A stretch of 64,000 nt of DNA from Porodaedalea pini (taxonomy: Eukaryota; Basidiomycota; Agaricomycetes; Hymenochaetales; Hymenochaetaceae). Both the position numbers and the translations under genes were made by a program. The DNA is taken from NCBI GenBank assembly GCA_002794775.1, contig NBAY01000024.1, forward strand, positions 310,001-374,000, written 5' to 3'. The notes beneath the pieces were generated by a model. The model searched no databases. It was given only the letters and a program-made list of their open reading frames with translations, and had not been told where the DNA came from. Shown piece after piece: positions 1 to 64,000 of the stretch (the first letter of the stretch is position 1; every line of letters begins with the position of its first letter).

Positions 1-1210
1 AGTAAATGATGTTTTGCAACTCTGTGAAACCTAACGTCACTGTCTCTTATTTACATATGCCAGTGGTGCTGTACCAACGCTTGGTCACGGGTACACCGCA
101 GCGGACCATTCCCCACGCACCTCCGCCACTGCCTAAGAAATCAGACGTTGTAATGAACAGCCCGAAGAAACGCAGTAATTAAGGAAGCCTCGTAATGCGT
201 ACGAGGAAGATACCAAAGTAGAGTAAGCCCATACAATTCACACCTCTTTGTCGTACTCAATGGTCGCCGATTTGTGTTGTATGATCTTTAGGCCTTAGAG
301 GGTGGTGGGTTGGACACTATGCACTCAAACAGAAATTGGATATGAAGTCGGACGAACAATCTAGTATTTCCGGTGTTCCTGCCTGACAATCGGATACACT
401 ACACCCATCGTGTCCTATGCATCGTTTCTGCTCTAAACGCTCTCTCCCCACCGAGTCTAATGTAACCAGTACAAATTCCCTGTTACTTCTCTGGCGCGGC
501 GGGAGCTGGGATGACGGCAAGACGTGTGCCGGGGACACGCGCAGGGTTGAAAGACCGGTCGCAGTCCGCGTAGGCAGCACCCAAACCAAAGCCAGTGGAA
601 AGTGCTATCGGCCATGTACGTCCTGTTAGCCGCGTAGATAGTAACGAATGAGTTCATACTACTGAATATAAGGGAGGAAATTGAAGCACGTACTCCGGAA
701 GAGAATGACCGAGGCGACGACACCGACGCTGAGTCCGACACCGCTGTTACATATATGTTGTTAGCATATTCTTCGCTGTTTGGTAGAAAGAATACACACG
801 CTTTCACTACAAGATCAGCCACTGTATTTCCATTGCAAAATAAACAAGTCAACTATTAGTCCGTGTCCGTGTCGCACTGCGCGCATCGGAACTCACAGCA
901 TCTATCATACTGAAGCGTTCACGATGTCAGGTGACGCAGTTGCATGATTAAAAAAGGGGCGTGCTCACCTTCTGAGCAACGATGTTCTCGCTCGATGTTT
1001 TCGGCTCGGACATTGCGTTCGTATGTTGTGGAAGGTGTACTGGTCGTAGGGAGCAATGACGAGAGATGCGGCTGGAATAGGCATGTTAAGCTCACGATCT
1101 GGATATGGTAAGCCGGCCGACGCGTGACGTCTGTAAATCGGCGCGCTAGGGTGTCTGCTAATGAAACCGATCATTGACTCTTGTTCTCCAACCGCCATCA
1201 TCACTTTGTT
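1..1210. other. No gene recognised
   Basis: I see no convincing gene here. A short open plus-strand stretch at about 660-858 has an acidic composition (E/D-rich, then mixed), but it lacks a start, plausible splice sites or recognisable similarity. The last 100 bases must hold the promoter and 5' leader of the gene starting at 1211. Confidence 0.5.
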
Positions 1211-2896
1211 ATGGACTCGGACGACTTTGCCAGACGATTTTTTTCAGAATTGAAGACTTACGCACCAATTGTGCTTCCCACTCTCTTTATTTATGCTATC
1301 GAAAGTGGCGCGTCTTTGAAGGTGCGCAGCAATATCCTTATCGCCCTACTTCTCCTATTTTCCGTAATTGGTTTACTGACCTTGCTCATAGCTATGGCAT
1401 GCCGTGCAACAAGTCCCGCATCTCGAGAAAGAGGTCTTGCCCAACGACCCCGAGTCTAATGTCGACGCTACGCGCCAGGCTGAGATTCTCGCTACGCGTA
1501 CGACGGTCACGAGGGAAGCTCGGCGCATGAGGATCGGATATTTCATTATCGGCTTGATATTGGCCGCAATCTCGGTTTTCGAACAATACGTCACACTGAA
1601 AGGGATGCTTCATCGGTCTCAGGACGGTGACGAGCTTGAAAATTATGCTTTTGAAGAATTTGAAGAATCTGGGTTCGAAACCGAGAATTGGTACGGTTGG
1701 TACTATAATTCGATCTTTGGCCAGTTCAGTTGGGCGGAGTATTATTATGCCATCACTCTGTTCTGGCCGGCCGTAATCTTGATTACGAGGGTGAGTCTAC
1801 TCTTCGTCTCGGATACTGTTCTGGCACATCATATTTATTGTTCATCAGGCTACGTACCTGCTTTCTGGATTGATTGACAGAGCTGTACTTCGGGATGCTA
1901 AAGGCAGTAAGTCTACACTACAGCTCTTCTTTTAAAGTGCCTGACAAATGATGCATCTATAGTACCTTTTATGGTCCTTGTGATTAACGATCGTTTTAAG
2001 CCGCGCCGACCTGCTCTCATAGCCGTCACTGCAGTTCTAGCATCAACATTGCTATCTGTTGGCGCGCTTTGGTTCCGCAGCTCCATCTGTGCCACGATTC
2101 TCTTCGCGTCGCTCATCCATTTCATGGTTTCCAATATCACCACGTCTAAGGCTGTGACTTTTAAGCAGCATATCATCAGTGGTTTCTTCTTGGTGAGTTC
2201 CGTTAGTATCTGGTCTAATGATGCGCTAAGTTCTGTTTTATTCAGCTTAGTATGCTAGCTATCCTTCTCTTCAATGTCCTTTCCGTAGGAAACCCTTGGC
2301 CGATCCGCCTTTTCTACTTCGCACGACACGTCGGTGACACGAATTGGTCCGCTTTGATCTTCACATCGCTGGTGTGCATCGGACACTTCAACTTGGTATC
2401 GCTTTGCTATCGTATCGATCATACCTTTGCACGCCCGGACGAGCTCCTCGTTGGACCGCCAGATATTAAGATCGCGGTCCATAACCCAGCGGATGTACTT
2501 GGCACTCGTGTTTCGTACGCCTTCTCGCGCTTCGCATCATCCTCATCTCCGCGCCCACGCTTCGCAAAGCCGTACTTCCACACAGCGGTATGGAGCTGGC
2601 TTGCGGTGTATGCTTTGGTTGCTGCGCTCAGTGTCACTGGCTACCTCAACTGTGAGGCGGAGTCGTCGGGCTTGTTCGCGCTGTATATAGCGAGCCCAGT
2701 GATGTGCTCCTTGGTGCTTCTGCGCGCGCTGGTGCGTGGCGAGGTGAAGAGGCTGTGGTCGTATAAGGAGGATTGGGTGCGCAACCCTGCTGACGTGCAA
2801 GTTGCGCAGGGCGGGTTGGTGCTTGTGGAGAGTCGTGACCTCGAGACAAAGTCCTCCGTGCCCGAAGTGAGCGAGAAGGCTGTGCTTGAAGCGTGA
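1211..2896 (+). CDS. Multi-pass membrane protein, lineage-specific family (copy 1)
   Basis: Five exons, 1211-1321, 1392-1790, 1849-1906, 1963-2192 and 2246-2896, join in frame to give 482 residues ending at TGA 2894-2896. All introns are GT-AG (53-70 bp); those ending at 1391 and 1962 contain CTGAC branch points. I count about eight or nine hydrophobic segments, so it is probably an integral membrane protein. The cytosolic-looking C-terminus carries the family signature LWSYKEDW, seen as LWSYEEDW in copies at 14591-35899 and 44779-46283. The ATG at 1211 is chosen because the family starts with M-x(4-5)-F followed by a short hydrophobic exon. The function is unknown and I recognise no Pfam-type family. 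This copy looks intact. Confidence 0.8.
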
Positions 2897-3956
2897 ATGT
2901 TGCATTATCATCTTCAAGTTCTCCTCGATATGGACTTCTTGGACTGCTTTTGATCTTATGTAGTGAAGCTGTACATATATCGACTCTGAATATTTGACAT
3001 GTTCGCGCTTTGTTTAAATCATCGCCTTGATTTTGCAAACGAGGCTGTCATTTATACCAAGCAAGCTTAAGTCCTCTTGTTGGTACCTACCCTACGCATG
3101 GGCATTTATGCTTGACAATATGTAGTAAAAAAAGAAGTCTACAGTGGATCGAATCTGGTGATGGCCCAAAGGTTCGCGAGCCGTCTTCAGCCTCTAGATC
3201 TTCTTTCGTTGTGCGCGGCGTCCATCTGGTGAGGTCCAAACTCCTGTGGCGCCTCGGTGCTCAGCTTGTGCCATAAAGTCCTCCGATCGATCCAGTAGCC
3301 TTGGAAGGCGCTAATCAAGTCTGTGGTTACTTAATTATTATTTACTAGGCTGTAAGCCCTTGGTGTTGGCTTTCAACTTGAACTCTTCTTCACTTTCCCT
3401 CTTATCCTAATTGCTGAAACACACGTAGAAACATTTTTGTAAGTCGTTACTCATGTTCCCATCGGATTGACTCCAATGTTGGGTTGGTACTAGAAGGGGG
3501 TTGTGACTTCAATCTTTGGCCTCTTTTTATTACTCATTTGAACCTGAGGTTAGCGGGCGCCAGAAAGTACAGTAATTACCCAGAGTATGTGCACTGCAGG
3601 AGCATCTTCAAAATTCTTTCCGATATGGAGTTTCTGGACTAGCTTTCATCTATCCTATCACAGTAGCCATATTATTGCGTACAGATATTGAGAGCAGAAT
3701 GTGGGAAATGGCTATACAGACACCGCCGATGCAAGGCTGTATACACAGAGGAAAGATTCGGAAAGCAGAATGGAGAGAATCGCAAGAGCAAAAACAATAA
3801 ATGAGTAACTGTGAAGACGTACATGAAGTATCAGTCAGGAAAGCCGAAAGAAGCTGGACGAAGGTGAGGTGGTTATGAAGGCACAAATGAATGGAGGAAG
3901 GGGAAGGTGAAAATGGGATGATCCTGACAAGAAAGGAAGAAACATCTGAAGAGTAA
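2897..3956. repeat. Intergenic; duplicated 3' flank
   Basis: No gene is seen. The first 100 bases after the stop (about 2903-2990) are repeated imperfectly at about 3590-3690. Both copies contain a run reading roughly GATATGGA-CTTCTGGACT followed by a C/T-rich block. This suggests that a second copy of the neighbouring gene's 3' end once lay here. The rest shows no coding pattern. Confidence 0.4.
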
Positions 3957-5532
3957 CTATAAAATCAGAGACAAAACCAAAGCAAAAAGAGCACAAAGCC
4001 CGTCGCCGACCGCCGAATTTCTCGCTTTGAACATCTGTGGTCCCCCATCAAGCTTTGCGCCCTTCTTCATCGTCGCCATGTGACTAAAAGCCATAGGCGC
4101 GTCAATCGCGATATTGTCGAGAAGTACAACGACAGGTAGGAAGCCCTCCTCGAAGGATGCGGGTGAGCAGAGATTCCGCGAGAGAGCACGCCCGAACAGG
4201 TCAGCAACGAGTTTGGCATCAGCCTCCTTTGCCTCAACGGCAGACATGACAAGCTTCTCGACGAGAATATGTCGATGCTCCCGAGGGAATTGCAGAGAAA
4301 TGCTCTTCTGCCTCGTCGAGGTCGCGGGCAGTAAAGAACTCCTTGCAGTCCTGGGTAATCTTCCTTTCCGCCTGTTCCTTCGACATGGTCAATTTCCCGG
4401 CTGAAGCTACGTTGCAGCTAGTCCATCTCCTTTCCCGCAAATAAATCACGTCCTATACAATGAAAGTCAGCTCAACGAAAGACTACGAAACAAAAAGCAC
4501 ACGCCTGTAACATGGACTGCATACGAGACGACACATTGTTGCTCTTCGCGAGCTCCTTCATGCGGCTGAAGTAGACGTCCATGTGTCCGCGAGCTTTCGG
4601 GGTATCGAGCACCTGACCGACAGTAGTGAGGAGCATGCACAAGCTTTCAATATCCTCCTCCTCGGGTTTGTCAACATTGCTCAACAGCTTTTTTATGCAT
4701 TCGTGCATGATACGTTCCGTGAGCATCTGAAACTTGAAGAGCTCACCGATGAACTTGACGAGACCGAGGCCTTGACGCTTGGCCTTCTAAGCAGCGTAGT
4801 ATTCGTCCGAGTACAGAGCACTCTCGCCAGCCTCCTTGTTTTCTTCCTTTTCGTTGGTACCCTTAACAGCCTGATCCTCTGTCAACTTCACGAGAGCCGC
4901 CGCCGCCGCCGACTCCTTCTGCGTCCAGCCGCGCTCAAAGTCTTCATTACAGCGGTTCAGGAGGAACTTGCGGAAGAGCAGACCACCCGAGATCGGCTTG
5001 CTCTCAGCATTGCGGATACCATCATCCTGCACATTCGGACTGATCTCCTCCATCATCTTGCGGCACAAGCGAGCATACATCTCACTCCAGGCCGCATCGT
5101 CCGTCGCCCTCTCGTACACATGCCGAACGACCTGAATGAGCGTACGCGCATCCTTCTCTCTCTCGCTCTTGTTCGCCCACGCAATGATCTGGTTTGAGAT
5201 GGACTCAAAATTCTCCATAGAAAGCTTGTTGAGCAGCGAGTGGACTTTTCTGTCCACGATCTCAGGTGAGACAGGGTAAGTTGCGACCAGATGGTCCGCA
5301 GACTTCTCAAGAGGTACGACAGGTTCGAGAAAGGCAACAGCGGCAATGTCGATGGGACTTGACTTGTTGCTGAAATGTGAGCGATTGTCGCCCATAGCGC
5401 CTACACCACTCTGCCTGGAAGAGCGAACCATAAGCGATGAGTGTCCGCCTGCAAATGGCTGGCCACCGGGTCTGCCGCTCATCGATGTCAAGGGCATGAG
5501 GCGCTCTCCGAGCACTTCTGATTCCTTTTATT
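3957..5532 (-). pseudogene. Truncated eIF4G (translation initiation factor 4G) pseudogene
   Basis: The minus strand encodes the eIF4G MIF4G core (VDRKVHSLLNKLSMENF, then SEMYARLCRKMMEEISPNVQ, LFRKFLLNRC) and part of the MA3 domain (KEFFTARDLDEAEEHF, SAVEAKEADAKLVADLF). Several lesions make it non-functional. There is no long N-terminal region, since an in-frame stop lies just upstream of about 5532. CAG has become TAG at 4787-4789 inside AA-x-KAKRQ. An extra base near 4282-4287 shifts the frame in MA3. The long linker between MIF4G and MA3 is missing, and the C-terminus is aberrant. The intron at about 4450-4507 is retained, with a GC rather than GT donor, so this is a DNA-level copy rather than a retrocopy. 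A working eIF4G gene must lie elsewhere. Confidence 0.85.
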
Positions 5533-6123
5533 TTACAATATTCGTGGGAAGACACCAGCACTTTCCGCTTTCACGACGTAGAGGTAACTTGTGCAGTACT
5601 AGTGTGGTTTGTACGTAATCTAAAATAAATGCAGGGATTGCAGTGACACTGGCAACAACAAATACAAACAGACATACGGTAATGTTGCCGGGCATTGCCT
5701 CTACTCACCTTGATGAAGCTTCTTATGCTAGGCAGACCTCATACGCGGGACTACACACTCTGGAATTGTTGATCATCCAACTGATTCAAAATCACTTGTT
5801 TTCTGACTCTGACATGCAAGACAGAGGCATCGCCTGTCCATCTAGGTGACAAAAAAGGCAACTGCGACGACTCTGTGACTAAAGATGGTTTTGGTTGTTA
5901 AGGTCCTGTGCTTTAATGACCTGGGTGGGCGCTGGAAGGATTGTTGAACTTTGGCACTGCATCTGTTGTACTGCCTCGCTGATTTGGCCTATGCACTGCA
6001 CTATAAGTACGTCGCTCCCAATGCATTTTGCTCTTGGCATCCGTCCTGCCGTCTGCTGTGGACCGACAACACCCTCTTCTCCTCAGAAATTCACTCACAT
6101 GCAGATCCTTGCATCTGGTCTAG
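5533..6123. other. No gene recognised
   Basis: Open frames here are short and show no family features or consistent splice structure. Confidence 0.4.
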
Positions 6124-6938
6124 ATGGAAGAGAAACCAAAGTTGAGGACGACTTGGACACGGACACCATCAATCAATCGCTGTCTGAGACTCAATGCTTA
6201 TTCTTCACCTCGACAATGTCACCAAATCAGACCTGCGATGACCTTCCTAGCACATGCCGCACAGTCGACAAATACTTCCTCCAGCCCGCTGGAAAAGCTC
6301 TCGAGCGCAGAATTGACTGTTTCTTTTCCAAACGAAACATCCCGAAATACCCTTGACAATACAAACGAGGCTTATGATTCCTTGAACTCTCATGTCAGTT
6401 CTGTGCTTTCGCAAGCATGTGGGGAACGCCTTCTTGATTACACCATGCGCCGCTGGCATAGTAGCGTGTCTGTCAAGGATTCTTTGTTGGGAGTACTGTA
6501 CATCTACGGAGCCCAAGATATCGAGGAGCGGACAACAAACAGATACTCCAATCGTGCATGCTCATTTCTGATTCTCTCGAGTGAGTAAAGGGGCTCTACC
6601 CTATGTGGTCATTTCTAATATGTCACTGAAGCTCGTCGGACCTTGAAGTTCGAAAGGGAGCAGCCGATTGTGCTGCTCAGCTACTGCGGGACTATCACCG
6701 CCTTTACCGGCACTTTGATCTAAATGCAATTCGATGCATATTGCTTGGTGACATGATCTCTTGCGCCACTAAGTATCTATCGCATCTCTGTGGAATATAT
6801 TACAACTCAAACACTGTCGATGACTTGCTCTGTCGACTTTCGCGGTCCTTACCCTCAATGGAGATTTTGTCTGCAGATCTGGAGCTGTATCGTCCATCAT
6901 TCTTATCTTTCGCTGTGAGCATGCTATGTTCCCTTTAG
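6124..6938 (+). other. Possible gene remnant of unknown function
   Basis: Two stretches look weakly coding: 6124-6588, and about 6632-6938 after a possible GT-AG intron at 6577-6631 whose splice would need checking. The second segment contains DLEVRKGAADCAAQLL then helical, leucine-rich sequence resembling the C-terminal part of fungal-specific (Zn2Cys6-linked) transcription factor domains. No zinc cluster is visible and the frames do not join cleanly. I treat it as a doubtful or decayed gene. Confidence 0.25.
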
Positions 6939-7725
6939 CCAGCTGTCAGTGGAATCTTCCAACCATTCAGGGGACATTGATATTGCATCCACTTATTATT
7001 CCTCTACTTACCTGTGTTGGAGAAGTTCTCGGGACTCACGGCCTTCCCAGCTCTTCCAGTAGCTTCTGTCTGTCGAGTCGAGGTCTGGCATGAAGATGGA
7101 TACGATCGAAGCTGTTTGGGAAGAAAGCGTACTCGCAGCTGCTGAAGTAAAAGCCCTAATCTAAGCCGAGCCGTGTCTTTTCTCTTCATGCTGCAGTGAC
7201 CGTCTCCTCATAATTTATTAGAATAGCATATCAAGAGAGGTCGCATCTCTCGAGCACACTTACTTCCACCCTCGAAGCAGTTTTTTCTGGCCTTTCTTTT
7301 GGTCTTATATAGTGTAAAGGTTTAGGCGTAGTATATTAGAATCGTTATTTCTAGGTTATATGACCGTCTGATGTCTAATTTCCCTCCGGGTTCCCCTTAC
7401 CACCGTATTCTCCCTTTACAGCAACCTTCCAATAAAGCTGTATTGCGATGATGTTCCTTTGGACTGCAATCCACTGTACTCACGGTTCCGTATGAATCAC
7501 ACCGCCCGTCCAGTGCGCCCAAACTCAAGCGAAATGAGTCACAGCCTAGGCGATATAAGCTTGCCGTTCTTCGACAAGACAAAATAGCGAGCGCGATTTT
7601 CCTCGACGACCGCCACCACGACAGACCGACAACATTCATTTTCCTCGAGATAGTTTGAGGGATAAAGGAACGGACAGCGGCTCGAACCTGGACCCGCTGC
7701 TGACTTGCGTCGCGTCGCTGCCTCG
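6939..7725. other. Intergenic, upstream of the phospholipase C gene
   Basis: No coding sequence is supported. The last 200 bases are the presumed promoter and 5' leader of the phospholipase C gene starting at 7726. No clear TATA element stands out. Confidence 0.4.
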
Positions 7726-10700
7726 ATGACGAGCGTAAGCATGAGCACGACGCGTGGCCAATGTAACGCAAGACCAAGCCCAAGTCCGAGACAGCCATCT
7801 TTGGGGCCGACGCCCGGGAGCCGTCTACTGAAGCGTGCAGGCAACCTCCTCACCTCCGCCGGCGAGCCGTCGACGCCCGCCGTGCACGACGTTCTGGCCT
7901 CTGGATCCGGATCAGATGGCGTCGGCGTGGCAAATGCTAAAGACCGAAGAGGCGGCAGCGACAGCAGTCTGAACCTCAGCGCGTCGCTGCGTCGAACGTT
8001 GAGCGAGGTCAAGAACTCCGGTCTCGCGTTCAAGCGAAGTCTGTCTGCTGGCCGACGCGGCGTTGGCAACGGCAAGTCTAGACACGGACGCAGCTTGTCT
8101 GAGAACCTCGGTTCGGGCACGCTGCATACTCGTCACCCTCGCCGCAGCGCGACGTTCGCCACGCTCTCGCTATCGCCGGGCATCAGCGAAGGTGTGTATT
8201 CCACGAGACTGTGCTGGTCGATATATATGGTTGCTCACTGCTCTTTGGACAGCATCTCCCATTGAACCGGACGGGACAACGGCCATGGACGCACAAGCAA
8301 CGGACGCAGACGTCAAAGTTCCGCTGTTGCTCCAGGAAGGTACACCGATGACCAAGGTGTCTGCCAAGAAGAAAAAGACCGTAATCTTCCGTATCGACCC
8401 CGACGAGGGCTACGTCCTCTGGGAGTCCAAGAAATCGGGCATCAGTGTGTACATCCTTGCGCACTCTCATATTCCTCAGGCTGACTTGTAGTTCTTTACA
8501 GTCCCGATCGAAAACATCAAGGAGATTCGCTCGGGTGCTGACGCACGTTACTACCGCGAGCAGTTCCAGCTTTCTGCAGACTACGAGTCACGATGGCTCA
8601 CGCTCGTGTACATCGCCGACGGGCGGTACAAGACGCTGCACGCCGTCGCCGCAACGCCTGATGTCTTCGCATTATGGAACCGAACCCTACGCGCCTTGTA
8701 CGCCGTGCGCCAGGCGCTCATGAGCGGGCTCGGCCACGTCGAGACGCGGCAGAGCGTGTGGGAGCGGCGCTACTGGCGTGGTGCGGACGAGCAGCGCGAC
8801 GACAAGCTCGCGTTCGAGGAGGTCGAGAAGATGTGCAGGCGATTGAATCTCAATTTCTCGAAGGAGGACTTGATGCGCCGGTTCCAGGAGGCGGACGCGC
8901 AGCAGCGCGGATACCTCGACTTCAGTGACTTCCGACGCTTTGTCAGGCTTCTGAAGGACCGACCTGAGCTCACGCGGCTGTATAGAAGGCTTGCAGGTAG
9001 TAGCCCGTTTGACTTCACCGTCTTCGAAAGCTTCATGCATGTCCTTCAGAAGGTACGTTCGCATATTCTCGATTTCTACGCGTATGCGTTTTACTGACTT
9101 GCCCCTCTGCCCTTAGTCAACACTGCGTAGGCAGGAACTGGAAGTCATGTTTAGGAAGCATGCCAGTGTACCCTCGACTGCGAAGGACTTCTCACCTACA
9201 GAGTTTCCGCCTACCCCTCCTCCGACCGCTCGCGTGTCTTCATCCTTGCCTGCAACTACACCTGATCTTCAACCTTCGCAAGATGATCCGCCTCCTACAC
9301 TTGCCGTAGATGGAAGCCTATCTTCACCGACTACACCTCAACCCTCTTCCATAGATGTAGACCCTCAAGCCGCTGCTTCGCATGTTTCGTCTGATGAGAA
9401 ACCGGAAGAAAAGCAATGCGCACTCTCCGACCTCACGATGACCCTAGACGCTTTCACTCACTTCCTTCTCTCAACGGACAACTCGGCATTCTCAGATCAG
9501 ACCGGGAAGATTTGGCAGGACATGACGCGTCCTCTGCCTGAGTTCTACATCTCGTCTTCACACAATACGTACCTAGTCGGACACCAGTTGGTCGGGGTCA
9601 GCACAATAGAAGGATATATTAGAGCTTTGCTTCATAGCTGTCGAAGCGTCGAGAGTACGCTTCTCCTTAACTATGGCTCCTTCACGAGGCTAATGTGCTT
9701 ACTTACAGTCGATATTTACGATGGCGAAACTGAGCCCGTCATCTACCATGGCAAAACGCTCACCTCAAAAGTACCGCTACGCGACATCTGCCAGGCAATC
9801 GCCAAATACGCATTTGTTGCCTCTCCCTACCCCGTTATCATCTCCGCCGAGGTGCACTGCTCGCTCGCACAGCAGGACCTCGTTGCAAGTATCATGCGGT
9901 CCGTCTTCGGCGACACGCTCGTCAGTGCGCCACCGGACGGACGACCCGCAATCCAGCAGCTGCCCAGCCCGGAGGACCTCCGCGGGCGTGTGCTCCTTAA
10001 GGCGAAGAATCTGTATGTCTCGGAGAAGGGCGGTATACACGAGCACGGGGTGACGGTTAATGCGGAGTCGAGCTCGTCGGCGAGCGATGCGTCTGCAAGC
10101 GATTCGGAGTTTGTGCATGATATTACGGTCGAGCTGAAACATGAGCTGAGCAAGGCCAGGAACGTTGACGCTGTAAAAGGTGGGTTCGTTCATAATTACT
10201 AAAGGTAGCTCGAGTTCACGGCCTTTGCAGAAATCAGGGAGGAGATTCAGAAAGTGCGGAAGGTCGAACCGATAAAGGGTGAGAAATATTATCAAAATAC
10301 TGTGTACTTTACCTGACTGCGGCATTCAGAGATCAAGGAAGAACTCAACAAAGCTCGTAACCTGTACGACCGAGTCCGGCGGAAGAAGTCTCCTTCTCCC
10401 GCACCTTCCAGACGCGAAGGTCTGTCAAGCCCACCTGCCACCCCAACTCCGCAGCCTGCATCATTCCACGCCTCATCCTCCCTCGGCGTCGGCGACAGTA
10501 CGGAGCGCTCGAAGGTGAAGATGTCTTTCGCGCTGGTAGCGCTGCTCGTGTACACCGTCGGCGTCAAGTGTCGCGGATTCAACAAGAAGGAAACGTACGC
10601 GCCGGAACATGTGTTCTCACTCTCGGAGCGCACGGCAAACAAGGTGCTCAAGCAGAGTATGCTGGACCTCATCAAGCACAATCGCACTCATATCGTACGC

Positions 10701-11587
10701 ATCTACCCGAATGGAACGCGCCTCAAGTCGAGCAATTATGAGCCGCATAAGTACTGGGCGGCTGGTGCGCAGTTGGTTGCGATCAATTGGCAGACGTTTG
10801 GTAAGATCTTTAAGACTGGTATATATGTGAGATGCTGAATAATAGACAGACTTGGGATACATGATCAACCACTCGATGTTCCAGCGGAATGGTCGAGCGG
10901 GATATGTGCTCAAACCTCCTGCACTACGGTATCCGAGCAAGGAGCTCCTCACCAAACGCACTAATCACATTTTGGACCTGACTGTAAGCCTACTCTACAT
11001 TGCCCCTTTCATTATGAAACTTAAGTCTGCACCATCTGCAGATCCTTTCGGCGCAGCAGCTTCCGCGGCGGAAGGACTCGGAGGGGCGCGAGATCATCGA
11101 CGGCAGTGTCGTAGACCCATACGTTGAAGTCTCTATCCACGTACCTGACTGGGCACGCTCGCCCTTCCTGCCCGAAGGACCTTCTGTCTCCGTCTATCCG
11201 GCCGAACCTACTTCCTCTAGCTCCATTGCCACTAATAGTTCTAGCCTCGGTTCCGGTTCTGGTTCGAGCTCGGGCTCGGGCAGCGTGACGACGGCGCGCA
11301 CGACGACAGTGCGCACGGGCGTGGTGAAGAACAACGGGTTCAACCCCGTGTGGGAGGAGTCGCTGAGTCTGCCGTTCGATTGCGTAGGTGACATGCTCGA
11401 CCTGATCTTCTTGCGCATCGCGGTGCGACACGAGCGCGACGACGCATCAGACGAGCCGCTCGCTGTGTACTGTGTGTCGCTTGGCAGTCTCCAGCAGGGT
11501 TATCGCCACCTTCCGCTGCACGACGCGCAGCTCTCGCAGTACCTCTTCTCCACGCTCTTCGTGCATATCAACATCCGCAACACTTGA
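7726..11587 (+). CDS. PLC1: Phosphoinositide-specific phospholipase C (delta type)
   Basis: Nine exons (7726-8191, 8253-8444, 8502-9052, 9117-9654, 9709-10179, 10231-10278, 10330-10800, 10850-10983, 11042-11587) join in frame to 1138 residues. The order is a Ser-rich N-terminus, a PH domain (ESKKSG then IPIENIKEIRSG), EF-hand-like helices, catalytic X box with both histidines (SSHNTYLVGHQ; VIYHGKTLTSK), a charged linker (about residues 740-800), Y box (HKYWAAGAQLVAINWQTFD, then INHSMFQRNGRAGYVLKP) and a C-terminal C2 domain (VVDPYVEVSIHVP, NNGFNPVWEE). It should cleave PIP2 to IP3 and diacylglycerol at the plasma membrane. Intron 9655-9708 is 54 bp with no stop, so a naive reading would translate through it; skipping it restores VE-x-DIYDGE. 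The gene looks intact. Confidence 0.95.
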
Positions 11588-12071
11588 TTCTGATTTCGTA
11601 ATACCTTCTTGCTTCACGTTCATATCACGTCTATCATTCTGCAGTATTCACTAATTTGCTGTATTATTCGACTGCTTTCTTTCTGTAGCACCTAAAATTA
11701 GCTTTTGAATCTTTTCAAACCACACATACCATTCTTTTCCTTTTCATCGGCTCTAAGCTACGCATTGCTAACGATATGTAATCCTGTACAGCCATTGTAT
11801 CATAACTTACATCCTTCGTGCATAACTACTTAGCAAAGTAATAAGGTCGACAACAAAAAGAAGTCAATTGCAAACAAAGCTGCGAGATACATCGCTTAAA
11901 GAACAGAAGAGGAACAGATGCGGCGGTATATGAAAGGCAAAAAAAGGAGGCAGATATTGAAGAAGGACACTTGAAGAAAGATCGAAGATTGTATGTGACT
12001 ATAAATCGAGATCGAGAAGATGATCCGATGAGAAGAAGAGGGATACAAGGTAGTAAGATGAGATTCCATCT
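11588..12071. other. Intergenic between convergent genes
   Basis: This is the 3' flank of the phospholipase C gene and of the minus-strand gene ending at 12072. It is T-rich then A-rich, with no coding signal. Confidence 0.4.
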
Positions 12072-13045
12072 TCACTTCGGAGGTGGCGTTCGCGGACCTA
12101 GCAAGCTTCGTAAAAAAATAGCCTGAATAAAGACAAATAAATAAGAACAACTCACCAAAGAGACCATCGTCTTTCGGAGCAGGAGCAGGAGCAGGCATAG
12201 GCGCTGCAGCTGTGCCCATCCTCTGCTGAGGGGTCAACAAGGGGTTCGCTGCAATCCGTCATCTTCCATCAGTACATTGGAGCACAAAACAAAACAAAAA
12301 GAGAAAGAAAGAAAGAAAAGACATCAAGTCAGAGCAGAGTGAAAGATGGGACGCACGCTTCCACTGCGCCCAAGCGGGCATCTGCGGCGAAGGCATCATG
12401 GGTGCGGGAGCGGCGGCGATCTGAGGCGGCGGGGCGGATTGAGCCTTGTGCTTCGGACGGCGCGGCTCGTGCCGCACGATGGTGCGCCAGGCGGGCGGAG
12501 CGGGTTCACGCGGTGCGTCTTCAATCGTGGGCTGTGGGGGAGGTGCAGGCAGCGCTTCCGGACCCTGTTATTCATACGAAGGACCAAGTAGAGGTTAATG
12601 ATTGTGTGAAAAAATGAAAGAGCCGGAGTGTATGCGTGTACGCACCTTCGGCATCCAGTCAGGCGTGTATTCCCCTCCAGCTCCATGCTTCGACTTTACA
12701 GCCATGAGCTCGGCGATCTCACTATCGAATGCAAAGAATACGACAGGACCAGGACATTAGTCAGCCTTTGAGTCTTGACGATTTGCGCCGAAATAATTTC
12801 CGACAGAGACTCACTACTGCAGCTGCCGCCGCTCATCGCGCAGCTGACCGACCTCCTGTAGCAAGATGCGCACCTCGTTCGCAAGCGCCTTGGTAAAGTC
12901 ATTCATATGCCTGAAAGACGAGAAAGAGACAAACGAGCAGTCAGTTCAGTCAGTTCAAAGATGCTTTACGAGAGGAATCTGGACATAGCGAGCGAACCGC
13001 GTACTTTGGCGGAGCCGTAGGGCCACCTCTCTTGCCACCGTTCAT
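12072..13045 (-). CDS. Small coiled-coil, proline-rich protein of unknown function
   Basis: Six minus-strand exons (13005-13045, 12815-12910, 12646-12721, 12357-12564, 12156-12248, 12072-12097) splice in frame to 179 residues, starting MNGGKRGGPTAPPK and ending GPRTPPPK. Residues of roughly 15-55 form a helical, coiled-coil-like stretch (NEVRILLQEVGQLRDERRQL, then YEIAELMAVKSKHG). This is followed by GEYTPDW and a long Pro/Ala-rich tail. All introns are GT-AG. The unbroken frame across five introns and the strong codon pattern argue for a real gene. I believe similar uncharacterised proteins occur in other Agaricomycetes, but this is from memory. Possible roles (scaffold, chromatin or vesicle adaptor) cannot be read from the sequence. 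Confidence 0.75.
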
Positions 13046-13969
13046 CGCTGATCAGCGTTTAGATTGTAGAGTGACAAAATGCTGGCGGTGATTGAGGAAT
13101 GAGAGAGATGTAACGCCGTCGGGGACGTTGAGTAAGTCGAGGGCGTGGGCAACCTGATTTAGGCTTGCAAGACGCGTGCCTCTTTGAGTCACCACGCGTT
13201 TGCCTCCAACCATCACAGGCGACAACATGCGAGGAAAGCCATGCAAACAGCTCCTTCGTCGATTCAAGATTAAACTTCACCCATAGAAATGAAAATAATG
13301 CGGCTCCAGACGAGTTGAACAGTATCAAGTCCTTCTGAATTTCACATAATTTTACAGGCGGTCTACGACCTTTTCTCGAAGATTTAGATTCAACGAAGCT
13401 CCCTCTCTAGTGATCACCTTGAATCGTCTACTCAGATGATGCTTAGTCTGTTTCTATCTTATCATTTAACAACATCTTCAATTCAGAAATGACGAGACTT
13501 ATCCTGGTATGAGCATCCACACCTATGTGACGTCGGACCTGTTAGTTTTTGCAGAAACACAATTCACGTTCTGTGATTATGGTATTCTTTCACTTTTCTT
13601 TCAATACATGCAGGCCATTGAAAAATGCTCTGTCAGGACTGCAAGGGCAACGCTATAGAAGGCCGATAGAACTTGCTCCTAAGCTCTGGCCAACAGCTGC
13701 TATTATCGATACGATCCCTAATTCGTAAATATATTGCAACAAACTTCAGGCATCTGTGTATGCATTTTTCGCCTGGACTTTATGCACTCGTCGGGTCAGT
13801 CAGCTACCTACCTCTTCTAACAGAAAGTAGTTTAATCTCTGTGCTTCTCCTGAAATTTCCCATCATGTGTCATCTGAAGGTTATCCGTACTTAGTATCAA
13901 GCAGAGTACGAATTAATATATAAACCGACGCTTCACAGGACTCTGTGAGTTTGCTCTGATACCCGCACC
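13046..13969. other. No gene recognised
   Basis: Only short open frames without family features are present. This stretch separates the small minus-strand gene from the transposon-rich region. Confidence 0.4.
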
Positions 13970-14083
13970 ATGTTACCAATTCATTTCACAGCAGAAATTT
14001 TCAGAGAACTGCTGAGCTTTTATCTAGTCATCTTACCCATTGTATTTATGTTCTACCTGGAGAGCTTGACATCCCTGTAGGTC
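13970..14083 (+). pseudogene. Relic first exon of the membrane-protein family
   Basis: The frame from ATG 13970 (MLPIHFTAEIFRELLSFY, then LPIVFMFYLESLTSL) matches exon 1 of the paralogues at 46283 (MSDFTLNVLRDLVGYYP) and 35899 (MFHFALRVLKELASCC). Those two end in SSLQ followed by the intron. Here the glutamine codon has become TAG, directly before a GT. No further exons of the family follow on this strand, so it is an isolated, dead fragment. Confidence 0.65.
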
Positions 14084-14230
14084 GGTATGTAAACTACTTA
14101 GGCCGTTCTCATCTGTTGATGTGGGACCCGGTCGTCAACAAGGTGGGGCATTATAGCGACGAGCGAGCATGTTCAGGGAAAGACCGAAGGATTGATACTG
14201 TCCAACGAGGATGATGTCGATGAACGATCA

Positions 14231-14590
14231 CTCAAGCTTCTTACTTTGGAGAGGCATTCGACTTCGTGAATCCTGAGGTATCTCCTCTAGTTCGTTTGAG
14301 CATTCCTTATTCTCGCATTGTGCCACCTCCTCTAACCACGTTTGTGGCTGCTGTATTTAAATAACTAAAGACAGTGACGAGTAGTTCTTTAACAAACATA
14401 TCATGAATTACAAGGCACGTGTACGAGAATCCACGGACGGCTAGGTTCAGGGAGGAATGAATTAGCTTTGGTTGATATTTTAATGAAAAGGGATATATTA
14501 ATTTGAACAGCCGGTCCTAACCAGTAAGGCAGACATTTTCTACTTTACATCAACCGAACTGACCCATGCGACTTCTTTACCTGTGATGAC
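14231..14590. repeat. Diverged copy of a flank duplicated at 44475-44778
   Basis: This stretch contains a plus-strand reading GEAFDFVNPEVSPLV followed by LSIPYSR. A related reading (AFDFVDLGLSPLVHEGIPYS) lies at about 44485-44560. Both are followed by a similar CAGTGACGAG / CACTGACGAGCAG, AACATA-CATGAA-TACAAGG block and then by the 3' end of a membrane-protein gene. It is the downstream flank of that gene in a segmental duplication. Which gene the open reading came from is unknown. Confidence 0.55.
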
Positions 14591-14784
14591 CTATTCGTCT
14601 TTCAAAAAGACCAGACCTGTCTCTTCATCCTTCTTCTCTTCAGAGCCCCCACTTTGCTTCTCGAGCAAGTCACCATCTACAAGTACCTCCTGGTTAACGG
14701 TCGGGATGGCTGCCCAGTCCTCCTCATAAGACCACAACTTCCCCACCTGGCCCTTCATTGTTGTTTGGACGAGCACTGCAATCA

Positions 14785-14895
14785 GGCATCACAGGAACTT
14801 GGTTCAGACAGTGACCGATAAGTAGTCAGAATGGATCTTCTCTAGAAGATCCGTTCCGACTACTTTATATTACTCTAACTACTGTACAGTAATGT
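14785..14895. repeat. Left terminal inverted repeat of the KDZ element
   Basis: Starts at 14785 with GGCATCACAGGAACTTGG. It contains GAATGGATC...GATCCGTTC at about 14830-14858, a small stem with a counterpart in the right end, then an ACTACTTTATAT block also found in the right end. Identity fades after about 100 bp. Confidence 0.7.
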
Positions 14896-15377
14896 AAACT
14901 ACTAAGCTATCTATGAACGGTTCTAAGGCGAAACATAAATGTGCAGAAGAGATCAGAAATGGCATGAGATGGAGAGAAAAAAGTGAATGGAACGGATCAG
15001 AGAACGATATCAGCAAAAAAAATGAAAAAAGTGAAGCTGATATAAGTCGCAAAAAGGACTATGTCTTAATGAGATCATGTATGAATGGATCAAAAGGGAA
15101 CTTACTTACAAGGCACACATTGGAGTGCTGAACCATCAAGCCAGCCGGACGGTTCATGTGTAAAGGCCAAAAGGAAGGAAAGAAAATGGTGAGAAAAATG
15201 ACAAGACCAGGAAAAGAACCATTATAGACAGCAGCATCTATTTCCTGTACTTCTTATTCTTCGCTGAGTCTGGTAAATCGAGATTCATACACTGCCTTTT
15301 TGAAATATCAACTTCATTGTCATGCTTTTAAACAAAGAAAAAAAAACTTACGGCTGCTTGATCTTGCGTGCACTTTT

Positions 15378-17189
15378 TCACTGAGTAGTGGCCCCAGTCA
15401 TGTCTTCAGTGCACTGCTTCTTTGTGCTCTGTTGTTGACATTCCTGGTAAGTGTTGCTTGATTCAGCACAACGCTTCTTTGAAGTTTGTGGAGCTTCGGC
15501 GACTTCGCCTGTGACAGCGATTGACCCTGGTGGGTCAACAATACAGTGCGGCTTCTGAGTCAATGCTGGACTTGCCACATGATAAAGAGTGGTGGCCGGA
15601 CTGACTGATTGTGCAGTGGCAGACAGAAATTGAGATTCACCAGGTTCTGTAAATTCTGTAGGTATGTCCAAGGAGCTTGTGAAACCATGCTCGGACTGTA
15701 CTGAATCGACAAGGGGAAGCGAGGCTGAGGAGATTGCAGGACAAACTACATTTGCCGGCATGGGCAGGTCGAGCGCTTCTGCTACGTCTGAGCTGTGATC
15801 TGTCATGATGGATGTTGGGACGTCAGAAGCGGCTGATGGTAGAGCATCTGTGTGCCACACAAGTTCATGGGTAGGTGCTGGGCCAAGAGCAGACTGAAGT
15901 GAGTTTGAAGCCACTTCAGTCTGAGGGTCAGAGAGTGCAGTCTGGTAGTCTGGCTCAGGCGGCGGTGAAGAATCAATTGTGATTCCTTCTTCCTGTTGCA
16001 ATTCAGTCTTGTCAGAAGATGGTGCATGCTCCTGCAAGACGAGGTATGACTTCGTTCCAGCTAAAATATAGGTTTGTTTGAGTAAAGCACATTTCAATTT
16101 TGTGATTAAGGATGCACATTGACCAAATACTTCGGACACAAAAGACTCCCAAGACTTAGTGACTTTGCCTTTTTTGTAAGCTTGGTTATCATAGAAGAAT
16201 TTCCCTTCAAAGCCAGTATGGATTCTGCAGTCGCTGTCAGTGGCTGTAATAGACAGCAATTTATAATTTAAACATACTTGTCAATGATAACTTCGCCGCT
16301 TGGACTTCAAAAGGCAAACTGAAGGTGAAATACAGCGTCTCCAACTGAATAACTATTTCCACGACCACTCAAGCCACTCAGGAGCCATTGCAGCACACTG
16401 GAGGCTTTACACTGATTCCTAATGAAGTCCGAGTCAGAAGAGATACAAAACAACTAAAACAGAACTAACATACTCTTTGACAGTGGTCTCGTCTATACAA
16501 CCGTCACTAGAAACCTTTGCATCTACATTCTCTTCAGCTGCCCGTTTGTCATACTCGGCCTTCTCTCTTTCTGTTAGAGCATTGTACACCTCCTTCTGAA
16601 CAGTGGACGACAGTCCTCGCTTCGTCTTTCCAGGCTCAAGAGCCAAGAGCTTTGCATCAGTATGCTCTTTGATCAGTGCTTTGTTTTCACGAAGAAACAA
16701 AGCTCTACCGGTAATGGTTCGATCTCTGTCAAAGAAGGTGGCGAGTATATTCGAGTCCTTGTCTGACATTCTTCTGTTCGCTAAGGTTGGACAATCGACA
16801 CATTTCTGATTGGAGATCCATCATCTCACTCTCTTTATATTCATAAGCTTTATGAAACGAAGGACTAGTAATTGTGAAATGTACGCTTCTGTGTTTATTC
16901 AGATCTCCTGTAAACCTAAACTCCTTAACGTACTCATTCGCAAGCTCGTTCTTGTATGCTTTAACTTGCGGGTGGTGGGGCTGCTGATGCGGAAGTGAAT
17001 AAAAATGCGGGAGCTTGGAGCTCAACCACATCTTCTGAGCTTCAGTAAAAGGCTCTCGTTTTCCATTCTTGTTGAGCTCAGGATCAAACAGCTCATCTGA
17101 AACAGCATCATCGGCATCTGTTATGACCTGTGCTTCCTTCGCTTGCTTGATGGGAAGCTTCGTCTGCTTCAGCTTCAATTTCGTGGACA
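15378..17189 (-). CDS. Unrecognised cargo gene B inside the KDZ element
   Basis: Minus-strand exons start at ATG 17189 (MSTKLKLKQTKLPIKQ), with a conserved-looking block PFTEAQKMWLSSKLPHFYSL. A Lys/Glu-rich helical region follows (ALFLRENKALIKEHTDAKLL, VYNALTEREKAEYDKRAAEE) that resembles an HMG-box-like or homeodomain-like helix pair without being diagnostic. The C-terminal exon, about 15378-16250, is Ser/Thr/Pro-rich and ends in Lys-rich KKQCTED. Splice sites are clear after about 16915 and at about 16247 (TTACAG acceptor), but the exon or exons between 16260 and 16440 are unresolved and may be broken. The function is unknown; a DNA-binding or transposition-related role is only a guess from position and charge. 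Confidence 0.5.
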
Positions 17190-17289
17190 TCAAGACACTC
17201 TCGGAGTATGGGCAATGTGAATAATGGGTGAAGAGGAGGTCAGGTGCTGAGGTCTCAATTTTTATATAGTATAGTGGCCAAAATCTCAC

Positions 17290-17412
17290 CTTTGAATGCT
17301 TTGTTTCATGACCACGTAGCTGACCACAATTCTTTGGCCTTTGCGTGATCCAAGCGCACTGGCCAGCTGCTCGAGGTGCTTTCTTTCATGGTGGCCACTG
17401 CAATCTACCGTA
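17290..17412 (-). other. Unresolved exon candidate next to the gypsy insertion
   Basis: Between an AG acceptor at 17413 and a GTGAG donor at 17289, two minus-strand frames are open. One reads HHERKHLEQLASALGSRKGQ. The other begins at an ATG in a strong context (GCCACCATG) and reads MKESTSSSWPVRLDHAKAKE. It may be a 3' exon of cargo gene A or a 5' exon of cargo gene B. I cannot decide which. Confidence 0.35.
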
Positions 17413-17505
17413 TTATAGGTTAAGAAAACAAATAACAGAGTGGCAGCGTGATGAACCAATTATCGTGCATGCTTGAGCTTAGCTTGTATGTAGCCAAAGC
17501 GTTCT

Positions 17506-17871
17506 TGTTAGGCGGAAGCCCGGGAGACGGCTCGGACTGGGCAGGCCTCGGCTGACTGTCGTCTGGGACGTGCTATACTCGAGCGTAGACTCGGGACACG
17601 CTTACTCAGGCTAGGTCGTCGCGGAGGTAAGAGGAAAAGCAGAACAAGGAGTTCATGCGATTCCTGAGACCTTATATAGCGACGACCGTGAGACTATATT
17701 ATCTAATATTACATAAAGGGTCAGAATGGAACGAATGAAGGTCGCGTGAATGAAGTGTGGGAAATGATTGGTCAGATGATTAAATATAATGAAAAGGAGC
17801 GATTAAAATAAAAGGAAATGGTAAAAGGGAAAAATAAAGAAAGGGTGAAAGTGAAAGTTCAAGTCCTGACA
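17506..17871 (-). repeat. 3' LTR of gypsy copy 1
   Basis: 366 bp, TG...CA in both directions (plus strand TGTTAGGCGG...CCTGACA). Indistinguishable from the 5' LTR at 23289-23654. Confidence 0.95.
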
Positions 17872-20800
17872 TTACCCCCTCCTCAAGGTTGGGCGTCCCG
17901 ACCAACCAAGATCGCGGTCGTCTGGCTCGGTGTCGACAAAGAGTGGACGGAGTCGTGAGCGAGGGATATCGAGTTTGCGAGGAGCACCGGGGTGTTTGAG
18001 GTAGAATTCAGCAATCGCCTCCTTTGCGTTCTCGCCGAAGTCCGTCTCTGGTTGCCAGGTTGGTTCGTTGTACCCGACCCACTTGACGAGGTACTGTAGT
18101 TTACCTCGGTGCAGACGTGAGTCAATGACCTCTTCAACTTCGTATTCCTCTTCGTTGTTGACGATTTCCGGTGGCGGCGGTGGCGGTAGCTTCTGGCTCT
18201 CAAAGGACGGTTCAACGGCAGGTTTCAGTAGGGCCTCATTGAAGACAGGGTGGACCTTTTTCCATCGTTTGGGGAGCTTGAGCTTGTAGGCACTCGCTCC
18301 TACCTTGTCGACAATGTCGAAGGGACCGTACCATTTGTCGGCAAGCTTCTTCGTGGGTGAATCCGTGCTGATATTTCGTCCGTCGAGGAAGACCTTATCA
18401 CCAGCCTTGTACTCCACCGATGCTCCTGCCGTCCGGTCATGGTAGCGTTTCATGTCTTCTGCTGCCTTGACCAGATTGTCCTTTGCCGCGCGATGGGTCT
18501 CCTTGATGTGCTTCGCGAATTCTTCTGCCGACATGTTGGCAGAGGAAGTTCGTACGGTGTCGAAGCTCCTGGGGTGACGTCCAGTGTTCGCGTAGAAGGG
18601 TGACATCTTTGTCGCCGAATGTTCGCGGTTGTTGTACGCGAACTCTGCGAGAGGGAGCCAGTCCTTCCAGTCCGATTGCCGATGGTCAACGAAGAGTCGG
18701 AGGTATTGTTCGAGCTCTTGGTTGACGCGTTCCGTCTGACCGTCCGTTTGCGGGTGGTATGCCGTTGACGGGTTACCCTCAATGTGTAGGAGTTTGTACA
18801 GCTCCTTCATCATCGATGCGTCGAACTGCGTGCCGCGGTCATGGATGATCTTCTTCGGCAAACCGTGGAGGCGGAAGATATGATCGCGGTACAGCTGGGC
18901 CATGCCTTCTGCTGACAGTCTTGTCGTCGTCGGAATCGCGTGCATCTGCTTCGAGAACCTATCCACGAAGACGCAGATCGCGTTGTGTCCCTTGGAGTCC
19001 GGGAGCTCTCCGATTAGGTCGACCGTGACTATCTCCCAGGGACCTTCAGGGATTGCGTTAGGATGAAGTGGCCTCGACCTCGATGCCCTCAGAGCCTTCG
19101 TCCGTTGGCAACGGTCGCATCCTCGGACGTATGCTCGGACATCGGAGAACATCGACGCCCACCAGAAGTCTCGACGTACCAGTTCGACCGTCTTCGACGA
19201 TCCGGGATGTCCTGCCAGGGTCGAGTCGTGGCACTCCCGCAACACCGCTTCCTTCATCGTCGACGGCACGTACACCTTGCCTTTCATCCGCCACAACCCG
19301 TCGACCTCTACCATATTCGCCGGCCTTTCCGACTCGTCCTGCGCCCTCTGCGCGTCACCCACTCGTTCCAACACTTCCTCCCGAGACGTTCTGACCACTC
19401 CACGATTTAGCCACTTGTCCTTGATGAACACGACGTCGTCGTTGTCATCCTTTCCCTCATCATAGCCTGCTTTGCGCGACAGTAAGTCCGCCTTGCCCAT
19501 CGTCTTCCCCGACTTGTGTTCGAGGTGGAAGTCAAACTCCTCGAGTTCGGTTCGCCAGCGGGCTTGGCGGTAGCTCAGCTTCTGCGCTGACCTGAAGTAG
19601 GTGAGGTTAGCGTGGTCGGACCAGATTTCGATCTTGTGGCGAGCGCCGAGGAGGTATTGTCGCCATTCCTTGAGCGCCGAAACGATCGCGAGCATCTCCT
19701 TGTCGTAGATCTCGTAGTTTCGTTCAGCGGGTAGGAGTGCTTCTGACCTATAGGCAATCACCCTCCACTTCCCTTCCTGCTTCTGTAACAACACACCGCC
19801 GAGCGCAAAGTTTGACGAGTCCGCTTCTACGCGGAAAGGACCCTCGTCGTTGGCGATGGCTAGGACTGGAGGTGAGCAGAGACGTCGTCTCAGCTCCTCG
19901 AACGCCTCCTGCTGTTCGGTCTCCCATACCCAGTCCTTCTTGCCCGTTAACGACGTCAGCGGATGGACCACCTTGCTGTAGTCCTTGATGAACCGTCGCA
20001 ACCAGTTACCCATGCCGAGGAACTGTTGTAGCTGCTTCAGGTTTCGTGGGACCGACCAGTTCGCAATTGCTTCCGTCTTAGCTGGGTCAGCCTTGATCTC
20101 GCCATTACCGATGATGTGGCCGAGGTATTTGACGACCTTGGCGTCAAACTCGCACTTCTCCGGCTTCAGGTACAGGCCATTCTCTCGAAGGATCTGAAGG
20201 ACGCGCCTCGACGTGTCTATATGTTCCTCAATGGTTTCCGAGAGGATCAATATGTCGTCGAGGTATACGATGATCAGGTTAGCGTAAATCAGTTCCTTGA
20301 AGATGTGATTGACAAAAGCCTGGAACGTTGCCGGGGCGTTGCAGAGACCAAAGAACATGACCGTCGGTTCGAAGAGGCCCATGTTTGTGCGAAACGCTGC
20401 CTTCCATTCGTCACCTTCGCGGATTCGGACGTTGTAGTATCCCCAACGAAGGTCAAGTTTAGTGATGTACTTCGCCTTCTTGACCTTGTCAACAAGTTCG
20501 TCGATGAGAGGGAGGGGATACTTATTCTTGATCGTGCCGTCATTGAGTTTACGGTAGTCCTGGATCGGGCGTAGCGACTTGTCGGCCTTCTTGATGAAGA
20601 AGAAGGGCGACGCCATTGGCGATATCGACCGTCGAATGCGACCCGACTTCAGATTTTCGTCGAGGAAGTCCTTGAGTGACTGTTGCTCAGTTGGCGTGAG
20701 CGGATAGATCTTACAGTCGCTTGGTTTGAAGTCAGGCTTCAAGTCGATGACATGGTCCCAGGGTCGGTGTTCCGGCAGTTTCTCGAATCCCTTCTCTGAG

Positions 20801-21550
20801 AAGACGTCGGCGTAATCGTCGAGGTATGCGGGCCAGGACGCCTTGTCCATTCGCACCTCTCTCATCCTCCCCGTCTCTTCCGCCACCTCCAACACCTTCC
20901 GCATGCCGTCCTCTACAGCCTTCTCCACCACACATTCGCTCGGGCAACGAGTGAAGTCGAGCGTCCCTGTTTTCCAGTTGACCTCTGGGTTGTGCCGTCG
21001 AAGCCAGTCGTATCCCAGGAAGATGTTGGACGATGCTAGCGAGGTTACTGCCAGGACGATTTGTTCCTTGTGGTGACCGATCGTAAGTTCAACGTCGACG
21101 TATTCCTCGATTAACCCGGCCTCGTTGTGCGTACCGTCGGCATTGAGTACCGCAAGGGGTCGAATGTAGCGTTTCGTTTCCAACCCGTACCTCTCGACGA
21201 ACCTGATGTCGATGCAGGATCCCGTGCATCCCGAATCCACAAGGGCATGTGCGTCTACCTCCCTCACTTCACCTTCCACGCTGTGTTCGACGTTCAAGAG
21301 AAGGTCCAGCTGGCGTCCGCCAGTTCCTCTCATGAACAGCTGCTCGTACTCCTTACTTTCTTTTACACCGGTGGGGACTTCGTACTCGGGAAAACCATCG
21401 ACGTCTTTGGTATTTACGTATCGTACAGACGGTTGGTTATATTTTAGTGAGTCCGGATTCAAAGTCCCTTGTTCCTCTCGGTCAGTCGTCCCGATGGCTA
21501 CGCCTGACCACTCGCAAAACCCTGCGAGTCGACGACCTCTTCGTCATTCT
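17872..21550 (-). CDS. pol: Pol polyprotein (PR-RT-RH-IN-chromodomain), gypsy copy 1
   Basis: The pol frame opens after a TGA at about 21549 and runs to TAA at 17872-17874; it lies in -1 relative to gag. Domains in order: aspartic protease (ALVDSGCTGSCID), reverse transcriptase (IQDYRKLNDGTIKNKYPLP; catalytic YLDD at about 20242-20268), RNase H (FRVEADSSNFALGG; YEIYDKEML), and integrase. The integrase has an HHCC finger (HDSTLAGHPGSSKT...CDRCQ) and DDE core (VTVDLIGELPDS; HDRGTQFDASMMKE; AYHPQTDGQTERVNQELE). A chromodomain follows (EVEEVIDSRLHRGKLQYLVK, then WVGYNEPTWQPE). There are no internal stops over about 1200 residues, so it is potentially functional. The chromodomain probably directs integration to heterochromatin, as known for chromoviruses. 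Confidence 0.95.
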
Positions 21551-22577
21551 CTTCTTCTTCCACATAGTCCTCCACCATCGACCTCCGAGTGTCTACGACT
21601 TCCTCGAAGGCCGATTCCTTCATCGCGCCGAGTTCGTCCGCGAGGATGCGACGCTCGCCTGGTGCCATTAGCTCCAGCATGCGCTGGATGATCGGCTTCC
21701 CCTGCGGGCACTTGTCCTTGAAATGGCCCAGCCCGCCGCAGATCCAGCACGCGCGTCGTCGTTGCGCCTCGTTCATTGAGACGTCCATCGGTTGACCAGC
21801 GCCTCCGAACGTGACGCCGGTCGCGTCGCGTTTGTCGACGTGCGGGGCTGCAACTTGGCGCCGAGCGGGGGGTGCCTGTTGTTGTTGACGAGGTTGAGGT
21901 ATGAACGGACGGCCTCGTTGGATCGCTCGGATCTGCTGTTCGCCACGATCGATCTCGATAGCCTTGTTCTTCCATGCCTCATACGTTGTTGGCACGGGCG
22001 TCGACCTCAGCACGCCGCGGACTACCTCGATGTTCATTGCTCGCTTGAGACGATCGCAGATGACGCTGTCGTCCTTCAGTTCTGCCCGCTTGATGATGAC
22101 GTCGAGTTGTTGGAAGAATTTATCCGCGGTGAGGTCCTTCTGAACCTTCTCCCGGAAATCCTTCAGCGCCGCTTCCTTTCGATTCGGGTCGTCGAACGAG
22201 GCGTCGAGTCGTTCCTGGAATCTATCCCAGCTGTCCGTGAAGGTGACAACTCCCGACGTTGTCGATTCCTCGACGTAGTTCTGCGCCCACGTTGCCGCAT
22301 TACCACCCTTCAGGTAGGAGAGAGCTACGTAAATTTTGCTTTCCGACGTAGGGTATCGGTTTGGGTTCGCGGACACGAAAAGGAGGACTTCTCGTCTGAA
22401 GTCGAGGTAATCGTCGCCGCCAGTGAATTCACGTGGCCGGGCGACGTCTATGTTGGGGGTCGGGGGGTTAGCGGCTGCGACCGGTGCTGGGGCGTTGTTC
22501 GCCTGATGGGCGAAGGCATTCGCAACGATGGCCGCGATCTGCGCCATTTGCTGTTGGCTGAAACCTTCTGCTGACAT
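21498..22577 (-). CDS. gag: Gag polyprotein, gypsy copy 1
   Basis: 359 residues from ATG 22577. The central region (DYLDFRREVLLFVSANPNRY, YLKGGNAATWAQNYVEE, FFQQLDVIIKRAELKDD) is the retrotransposon Gag capsid fold. A single CCHC zinc knuckle, CWICGGLGHFKDKC, lies near residue 285, followed by an acidic tail. It forms the virus-like particle and binds element RNA. About 711 nt of leader separate it from the LTR. Its 3' end overlaps pol by about 50 nt. Confidence 0.95.
   Translation of the reverse strand: MSAEGFSQQQMAQIAAIVANAFAHQANNAPAPVAAANPPTPNIDVARPREFTGGDDYLDFRREVLLFVSANPNRYPTSESKIYVALSYLKGGNAATWAQNYVEESTTSGVVTFTDSWDRFQERLDASFDDPNRKEAALKDFREKVQKDLTADKFFQQLDVIIKRAELKDDSVICDRLKRAMNIEVVRGVLRSTPVPTTYEAWKNKAIEIDRGEQQIRAIQRGRPFIPQPRQQQQAPPARRQVAAPHVDKRDATGVTFGGAGQPMDVSMNEAQRRRACWICGGLGHFKDKCPQGKPIIQRMLELMAPGERRILADELGAMKESAFEEVVDTRRSMVEDYVEEEENDEEVVDSQGFASGQA
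21516..21522 (-). promoter_or_regulatory. -1 ribosomal frameshift site, gag-pol overlap (copy 1)
   Basis: On the sense strand the gag codons CAG GGT TTT contain the canonical slippery heptamer G-GGT-TTT. Slipping back one base enters the pol frame (GGG TTT TGC GAG), which is open from there to its end. The gag stop TAG lies downstream at 21498-21500. Confidence 0.7.
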
Positions 22578-23276
22578 CGCGGGTTCGGGTGCGGGTGTCG
22601 AAGGTTCTGGGGGAGTCGGCGGTGAGGGGTCTCTGTTAGTCTCGCGGTAAGGACCTGGGGTCGGTGGTAGGTTGACCGTAGATGTTGACGGTGCGGGTGA
22701 CGACGGAGCGGCTGGGGGCCACCTTGCTCTCCTTCCTCGTTCGTCTGATGAATACCAGCTGCGTCGGATTTCACTCCACCAGATGTCGTGAGTGACGCCA
22801 CTATTATTGGTCGCGACGTAGCCTGGTCGGTCTGGATCCCAACGGGCTGAAGCAGGAAGGGCCCGTTGCTGTTCGTCGGTGAGATCTATCTTGACGTTGG
22901 CGGAGGGACAGGGATCGGTTGCGCGTTCAATCCGGGGTTACGCCAACGTTGAGCGGGTTCGTCAGCAAAGTTGATGACGAGGCGGTAGGATCCGAGTGAG
23001 ATTACAAACGAGATCGTCGTTGAAGTTTGGACTCGTCTAGTTACCCACGTCCACGTCAGGTGCGTGCTCCACCAGAGGCTAATCCGTAGAGCCAGGGTCG
23101 GGAAAGGTCGGGTGTGGGTTTACGTAATACACGAACGTCCGAAAACGTCCGGGCAGGGTTGAGGGTTTGTCGTTTAGGGGTTTTTACACGTCAAGTCCGT
23201 CGAGGGGAGCGCTCCTCTAGACCGAGTGAAGGCGAGTCGACAGCGACGACGTACGCTGGGGATGAGCCTGGGTGGG

Positions 23277-23287
23277 GTTCTGCTTTT
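23277..23287 (-). other. Primer-binding site, apparently self-priming (gypsy copy 1)
   Basis: On the sense strand the sequence one base inside the 5' LTR is AAAAGCAGAAC. It does not begin with TGG as expected for a tRNA 3' end. It is an exact 11-nt complement of GTTCTGCTTTT at the predicted 5' end of the element's own RNA, as in the Tf1 family. Confidence 0.65.
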
Positions 23288-23288
23288 A

Positions 23289-23654
23289 TGTTAGGCGGAA
23301 GCCCGGGAGACGGCTCGGACTGGGCAGGCCTCGGCTGACTGTCGTCTGGGACGTGCTATACTCGAGCGTAGACTCGGGACACGCTTACTCAGGCTAGGTC
23401 GTCGCGGAGGTAAGAGGAAAAGCAGAACAAGGAGTTCATGCGATTCCTGAGACCTTATATAGCGACGACCGTGAGACTATATTATCTAATATTACATAAA
23501 GGGTCAGAATGGAACGAATGAAGGTCGCGTGAATGAAGTGTGGGAAATGATTGGTCAGATGATTAAATATAATGAAAAGGAGCGATTAAAATAAAAGGAA
23601 ATGGTAAAAGGGAAAAATAAAGAAAGGGTGAAAGTGAAAGTTCAAGTCCTGACA
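23289..23654 (-). repeat. 5' LTR of gypsy copy 1, with promoter
   Basis: 366 bp. On the element's sense strand it contains TATATAA (23461 down to 23455). GTTCTGCTTTT begins at 23428, 33 nt from the first T of TATATAA, and is the predicted RNA start. That 11-mer is complementary to the primer-binding site just inside the LTR. Confidence 0.9.
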
Positions 23655-24931
23655 GTTCTTCTGTAACAATTAAAGCATAGACAATGAACAAATGCCAGCT
23701 ATATCAGGGACCAAAGCATACACGAAAAGAGGAGAGCATTACAGGCCTTCATGGTGCTCCAGGCGACATACAAAAGTCATATGTGTATATTCTATGCATG
23801 TTCTACTCACCGAGGCGTTCCTTCTTCACGACTGTCTTGTCCATTCCTTTGTCCATTGTGACTGAACGTTTGCGCTTCTTCGCCAGAGGGCTGGATGAGA
23901 GCATTCCGTCTTCCTTGTCAGAAGAGCTCACATAGATGATTGGAATCTTGGATGGTCCGGCTGCCCCATTGCTGTTTGACGTTGAGGCAGTGGGCCTGAG
24001 CTGAGGTTTAGTCTTCATTGCCGTATTAAACTCATGAAGGAAAGTTTGTGGAGTCGGCGGGGAAGAGCTACCAAGGTCCGAAAATGATGTGGTGGTACAT
24101 TTGATAGGGTGGGGAGTTACCTTCAGGCGCATTGCTGATGCCTTTCCTTTCATTTTTGGCATTTCCACTTCCACAGCGTATTTACGGAGCGGAGAAGACT
24201 GGGGGCGGCAATGTGCCACAATCGCGCCTTTCGACACCTTATATGCTGGAGACGACTTCGAGACACGGCCGCTTTGAGGAGAGTCGGCCATGGAGTCAGA
24301 GTTGGAGTTGGAGTGAAGAGGGGATTGATACACCTCTGATGCTCTCCTTGCCAATATTTCCTCCATCTTGCGATGGAATGCAGTAGGAATTAGGTCCTTC
24401 AAAAGTTTTGCATTTGCTTTGTGCTCCTTCTTGCCGATAATCACAGGAGGATCCGATGTTAGGAATTCCTTGATGCAAGCGACTTTCGTAATGTCATTCA
24501 TTTGCATGCTAAATTGCTCCAGGTGAAGCTGGCCTCGCACTTTGCACTGTGAAGAATAAGACATGGTCCTGAATCGTAGAATAGAGACCACATACGTGCA
24601 GGTAGAGTACACCTATATTCAATCTGTTCGTTTCTCCTTTGCATAGATGGACCTCGTGCACATTCTTACAGCCACGCTTGTGGTGGGCTTGGACCTTGGT
24701 TGTGAATGCAAGCCCAATGTCCTGCCTGGGAGGCAGGTGCGCTCGCAGAATCCGCGAGACGCGAATGTCAGCGTTGTGAGATGGGAGTGATGTAGTAGGA
24801 TAGATGAGCATTTTTGCAATGAAGAGCGATTTGTCATCAGCAAGTTGCTCGTGTTTTAACAGAACACATGCTACGCACCTACAAGACCACTTAGACTTCT
24901 TTTGTGTGAGGAATGGCCTCAAATCGACCAC

Positions 24932-26178
24932 ACTAGAGCCTCAGCAACACACCACTTCATCTCTTCCCATTCGTGTTACAAAGTTTGTCGGCTGCAAACA
25001 CGTTAAACTGATCTAAAGCAAAGTATGTTAATTCTCTTGAGCAGAGGAGAATGAACGTACTTCAAGATCCATACGCAAGCCAGTCAATTAATTGTAGAGC
25101 CCAACAATATGAGTATCAGAAGGATCCTCCTAACTCAATTATGACAAAAGACAACCCCTTCAACAAATCTACTTGGAACGTGCTGTCTACTTCATCATTG
25201 TCATGTGTGCATTTCTCTTTTCCCAAATGTGAGGTACAATTAATTAATTTACTTGTTGTACTAAACAGTGTGGTTGGAGGGGAGCACTGGTCAGTGCGTG
25301 GCCACTGGGCCGGGGCGATGGTGGTAATGGAGAGTCGGAAAGGCACACCTCGGAGTCGCCCGAGTGCTTTTGTTCGCACCGATTGTGGGAACTGCTTACC
25401 TTGAACTGTACACCAGAGCTTATCAATGCATCACATGCTTATAGGCTAAACAAAATTGCTTCCGCTAGGAAGTTGTTTCCCACAATCGGCACAAACAAAA
25501 GCACTCAGGCGACCCCGGGGCACGCCTTTCTGACTCTCCATCACCACCACCGCCCTGGCCACACGTTGCCCACATTGTTGCCCGCCGTCTTCATCCCTGC
25601 ACTCTTTGTGGCTATCTATTGTTTCGTCTTTTCATCTCTCTGCATTCTTTGTCCTTGACACAGCTTTCTGCACAAGACCACGCGACACAATTGGATCAAG
25701 TAGGTGATCTGTCCATACATGCCGCTCCAATATCTGAGCTTTCTTTCTAGCTGCCTGACGTACTTAATCGAGTACGACCCAGCAAGGAATAGGAACTGTG
25801 ACAGCAAGCACTTTTTTTTTCATTTATCCTTCATTTGTCTTCCAGTGAGCACGCCCCGCAATCCACAGGTCACAATACCATCGAGCTCAGAATCCACAAG
25901 AGTATTTTCCTACGCTTTTGCCATAGCATGCTCAAGTGAGATCGTCAAGCAGATCAGATCGTACATGCTTTCAAATTTCTGTGTTTCTGTTTCCTTAGCT
26001 TCGCCCGTATTCATTGTTATACTGTAGATTTCGTGTCAGTAGGTAGAGCTTTGTATAGCGTAGACATGTAGACTAGATGAAATTATTTGCAAGAAATCTA
26101 GGAAGCAAGACTCCTTAACAAGGTGAATTTGCACCTACAGAAGTACTTAGAGAATTGAAACATAAAATAAAAATTCAG
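24932..26178. other. Intergenic between divergent cargo genes
   Basis: No gene is supported. The region is the shared upstream side of cargo gene A (minus) and the Spt5-like gene (plus) and includes the imperfect inverted repeat at 25300-25561. Confidence 0.4.
25300..25561. repeat. Large imperfect inverted repeat
   Basis: The arm at about 25300-25391 and the inverted arm at about 25475-25561 match over roughly 88 nt. They share AACAAAAGCACTC and GACTCTCCAT, with most mismatches being transitions, and flank an 83-nt AT-rich loop. The GC-rich arms stand out from their surroundings. It could be a small decayed palindromic transposon or a promoter hairpin between the two divergent genes. Confidence 0.6.
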
Positions 26179-29100
26179 ATGGCCGAAAGCGACATGCGTA
26201 CACTTGTGGAATCATTTCTCGATAAGGAGGCAATGGTCTTTGATGACGATGAGGACAGCATGTTCGACGGCAATGAAGGTATGAGTTTATTCATTCCTGT
26301 GGTATGATAACTCACAAAGTATTCAAACAGATAACTCATTCATTGATGATGATGTCCCATCAACTGCTACTTTGGCCTCATCATCTCGAATCACATTGGA
26401 TACTGGAGCTACGGAAGATCTTGAGGGTATTGCAGAGAGGTTTAGGAAGCGTGCACGTACTGGTCCTGCCCCTTATGATCTTTCCAAGGAGAGCCACCCT
26501 GCTCTTCGATCTATTCAGAAGACCAGCCATTTTCCTCCCAACATGGGAATCGACGACTCCAAGTACAAGTTACTGATGGTTTGTGTTGCTGTGCGTATTG
26601 TATTCTTTATTATCTTGTTATTTGATTTCTATATTGTTTGAAAGCCCAGGAAGGAGATGAGATCTGCTGCTTTTGCTCAGATTTGGCTTCCAGACGACTG
26701 CTTGGCATTCGCTGTGATGGGTCTTCCTGGATGAATATACATATGGGCTCCGAATGCAAAGGTTATTCACGATTCATACGTCGCTCGTGGCATCATGTTG
26801 TCACATCGCAGTCTTTTGTTTGTTCCATTCGGTGATGTCAATTCGGTATTTGAGTGTTGGGATGGACAGAATATCAGGAAATTTGAAGTTGGGAACTGGG
26901 TCTCAATTCATCGAGGGACTTATCGTAATGACTTTGCCATCATGTGCGAAGTGTTGGACAGTGATGCACTGAAGCTAGCCATCGTACCGCGCATACCGAC
27001 AAAGAGTGGTGCTAAGTTGAAACGTGCCAAACGCGCTCTCGTAACACCTGGACAATTAGCTGCTCAATTTCTGGAGGAAAAAACAAATATTCGCATCATT
27101 TCAGCCAGTCACTTTAAATTTTGCAGGGCGGACTATGTGGATAACTTGTGCATTCTTACCGTACCCTGCTTGCATTCCATTCGATGAGCTTCGCCATCTT
27201 TACATGATGTCTTTTTATTTTCTCATACAGATCTTGGCGACCTTGAGGATGTAGAATTCTACGTTCGGTGTGGGGACAGCATTGTAGTCGTTTCTGGTCC
27301 ATTTCAGACAATGGCTGGCATAGTCACAACCCTTAATTGTTAGGACCCCAAGTGCGCATTCTCTATTTCCCTTTCTTTTTTATCGTCTTCATCATCTCCA
27401 ACGTCCCCTTCCTCCCTCTCCCCACTGGACTCTGTCTGTCATCACTCCTTTCACTGATGTCGCCCATTTGCTGATCGTGTGACCCTTGCATGTGGTCGCG
27501 GGTGACGTTGACCGCTTGTTAGTAAGAACATTCCATGACATTCCATGACATTCCATGACATTCCATTTCCCAGGAACGTCATCCTCTTTATAGTAGTTAG
27601 GTCTCACAAGCACTGAGTATATAGGTAGCTCGTTCGCCTGTATTATCCCTCACCTCAGTATTCTTGGAATCTACTGCTGCTTGCTCTTGATAATGTCGTC
27701 CACGACGCTTGTGTGTTTGACTCCTCCCCTCTTCACTCTTGTGTCTGTGGGCGTGGTGGTCGCTTGGACGGCGCCCACTATTGTTCTCCCATGTCACTTG
27801 ACCTCTGCCCACATCGTATGTGGGTATGATGGTTAAGTGATTGTTGAGTACGTGGTCATACTCTAACATTAATGATGAGTCAGTTGTACTTGGTAATGTC
27901 TGTCACATAGACAGTCTTTTGGTTGGCATGTCAGACGAGGAGATTGAGAACACTGGGCTTGAGTTTCTGGCTTCTCGTGGAAAAGTTCAGGATCTTCAGG
28001 ATTCAGAGCCTGTATTGCAGGACATTACTGTATCTCAGAAAGCTATTCATCAACTCTTCGATATTGGCGACAACATTACCATGAAAGCAGGCCCACGTTC
28101 AGGATTGTCAGGCTTCATTGTGACGATCGAAAAAAAAAGGATATCATTGTTTTTAGACGAACACGAGGATTTAGTATGCATTATCTATCTTGATTATGAA
28201 TTTTGTACTGATATGAATATTTATTAAACACTAGCTGAATATTCGATCAAACTGGGTTGAAACTACAGATGTGATGAACAGTAGGATTCTGCGCAAAGCC
28301 GGGATTTGCCCTTTGGTTTATGGTGCTAGCGTCATTGTAAAGGATGGATGATTCAAAGGCCATAGGGGTTTCGTCTTACAGGTCAATTCTGATGTCGTAT
28401 GAGTGCGGGTGTTCAAATCCTTACAACAAACAGTACGACTTTTAATTGGTTCACAATCGTGAAACTGACCTCCTTCTCTGCTAAGCTTGAACTTCCCTTG
28501 TACTCTGTCGAGGAATGCTCGCGTGATGACACGGTGAAGAATAAGATAAGGGACCTCTTCGCGTATGAACAGGAGGCGTGCAACCCATATGTTGGTGCGT
28601 ATGTGCTGATCCGGGGGCTTGACGGAAAGGCGAAGTACGCGAAGGGGTTTCGTGGCTATGTCTTGAGCATTGATGGGACCACGAAGACTGCGCAAGTCTC
28701 ATATGGTAACAATAACAAAGTCGAGATGCTGCCCCTAAAGAATCTGATCTCCGTGTATGTCTTTGCTGCTTTTGTTGTACTTTCTCATCGATTCACCACA
28801 TATCGGACCATGGACCATATCACGTGCTTGGATCTGCAGTATCCATTAAGCATTACTGAGCGAAAAGAGTACACAGAGCACTTTAAGGAGACACAAAACA
28901 TCACACAACATCTGCATTCACTGACTCCACCACCTCCATCAGGCTCTTCAAGCTCTGATGCCTGGGCTGTACAGCCTGACAAAATGTACGATGTGGAAGC
29001 ATTACTACCTGTTTCGGGTAAGAAATAAATGGAATTATTAAAACCTTGTACTGATGAACCCGAAGATTATTCGGGACCAGGAATGTGTATATTCTCGCCT

Positions 29101-29499
29101 GCCATCCAGGTGAGATTTTCGACACATAAGCTTCATGTCAAAGTCTGGTCAAAGGATAGATGCAGAACAATCATCGTCGGTGCCTCAATTGGCGATCACG
29201 CAGACTGCACCTCGTCGCATGGTCGATGTCGCGTCAACATTGATGTGGACACTGGTCATGGCATTTTGTCTTTGCTTTTGCATGTGTCTGACTTGACTAC
29301 ACATCCGCCCATGAGGAAAGGCGAGCTTGTTATACAGATCAGAGCCCTCCTTGAAGTAGATGTTGGTAGAATTCTTCAGGTTGTTGCACTGCCCCGAGCG
29401 AGAGATGGACCGAAGAAAGTTACTGTCTGCATTCCGGGGGACAAAAAAAGGCATTGGGACAAGCTTAGCTCAAATGTCACGATGGTTGAACCAATTTAA
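26179..29499 (+). pseudogene. Spt5-like (NGN/KOW) transcription-elongation protein, broken
   Basis: The start is ATG 26179, an acidic N-terminus (DDDEDSMFDGNE) as in Spt5, with a clear intron at 26279-26330. An NGN-like domain follows (IYIWAPNAKVIHDSYVARGI, LLFVPFGDVNSVFECW), then KOW modules (VGNWVSIHRGTYRNDFAIM; ITMKAGPRSGLSGFI; YGASVIVKDG-x-FKGHRGFV; GAYVLIRGLDGKAKYAKGFR). The C-terminus reads KKVTVCIPGDKKRHWDKLSS and stops at 29497-29499. Lesions are TGA at 26732-26734 where an NGN tryptophan is expected, TGA at 28349-28351 in a KOW, and a solo LTR at 27338-27868. Splice sites near 27190 and 28230 are uncertain. Spt5 normally binds RNA polymerase II. This extra copy inside a transposon is cargo. 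Confidence 0.75.
27338..27868. mobile_element. Solo LTR inserted in the Spt5-like gene
   Basis: 531 bp beginning TGTTAG and ending CTAACA, flanked by the 5-bp duplication TTAAT (27333-27337 and 27869-27873). It contains a 12-bp tandem run (ACATTCCATGAC repeated about 3.5 times, near 27526-27568). Skipping it and one TTAAT joins IVTTLN to DESVVLGNV in frame. It is not the same LTR family as the two gypsy elements here, though it begins similarly. Confidence 0.85.
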
Positions 29500-29722
29500 G
29501 AATGAAGGGTAAGCAGTTCAATAAATTCTATGCCGTACATTCTGCTAAGCAACACAATTCAGTGCTCCATTCTCTATACACACCCTTTAGACAAGCATTG
29601 TAACTTATTGTTAATATATATGATGTTAGGGCCCTAGAATGATCACAGGAAAAAAAAAAAGAATAGCTACAAGGTATTTCATCTGACCATCAGCGCTCGT
29701 TCTTTACTATTGTTCTCTCGCT

Positions 29723-32700
29723 ATGCCTTCAATTTGTCTGCTGCAAATTGACCCGGTTCTCGTCCATGAGCATGATACTGACAGCAGCGACAGCAGCTAT
29801 ACTAGTGACAGTGACAGCGAAGACGACGAGCCTATCGGTGGTCCATCACCGAGGTCGAGCATCACTGTCTCCGAAGGATGGAAATGCATAAATCAGGCGA
29901 GTCGAGCAGTTATTTTATTGATCAGAATACTGATTAGCTTCAAGACAGAGCAAGCCTGAGTCATGGAGCACAGTTGAGCAAGAGCAACAGGTGGCATCAG
30001 CCAAAGAGACAATAACAGTGAGTAGCCATCATTCGTATCATTAACGGACATTCAGCTGATTCTAGTTGAGGTGGAGAAATCAGAATGGGATGACAAAGAA
30101 AATTGAGAAGATAGTGAAGATGAGGACTCAGAGTTCATGGTGAGCAAAGAACCTGTCTTCATGGGACGCCTACTGATAGACAACCAGCTGCAATCTGCAG
30201 AAAATCTACTCTCGAGCTTTGCAGATTATAAATGTAAGATTCAAGACCATATTATGGACATGGAGTATGACCCTAAGGTGGGAACCGCGTGCGGGTGTAA
30301 CAGACCCGCCAAGATACATTTATACCGCTGTGCTGACTGTGTGCATGCCAATGTCATCTGCGATGAGTGTCTGTTAGACCGCCATGTCTATTGTCCTTTC
30401 CATTGGGTGGAAGGTTGGACTGGTGCATACTTCGAGTGCTTAGATTTCTCTATACTAGGTCTCAAGGTCTTTTTGGGTCACTGTGGCCTCAAATGCCCAT
30501 CGATGATGTCTGGTGGCTACAATCTTTCAGTAGCGGATGCAAATGGCATTCACAAATGCCAAGTTGTATACTGCACATGTGCAGGAAGGGATGAGGCCAT
30601 GCTACAGTTAATAAGTTATGGTCTATTTCCTGTGTCTGTAAAACACCCTAAAGTAGCATTCACATTTAATGCCCTTTGAGACTTCCATACCCATACAACT
30701 GTGTCGAAAAAATCTGCATATGACTACATGATCGGCCTCCAAAAGAAAACCAATAACTTTCTCCCTTCCGAAGTAAAGGTATGTACATTACTTTGGGAAC
30801 ATTGATCTTAGAATAACATTCGGTGTCCAGGTACCTAGCCAACAATTCATTTGTATTGCACATTACTGGCGATTTCTACTCGCCGAGTGAAGGAGCGGTC
30901 AGCTTCACAAAGTTGATGATGCATTGCTTGCTCATCCATGCGATTCGTTCGCAGTCGTCTGTCTTGCATGTCCCATTCCTGGCTTCAATACAGATCATGA
31001 ACTTAGCCCACAGTAAGTGTTACAAGAATTGTTCAAATGATACTTATTCTTATTGGTGTTCTGGGAAGCTACAAAAATCAGAAGAATATCTCAGTGGATG
31101 CAAACTTTCATCTCATCAGATTGAATAAGAAAAACAATCTATGTGAGAGGGCATTGTGGGACGGCCATGGATACATCAGAAAACAAGAAGGACTTGATGC
31201 ACATATTAAGAAGTATAAGGCATTCACGGAAGAGGTACATGTTCACGCAGTAACTTAAGATTCAATTCTTACGGAACAATAGAAATCTACTTGCTCAAAA
31301 TTCCAAGCCATCGAGAATGCAAATATGCTAAAGCACCATGGCCAAAATGCGAGTGGACTAGTCATGGTTCTATGTAGGCATGGGCTTGGTGAGCCCAAAG
31401 GAGCAGTGAATCTGCAATATGGTGAAAGGTGAATCAATATGACTACCACACAGCCGCAAAAAAAGTATTAAACTTGCATTAGACATGTCAACGTAGACTA
31501 TGTGCTTGCAGATGTGCTAAAGGGCAAAGACCACATTAAACGGCTCATTCTTTCATACAATATCGGCTGTCAGTATTCCATCAAACTTGTCAAGCGTTTC
31601 GAAGAATGTTTTCCTGAGGCTGTGGATATGGTCCGTGACATGAAGGTTCTTGTTGGCAAGCTGCATCTGTTTGGTCACATTGAGTCATGTCAGTATGGAT
31701 TTTCATTAAATTATACTACTGGCGTCAGCTGCACTGATGGTGAAGAAGTTGAGCGTTGGTGGTCAGAAGCCAATCAAGTTGCTGGGAGTACAAAACAAAT
31801 GGGACCGGGCCATCATTGTGATACGCTGGATGATATTATTGGTGCATGGAACTGGACGAAGTTAGAATTCATGGGTATGTCTAGTGAAATTCCAAAGATT
31901 ATATAACAATAACTTAAACACGTACAACTCAGCTCGGACACTTGCTAAGTGCTATACAAAGGCACAGGAGACTTACAAAAGAGTAAAGCTCAACTTTGAT
32001 TCTTCAGATGCAAGTATGCGGCGTATCTACGGGGAAAGGCTCGTCAAGAAGTGGGAGGGCATGGACATGGCACCTTATAAGGATGAGAAGGGCGAATGGG
32101 ACAGTGTTTATCGACCTAAGCTTTCTTGTACATCTGTGATCTCATTCTTTGTAAGGATGTGCAGATGATGAGCTTAGCCTCTCATCGACATCAGAGCCAG
32201 TGCTTGTGCTTCCAAAGTAATCAGCTGAGTCTATATGCTAGATCCATCACAAGCTAAAGTGCTTGAGAGTGAGGCTCTGCAGCTGGGGAATGGGCATCAC
32301 ACAAAGGCAAGAGGGAAGCTTGCTATTTTTTTAAGCTTTGGTATGACTCTCCAGTTTCGGCAGTGAGATATTTATCAATGCTTTCATTTTTACATCTAAC
32401 TTCTGTTATACAGACGCGAATTGATGTCCAAGAAAGGAGGCCCACCTACCAAAGCCTCTCTCACCAGCTACGAATGTGATAAGAATATCTTTTGTTCCCG
32501 GCAAATGCTGTTCATGCCCGCTCTACGAGATTTCTTAGAGGAGCACAGGAAAGATGGCTTTGAAGAAAACATCTGGCTTCCATCCTCATTTTTGAAAGCT
32601 GACCATGTTACTTATGAGCTGGTTGAACTTGCCAAGATAGAGTACAAATTACGAGAAGGCGAGGCATATGATACTCTCCACAAATTGAAGTCGGTGCTTC

Positions 32701-33418
32701 GTGAACAAAGCTTTCTAGAGAGTCTGCACAGCAAATACGGGCATGGAAAGCAAAGTAACACACGGACTGCACTGGCTCGAAAGCAAGCTGGTGACAAGAA
32801 GCGGAAATGGGCTAGCGAGTACAAAATGATGCGTGCTGCGCTTGTTGCTCTTGGATTGGATGAAGTAAAATCTCATCTCTGTCCATTGAAAGATGAAGAT
32901 ATGTATTGTCCATCAATCACTGATCCTCATGAACTTGGCTCAGGGAGAAAGACTGATGGGTGGGTCTGGAAAATGGGTCGTAAAGAAAAAGACTCTGAGG
33001 ACTGGGTAAAAGAAGGTGTATTTGCTCATCTTGATGTATGCACCAAGAGCTAATATTACTCTAGAGGACCGTGTTCTGTGGTTTCGTTCATGAGCATCAT
33101 GCGATCGATGGCATGAAGAACTCATTATACTCAAGGAAGAATTTAGAAGACTGATATGTGGCTTTGAGGCAATGTCAGGGATGTGGGCTTCAGCAGCTTC
33201 ACTGATGTGAACTGATGATGCACTAGGCCCTTCCGTATATGCCACTCACAAATCATTCATCTATCATGCCATGTCTGACCATGCCCAAAAGCTCCTTACT
33301 AAAATAGTTGTGCCTTCTACAGAAAAAATTCCTATCATCGCAGCCACAGTTTCTAATGAAGCCAATTCAATGATGAAGCGCAAACAGTCTCCCTCAAAGC
33401 AGCCTCAGAAACGAGGTA
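29723..33418 (+). pseudogene. KDZ transposase, decayed
   Basis: The start is ATG 29723 with an acidic Ser/Asp stretch. A CxC2-type cysteine cluster follows at 30280-30610 (CGCNRPAKIHLYRCADCVHA, CDECLLDRHVYCPFHWVEGW, LGHCGLKCP, ADANGIHKCQVVYC). The KDZ catalytic core is at 31350-31880 (CRHGLGEPKGAVNLQYGER; SYNIGCQYSIKL; GHIESCQYGFSLNYTTGVS; DGEEVERWWSEANQVAGSTK; MGPGHHCDTLDDIIGAWNW), then a Lys-rich C-terminal region to about 33418. It spans many introns. In-frame stops where the family reads through include TGA at 30677-30679 (NAL-x-DFHTHT) and TGA near 30890 (FLLAE-x-RSGQLH). It would have mobilised the surrounding element but is now dead. Confidence 0.85.
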
Positions 33419-33440
33419 TTTTATTTCTTTTTAATAATTA

Positions 33441-34289
33441 CAGCCTTTTTCATAAGTCCTGCGACACGTGCATGTCACGTGAAATGAGCTGTGTCAGAGA
33501 CAAAGTGTCAAAAAATTAGAATGAATGCCTATTTTCTCTGTGAATTCTGCACAGTACCTGCTCATTAAGTACTCAAAAAAAAGGCATGGTTCTCAGGAGA
33601 AGAAATATGTAAAATAGGGAGCAATAAATTGACTGTGTAGGCAGGTGGAGATCAAACAAGTGCAGCTGGTCTGTTCTCTCACCCATATCCACTGAGATTC
33701 AAAAATTATGGCTCCCCTACATCTACCTATAAAATTCTTTCCTGTATCTGTAAATTAAGTATATGACTATACCAACATCTCCTGAAAGTTTGAAGCCAAT
33801 CCATTCAGTATTCATGGTGCAGCAGCAAGATTTGTGTTCTACTCTGCAAGACCTGTTGTGAGAAAAGGAGGGTGGAAAGAGCTTGAAGTAGAACACAAAT
33901 CTTGCTGCTGCACCATGAATACTGAATGGATTGGCTTCAAACTTGCAGGAGATGTTGGTATAGTCATATACTTAATTTATAGACACAGGAAAGAATTTTA
34001 TAGGTAGATGTAGGGGAGCCATAATTTTTGAATCTCAGTGGATATGGGTGAGAGAACAGACCAGCTGCACTTGTTTGATCTCCACCTGCCTACACAGTCA
34101 ATTTATTGCTCCCTATTTTACATATTTCTTCTCCTGAGAACCATGCCTTTTTTTTGAGTACTTAATGAGCAGGTACTGTGCAGAATTCACAGAGAAAATA
34201 GGCATTCATTCTAATTTTTCGACACTTTGTCTCTGACGTGGCTCATTTCACGTGACATGCACGTGTCGCAGGACTTATGAAAAAGGCTG
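33441..34289. mobile_element. Palindromic TA-inserted element (foldback MITE), copy 1
   Basis: 849 bp, almost entirely one inverted repeat: arms of about 400 bp around a loop of about 40 bp near 33860. Ends are CAGCCTTTTTCATAAGTC and its inverse; TA flanks both sides (33439-33440, 34290-34291), as for Tc1/mariner-type insertion. It has no coding capacity. The loop lies in the opposite orientation to copies 2 and 3. It sits near the right end of the KDZ element. Confidence 0.9.
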
Positions 34290-34494
34290 TAACATACACA
34301 AATTGATCGTTCTTTCGTAGCACACAAGTAGTGTGCATGGCCGGTGAACTCTTATCAGTTCAGTAACATATACATTAATGTACTTTTTGTTATCCTGAAC
34401 TGATCCCCATGAATGAATCTTAATGTCTTTTGCTATTTGCAGCAAGTCTAAGTGTGGCTCAGGTTTGAACTGTTCATCACTTGCAAATGTATTC

Positions 34495-34605
34495 TTTATA
34501 AGGCAGTAAACTACTTTATATATACATATGCCAAATGGATCTGTGGCTGATCCATTCTAACCGAAAACCAATTGTTTGACTGAACCAAGCTCCTGTGAAG
34601 TTACC
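34495..34605. repeat. Right terminal inverted repeat of the KDZ element
   Basis: Read on the minus strand from 34605 it begins GGTAACTTCACAGGAGCTTG. It then has GAATGGATC...GATCCATTT and a TATATAAAGTAGTTTAC block, matching the left end imperfectly. The host gene's codons resume immediately outside it, after the target duplication. Confidence 0.7.
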
Positions 34606-36207
34606 TGCAATGACCATAGCAGGGGAAGCCATAAACATCACGAAGAAGCCCACATTCACGAAGGTGCATTTCATGTATCCAGCCGCAGACAGGGCAGCAA
34701 TACCAATGAATGAGCTGCACAGCACAATGAAGGACATCACAAAGTAAGGCCGGCAGAAGGTCTCAAGTCTTCGGTATGGGACGCGAAACCTGACTGTGTC
34801 CCTAAGCACCAGCGGCTCGTAGTCGTCAGGAAGGGAGTTGGCATAATTGAAATGGAGGAGAATGGAGAGGATGGACATGGAGATGGACAAGCAGGGGGCA
34901 CTAAGAAAGATGCTCTCCCACTGAATAATAATGCTTTGTCCTTTTGCATGCAAGCCAAGAGCGAGGGTCTTGGTTGGTAATTTGATGGCAAGCGCTATCC
35001 ACATGGAAATCACAGACAGACCCTAAGTATAGAGTCAGATAGCGGAAAATATATATAGAAGAAGCGAAGTCTAACAAAGATTATAGCCAACCAGAACCAA
35101 AACCTGAACTTGACTTTCGAGTTTGTAAACGTGTGACTGTAGAACATGAGGAAGTAGCTCAAGTATACAATGAGCACCACTGCAGGATGTTCAAGCCAGA
35201 GTGCTGAAAAGGCGACAAGAGCACCTAGGACCATGAAGAGAGAGGGTAGAATAGAACCAATGGTTTTCACTTTCCGATGTGTGATAACTGTCTCTACGGA
35301 GTCATGATGCTTCAGGCATTATATCTATAACATAAGGATGGAGGGGTAACTGACTGCCTTCATTGTTTCGTATGACAGTGCACACGTAGATCCCGCTGAG
35401 CATTAGCATCATCTTGAATAATAGAACTAGCATCAGTGTGGAAAACATCACACTGAAATAACTTTAATCTTACAACAGACATGAACATTGTGATCAGAAT
35501 GAAAATTGTGCAGAGATAGAATGTATTCAACTGCAGTGCTTGCGCCACGTCGTTCAGTAGCTCGGGCACCACATACAAAGTGGTTAAGAGGATAGCACAG
35601 GAGGCGATGCCGAATATCTTCAAGTTCAGCAACTTGGAGCAGCATGACTTCTTCACATCATAGTTGCCGGTCTCGCTTTTGCTTCCACCTTCGTCATTAT
35701 CACAGAGTGGAATGCGTTGGACTGCCTTCCAAAACTATCATACCCGACCAAGAAATGAGATCAGAATTATCAGAAACATCGTGACATTACAGACCTGCAA
35801 GGAAGAAGAGCTTGCAGTGTAGAATACAACAATGCAAGGTACGACAGCTAGACAGCAACTAGCAAGTTCTTTGAGGACCCTCAGGGCAAAATGAAACATG
35901 GTGGAGGGTATCAGAAAGAGGGGGGAGACGGGGGGAGGGCAACAGCGAGGCAGTGACTCGGACTCAGATTCCAACTGTACATGGACCAGTTTGTACTCCG
36001 CTTGATGATCTAATTTTACCAATGAGCTTCAGATAAGGTGCGTGAAGGCTTTGCACACTCTGTACATGTCTCACCTGCCTGTTGTAACCAAATGGGACAA
36101 TGTCGTGCTGACACTCGAGTTGCAGTCCTTCCATGGTGCAAAGAGAAAGCGTGTGAAGACAACATCAAGGAGCACAGTGGACACAAGCGTGTGTTTCCTC
36201 TCCTTCC

Positions 36208-36619
36208 TGTTAGGTGGGAGTCCGGGAGACGACTCGGACTGGGCAGGCCTCAGCTGACTGTCGTCTGGGACGTGCTGTACTCGAGCGTAGACTCGGGACA
36301 CGCTTACTCAGGCTAGGTCGTCGTGGAGGTAAGAGGATTAATACAAGTTTAAACTAATACAAGGGGGACGAGTCTCACCTAGGTCGTCGCGGAGGTAAGA
36401 GGAAAAGCAGAACAAGGAGTTCATGCGATTCCTGAGACCTTATATAGCGACGACCATGAGACTATATTACCTAACATTACCTAACGAGTGGGAATGGAAT
36501 GAATGAAGGCAGTGTGGGAGTGATTGTGTAAGATGGGTAAATATGATGAAAAGGACGAATATAATAAAGGAAATGGTAAAAGGGGAATAAAGGAAAAGGT
36601 GAAAGTTCAGGTTCTAACA
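36208..36619 (-). repeat. 3' LTR of gypsy copy 2
   Basis: 412 bp. Unlike the copy 1 LTR it has a roughly 24-bp motif (CTAGGTCGTCG-GGAGGTAAGAG) twice, at about 36313-36336 and 36379-36402, with an AT-rich spacer between. Copy 1 has it once. Confidence 0.9.
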
Positions 36620-39600
36620 TTACCCCCCCTTCAAGGTTGGGCGTCCCGACCAACCATGATCGCGGTCGTCAGGCTCAGTGTCGACGAAGAGTGGACGGAG
36701 TCGTTGACGAGGGATGTCGAGTTTTCGAGGTGCACCGGGATGTTTGAGGTAGAACTCAGTGATTGCCTCCTTCGCATTCTCGCCGAAGTCCGTCTCAGGC
36801 TGCCAAGTAGGTTCATTGTAGCCGACCCACTTGACAAGGTACTGTAGTTTCCCTCGGTGCAGACGTGAGTCTAGAACCTCCTCAATCTCGTACTCCTCCT
36901 CGTTGTTGATGATGTCAGGTGGCGGCGGTGCTGGTTGTCTTTGGCTCTCGAAGGACGGTTCGACGGCGGGCTTTAGCAGTGCTTCGTTGAAGACCGGGTG
37001 GACCTTTTTCCATCGCTTTGGGAGCTTGAGCTTGTACGCGCTTGCTCCTACCTTGTTGACGATTTCGAAGGGGCCGTACCATTTGTCAGCGAGTTTCTTT
37101 GTCGGCGAGTCTGTGCTGATGTTTCGCCCGTCAAGGAAAACCTTGTCCCCAGCCTTGTACTCAACCGAAATCCCTGCTGTCCGGTCGTGATAGCGTTTCA
37201 TGTCGTCCGCCGCTTTGACCAAGTTGTCCTTCGCAACCCGATGAGTCTCCTTTATGTGCTTCGCGAATTCCTCCGCCGACATGTTGGCAGACGAGGTTCG
37301 TGTCGTGTCAAAGCTTAAGGGGTGACGTCCTGCGTTCGCGTAGAAAGGAGACATCTTCGTCGCCGAATGTTCGCGGTTATTATACGCGAATTCCGCGAGG
37401 GGGAGCCAGTCCTTCCAGTCCGATTGTCGATGGTTTACGAAGAGCCTAAGATATTGTTCAAGCTCTTGGTTAACGCGTTCCGTCTGACCATCTGTCTGTG
37501 GGTGATATGCCGTTGACGGGTTGCCTTCGATGTGTAGGAGTTTGTACAGCTCCTTCATCATCGATGCGTCGAACTGCGTGCCTCGGTCATGGATGATCTT
37601 CTTCGGCAAGCCGTGGAGGCGGAAGACATGGTCGCGGTACAGTTGAGCCATGCCTTCCGCCGACAACTTTGTCGTTGTCGGGATCGCGTGCATCTGTTTT
37701 GAGAACCTGTCGACGAAAACACAGATTGCGTTGTGTCCCTTGGAGTCCGGGAGTTCTCCGATGAGGTCGACCGTGACAATTTCCCATGGGCCTTCCGGGA
37801 CCGTGTTCGGGTGAAGTGGCCTCGACCTCGATGCCCTCAGAGCCTTTGTTCACTGGCAGTGATCACACCCTCGGACATACGCTCTGACGTCGGAGAACAT
37901 CGACGTCCACCAGAAGTCTCGACGGACGAGCTCCACCGTTTTTGACGCTCCTGGGTGTCCAGCCAGTACCGAGTCATGACATTCCCGTAATACGGCCTCC
38001 TTCATTGACGATGGCACGTATACCTTGTCTTTCATGCGCCACAATCCGTCGACCTCTGTCATTCCTGTCGGCCTCTCCAACTCGTCCTGCGCCCTCTGCG
38101 CTTCACCCACTCGTTCCACCACCTCGTCGCGTGATGTCCGCACCACTCCACGGTTCAACCACTTATCCTTGATGAACACGACCCCATCGTTGTCATCCTT
38201 GCCCTGATCATAGCCCGCCATACGCGATAGCAGGTCGGCCTTGCCCATCGTCTTGCCCGACTTGTGTTCGAGGTGGAAGTCGAATTCTTCAAGTTCGGTC
38301 CGCCAGCGAGCTTGGCGATAGCTCAGCTTCTGCGCCGACCTGAAGTAGGTGAGGTTGGCGTGGTCGGACCAGATTTCAATCTTGTGGCGAGCGCCAAGGA
38401 GGTATTGCCGCCACTCCTTGAGTGCCGAAACGATCGCGAGCATCTCCTTGTCATAGATCTCGTAGTTTCGTTCCACTGGTTCAAGTGCCTCTGACCTGTA
38501 GGCGATCACCCTCCACTTCCCTTCCTGCTTCTGCAACAACACACCACCGAGCGCAAAGTTTGACGAGTCCGCTTCTACGCGGAAAGGGCCCTCGTCATTG
38601 GCGATGGCTAGGACTGGAGGTGAGCAGAGACGTCGTCTCAGCTCCTCGAACGCTTCCTGCTGTTCGGTCTCCCATACCTAGTCCTTCTTGCCCGTTAACG
38701 ACGTCAACGGTCGGACCACCTTGCTGTAGTCCTTAATAAACCGTCTTAGCCAGTTTCCCATACCGAGGAACTGTTGCAGCTCCTTGAGGTTCCGTGGGAC
38801 TGGCCAGTTCGCAATCGCCTCCGTCTTTGCCAGGTCAGCCCTGATCTCACCATTGCCGATGATGTGGCCGAGGTATTTGACGACTTTGGCGTCAAACTCG
38901 CACTTCTCCGGCTTCAGGTACAGGCCATTTTCTCGGAGGATCTGGAGTACACGCCTCGACGTGTCGATATGCTCCTCAATGGTTTCCGAGAGGATCAGGA
39001 TGTCGTCGAGGTATACGATGATCAAGTTCGCGTAGATTAGGTCCTTAAAGATGTGGTTGACAAAGGCCTGGAACGTGGCCGGCGCGTTGCAAAGGCCAAA
39101 AAAACATGACCGTTGGTTCGAAGAGGCCCATGTTCATGCAAAAAGCTGCCTTCCATTCGTCACCCTCGCAGATCCGGATATTGTAGTACCCCCAGCAAAG
39201 GTCAAGCTTAGTGATGTACTTCGCTTTCTTGACCTTGTCGACGAGTTCGTCAATGAGAGGGAGGGGATACTTGTTCTTGATCGTACCGTCATTGAGCTTA
39301 CGGTAATCCTGGATCGGGCGTAGCGATTTGTCAGCCTTCTTTATGAAGAAGAAGGGCGACGCCATGGGCAATATCGACCGTCGAATGCGACCCGACTTCA
39401 GATTTTCATCAAGGAAGTCCTTGAGTGACTGTTGCTCAGTTGGCGTGAGCGGGTAGATCTTACAGTTGCTCGGTTTGAAGTTGGGCTTCAAGTCGATGAC
39501 ATGGTCCCAGGGTCGGTGTTCCGGCAGCTTCTCAAAGCCTTTTTCGCTGAAAATGTCGGCGTAGTCGTTGAGGTATGCGGGCCAGGACGCCTTGTCCATT

Positions 39601-40300
39601 CGCATCTCACTCACCCTCCTCATCTGCTCCACCTCCTCCTTCACCTTGACTAGGTCCTCCACCTGCTTCCTTTCGATTGCACATTCGCTCGGGCAGCGCG
39701 TAAAGTCAAGTGTACCCGTCCTCCAGTCGACCTCTGGGTTGTGTCGTCGAAGCCAGTCGTACCCCAGGAAGATGTTAGACGACGCCAGTGAGGTTACCGC
39801 CAGGACGATCCATTCCTTATGGTGACCAATCGTGAGTTCAATGTCGACGTACTCCTCGATCAACCCGGCTTCGTTGTGTGTGCCGTCGGCATTGAGTACT
39901 GCAAGGGGCCGGATATAACGCTTCGTCTCCAGCCCATACCGTTCGACGAATCTCACGTCAATGCATGATCCCGTACATCCCGAATCCACGAGCGCGTGTG
40001 CGTCCACCTCCCTCACTTCGCCTTCCACGCTGTGTTCGACGTTCAGGAGAAGGTCCAGCTGGCGTCCGCCAGTTCCTCTCATGAACAGCTGCTCATAATC
40101 TTCACTTTCCTTCACACCGGTGGGGACTTTGTACTCGGGAAAACCATCGACGTCATTCGCATTTATGTATTGTACAGACGGTTGGTTATATTTTAATGAG
40201 TCCAGAGTCGAAGTCCCTTGTTCTTCTCGGTCAGTCGCCCCGATGGCTACGCCTGACCACTCGCAAAACCCTGCGAGTCGACGACCTCTTCGTCATTGTC
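36620..40300 (-). pseudogene. pol: Pol polyprotein, gypsy copy 2, inactivated
   Basis: Same domains as copy 1 (protease ALVDSGCTGSCID, RT YLDD near 39001-39020, RNase H, integrase, chromodomain YEIEEVLDSRLHRGKLQYLV). Three disabling changes are visible by comparison with copy 1: an extra A in a run at about 39101-39107 (frameshift in RT); TGG to TAG at about 38680 (GKKD-x-VWETEQQE); and an Arg codon to TGA at about 37848 just after GCDHCQ in the integrase zinc finger. Confidence 0.9.
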
Positions 40301-41320
40301 TTCTTCCTCCACATAGTCCTCCACAGTCGACCTCCGAGTGTCTACGACTTCCTCGAAGGCCGACTCCTTCATTGCTCCGAGCTCGTCGGCGAGGACACGA
40401 CGTTTGCCTGGCGCCATCAGTTCCAGCATGCGCTGGATGATCGGTTTCGCTTGCGGGCACTTGTCCTTGAAGTGGCCCAACCCGCCACAGATCCAGCACG
40501 CGCGTCGTCGTTGTGCCTCGTTCATTGAGACGTCCATCGGCTGACCAGCGCCTCCGAAGGTGACGCCGGTCGCGTCGCGTCTATCGACGTGAGGGGCCGT
40601 TACCTGATGGCGAGCTGGGGGTGCTTGTTGTGGTAGGCGAGGAGGGGGAAGAAAGGCGCGTCCTCGTTGGATAGCGCGAATCTGCTGTTCGCCGCGGTCT
40701 ATTTCGATCGCCTTGTTCTTCCAATCCTCATATTTCGTTGGGACTGGCGTCGACCTTAGCACTCCACGGACCACTTCGATGTTCATCGCTCGCTTGAGGC
40801 GATCGCAGATGACGCTGTCGTCTTTCAGCTCGGCGCGCTTAATGATCACGTCGAACTTCTGGAAGAACTCGTCCGCGGTTAGGTCCTTCTGAACCTTATC
40901 TCGGAAATCCTTCAGCGCTTTCTCCTTGCGATTCGGGTCATCGAACGAGGCGTCGAGTCGTTCCTGGAATCTTTCCCAGCTGTCGGTGAAGGTGACGATT
41001 CCCGACGTTGTCGACTCCTCGACATAGTTCTGCACCCACGTTGCCGCATTACCACCCTTCAGGTAGGAGAGAGCTACATAAATCTTACTCTCCGATGTAG
41101 GGTATCGACTTGGATTTGCGGATACGAAAAGAAGGACTTCACGTCTGAAGTCGAGGTAATCGTCGCCACCAGTGAATTCACGTGGTTGGGCGACGTCGAT
41201 GTTCGGTACAGCAGCGGTACTAGGGCCCGCTGGGGTGTTTGCGGCTTGGTGAGCGAAGGCGCCCGCTACAATCACCGCAATTTGCTCCAACTGTTGTGTG
41301 CTGAAGCCTCCTGTCGACAT
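40247..41320 (-). CDS. gag: Gag polyprotein, gypsy copy 2
   Basis: 357 residues, uninterrupted, from ATG 41320. Close to copy 1 Gag over the capsid region, with the same CWICGGLGHFKDKC knuckle, but with a diverged N-terminus (MSTGGFSTQQLEQIAVIVAG). Still open although pol is dead, so it could supply Gag in trans. The GGGTTTT slippery heptamer lies at 40265-40271 before its stop. Confidence 0.9.
   Translation of the reverse strand: MSTGGFSTQQLEQIAVIVAGAFAHQAANTPAGPSTAAVPNIDVAQPREFTGGDDYLDFRREVLLFVSANPSRYPTSESKIYVALSYLKGGNAATWVQNYVEESTTSGIVTFTDSWERFQERLDASFDDPNRKEKALKDFRDKVQKDLTADEFFQKFDVIIKRAELKDDSVICDRLKRAMNIEVVRGVLRSTPVPTKYEDWKNKAIEIDRGEQQIRAIQRGRAFLPPPRLPQQAPPARHQVTAPHVDRRDATGVTFGGAGQPMDVSMNEAQRRRACWICGGLGHFKDKCPQAKPIIQRMLELMAPGKRRVLADELGAMKESAFEEVVDTRRSTVEDYVEEEDNDEEVVDSQGFASGQA
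40265..40271 (-). promoter_or_regulatory. -1 ribosomal frameshift site, gag-pol overlap (copy 2)
   Basis: Identical G-GGT-TTT heptamer in the same gag codon context as copy 1. Confidence 0.65.
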
Positions 41321-42030
41321 TGTTGTTCTAGGCGTGTCCGTTTGTCGCTCAGGGGGGGTCGGTGGTGATGAATCTCGTCGTGCTTCTCTATACGGTCCTG
41401 GGATCGGTGGGAGGATGGTTGACGTTGAAAGCGATGGCGAAATCGGGGTTGTCTGATCTATCGGCGCAGGAGCCCACTTTAATCTTCTTCCTCCTTCAAG
41501 CGTCGAATACCAGAGTCCTTTCTCTGGACGCCACCAGATAACGTATTCAACGCCTGTTTGAGTAACCGTGAACCAGGAGCGGCGTTCCTCGTTGTACCAG
41601 GAACGAGACAGGAGAGCACGATGTTGTTCCTCGTCGAGATCTATGTTGACGATGGAGGAGGAACAGGGATCGGGTGTGCGTTGGTGCCGGGGTTACGCCA
41701 ACGTTGAGCGGGTTCGTCAGCGAAGTTGATGACGAGGCGGTAGGATCTGAGTGAGATCACAAACGAGATTGTCGTCGAAGTTTGTACTCGTCTGGTCACC
41801 CACGTCCACGTCAGGTGCGTGCTCCACCAGAGGCTAATCCGGAGAGCCAGGGTTGGGAAAGGTTGGTTGGAGTGATTACTTAATACACGAACGTCCGGAA
41901 ACGTCCGGGCAGGGTTGAGGGTTGTCGTTTAGGGGGTTTACACGTCAGGTCCTTCGAGGGGAGTACTCCTCTAGACCGAGTGAGGGCGAGTCGACAGCAA
42001 CGACGTACGCTGGGGATGAGCCTGGGTGAG

Positions 42031-42041
42031 GTTCTGCTTTT
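42031..42041 (-). other. Self-complementary primer-binding site (gypsy copy 2)
   Basis: Same AAAAGCAGAAC as copy 1, one base inside the 5' LTR, although the bases around it differ between the copies. The motif is therefore conserved beyond its flanks. Confidence 0.65.
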
Positions 42042-42042
42042 A

Positions 42043-42455
42043 TGTTAGGCGGGAGTCCGGGAGACGACTCGGACTGGGCAGGCCTCGGCTGACTGTCGTC
42101 TGGGACGTGCTGTACTCGAGCGTAGACTTGGGACACACTTACTCAGGCTAGGTTGTCGCGGAGGTAAGAGGATTAATACAAATTTAAACTAATACAAGGG
42201 GGACGAGTCTCACCTAGGTCATCGCGGAGGTAAGAGGAAAAGCAGAACAAGGAGTTCATGCGATTCCTGAGACCTTATATAGCGACGACCGTGAGACTAT
42301 ATTACCTAACATTACCTAACGAGTGGGAATGGAATGAATGAAGGCAGTGTGGGAGTGATTGTGTAAGATGGGTAAATATGATGAAAAGGACGAATATAAT
42401 AAAGGAAATGGTAAAAGGGGGAATAAAGGAAAAGGTGAAAGTTCAGGTTCTAACA
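42043..42455 (-). repeat. 5' LTR of gypsy copy 2
   Basis: 413 bp with the same internal motif duplication. It contains TATATAA and the 11-mer complement of the primer-binding site (42238-42248). Confidence 0.9.
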
Positions 42456-42640
42456 CTTCCTCCACTTTGCTAAAGCAAGTGAGCTGACCATTATTCTATT
42501 CTACATAGCTTGAAACCACAAGACATACACGTGCCGTCCGCAGGCACAAAGTCATGTGCCATTCCCTTCAATCAGGTGCAGTACCCACCCATCAAGTCTG
42601 GTGCCAATAATGCTCACAGAACTGGAGACTGCCGTATCTA

Positions 42641-43045
42641 TGATCAGCATTGTGGCTATCATTCATGGTGATCTTCCTGGTGTGCTCCATGACCTGTTTG
42701 TTAAGTAGGTTGAGTAATTACGGACATGTATGGAATGAGTACAGAATAGCATAATGTATATTGAAGAAATTTTGGAATACGCAAATAAATGATGAAGAAA
42801 AATCAGAATACATGAATAAACAATGAAGAAAAATTGGAATGCACGAATAAATGATGAAGAACTACTGGAATGCACGAATAAATGACATAGAATACTAGAG
42901 AAAGTCTAGAATACAGGTGAAAAATGATGGAATACCATGGAATATGGAATACCCTTATAGAATCTGCCTAGTATGGAATCAGCCGGAATCACTGGCTGAT
43001 TCCGGCGATTCCGCTATTTTCCGCCGGGGAGGTTTTTCCTGATGT
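42641..43045. repeat. Terminus of a TIR element with GGAAT-rich subterminal region
   Basis: 43028-43045 reads GGAGGTTTTTCCTGATGT, the same right-hand terminus as the 4.1-kb element ending at 50469. Inside it, 42770-43020 is packed with irregular GGAAT/ATTCC units, as in the subterminal regions of that element. The matching left end is absent from the duplicated segment. Confidence 0.6.
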
Positions 43046-43249
43046 GGTGCATGATGGATGTGTCATTTATTTGTATTTTCTTGCATTGCTTTCCGGGCTT
43101 GGTCGGCAGGGAAGTGTCAGAGTAGAAATATTGTATTTTTATTCTTGGCTGGACATTCGCAGTCACAGAAAGATTTATTACAGCAGTGAACAGTTAAGCT
43201 GAATCAGTCTGGAGCACATAAAGGGAATACAAGGTCTTCCAGAAACTTC

Positions 43250-43640
43250 ACCACAAATCTCCTTGAAGAACTTTGAATACCGCTGTCCATGATCAACCAC
43301 GTCCTTGCAGTTGCTCAAGAGTCCACGTGACGACTTGTTGTCTCACAAACCATTGCAATCGACGCCTCCCTGGAGTTTCAGGTATATTTTACTTCTAGTC
43401 AAGCTACATGAAATAGACAGAGCTACACGCCCTGCTCAATGCAACACAGATCTGGAACTTATCTCGTTCCCATTTGACACGGACCGGACACATATGTATA
43501 TATTCGCCAGCTGCAAATTGTCGAGAGCCTCAGGATGAATGCATTCTATCAAAGCATCCCGGATCTTCAGATAGCAGGAATGCAAGTGTGGTATTGTTGC
43601 TCCACCTTGCTATTTCCATTGCCAAATGGCTTTCGGGCTT
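43250..43640 (+). pseudogene. 5' fragment of a FunK1-like kinase gene
   Basis: The segment aligns with the start of the FunK1-like gene at 51530-51930: upstream GTCCACGTGAC is shared, and RATRPAQCNTDLELISF parallels KVTRPPQHNTDLGFAFV. It stops at the TA of the palindromic element at 43645. It is a truncated copy made by segmental duplication. Confidence 0.6.
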
Positions 43641-43644
43641 CTTA

Positions 43645-44472
43645 CAGCCTTTTTCATAAGTCCTGCGACACGTGCATGTCACGTGAAGTGAGCCGCGTCA
43701 GAGCCAAAGTGTCAAAAAATTAGAATGAATGCCTAATTTCTCTGTGAATTCTGCACAGTACCTGCTCATTAAGTACTCAAAAAAAAGGCACGGTTCTCAG
43801 GAGAATAAATATGTAAAATATGGAGCAATAAATTGACTGTGTAGGCGGGTGGAGATCAAACAAGTGCAGCTGGTCTGTTCTCTCACCCATTTCCACTGAG
43901 ATTCAAAAATTATGGCTCCCCTACATCTACCTATAAAATTCTTTCCTGTGTCTGTAAATTAAGTATATGACTATACCAACATCTCCTGCAAGTTTGAAGC
44001 CAATCCATTCAGTATTCATGGTGCAGCAGCAAGGTTTGTGTTCCACTTTGAGCTCTTTCCATCCTTGCAGCATGACCAAGAGTGGAACACAAACCTTGCT
44101 GCTGGACCATGAATACTGAATGGATTGGCTTCAAACTTGCAGGAGATGTTGGTATAGTCATATACTTAATTTACAGACACAGGAAATAATTTTATAGGTA
44201 GATGTAGGGGAGCTATAATTTTTGAATCTCAGTGAAAATGTATGAGAGAACAGACCAGCTGCACTTGTTTGATCTCCACCCGCCTACACAGTCAATTTAT
44301 TGCTCCATATTTTACATATTTATTCTCCTGAGAACCGTGCCTTTTTTTTGAGTACTTAATGAGCAGGTACTGTGCAGAATTCACAGAGAAATTAGGCATT
44401 CATTCTAATTTTTCGACACTTTGGCTCTGACGCGGCTCATTTCACGTGTCGCAGGACTTATGAAAAAGGCTG
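43645..44472. mobile_element. Palindromic TA-inserted element, copy 2
   Basis: 828 bp, CAGCCTTTTTCATAAG termini, TA on both sides (43643-43644, 44473-44474), arms of about 395 bp and a loop of about 35 bp near 44050-44085. A short deletion of the CACGTGACATG motif near 44445 distinguishes its right arm. It separates the two units of the segmental duplication. Confidence 0.9.
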
Positions 44473-44474
44473 TA

Positions 44475-44778
44475 CTTTCAGTGCGGCATTTGATTTTGTG
44501 GATCTTGGGCTGTCCCCACTAGTCCATGAAGGCATTCCTTATTCTGAGATGTTACTCTTCATCTATGGCTGCTGTGCTTGATAAGGTCACTGACGAGCAG
44601 CTCTCTAACATACATGTCATGAAGTACAAGGATTAGATTCAAGAAATCACGTTTGGAGGGTAATCAATGATAATATATAGGACAACAAGTAGGAAGACAC
44701 GAGTTTGGAGAACTGCAGCGTCTGGTCCTGGCCAGTGAGGCATAATTTATTTATCAACCAAGAACTATATGAAAGGAA
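44475..44778. repeat. Duplicated downstream flank of the membrane-protein gene
   Basis: Counterpart of 14231-14590 (AFDFVDLGLSPLVHEG reading; CACTGACGAGCAG; CATGTCATGAAGTACAAGG). Lies directly 3' of the gene ending at 44779. Confidence 0.55.
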
Positions 44779-46283
44779 TCATACGGCTTCTTCACCGACA
44801 AAACCGGACTCTTCATCAAAGAAGATTAAATCTTTCTCTTCGTCCTTCTTCTCTTCAGAGTCCTCGCTTTGATTCTCGAGCAAACCTGCATCTACCGGCG
44901 CCTCCTGGTTAACGGTCGGGATGGCCGCCCAGTCCTCCTCATAAGACCACAACTTCCCCACCTGGCCCCTCATCGCCGCTTGGACAAGCGCTGCGATGAC
45001 CATAGCGGGGGAAGCCATAAACGTCACGAAGAAGCCCACGTTCACGAAGGTGCATTTCACGTATCCTGCCGCAGACAGGGCAGCAATACCGATGGATGAG
45101 CCGCACAGCACAATGAAGGACGTCGTATAGTAAGGCCTGGAGAAAGCTTCGAGTCTGCGGTATACGATGCGGAAGCCGATGGTCCTTTTGTACACGGGAG
45201 GCTCGTAACCGGCGGGAAGAAAGTTGGCGTAGTCGAAGCGAAGGAGAATAGAGAGGATGGACAGTGGAACGGCGGACAACGAGATGGTACTAAGAAAGAT
45301 GCTGTTCCACTGGATGGCAGTGCTTTGTCCCTTTGCATGCAAGCCATAAGCAAAAGGGTTAGCCGGTTTGTATACAGCAATCGCCATCGTGAGTGCAGTG
45401 TCGTATACGCCCTGAGTATAGCGTTAGAGTAGTTGACAAATGCGTCGAAGAGGTGGGGACTGACTAAGACTAAAGCAAACCAGAACCAAGTCCTGAACTT
45501 GACTCTCGATTTGGAGATCAAGTTGCTCGAAAAGTAGTGGGAAAGAATGCTCAAATATACGATGAGCACTGCTGCAGGTCGTTCAAACCAGAGCGCTGAA
45601 AAGGCGACGAGAGCGCCTAGGACCAGCAAGAGAGAAGCCGGAATAGAACCGATGGTTTTCACTTTCCGCTGTATGATAGCTGCCTCTACGAAGCCATGAT
45701 GTCTCAGACTTTATGTCTATAAGAATGAGGACGGAGGGTAGCTGACTGCCTTCACTGTCTCGTACGATACCGCTCATGTATACCCCGCTAGGCGTTAGTA
45801 TCGTCTTGAATAATAGAACTAGTATCAGCGTGCAAAACATCGCACTGAAAAAACTTTAATCTTACCGCAGGTACACACACCGTAAATGGGGTGATCAATG
45901 TGCAAAGATAGAATATCTTCAGCTGTTGCGCCTGCGCCACATCGTCCAGTAGCTCGGGCACCAGGTACAGAGCGGTGAAGAAAAGAACGACGAAGGCGAC
46001 GCCCATCTTCAACGACTTGGAACTACGTGACTTCTTCGCACCAGGGTCGTCGGTCTCGTCTTTGCTTACGCCATTGTCTGTTTCGCGGAGTGGTATGCGT
46101 TGAACCGCCTTCCAAAACTGTCACACCCAGCCGATAGATGAGATGGGATTTATCGGAAAGAATTGCAGTGGCACTAACCTGCAAGGATGAGAAGCTCTCC
46201 GAGTAGAATATAACGATGCAGGGTATGACGGCTGGATAGTATCCAACCAGATCTCTAAGGACATTCAGAGTGAAATCCGACAT
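44779..46283 (-). CDS. Multi-pass membrane protein, lineage-specific family (intact copy)
   Basis: Starts at ATG 46283 (exon 46179-46283, MSDFTLNVLRDLVGYYP). Exon 45866-46118 follows (FWKAVQRIPLRETDNGVSK, LLDDVAQAQQL), then a short exon with SGVYMSGIVRDSEG. The larger exons carry VKTIGSIPASLLLVLGALVA, GLHAKGQSTAIQWNSIFL, KCTFVNVGFFVTFMASPAM and the tail GQVGKLWSYEEDWAAIPTVN, ending at 44779-44781. I count about eight hydrophobic segments and a charged cytosolic tail. The exact donor after the third exon is unclear. It serves as the uninterrupted reference for the split copy at 14591-35899. The function is unknown. Confidence 0.75.
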
Positions 46284-46441
46284 GGTGGAGGATATTGGAA
46301 AGGGGGCAACAGCGAGGCTTCTCTTGCAGTGCTACCTATGTATCAATTTATACTCCACTTGATGACCCGGTTTTACAAATGGCCTACATCAGGAAAAACC
46401 TCCTGCTCAGAAACCCTTAGAAAGTTATTAGAATTGTAGTA

Positions 46442-47280
46442 CAGCCATTTTCATAAGTCCTGCGACACGTGCATGTCACGTGAAGTGAGCCGCGTCAGAG
46501 CCAAAATGTTGAAAAAATAGAGTAAATGTTGATTTTCTCTGTAAATTCTGCACAGTACCTGCTCATTAAGTACTCAAAAAAAAGGCATGGTTCTCAGGAG
46601 CAGAAATATGTAAAATAGAGAGCAATATGCTGACTGTGTAGGTGGGTGGAGATCAAACAAGTGCAGCCAGTCTGTTCTCTCATGCATTTCCACTGAGATT
46701 CAAAAATTATGGCTCCCCTACATCTACCTATAAAATTCTTTCCTGTGTCTGTAAATTAAGTATATGACTATACCAACATCTCCTGCAAGTTTGAAGCCAA
46801 TTCATTCAGTATTCATGGTGCAGCAGCAAGGTTTGTGTTCCACTTTGAGCTCTTTCCATCCTTGCAGCATGACCAAGAGTGGAACACAAACCTTGCTGCT
46901 GCACCATGAATACTGAATGAATTGGCTTCAAACTTGCAGGAGATGTTGGTATAGTCATATACTTAATTTACAGACACAGGAAAGAATTTTATAGGTAGAT
47001 GTAGGGGAGCCATAATTTTTGAATCTCAGTGGAAATGCATGAGAGAACAGACTGGCTGCACTTGTTTGATCTCCACCCACCTACACAGTCAATGTATTGC
47101 TCAATATTTTACATATTTCTGCTCCTGAGAACCGTGCCTTTTTTTTGAGTACTTAATGAGCAGGTACTGTGCAGAATTTACAGAGAAAATCAACATATGC
47201 TCTATTTTTTCGACATTTTGGCTCTGACGCGGCTCACTTCACGTGACATGCACGTGTCGCAGGACTTATGAAAATGGCTG
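46442..47280. mobile_element. Palindromic TA-inserted element, copy 3
   Basis: 839 bp, termini CAGCCATTTTCATAAG (both ends share the A), TA at 46440-46441 and 47281-47282, loop at about 46845-46880 in the same orientation as copy 2. Inserted 36 bp inside the left end of the 46385-50469 element. Confidence 0.9.
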
Positions 47281-47562
47281 TAAATTGTAGAATCTTTGGA
47301 ATGTTATGAGAATGCAGTCCAAAAATTAGAAAACTTGTAGAATTTCATGGAAAACTGTCCAAGTTTTGGAATTGAACAGAATCAGCAGCTTGAAATTTAG
47401 AATATGGATAGAAAAATGACACACCTCATAGATTCTATGGAATTTTGTAGAATAAAAAACTGGTTGTGGAATTCATTAGATTCTGCCATGGCTTGACACA
47501 AGTGCAGGTACTAGATTGGCTTCTTGGACCTATACTGGGACCCATGAACTATCTGCAGATTA

Positions 47563-48281
47563 CAGTGTTTTTCATAAGTCTTGAGACATGTGAAGATCAC
47601 AAAATTTGAGCATTTCAGCACCTCAAAAACTTGTAAAATCCATATCTCACTCAATTCCTCACAAAAACTCTTCAAAAAAGTTGCTAAATTTATGTTTCAA
47701 TGGTTTCTAAAATTTTTGTAAGCTTGTAGGACAGAATATGGAATATTGAGGCTGCAGTAGTGAGAATATGTGTTTTTCTAGTAAAACTCCTTCCCTGATT
47801 TTTCCTGAGCTCAATTTTGGAGCTAATTACATGAAACTTGTTGGAGAATGGTCTAGATATTATACTGTTGATGTTATGAGGGATGAACTAGAGTGAATGT
47901 CTCCTCTTGTCCTGTTTGACTGTTGTGCTGAAACTCTCAAACTCATCCAAATTTGCTTGACTCAGACAGTTGTCAAGAAATTACCTGCATTGTTATAAGC
48001 CATCTATAATTTAATGTACAATATAGATACCATTCTCCAACAAGTTTCATGTCATTAGCTTCAAAATTGAGCTCAGGAAAAATCAGGGAAGAAGGTTTTC
48101 TAGAAAAACACCCGTTTTCACTACTGCAGTCTCAATATTCCACCTTCTGTCCTCTAAGCTCACAAAAATTTCAGAAGCCATTCAGACATAAATTTAGAAA
48201 CTTTTTTGAAGAGTTTTTGTGAGGAATTGAGTGAGATATGATGTATTTTGTATTTGGAGGCACTTCAGGTGACAAAAACTG
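47563..48281. mobile_element. Second, more diverged palindromic element
   Basis: Left end CAGTGTTTTTCATAAGTC preceded by TA (47561-47562). Arms of about 290 bp (left to about 47865, right from about 48020 to 48275) match imperfectly, e.g. CCTGAGCTCAATTTTGGAGC against its inverse with a few changes. The central spacer is about 150 bp. The right terminus has decayed (AAAAACTG then CTA). Its terminal 18 bases resemble those of the 33441 family, although the arms do not. Confidence 0.7.
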
Positions 48282-48359
48282 CTAAGTCCAATTTCCCACA
48301 CCTGGATGCATCATCCACAGAAGAGGTGTGGGAACTTGATCACATGTATGTTGGTTTTG

Positions 48360-49962
48360 ACGTGACATGCCTTCACATCTGCTCAATATGTCTGGTGCCG
48401 ACGTCCTTACAGAACATCTGAAAAAAACCTCGATCACATCCACTGCAACCATCACACACGAAGTGGTAGCCTCGCTGGCTGCCTGGTGGGATGCACTCAC
48501 TGCTGCAGGCAACATGCCGTCCCGACTTCTGACCTTCAACTTATTAGAATGCTCGTCTTCAAACCGAAGACCATAAAGTCTGCCGCAACAGTTCCTGTTG
48601 TCGTCATTGCACGCATCGCCGGACCTGCTAAAATATTTTATTGTGTTGGACAAGGACTCCCATGAGCCCAGTCTCCTTATCTGTCCACATGCATTGTTAA
48701 AGTTCGTCCAGTTTCACTATTAGCACTTGACACAAACACATTCCCAAAGGTTGTCACGGTCCTTGATGCATCACTCACATCATCGACTTCCCTCTTCGCC
48801 GTACATGCACTCGCCTCTGATTTTACTGTCTTCCTCCCTGGAACCAACATTGCTTCATACTGGCGTGTCTCGACATGGGGAGACCAAGCTTCACGAGGTA
48901 GATTTCGTGGAACTCAAGGCCGAGGCTGTGGCGCCTGCTGTGCGCACTTCTGCAATTGCTGCCCAGGAAAAGGCAACGAAAGAGGAAGGGAGAATTGACG
49001 GCACGGTGAAGATTGCTATTGGCATGAAGAAAGGGTCGACTTCCCGGGTTGATATACGAACGTGCGTTGATTGTTCTGTAATCCTCACTTTGTGCTGACA
49101 AATATTATAGGTGCTGATTAAGGTCGGTATGACATGCGTCTTCAGAGGGAGCTCTGAGCTTGAGGAGCCCATAGCAATCCGTCCGACTACAGAAACGGCC
49201 ATGTATTCCTACTGAAGTACGGGAAATTCTCAATTTACATCGTCGTGTGTACGAGGTGCTGCTTACCGTACTCGTCATCACAGGCATCAAGTCGGACAAG
49301 GAGAAGTTTGCCGGTGGTCTTTACACAATGACCGGCCGTGGCATCCAAGCTGCGACGTCGCATTGCCTTGGCCAAGACTTCTCACGGCCAGAGATGTTCA
49401 ACGTCGTGATCTCAGACCTGGACGATCCGCAGGGTACGGGTCCGAACGGTGGCAATCAATTTTGTGGCAGAACATGTGGAGCCTTAGCACACACATGGTC
49501 GGAATCATGGTCATGACTCGCGGCGACAACCAGGGTCTTGTTCTCCCATCACGCGTCGCTTGTTGTCCCCTGCGGTATTACCATGCACACTAATAAGCAG
49601 GAGTTATACGACTGCTGTGAGGAGTTCGCGAAGACACTCAGGAAAGCCAGTATCTGCACGAAAGCGGACGTACGGGACGGCTACACTCCTGGCTACAAGT
49701 TCAACGACTGGAAACAGAAGGTGCGTAAATTCAATTATTCCTTATTTCTCGGTTTTCCTGTGTTCTTACAAATGGCTTTTTGTCCAGGTGTTCCACTTTG
49801 CCTTGAACTCGGTCCGGTTGATATCCAGAAGAAGCAAACACTTTCTGTGCGACGTGATACGGGCTTGAAGGAGACTGCCATACCTGCACTTCTCAAGACT
49901 ATCCAACAGGAGATGTTCGAGCACGCAAAGGCAAGGTACATGTCTTGCCTGCGCGTCGTGAC
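48360..49962 (+). pseudogene. Prolyl-tRNA synthetase, N-terminal and catalytic part, decayed
   Basis: Recognisable blocks in order: N-terminal editing-like (YbaK-type) domain (AVPTSDLQLIRMLVFKPKTI, VPVVVIARIAG, VTVLDASLTSSTSLFAVHAL); linker (KLHEVDFVELKAEA, VKIAIGMKK); catalytic core pieces (GSSELEEPIAIRPTTETAMY, FAGGLYTMTGRGIQAATSHC, LGQDFSRPEMFNV, DNQGLVLPSRVA); and anticodon-binding domain (DVRDGYTPGYKFNDWKQK, LGPVDIQKKQTLSVRRDTG). Large internal deletions, TGA stops and frameshifts make it dead. An intron (GTGCGT...TCCAG, about 49720-49787) is retained, so it was copied as DNA. It ends near RVVT, where the half at 36022 begins. Confidence 0.8.
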
Positions 49963-50221
49963 AATGGGACGATGTCGTGCTGGCATTGCTTCATACTTGC
50001 ATGCTCTCAAAACCGGGGAGACCAAGCTTCACAAGGTAGATTTTGTGGAACTCAAGACCAATGCTGCAGCGCGCCTTACGTTGTCGCACATACAAAAGGA
50101 GCTGCTTGCCGTACCCGTCATCCTGGGCATCAAGTCTGAGAAGAAGTTCGCCGGTGGTCTGTACATGATGACTGTGAAAGGCTTCATTCCGACGACCGGC
50201 CGTGACATACTTTTAGTTTAG
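49963..50221 (+). pseudogene. Second partial prolyl-tRNA synthetase copy in tandem
   Basis: Repeats the linker (KLHKVDFVELKTNAA, compare KLHEVDFVELKAEA at about 48890) joined directly to the core piece ELLAVPVILGIKSEKKFAGG, then FIPTTGRD. The core piece parallels 49250-49330. It represents an internally deleted duplicate placed after the first fragment. Confidence 0.7.
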
Positions 50222-50650
50222 AATTTGTTTAAATACACTCAATTGCCACAAGAATCCGTAAGAAAATGATTGAAAAGTTTGGAATGCAGTAAGAATGTGA
50301 ATAAAAATGTGTAGAAAGGTATCGGAAACTAGTCAAATTACTCAAATCTGGAACAATGCTTGGGAATCGTGTGGAATCGGAATACCTCCGAATTGGCTGG
50401 AATTGCTCAAATATTCCAGCTAATTCCAGGGATTCCAGGGATTCCGGCCAGGAGGTTTTTCCTGATGTACAGGTAACGCAAGACTCGGGCGCATGATGGG
50501 TTGATCTCTTGGTTTCTCTGCACTGTTTTTTAGTCAGTCTTGGTATGGAAGTACTGCAAGTGCGGATGTGTGGGAATGTTTCAATTGTATTTATGCTTGA
50601 CCCGAAGTCGACTGGCCGTTATTCACTGAAAGATCAATCGATGCAGTATA

Positions 50651-51454
50651 CCGTCATGGACTGGTCCTTGAAACACCCCCACTCCTTGAAACACCCCATT
50701 TATTTTGGCTCAACAACATATCCCTGAGCTCAAATTAATGCATAAAAACAGCCTACTTGTTTAATTTTGCTATTTAGAAAAAAATCCATGAAAAATGAGT
50801 TGAATTTGAGAAAGTTATGGGTAAAATGGGTGTGAGAAGGTACGTGAATTGAGTGGTTCAGAATGTTGTCGGTTCTATTCATTCATAAAACATGCATTTT
50901 AGCTGGAACAAAAAAAGAAAGCACTTTTTAAGCAATATATTGAATGTGTCTGCAAATTTTCAAGTCAAATGGATAGAAATTGAGTTGTGTAGAAATTCAG
51001 AAAGTTATGTAGCGCTTTTTTGAAGTGTCACATTTATGTCACATCCCTTTCCGCGTCATGTCTTATGCAACTCATCTTGAGCTTGCTCACTTCTGCCACA
51101 TAACTCATGCTAATAAAATAGTATGTGTAAAAATTATTGATACTAGTAAATACTAGACTATTCTATAATACTCTACATATAAAATTAATAATATATGAGA
51201 GCAATAGCTCAAATTCTGAGTGAAGATGAGTGTGGGAAAATTGTGTTTCAAGGAGCGGTGACATGCTGATTTAGAGTCAAAATGTATGCAATTCATAACT
51301 CATTTATTCCTGACTTTTTTCACTCAAAATTTTGCACAGATGGACCTTTGTGATATAGCTTGGTTTTAATTTTTTTTTGGTTTGAGAAAATCAGTGAAGA
51401 AATGGAGTAAAAATTGAAATAAAATGTGCTGTTTCAAGGACCGGTCCATGACGG
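50651..51454. mobile_element. TIR element with TA flanks
   Basis: Inverted termini CCGTCATGGACTGGTCCTTG (50651) and its inverse with one change (ending 51454), with TA on each side (50649-50650, 51455-51456). The 804-bp AT-rich interior has no coding capacity. A second partial inverse terminus (GTTTCAAGGAGCGG) lies at about 51245. Confidence 0.65.
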
Positions 51455-51702
51455 TAAGCACCGAGCTGAGCTGATAGAGCACAGGAAGAACTTGTAAGGA
51501 TAGCCATGAACCTTGCCACGAGTTACTTCAAGATGCCTGAGTTTTATGATCAGTGTCCATGTTCAACTTGGTTCTCGGGATGTACATTTAATAACATTAA
51601 TTGGCTCCAGAAGGTCCACGTGACAGTCCGTGTCTCACCGACGTGATCAGTCGCGTCGGTTGCGTGTCACTTCCTTTCAGCCCTATCGTTGTGATCGACA
51701 GT

Positions 51703-53880
51703 GATGCCAGCGATATGTGAGTTCCTGAAATCTCAAATACATATTGCCGCTGCTGAAATTAGGCAAAAAAGACAAAGTTACACGACCGCCTCAACATAAC
51801 ACAGATCTAGGATTCGCCTTCGTTCCTACGTGGCGTGAGCCGGACGATTCGTACCCGTCAACTGCAAACCGTCGGAAGCCCCAGGATGAATGTGTTTTTT
51901 ACAAAGTCTCATGGATCCTCGGAGGTCAGGATCGCGAAGGTGGATTTGTCCTTGCCCTTCGCAAGCTGTACAAAACGGTGGCTTTCCCTGATGCCGCCAT
52001 GGTCAAGGTGTTGAACACGGCCCGACTTGCTGGAGAATCCATACGCATTCCGAAGCAGTTGATAGGATTGCCAGACTATGGCGCGCGGACGCTGATGCGA
52101 GACGAGGAGACGTACGAGCTTATTACAGCAACTGCAGTGGAACAGCCGGAAAAGCGTCGTTTTCGTACGCGTCAGATTATTTTCAACGATATTCAGAAAC
52201 TGTCCAACGCGCAAGGACCGCGTCAACTGTGCAGGGCCTTGCGCGATGCGATGTTTGGTAACTCTCTTTATCTTCACTGGCCCTTGTATTCTCGATCTAA
52301 GACATTGCATTTAGGACTTCTTAATGCCTTCAGAATGGGTTACGTTCATCGAGAAATAACCCCGGATATCATATACATTGTTGAACACCGAAGTGCGCAT
52401 ACAATGGGCTATATGCTCTCAAAGTGTGTCTATGAACTATCCTCCGCGAGCGCCTATTGAACCAGTTTTAGAGACGGGAAGTCAGTTGAGGGCGATGCAC
52501 GCTACTTCTCAGGTTTTCTGTATGATTTCACCGTGTGCCAGAAGATCGACGGCACAGACGATCAATATACAGGCGATACCGAGTTATTTGTACGCTTCGC
52601 TTTATGTCATGTTTTCTTGAGACTTGACGGTTGTACAGGAACATACTGTGTCAACACCTACCAATTTGCTTTCAGTCAAATTGAAGGGCCGTGCAGACAT
52701 AGTCCACACGCCAATTTATGATCTAGAGTCATTCCTCTGGGTTCTCCTATCTGTTGCGACAGAGATTATTACCGACTATGTCGCTGGGCGACGGAAAGTC
52801 GAACTCGACTGTCCCGAGATCATCGATGAAAATGCCATTAATGAGAAAGAGGGTTCTGCGGATGGACTACTGGGAAAGTCACCTCTCTCTGACGAATTGA
52901 CTATCAAGTCCAGTACGGAAGCGAAGCAAACTGTCTCCAATATCGAAGAGCCCATTCAGAAAGACTCTGCAGAAGCAACATTTGGTAGGATCGCCATTAA
53001 TGATCTAGAGGTCAAGGTTGGCGAAGAAGCAAAGGCAATTGGCTTAGAAGGCAGAGCCCCCATTCTTAATGAACCGCAACTCGCCGGCGACGCAGATGAG
53101 GCAATGGATATAGATGACGATAGAGCGAATGCCGAGAAAAAAGAAGTCAATGGTGAGGATGCCAAGATGGATGAAGATGATGAGCCACCAAATCTGGAGG
53201 GGGAAGAGGAACGGAAACGCAAGAGGAACGATGAGGCCGACTCCGAGAAGAGCAGAAAGGCCAAAGGGAAGCACAAAGCTACCGTGGAGACTGATGACGA
53301 GTCATCATCATCAGATAATAGGGCACTATCGGATGACGAGGTACCGTCGGACATTGACAGCGATAACTTTTTGGATCACGTCGTCTCACTTAAGCGCTTT
53401 ATGTCTGAAAATGTCAGGCCTCCGGAGTTCAAACCCCCACCTGGCTTCGTGCCTCCACAGAAGCCTCAGTATGTCGCGTTCGCAGAGGATAAAAGCTCGG
53501 TCTCCATCAATCTTTCGCTTCGTCCGCGCTTCCCTTCATCCTTCGACAAAGTCACGCGAGAATATCTGCTCTTCGAGCTCGACGAGCTTCTGGCAGACAG
53601 TGCAGATCTCACACCCTTCCGCCCACTCGTCAACGAACTGCGCTCTCTCGTTGAGGAGTATCGCGCGCGGTGCGTCTCGCTCCAGACGGAGTTTTCCAAA
53701 GATGAGGTTGAAGAGGCGTTCGCGCGCTACTTAGCCGCGTTCGAGAAGCATATGCCGGAGCAGGACAACTGGCTTTGTTTAAAGTGGTACGAGGGGTCTG
53801 ATATGCTGTTGAAGTTCGACAAGGATGGGTTCTTAGGCGCATTTGCTTCGACAACGCACACGTCTTCAACACAGTCCTAA
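51703..53880 (+). CDS. FunK1-like protein kinase, probably inactive
   Basis: Exon 1 is ATG 51703 to 51716, with intron 51717-51762, giving MPAICKKDKVTRPPQ. The N-lobe region matches the basidiomycete FunK1 family (RRFRTRQIIFNDIQKLSNAQ, CRALRDAMFG). After intron 52257-52312 the catalytic loop reads VHREITPDIIYI, whereas FunK1 kinases have HRDIS-x-GNI; both the catalytic Asp and the Asn are missing. After 52460 the frame is interrupted. The C-terminal block (HTPIYDLESFLWVLLSVATE, then an acidic linker with KRKRNDEADSEKSRKAKGK, and a helical end to TAA 53880) is long and open. It may be a pseudokinase or a recently broken gene. A fragment of a paralogue lies at 43250-43640. Confidence 0.6.
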
Positions 53881-54148
53881 TGATTGCTTGTGGTTCCCCT
53901 CTTTCTTTTGTTCTCGTGTGTTTCCTCCCAGAACCGTTTGCATCTTGTTCTTTTCTTGCTCTGATAATTGCTCCTACTAGAGATACTCTCAATGTGGATA
54001 TAGTCAAAGTCGAAAATGTAATCCGTAGTACATACTGTACGTCTTTCTGAACTCTGCGCGTCAGCGTACCCATCACGTGCTTTATTCGCTTGATTTGGGC
54101 GAGCAGCCATGATAACTCTACAACTAACGACGACAGCCAGCTTTTAGT

Positions 54149-54703
54149 ATGGTGAGCTTCTTCGTTCTATGTGCACATAAAAAGGCGCGGCTAAATGTGA
54201 CATAGGGCGGTGGTACACAATTTCCCTATCCAAAGGAGGTCTGGTCGCCGGCTGGTGCGTTTGGAAACCTATCGTACCAACACGCTTGCTCACTCCCGAT
54301 CCTTCAAATAATGCTGGCTTCTCCTTGCAATTGAAATATCATAGGTGGCTGGTGGACGCGCCCGTCGAACTGGAAATCTAATACTGCTGTTGTATTTGGC
54401 GGTATTCTGCTTGTGACGTACGGCGTCTGGCAGCTCAGTGCTTCGAGAGAGGTGCGTTTCTTGCATGTCGTGTTGTTGTTCATGTTCTGATCGCTCGATG
54501 TTCTGCACTCCCTGTACCTCTCGTGGACGTCATCGCCTTGTAGTGGAGACATAACGCACCTGCCAAACCGATTCCGTCCATGCTGGTGCGTCCTTGACTG
54601 GATCGGTATATGACCTGCTCATGACATTTTTTATTTCTGCCAGTGGGCTAAGCAGTATGAGCGCCAGCGAGCGAGCTCGGAAGAGGTTAAGAAAGCGAAT
54701 TAA
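54149..54703 (+). CDS. 86-residue single-pass membrane protein, five exons
   Basis: Exons 54149-54151 (ATG only), 54206-54254, 54345-54451, 54544-54585 and 54644-54703 join in frame: MGGGTQFPYPKEVWSPAGG, then WWTRPSNWKSNT, a hydrophobic segment (AVVFGGILLVTYGVW), QLSASREWRH, IPSMLWAKQYE and a Lys-rich end. All four introns are GT-AG and 54-92 bp. The G-rich start, the PYP-x-x-VWSP-x-GGWW motif and one membrane span resemble a small conserved fungal mitochondrial inner-membrane protein, possibly a respiratory-complex accessory subunit. That assignment is from memory and unproven. No exon exceeds 110 bp, so simple open-frame searches would miss the gene. Confidence 0.75.
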
Positions 54704-55203
54704 GTTGTGTAGCTCGCTTAATAGATGCGATTTCAACGTGTGTTCGGGCATCGAAACTCAGTCGAATAGCAATCAGAGTGACCTGGGAATGCTAGTAGAC
54801 AACTTCAATCTCACAGCGACGAAGATAGCGGTGAAACGAGCTCAGAAAAAGCCACGTTCTAAATTCGTTGAACTACTGGTACAGTCCGCTGCTGTGCGCA
54901 TTGTTTGCGTCTGTTGCACACATGTTTTTCTCCTCGTCGTTTTTATTCTCGCTTTGTCCATCATCCACCTTGCAGGCATAACACTAACAGTCTACCTGAT
55001 CCATTGTGAATGGTTGGATAACACTCATAACTTGGAAAGCCTGTTGACCCTAGAAGGCTTCCAAGTAACCTCCGAAAGCTTTGCAGCGGTTGATTTTATG
55101 AGTATCCAGAACCACAGATACGAGAAAGTACAAGAAGTACAGGCACGATGGAACAACACAGACAGAAAACAGTCTTCGGTAGAACAAATGGAAAGGACAC
55201 GGA
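54704..55203. other. Intergenic between convergent genes
   Basis: A 500-bp stretch after the small membrane-protein gene and after the SOF1 stop. It has one long plus-strand open frame, without family features, that overlaps the end of both genes. I take it to be non-coding. Confidence 0.4.
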
Positions 55204-56983
55204 TCAGCTCTGTTCCGCAACAACGACCCTTTTCTTCTCTGCCTTTGGCTTGCTTTCGCCTGCACGCGTGTGCTTCCGTCGGCGCTCCTCCTTCACGCGC
55301 TGCGCCTCGAGCATCGTGTGTTTGAGCTGCGATGCCTTGTACACCGGTTTAGGTATGCGACGACTCCTACAACGGACGAGAGTCAGTTAAAGGATATTGC
55401 CAGCTGAATGAGAAAGGAGAACAAATAGAGACGTGAAGGATACGAGACGTACCGTGCAACTTTCCCGATCTCAGCATCCATACTCCAACGCGCCCGTAAG
55501 CTATCGCGGTACTCCATCGCGGCCTTCTCACGCGTTGTAACAACGCCGAGCTTTTCTGACGCGTGAGCCTTCCAGATACGCACGTTCCCGTCATCCGAGC
55601 CCGTGAGCACGAAGCGCGCATCGGCAGTGTATATTGAGGATGTCACGCTAACAGTATATTAGTCAATATAATTGACCTCCTAGATTGAGGGATACGTACC
55701 GCTGCATACGCTTCGTGTGGTACACCTCTGGCGCCCGCCCAACACCCTCCTTCCATATACGCACGGTACGATCCCACCCGCCAGAGACAAACTCGGTTCC
55801 TGTAGGGCTCCAATCACACGACATTACCGCCGCGACATGCGCCTTGTATATCTGCGTTGGGTTGCCAAGGTCGCGGATATCAAACGTATATAAGTTGTGG
55901 TCCTCGGATGCGAGGAGCACAGAGGTCGGGAACGTCGGCGACCATGAAAGCGCGTTAGCGCGGAATTGCATCACGACGCGCCGCTCGGCCTTGCCCGTGC
56001 GGATGTCGTACAGCGTGAAGGTGCGGTCGGAACCGACGGAGGCGAGGATGGAGGATTCGGAGAGGTTAAAGCGGAGTGTGGAGACTGTTTCAGTAGAAGT
56101 GGAGTGCGTAAGGTTGGATATTGGGGTGCTCCTGCGTTTACAAGTGGATTAGTGAGCTATATATAATAAGTGAATTATAAACGTACTTTGTTTCATCCCA
56201 TACTTGGACAATACTCGAGGCGGTAGCAAATACGGGGTCCGTACGATGGTGGTCTATTGAGCTTATGAAAGAGGTCAGCTTTCTGGAAAAGTAAGTTTAG
56301 GAGGCGACTGACTTGAAAGCAAATTTTCCAGGAAACACTCCCAATGGTCTTCGACCCTATGATACCATTAGTGAAATTGGTACTAGGCAGTGCGTTCTGT
56401 GAGTTGTACCTCAGAAGGTCCAGCATCAACATCCATGTCTCCATTTGCGTCTGATGATGTCCGCGTGTCCCAAAGCTTCACATTGCGATCCACGCCGCAG
56501 CTCAAGAGTCGTTCGCCTTCCGCCCAACATAAACCCGAGACTTTTCCCTTGTGAGCCCCTGGCAGTCGCAAGAGATGTCTTCTTTGTGGAACGTCATGTA
56601 CAATTATATCTAACGTGGATTGTATAAGAAATGCATGGAGGAGAATGCAAATAAGGAGCCACGCACCTCCATCCCAGCTTGCGCTCGCGACCGCACTCAA
56701 CGACCGCGGTTTCCGCGCCAACACCTCAACAGCATCGATATGTCCATCCAGACTGCCAACGAACGGCTTGGAAAACATCCTCTCCATTTTTACAGCGTTC
56801 AGGGCGCGCATCCGCTCCCGTGCTCGTGCAAATGGGTGCACATTTGGGTCCAAGTTCCTCGAGGTGGGCATAGGATCACCCCTGCGGATTGGCATATGAT
56901 CCGCAGGCGAGTGCTGCAGAACTTTTATTTTCTTGGTTGTCTTTAGTCTAGGATTGTTCGGAACCGAAATGAATGCGTACCAT
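55204..56983 (-). CDS. SOF1: SOF1/DCAF13, U3 snoRNP-associated WD40 protein
   Basis: ATG at 56981-56983 is the whole coding part of exon 1. After intron 56932-56980 the protein reads KIKVLQHSPADHMPIRRGDP, then RNLDPNVHPFARARERMRAL, NAVKMERMFSKPFVGSLDGH. WD40 repeats follow (HKGKVSGLCWAEGERLLSCG, DRNVKLWDTRT; FNSIDHHRTDPVFATASS; ASVGSDRTFTLYDIRTG; HVAAVMSCDWSPTGTEFVSG, GWDRTVRIW; TGSDDGNVRIWKA). The Sof1-specific C-terminus is SRRIPKPVYKASQLKHTMLE then a basic tail, stopping at 55204-55206. Seven or so short introns are consistent with GT-AG. It acts in the SSU processome, in nucleolar 18S rRNA maturation, and can serve as a CUL4 adaptor. Intact. Confidence 0.93.
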
Positions 56984-57318
56984 GCTTGTAGGTTTTACGA
57001 AAGGCGTAGTGTGTTCCTCTGCTCGGAGAGTCCGGATAATTACTTCTCTCCTGAAATTTATTCTCGGGGAGTCTGTCTTTTATTAATGTGACTCCCAGGA
57101 GATGCCTAGCGAAGGTAGGGCAAGAGAAAGAGCAAAGCAAGCTGGTGGTCGTTGCCAGTGAGTGTAAGCCTAGGCCTGCCTCCAAGTTTGAGCTGCGTCG
57201 ATCCGGCGATATCCGTAGGTATTCAAGTCTGCCGCTTGTCGTTTGTTGCCTCTTACTCACCTGCCATCGGACTACCACGTAAATCCTCTACTACGCTCTA
57301 CTGCATACTGCTTGAGTC
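56984..57318. promoter_or_regulatory. Shared divergent promoter region SOF1 / DUF2461 gene
   Basis: 335 bp separate the two start codons, which are on opposite strands. Parts of this region (TCTAGGATTGTTCGGAA block at about 56949, CTTTTATT block) recur at about 60354 and 63672 in the downstream duplicated units. No TATA element is evident. Confidence 0.5.
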
Positions 57319-59129
57319 ATGGCACGGAAGACCAAAATAAAAAAGAAAGCGTCCGATGATGATGACAGCGAGGTTGAGCCAATCGCTACAAGGGCGCGAC
57401 GCGTCTCACGTAGGGCACCAAGAACGCGTCAAAATGGCGGCAAGCGCGAAATCTCGGCAACCGAAAGTGACGCTGGGGAGGAGAGTGACGCGTACATCAA
57501 TAGCAATGAAGAGGATGAAGAGGACGACGTGGTCTCGCTGGATAGCGACGCGCTCGACGATCCAGACTTTGACGCGTCGGTGAAGAAGAGAAAGCACGGA
57601 TCTGGCTCAAACAAGTCGTCTCCCAAGAAGAAATCTCGATCAAGCACAAAATCTCCTACCAAGAAGAAGCGCGTGCCCACAAGTGACGATGAAGAAGAGG
57701 AACTTGAAGATGGCCAGGAGTTTGTCGGTACAGTCGTACAAGCGCCAAAGACGGGGCGCGGTATGTCTTACTCTGGATCTTCTATCTTCTCAAGGCTAAT
57801 GAGCTGCCTCAGTACCCCCTGGTCGTATCTCTCAGAATACGTTCAACTTCCTGAAACAATTACAAGATCCCAACTGTAATGACAGGACATGGCACGTCCC
57901 CGTTTCTATGTGAATCTTCCGGGATTATTGACAATTTGTACAGGTTCAAATTGCATGGTAAATTGTTTTACGAAAATCTCACCTTCCTTAGAGCTCTGAC
58001 TGAGCTATCTCTTTTTTCAGAGCCCGTCTTCCGTCAGGCCGAGAAAGAATGGAAAGACTTTGTGGACGAGCTCACCCCACTACTCACAGAAGCAGACCCT
58101 GAGATACCAATCTTGCCGCCAAACGACATAATCTATCGAATCTATCGAGATATTCGTTTCAGCAATGACAAGACGCCATACAAGACGAACTTCTCTGGGT
58201 CCTTCTCGAGGAGCGGCCGGAAGGGCACATTCGCGGGTTGTCAGTTACTTTTATCTTTTGTAAAGATTGTCTTTTGTCACTGACTTTGTACCTATCCAGA
58301 TCATGTGTATGAGTCTGTAAATCTCATAAATACCAAATACTAATTCGAGACGCAATTTTTTTTAAAAAGATCTAGTGAGCTCATTATAGTACCGGAACCC
58401 CTCTGCGTTATTGATCACACAGACTAGTCCAACCGGGTGGAAATTTCTTCGCCGCCGGCACCTGGTGCCCAGGGAAAAACGAGTTGCAGACAATCAGGTA
58501 GGTTCAGACCTCTTTCCATTGCTCTTACAGATCTTTTTTCCTCTGTTCACTGATAAAATGGAAAGAAACAACATCCTCCGCTCTTCGCGCCGCCTGCGTC
58601 AGGCGATCTCTGCACCCACCTTCGTCGAGCGCTTTGGCGAGCCGAAGCCACATCCAAAAGGCCAGAGACGCAACATTTTTGGTATGGATGACGAATTGAA
58701 GACCGCGCCGAAGGGGGTTGACAAGACCCATAAGTGAGGTCTGCCTCTGCTAACTAGTGGTCGATTACTGAAGCTCCATTCAAGGGACATCGATCTGCTG
58801 AAGTGTCGCTCGTTCGTGGTCGAGCATAGGTGTGGCTGAAGCTCGGGCCAGATAACAACAGAGAGATCTGACATCGTGGTTCGATTCCTCTTTTGCAGCT
58901 TCACAGACGAAGATGTCCTCAACCCGAACTTCAAGGAGGAAGTGAAGAGGATTGTGGCGATCGCCCAGCTGTTCGTCCATTGGTGCGGTAGTATTCCCCT
59001 CCTTCAGCTCTGACTCACCTAACTTTCTTCGAAAGTTTGAACGACATGATGACTATTGCTCCTAATGACGATGAGTCTGAAATAGAATCTCATCATGAGG
59101 AGGAAGGAGGTGAAAATGGAGATAATTAA
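57319..59129 (+). CDS. DUF2461 (TIGR02453) family protein
   Basis: Ten exons (57319-57760, 57813-57891, 57944-57957, 58021-58236, 58300-58306, 58423-58497, 58566-58733, 58785-58829, 58899-58982, 59036-59129) sum to 407 codons plus TAA. The N-terminus is acidic/basic and nuclear-looking (KKKRVPTSDDEEEELEDGQE). The DUF2461 core follows: ISQNTFNFLKQLQDPNCNDR, TWFKLHEPVFRQAEKEWKD, IYRIYRDIRFSNDKTPYKTN, FAAGTWCPGKNELQTIR, GEPKPHPKGQRRNIFGMDDE, DIDLLKCRSFVVEH. Two unusual points: intron 57892-57943 has a GC donor, and a 7-nt micro-exon (58300-58306) is needed to keep the frame. The molecular function of the family is unknown. It ends in a Glu/Asp-rich tail. Confidence 0.8.
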
Positions 59130-59473
59130 TACAGATGGAGCACCGCTCTAAATTGTGTATCTTCATGTGTTCGCGCTGGTTCCGGCTTACATTTCCATGT
59201 CTTTTGAGTCTTCAATGCTTGTAAAACATAAGTAGCCAGCGACAACTTCAATATTAATTCAGCGGCACGTGAATACATACATGTAGATAGAGTGAATTCC
59301 CGTCTAGGTTAGCTATGACGCAAGTTCCCATTAATATTGGTGCGTCATATTAATATTACTCATGAGTCGCTGGCGAGAGATGACGCTAATATTAATATTA
59401 ATATTGATCACGGGCCACCAAGTCACAAATAATAATATTCAGAACGGCATCCGTCCCTCAAGTTGCTACCAGC

Positions 59474-60145
59474 ATGTTGAAAGCCATACGAACTGGACTC
59501 CGTGACCTCTCCCTTGACCCAAAGGACAACATAACTCACTCCACTCCAGCGATCAACAACGTTAGGTGGGTTTCTTGTCAGACCTACTGTGCGACACATT
59601 GGCTGACTGCCTCCCATAGATTGAAGTCGAAGTACGCTGTCCCCGACGAATGGGTATTCGGCTACCGATTCAAAAATAGGCATTTCCGTCTGCTCGCCGA
59701 GAAATACAACCTCGACTGGGAAGGGAACGCTCTGGGAGTCACATTCGGCATTCTTGATTGGCTTGAACGCGCTTCAAGAGTTACTTGCAAAATACGTGCT
59801 GTGTCTTATCGTGGACGCGCAGCGCTCATCGTCGGATTCATTCAAGATGACTCGCGCCGAAGACTAGAGCTCAACGAGGTGTCGGAGGAGCAGATGGACA
59901 GAGTGCGGAAACTGATTGGGATTCCTGAGGGACGCAAGCCGAAGTGGCTCAGTGTGTACAACACAGGTGTCGACCCGGATGCCGAGTTCAGCAGCGATGA
60001 CGAGAATGGCCCCAGTGCGGGTCTAGCGGATGAGGAAGATTCTCTTTCTGACGATGATGATTCGAATGATACTACCTCATCCGACAGCGAAGACACTTCG
60101 GACGACTTGAGCGACGAAGAAGAGCAGAACGAGCCTACTGAATAG
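59474..60145 (+). CDS. Small protein with acidic tail, unit 1 of a tandem duplication
   Basis: ATG 59474; a likely 54-bp intron at 59566-59619 (GTGGGT, CTGAC, CCATAG) is a multiple of three without stops. The mature frame is therefore probably 205 residues (INNVRLKSKYAVPDEWVFGY) and not 223. The core has FKNRHFRLLAEKYNLDWEGN, FGILDWLERASRVTCKIRAV, RRLELNEVSEEQMDRVRKLI, followed by a Ser/Asp/Glu tail. I do not recognise the family. The nearest relative is the copy at 62808, about 99% identical over the first 530 bases. Confidence 0.7.
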   Translation: MLKAIRTGLRDLSLDPKDNITHSTPAINNVRWVSCQTYCATHWLTASHRLKSKYAVPDEWVFGYRFKNRHFRLLAEKYNLDWEGNALGVTFGILDWLERASRVTCKIRAVSYRGRAALIVGFIQDDSRRRLELNEVSEEQMDRVRKLIGIPEGRKPKWLSVYNTGVDPDAEFSSDDENGPSAGLADEEDSLSDDDDSNDTTSSDSEDTSDDLSDEEEQNEPTE

Positions 60146-60672
60146 GAAGGATTATGGGACAGGCTTGCTGTTTGCAGAATTGTTGTTTTTCCACGCTCAC
60201 CTTGACTCGCTATGTTTCTAATGTTGTTCTCAATGCTATCTTCAATGACCCATTGCAGTTACCACTCATCCTGTGCATAAGAATTTCCAGAACACCACAC
60301 TGTTCCAGTCAAGTCGTACATATTTATTGTCTTATTTTCTAGGACGACTTGAATCTAGGATTATTTGGAATAGTATGCGTACTATAGATTTTTTACGACT
60401 CGGAATCTGACGTCGTGCGTTCCTCTACTTGAGTGTGTGCGTTTTCCTGCCTTCTGGAAAGCAATCTCCACTTTTATTGCTCTCTAAATATGATTCTGAG
60501 TAAGTATTTGGCGTAAATGAAGCAGAGTGGTTGGACTTGGTGCAATCGAGCTGCGTCCGGCAATGCCCGCGCGAATTCAAGTCTACCATTGTGGCGATCG
60601 GCCTCGTCTGACTCACTTTTATAGTACGACCACGTCAAGTTCTAACTACACTCAGCTACATACAGCTTAGCC

Positions 60673-62470
60673 ATGACGCAGAAGACAAGAGTAATGAGAA
60701 AGCATCTGATGATAGCAGTGGCGAGGATGAATCGACTACTACAAGAGCGCGACGCGTCTCGCGCAGAACTTCAAGCACGCGTCAAAATGGTCGCAAGCAT
60801 GGAAAAATCGCGGTCGAGAGCAATACTGATGACTCTGAAGAGGAAAGCGACGCGTACGTTAATGGAGATGAAGATGATGAAGAGGACGACGTGGTCTCGC
60901 TGGATAGCGACGCGCTCGATGACCTAGATTTTAACGCGTCGGTGAAGAAGACAAAGTGTGCATCTGCCCCTAACAAATTATTTCCCAAGAAACCTCGATC
61001 GGACACAAGATTGCATGTCAAGAAGAAGCACGTGCCCATTAGTGACGATGAGAAAGAGGGACTTGAAAATGGCCAGGAGTTTGTCGGTACGGTCGTAAGC
61101 ACCGAAGACCGGACACGGTATGTATGCTTGGACTCATTTACTTTCTCTAAGCTAATCAATCACGACAGTCCCTCCTGGTCGTTTCTCTCAGAATACGTTC
61201 AATTTTCTGAAACATTTACAAGATCCCAAATTTAATGACAGGACATGGCACGTCCCATTTCCACGTGAATCCTCTGGGTCCATTAACATTTCACATAGGT
61301 TCAAATTGCATGGTGAATTGATTTACAAATCCTGCACCTTCCTTAGAGCTCTGACTGTGCTATCTCTTTTTCAGAGCCTGTCTGCCATCATGCCGAGAAA
61401 GAGTGGAAAGACTTCATGGACGAGCTCACCCCGCTACTCACGGAAGCAGACCCTGAAATACTAATCATACCGCTCAACGACATGATCTATCAAGTCTATC
61501 GAGATATTCGTTTCAGCAATGACAAGACTCCTTACAAGATGAACTCCTCTGCGAATTTCTCGAGGAGCAACAGGAAGGGCACATTCTCGGGTTGTCGGTT
61601 ACTTTTGACTTGAGTAAAGATTTTATTTTGTCACTGACTTCGAACCTGTCCAGATCATGTGTACGAGTCTAAATATCTCGCTTATACCAAGTGCAAACTC
61701 GAGACGCAAATTCGCTAAAGATCTAGTGAGCTCATTATAGTACCCGGAACCCCTTTGCGTCATTTATCACTTGGGCCAGTCCAACTGGGCGGGAATTTCA
61801 TCGGTGCCCAGGAAAAAACGAGCTACAGACAACAAGGTAGATTCAGCCTTCTTTTACCGCTTTTCTGGGCTTTTTTTTCCATGCTCACTGACATCATGGT
61901 ACAGAAACAACATCCTTCGCTCGCCGCGCTGCCTGCGTCAGGCGATCTCTGCACCCGTCTTCGTCGAGCTCTTTGGGGAGCCGAAGCCACATTCAAAAGG
62001 CCAGAGATGCAATATTTTTGGTATGGATGACGGGTTGAAGACCGCGGAGAAGGGAGTTGACAAGACCCACTAGTCAGGACTGGTTTCTGCTAACTAGTGA
62101 TTGTTTACTGAAGCTTTGCTCAAGAGATATTGACCTGCTGAAATGTCGCTCGTTCGTGGTCGAACATAGGTGCGGCTGAAGCTCGGGCTAGAAACAACCG
62201 AGAGATCTGACATCGTGGTTCGATTTCTCTTTCGCAGTTTCACAGACGAAGATGTCCTCAACCCGAACTTCAAAGAGGAAGTGAAGAGGATTGTGGCGAT
62301 ATCCCAGCCGTTCGTCCATTGGTACGGTGCTTTCCCCCTCTCCTTCAGCACTGGCTCACCTAACTTTCTTCGGAAGTTTGAACGACATGATGACTATTGC
62401 TCCTAATGACGATGAGTCTGAAATAGAATCTCACCACGAGGAGGAAGGGGGTGAAGATGAAGACGATTGA
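60673..62470 (+). pseudogene. DUF2461 gene copy, inactivated (duplication unit 2)
   Basis: Collinear with 57319-59129 and with the same intron positions, including the GC donor after GACATG. A one-base change soon after ATG 60673 puts the conserved reading (EKASDDSSGEDES, VSLDSDALDD) out of frame with the start. Near 61795-61815 about ten bases of the AAGTWCPG block are missing, and the acceptor before it has lost its CACAG. Otherwise core blocks remain readable (IYQVYRDIRFSNDKTPYKMN). It is decaying but recognisable. Confidence 0.8.
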
Positions 62471-62807
62471 TACAGAAGAAGCACCTTTCTAAATAAAGTA
62501 TCTTCATGTGTTCGCGCTGGTTCCGGCCTACATTTTCATGTCTTTTGAGTCTTCGATGCTTGTAAAACATAAGTAGCCAGCGACAACTTCAATATTAATT
62601 CAGCGGCACGTGAATACATATATGTAGATAGAGTGAATTCCCGTCTAGGTTAGCTATAACGCAAGTTCCCATTAATATTGGTGCGTCATATTACTCGTAA
62701 GTCGCTGGCGAGAGCACAAATGACGCTAATATTAATATTGATCATGGGCCACCAAGTCACAAATAATAATATTAAGAACGGCATCCGTCCCTCAAGTTGC
62801 TACCAGC

Positions 62808-63488
62808 ATGTCGAAAGCCATACGAACTGGACTCCGTGACCTCTCCCTTGACCCAAAGGACAACATAACTCACTCCACTCCAGCGATCAACAACGTTAGG
62901 TGGGTTTCTTGTCAGACCTACTGTGCGACACATTGGCTGACTGCCTCCCATAGATTGAAGTCGAAGTACGCTGTCCCCGACGAATGGGTATTCGGCTACC
63001 GATTCAAAAATAGGCATTTCCGTCTGCTCGCCGAAAAATACAACCTCGACTGGGAAGGGAACCCTTTGGGAGTCACATTCGGCATTCTTGATTGGCTTGA
63101 ACGCGCTTCAAGAGTTACTTGCAAAATACGTGCTGTATCTTATCGTGGACGCTCAGCGCTCATCGTCGGATTCATTCAAGATGACTCGCGCCGAAGACTA
63201 GAGCTCAACGAGGTGTCGGAGGAGCAGATGGACAGAGTGCGGAAACTGATTGGGATTCCTGAGGGACGCAAGCCGAAGTGGCTCAGTGTGTACAACACAG
63301 GTGTCGACCCGGATTCCGAGTTCAGCAGCGATGACGAGAATGGCCCCAGTGCGGGTCTGGCGGATGAGGAAGATTCACTCCCTGACGGTGATGGTTTGAA
63401 AGATACTACCTCTTCCGACAGTGCAGACAGCGAAGAAAGTGAAGACGACTTGAGCGGCGAAGAAGAGCATAATGAATCTATTGAATAG
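62808..63488 (+). CDS. Small protein with acidic tail, unit 2 of a tandem duplication
   Basis: ATG 62808 (MSKAIRTGLRDLSLDPKDN) with the same 54-bp intron at 62900-62953, giving about 208 residues. It differs from the 59474 copy by only a handful of bases up to about 63350, then more strongly in the acidic tail (LPDGDGLKDTTSSDSADSEE). Intact. Confidence 0.7.
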   Translation: MSKAIRTGLRDLSLDPKDNITHSTPAINNVRWVSCQTYCATHWLTASHRLKSKYAVPDEWVFGYRFKNRHFRLLAEKYNLDWEGNPLGVTFGILDWLERASRVTCKIRAVSYRGRSALIVGFIQDDSRRRLELNEVSEEQMDRVRKLIGIPEGRKPKWLSVYNTGVDPDSEFSSDDENGPSAGLADEEDSLPDGDGLKDTTSSDSADSEESEDDLSGEEEHNESIE

Positions 63489-63660
63489 GAAAGGGTCGCA
63501 GGACAACTTGCTCTTCACGAGATTGTACTTTTCAGATGTTTTTTTGTTTTTCTCTTGCTCACCATGTCCCGTTGCGGTTATGATGCATTCTGCACATAAA
63601 ATTTTGCAGTACACCATACTGTTTCCACTCTAACTCGTAGGATTATTTCCTGCTTTTTTG

Positions 63661-64000
63661 GTTTGACTTGAGTCTAGGATTGTTCAGAATGGAAAGGAAC
63701 ACGTACCACGGTTGCCTACCTTTACGAACGGAAAATCTGGAACAGAATCTCATGATGAAGAAGGTGGTGAAGATAGAGGAGATGATTAATATGAAAGGAG
63801 CCTTGCTCTGAATTATGTGTCTTCAGTGTGTTCGTGCCGGTTCCAGCTTACGTTTCTATATCTTAAAATGCTTGTATTACATAAGTAGCAATTCTGACAC
63901 TGACAGCAACAACGCAATGGAAAAACATCGAGACGGATACAAAGCATGAGCACAGTGCATAATGGCAGACAAGCGGCCCAACTGCTGAATGGATAGAATG
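63661..64000 (+). repeat. Truncated third unit of the tandem duplication
   Basis: TCTAGGATTGTTCAGAATGG at 63672 matches the start of units 1 and 2 (56949, 60354). After about 70 bases it jumps to the 3' end of the DUF2461 gene (ESHDEEGGED-x-GDD, stop, near 63745-63789) and its 3' flank up to the window end. Almost the whole gene body is deleted. Sequence beyond the window may continue the unit. Confidence 0.65.

Follow-up and report, generated by a model that had tools for sequence, protein, structure and literature searches.

The window, a stretch of 64,000 nucleotides from Porodaedalea pini, contains a whole KDZ transposon of 19,822 bp, nested insertions included, at positions 14783-34604 of the forward strand, delimited by ends that are conserved in eight paired copies and by a perfect target-site duplication of 7 bp. 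The element starts with CAGGCA, finishes with GTTAC and lies between CTGCAAT at 14776-14782 and CTGCAAT at 34605-34611. Its flanks carry the two parts of a gene predicted to encode a membrane protein, of which the portions alignable to a paralogue occupy 14602-14782 (downstream part) and 34612-35923 (upstream part), both on the reverse strand. Once the flanks are joined, the reading frame resumes across the junction (MASPAMVIA|VLVQTTMKGQVGKLW), and the joined sequence aligns to the uninterrupted paralogue (window 44816-46306, reverse strand; the empty-site reference, used in place of an outgroup) with 76-77% identity and no gap at the junction. The KDZ element has split the gene exactly at one point, in agreement with the precise split proposed in the preliminary description. 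That description had read the duplication as 8 bp with one mismatch and the termini as beginning GG(C/T)A; the duplication is a perfect 7 bp, and the real ends lie at CAGGCA and GTTAC.

Our search of the 53.27-Mb genome revealed both ends paired at eight places, compared with none for a reversed-pattern control, so the termini do occur together elsewhere and the single-element model stands. In all eight copies an inverted repeat of 19 bp, with at most two mismatches, lies 6 bp in from each end; in the window it spans 14789-14807 on the forward strand (CAGGCA + TCACAGGAACTTGGTTCAG) and 34580-34598 on the reverse strand (GTAACT + TCACAGGAGCTTGGTTCAG). The inverted repeat noticed earlier as TCACAGGA(A/G)CTTGG is thereby real, with a length of 19 bp (TCACAGGARCTTGGTTCAG). 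The 5' end reads CA in every copy, and the 3' end reads TAC or TGC. A perfect 7-bp duplication flanks five of the eight copies, and in copy C1 the duplication matches only after a shift of one base. No copy matches at 8 bp, which rules out the mismatched 8-bp duplication. Three uninterrupted copies measure 12,345, 12,333 and 12,349 bp, bearing out the size of about 12.3 kb estimated before nesting, and the exact boundary, presented earlier as a rarity, is visible as conserved ends in eight copies. Two further repeats are nested within the insert, and two sister copies (C76 and C38) lack a duplication and have unmatched flanks, with a 2-kb left flank common to both; these features would suit a rearrangement between repeats that parted the gene halves and left a patchwork of several pieces between them, an explanation that we regard as extremely improbable against the perfect duplication, the paired termini, the gap-free empty site and the colinear sister copies. 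On C36 and C72 the end pattern matched without a partner; these sites lack the terminal sequence itself and resemble some other piece of DNA that has been duplicated.

Three genes were matched in all eight copies, namely a transposase gene encoding KDZ and CxC2 domains (T), a gene M, and a divergent SPT5 paralogue (S). The gene models are computed, comparative and chosen for codon conservation. C76 took the place of copy C54 as the basis of the models, because a CGA-to-TGA change had created a stop codon in S of C54 and the program had set an intron round it; the C76 model of S itself omits part of the NGN start that is present in the exon alignment, and further introns in the models may be in error. 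Projection from C76 places gene M at 15238-24811 on the reverse strand, interrupted by a Gypsy element and containing stop codons (805 aa in the C76 model), and gene S at 26179-29499 on the forward strand, with NGN-like and KOW regions assigned by homology and its pieces parted by a stop codon. Gene T, placed by its domains and by model projection, follows at 29723-33348 on the forward strand and is likewise broken by stop codons; we discount a final exon of 3 bases predicted at 34329. The window copy of the element is broken. The Gypsy LTR retrotransposon that interrupts M (17506-23654, reverse strand; ends read by eye) has LTRs at 17506-17871 and 23289-23654 and a 5-bp duplication, GTTCT, at 17501-17505 and 23655-23659. 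The second nested repeat is a palindromic fold-back of 855 bp at 33438-34292, with arms of 406 nt differing by 7 mismatches. In place of the four cargo genes counted previously we find two conserved passenger genes alongside the transposase, together with the Gypsy retrotransposon and the palindromic repeat, and the label "composite" does not apply in the usual sense of the word. At C2 lies an M-S-T element that belongs to a different subfamily and has ends of the same type; one of 60 shuffled controls scored as high as this element, so the identification of its ends relies as well on CAGGCA and GTTAC, which it shares. The left end at C46, of the same subfamily as the C2 element, reads CAGGAA.

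The element belongs to the KDZ superfamily, as had been proposed, with both the KDZ domain and an N-terminal CxC2 cysteine cluster present. The KDZ groups were reportedly named by Iyer in 2014. We take T to be an RNase-H-fold transposase. In T modelled on C54 the KDZ domain (PF18758) was found at 3.2e-54 and CxC2 at 8e-30, and the window copy retains both (KDZ at C24:341088-341852, 5.7e-45; CxC2 at 30107-30679, 2.3e-18). The branch within the superfamily is likely Kyakuja, because target duplications of 7 bp are described for Kyakuja and of 8 bp for Zisupton and Dileera (Kojima 2025, PMC12730594). Kyakuja termini are given in the same source as 5'-CA..TG-3' without terminal inverted repeats. 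The 7-bp duplication (perfect in 5/8 copies) and the 5' CA (8/8) fit this description, and the 8-bp trait of Zisupton and Dileera appears in 0/8; the 3' TG is absent, replaced by TAC or TGC, and 19-bp inverted repeats occur in 8/8 paired copies. These last two departures from Kyakuja as described in PMC12730594 would suit a KDZ lineage of its own, distinct from Kyakuja, that combines 7-bp duplications with CAGGCA...GTTAC ends, a placement which we consider rather unlikely, although not negligibly so, since Kyakuja, of the three named branches, agrees most closely with the 7-bp duplication and 5' CA.

As a probable Kyakuja-type transposon, the element resembles the Kyakuja transposons of Agaricomycotina, such as Kyakuja-1_LB, as described in PMC12730594, in its KDZ-type transposase, 7-bp duplication, 5' CA and extra cargo gene, and differs in carrying the SPT5 paralogue and M, in its 3' TAC and in having 19-bp inverted repeats set 6 bp in from its termini. 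Zisupton and Dileera share the superfamily, but 8-bp duplications are reported for them in that source. According to the account in PMC12810828, Cryptococcus KDZ1-3 are similar in superfamily, in size (~9-11 kb) and in inserting into a gene, yet they have terminal repeats of 139-241 bp and CxC1 rather than the CxC2 found here, and KDZ2 and KDZ3 make duplications of 4-8 bp. KDZ elements are also described from the mushroom genomes of Pleurotus ostreatus, where intact ones are preceded by CxC2 as here (PMC7641404), and Marasmius oreades (PMC8290104), and the passages on these elements in the two papers mention no SPT5 cargo. The M. oreades end motifs are shown in a supplementary figure of PMC8290104, in which similar ends may already be drawn.

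Comparisons at the protein level identify S as an SPT5 homologue. The C76 model contains KOW in three stretches (9.8e-15), with KOW5_SPT5 above its curated cut-off (8.4e-8) and the KOW2 and KOW4 models below theirs. BLASTP aligned S to an exon of the genome's own SPT5 (1e-14; 70/307 identical), and a profile of seven S exons retrieved SPT5 among solved structures at 5.3e-11; all 13 matches to this profile at E <= 1e-3 were SPT5, one of them named as the Spt4p partner. A single-sequence search of solved structures gave no match at E <= 1, and a homologous-protein search with S gave none among 7,996 scored candidates. The alignment with host SPT5 (C24:294683, locus L057) runs from the NGN start, PGKE, via KOW1 and a linker to a later KOW, with 23% identity and a shorter NGN-like region in S, which also aligns partly to solved SPT5. 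A genome-wide search with the Pfam NGN model found host SPT5 only and not S, so that binding of RNA polymerase II by S is putative. By eye, no C-terminal repeats were noticed in modelled S, and the host SPT5 stretch inspected seems to begin such repeats at its end.

A KDZ domain lies within 10 kb of 21 of the 28 SPT5-like loci in the genome (chance, ~2% per locus). Seven S loci are without one at that distance, six of them even within 40 kb, indicating that S also exists outside KDZ elements; conversely, 32 of the 53 KDZ loci have no S within 10 kb and 21 have one. KDZ elements in general therefore need no S, as might be expected if S and M were accidental captures that hitch-hike without a role for the element. 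We judge this quite improbable, as S has been kept across subfamilies only ~60% identical in S, in two orientations relative to T, with low dN/dS. Comparison of C76 with C1, C24 and C46 yielded dN/dS of 0.11-0.13 for T, 0.15-0.18 for S and 0.26-0.28 for M, values biased toward conservation by the choice of gene models, and these estimates indicate purifying selection on all three genes between subfamilies. When C76 was compared with its close copies (C3, C54, C21 and C38), the ratios were higher (0.30-0.83), with CpG decay dominating the data. Recent copies diverge almost solely by CpG C-to-T change: C76 and C54 differ by 226 transitions and 7 transversions, 215 of the changes being at CpG-type sites.

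Our preferred reading, to which we assign a probability of about 0.6, is that a single KDZ transposon, likely Kyakuja-type, landed in the gene predicted to encode a membrane protein, made a perfect 7-bp duplication there and carries S and M, predicted to serve its own expression or mobility. In such a scheme, T would cut and paste the element, and S would join RNA polymerase II by its NGN-like domain and nascent RNA by its KOW domains and would drive transcription across the 12 kb of the methylated and repressed element. The NGN/KOW core of SPT5 binds polymerase and RNA. Because modelled S shows no C-terminal repeats, it may also be exempt from the control that the host exerts over elongation and termination. 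By analogy with a proposal for plasmid NusG paralogues, the SPT5 paralogue may promote transcription of the element under silencing. S could instead act on silencing itself, interfering with or decoying small-RNA or chromatin silencing recruited via host SPT5. A plant SPT5-like factor is part of RNA-directed DNA methylation, and strong C-to-T decay at CpG sites suggests exposure of the copies to a methylation-type defence; related elements carry a TET/JBP dioxygenase proposed as anti-methylation cargo (Kojima 2025, PMC12730594). The homology of S spans the NGN/KOW core, and we hold a silencing decoy to be unlikely. A whole-genome search for TET/JBP returned a single match, below the cut-off, and TET/JBP was rejected as cargo here.

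Promotion of transcription by S would recall the plasmid-borne NusG paralogues and RfaH, in which a mobile element has its own copy of a NusG/Spt5 elongation factor, proposed to act by antitermination on that element's long operon (PMC7593976); those factors are bacterial and act with another polymerase, and the likeness is one of working, not of membership. More broadly, and tentatively, since we hold it at somewhat below even odds, an entire lineage of cut-and-paste transposons in eukaryotes may encode a captured SPT5 to read through silencing, a eukaryotic counterpart of NusG-type antiterminators and an alternative to TET/JBP cargo. If true, the SPT5-carrying branch would represent a second, transcription-based escape of transposons from silencing, testable within one genome, where 21 of 53 KDZ loci have S nearby and 32 do not. 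Among the papers searched, none reported SPT5 cargo in such elements, although an earlier mention, for example in Iyer 2014, may exist. The analysis also provides a large KDZ lineage with its conserved ends, its duplication length of 7 bp and a clean reference for the empty site.

Gene M may bind or bend DNA, as a weak HMG-box-like stretch was matched in 5/7 members (best E 0.008, below the Pfam cut-off); DUF5068, found in 4/7 members (best E 0.0023, also below the cut-off), scored above the HMG box. Among solved structures M had a single match (E 0.5), and a single-sequence fold of one stretch was of low confidence (pLDDT 45). Between subfamilies, dS was 0.32-0.49 for M compared with 0.84-1.29 for S and T, a difference that perhaps reflects module exchange.

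Joining the flanks of the element in silico restored the predicted membrane-protein gene that it splits on the minus strand. When position 14782 was joined to 34612 by script, with a single copy of the target duplication kept, the minus strand read ...FFVMFMASPAMVIAVLVQTTMKGQVGKLWSYEEDW..., and the joined gene aligned over ~1.5 kb, without a gap at the junction, with its uninterrupted paralogue (44816-46306, minus strand; 76-77% identity), bearing out the preliminary description of a host gene in two halves. Used as a genome query, 34780-35500 returned its own stretch and the paralogue, with no third match anywhere in the genome (53.27 Mb, 201 contigs). The window spans C24:310001-374000 of this genome, whose introns and element types suggest a basidiomycete fungus. 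A search for the termini elsewhere in the same genome, suggested at that earlier stage, found them as pairs at eight places, on contigs C24 (the window copy), C1, C3, C21, C76, C38, C54, and C46, after which the copies are named. These pairs, recovered alike whether either end or the shared inverted repeat served as the query, account for 16 of 20 pattern matches; the four unpaired matches lie on C31, C38 (at 90 kb), C36, and C72. Ends were placed where conservation between copies stops, giving CAGGCATCACAGG on the left and ...GTGAA(G/T)TT(A/G)C on the right; the element therefore occupies 14783-34604 and is flanked by a perfect CTGCAAT duplication. The 8-bp duplication with one mismatch described earlier did not hold, as the window flanks match perfectly at 7 bp and no copy matches at 8. 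Among all exact lengths from 4 to 10 in each of the eight copies, flanks matched at 7 in five (C24, C3, C21, C54, and C46; in C21, the repeat sits in a T run), and no copy matched at any other length in this range. C1 shows a 7-bp match once shifted by one base, and C76 and C38 have no target duplication at these lengths. The left flanks of C76 and C38 are 99.95% identical over 2,002 bp and their right flanks are unlike, so at least one of the two has probably arisen by recombination or rearrangement.

Uninterrupted copies measure 12,345 bp (C21), 12,333 bp (C76), and 12,349 bp (C54); the window copy comes by subtraction to about 12.8 kb without its two nested insertions. These are a Gypsy retrotransposon at 17506-23654, whose integrase carries a chromodomain and which lies inside the span of gene M, bounded by the 5-bp duplication GTTCT, and an 855-bp palindromic repeat at 33438-34292. 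Comparative gene finding, with C1, C24, and C46 as the divergent copies for scoring codon conservation, modelled three genes on C76: M (805 aa, minus strand), S (743 aa, plus strand), and T (941 aa, plus strand). T carries a KDZ domain and a CxC2 cluster (model on C54); KDZ transposases have an RNase-H fold and move their elements by a cut-and-paste mechanism. S contains KOW domains, including an SPT5-type KOW5 above the curated cut-off, and aligns at 1e-14 with an exon of the host SPT5. When seven S exons, without the host SPT5, were combined into a profile, SPT5 was retrieved among solved structures in 13 of 13 matches at E <= 1e-3. PGKE, the start of the NGN region in host SPT5, is kept in the S genes of copies C1 and C2. 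M has no clear family; it contains a weak HMG-box-like stretch. The host SPT5 at C24:294683-294919, the genome's only Spt5-NGN match, lies ~30 kb to the left of the window element, a proximity that is probably coincidental.

In comparisons of C76 with C1, C24, and C46, dN/dS was 0.106-0.125 (T), 0.147-0.178 (S), and 0.262-0.280 (M), and in those with the close copies C3, C54, C21, and C38 it was 0.30-0.83; the selection of gene models for codon conservation biases such values downward. Synonymous divergence of M was two to four times below that of S and T in the same divergent copies, possibly reflecting module exchange between subfamilies. Projected onto the window copy, M, S, and T contain 3, 5, and 5 stop codons, respectively, 5 of these 13 being CGA-to-TGA changes; some of the S stops may fall in mis-modelled introns, and the S count is 4 when codons with non-adjacent bases in the other copy are omitted. 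Differences among close copies are almost only transitions at CpG: C76 and C54, aligned over 12,331 bases, differ by 226 transitions and 7 transversions (215 at CpG-type sites), C21 and C76 by 278 and 11 (255), and C38 and C76 by 229 and 5 (210). Of 776 changes seen in a single one of five copies (C76, C54, C21, C38, and C3), 566 (summed by hand) are C-to-T or G-to-A changes at CpG, which points to methylation-linked mutagenesis in this fungus. Between C38 and C76, 234 of 12,325 bases differ in the element but ~1 of 2,002 in the common left flank, a contrast that could be partly due to gene conversion. Together with the CpG transitions, it suggests that the close copies moved recently and have since undergone methylation-type decay.

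S is present at no fewer than 28 loci (hits within 8 kb merged), a lower bound because 64 of 123 candidates were scored; one S gene on C45, seemingly split by a large insertion, was counted as two. A KDZ domain lies within 10 kb of 21 of the 28 (chance ~2% per locus), and S lies within 10 kb of 21 of 53 KDZ loci. The window subfamily has the order M(-), S(+), T(+), whereas an element of another subfamily at C2:437375-449830, flanked on both sides by ATGTTTA, has M(-), S(-), T(+), with S reversed; its ends are likewise CAGGCA and GTTAC, and it came to light in a scan for inverted ends next to a 7-bp duplication (shuffle control, 1/60). Within 10 kb of the other seven S loci there is no KDZ domain. 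The one among them that was read, on contig C7 (318500-326500), has an almost complete S, on a contig where the genome-wide search found no KDZ domain. This gene and those at C1:2296 kb, C1:2568 kb, C107:34 kb, C3:919 kb, and C25:238 kb, all without KDZ within 40 kb, may be remnants, parts of other element types, or host-adopted copies.

The element's insertion and ends, its set of genes with their homologies and conserved codons, and its decay are observed; beyond these, S would ride on Pol II and keep transcription going through a silenced 12-kb element, a rival explanation being that S would serve as a silencing decoy. With regard to sustained transcription, S was modelled without C-terminal repeats (judged by eye), and such repeats seem to begin at the edge of the host SPT5 locus. 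Such repeats are docking sites for termination and processing factors. Plasmid-borne NusG paralogues are proposed to antiterminate long tra operons (PMC7593976), and by analogy S would be their functional eukaryotic counterpart, by function rather than by membership. No SPT5 cargo in KDZ/Kyakuja or other transposons was found among the matches listed in the partly available literature. Kojima 2025 (PMC12730594), where the word KOW is absent, gives TET/JBP as cargo of these KDZ elements and duplications of 7 bp in Kyakuja and 8 bp in Zisupton and Dileera. We file the element as KDZ and, by its 7-bp duplication, as Kyakuja-like, with two features reported there for Kyakuja, a 3' TG end and the absence of terminal inverted repeats, not seen here. 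Cryptococcus KDZ1-3 are described with 8-bp or 4-8-bp duplications and CxC1 (PMC12810828; zero occurrences of Spt5 and KOW), and in Pleurotus CxC2 precedes every intact KDZ element (PMC7641404), as it does here. KDZ and Plavaka end motifs in the Marasmius oreades genome are described in a supplementary figure (PMC8290104); "transpos" and "KDZ" do not occur in PMC13289920.

Several other features were noted in the window. The near-perfect palindromic repeat occurs three times (33438-34292, 43642-44448, and 46440-47283), once inside the transposon and twice beside the paralogue. Another Gypsy retrotransposon, with domains distributed across five open frames, adjoins the split gene at 36620-41692, and open frames at 8492-10202 with EF-hand and PI-PLC-X domains likely belong to a single phosphoinositide phospholipase C gene.
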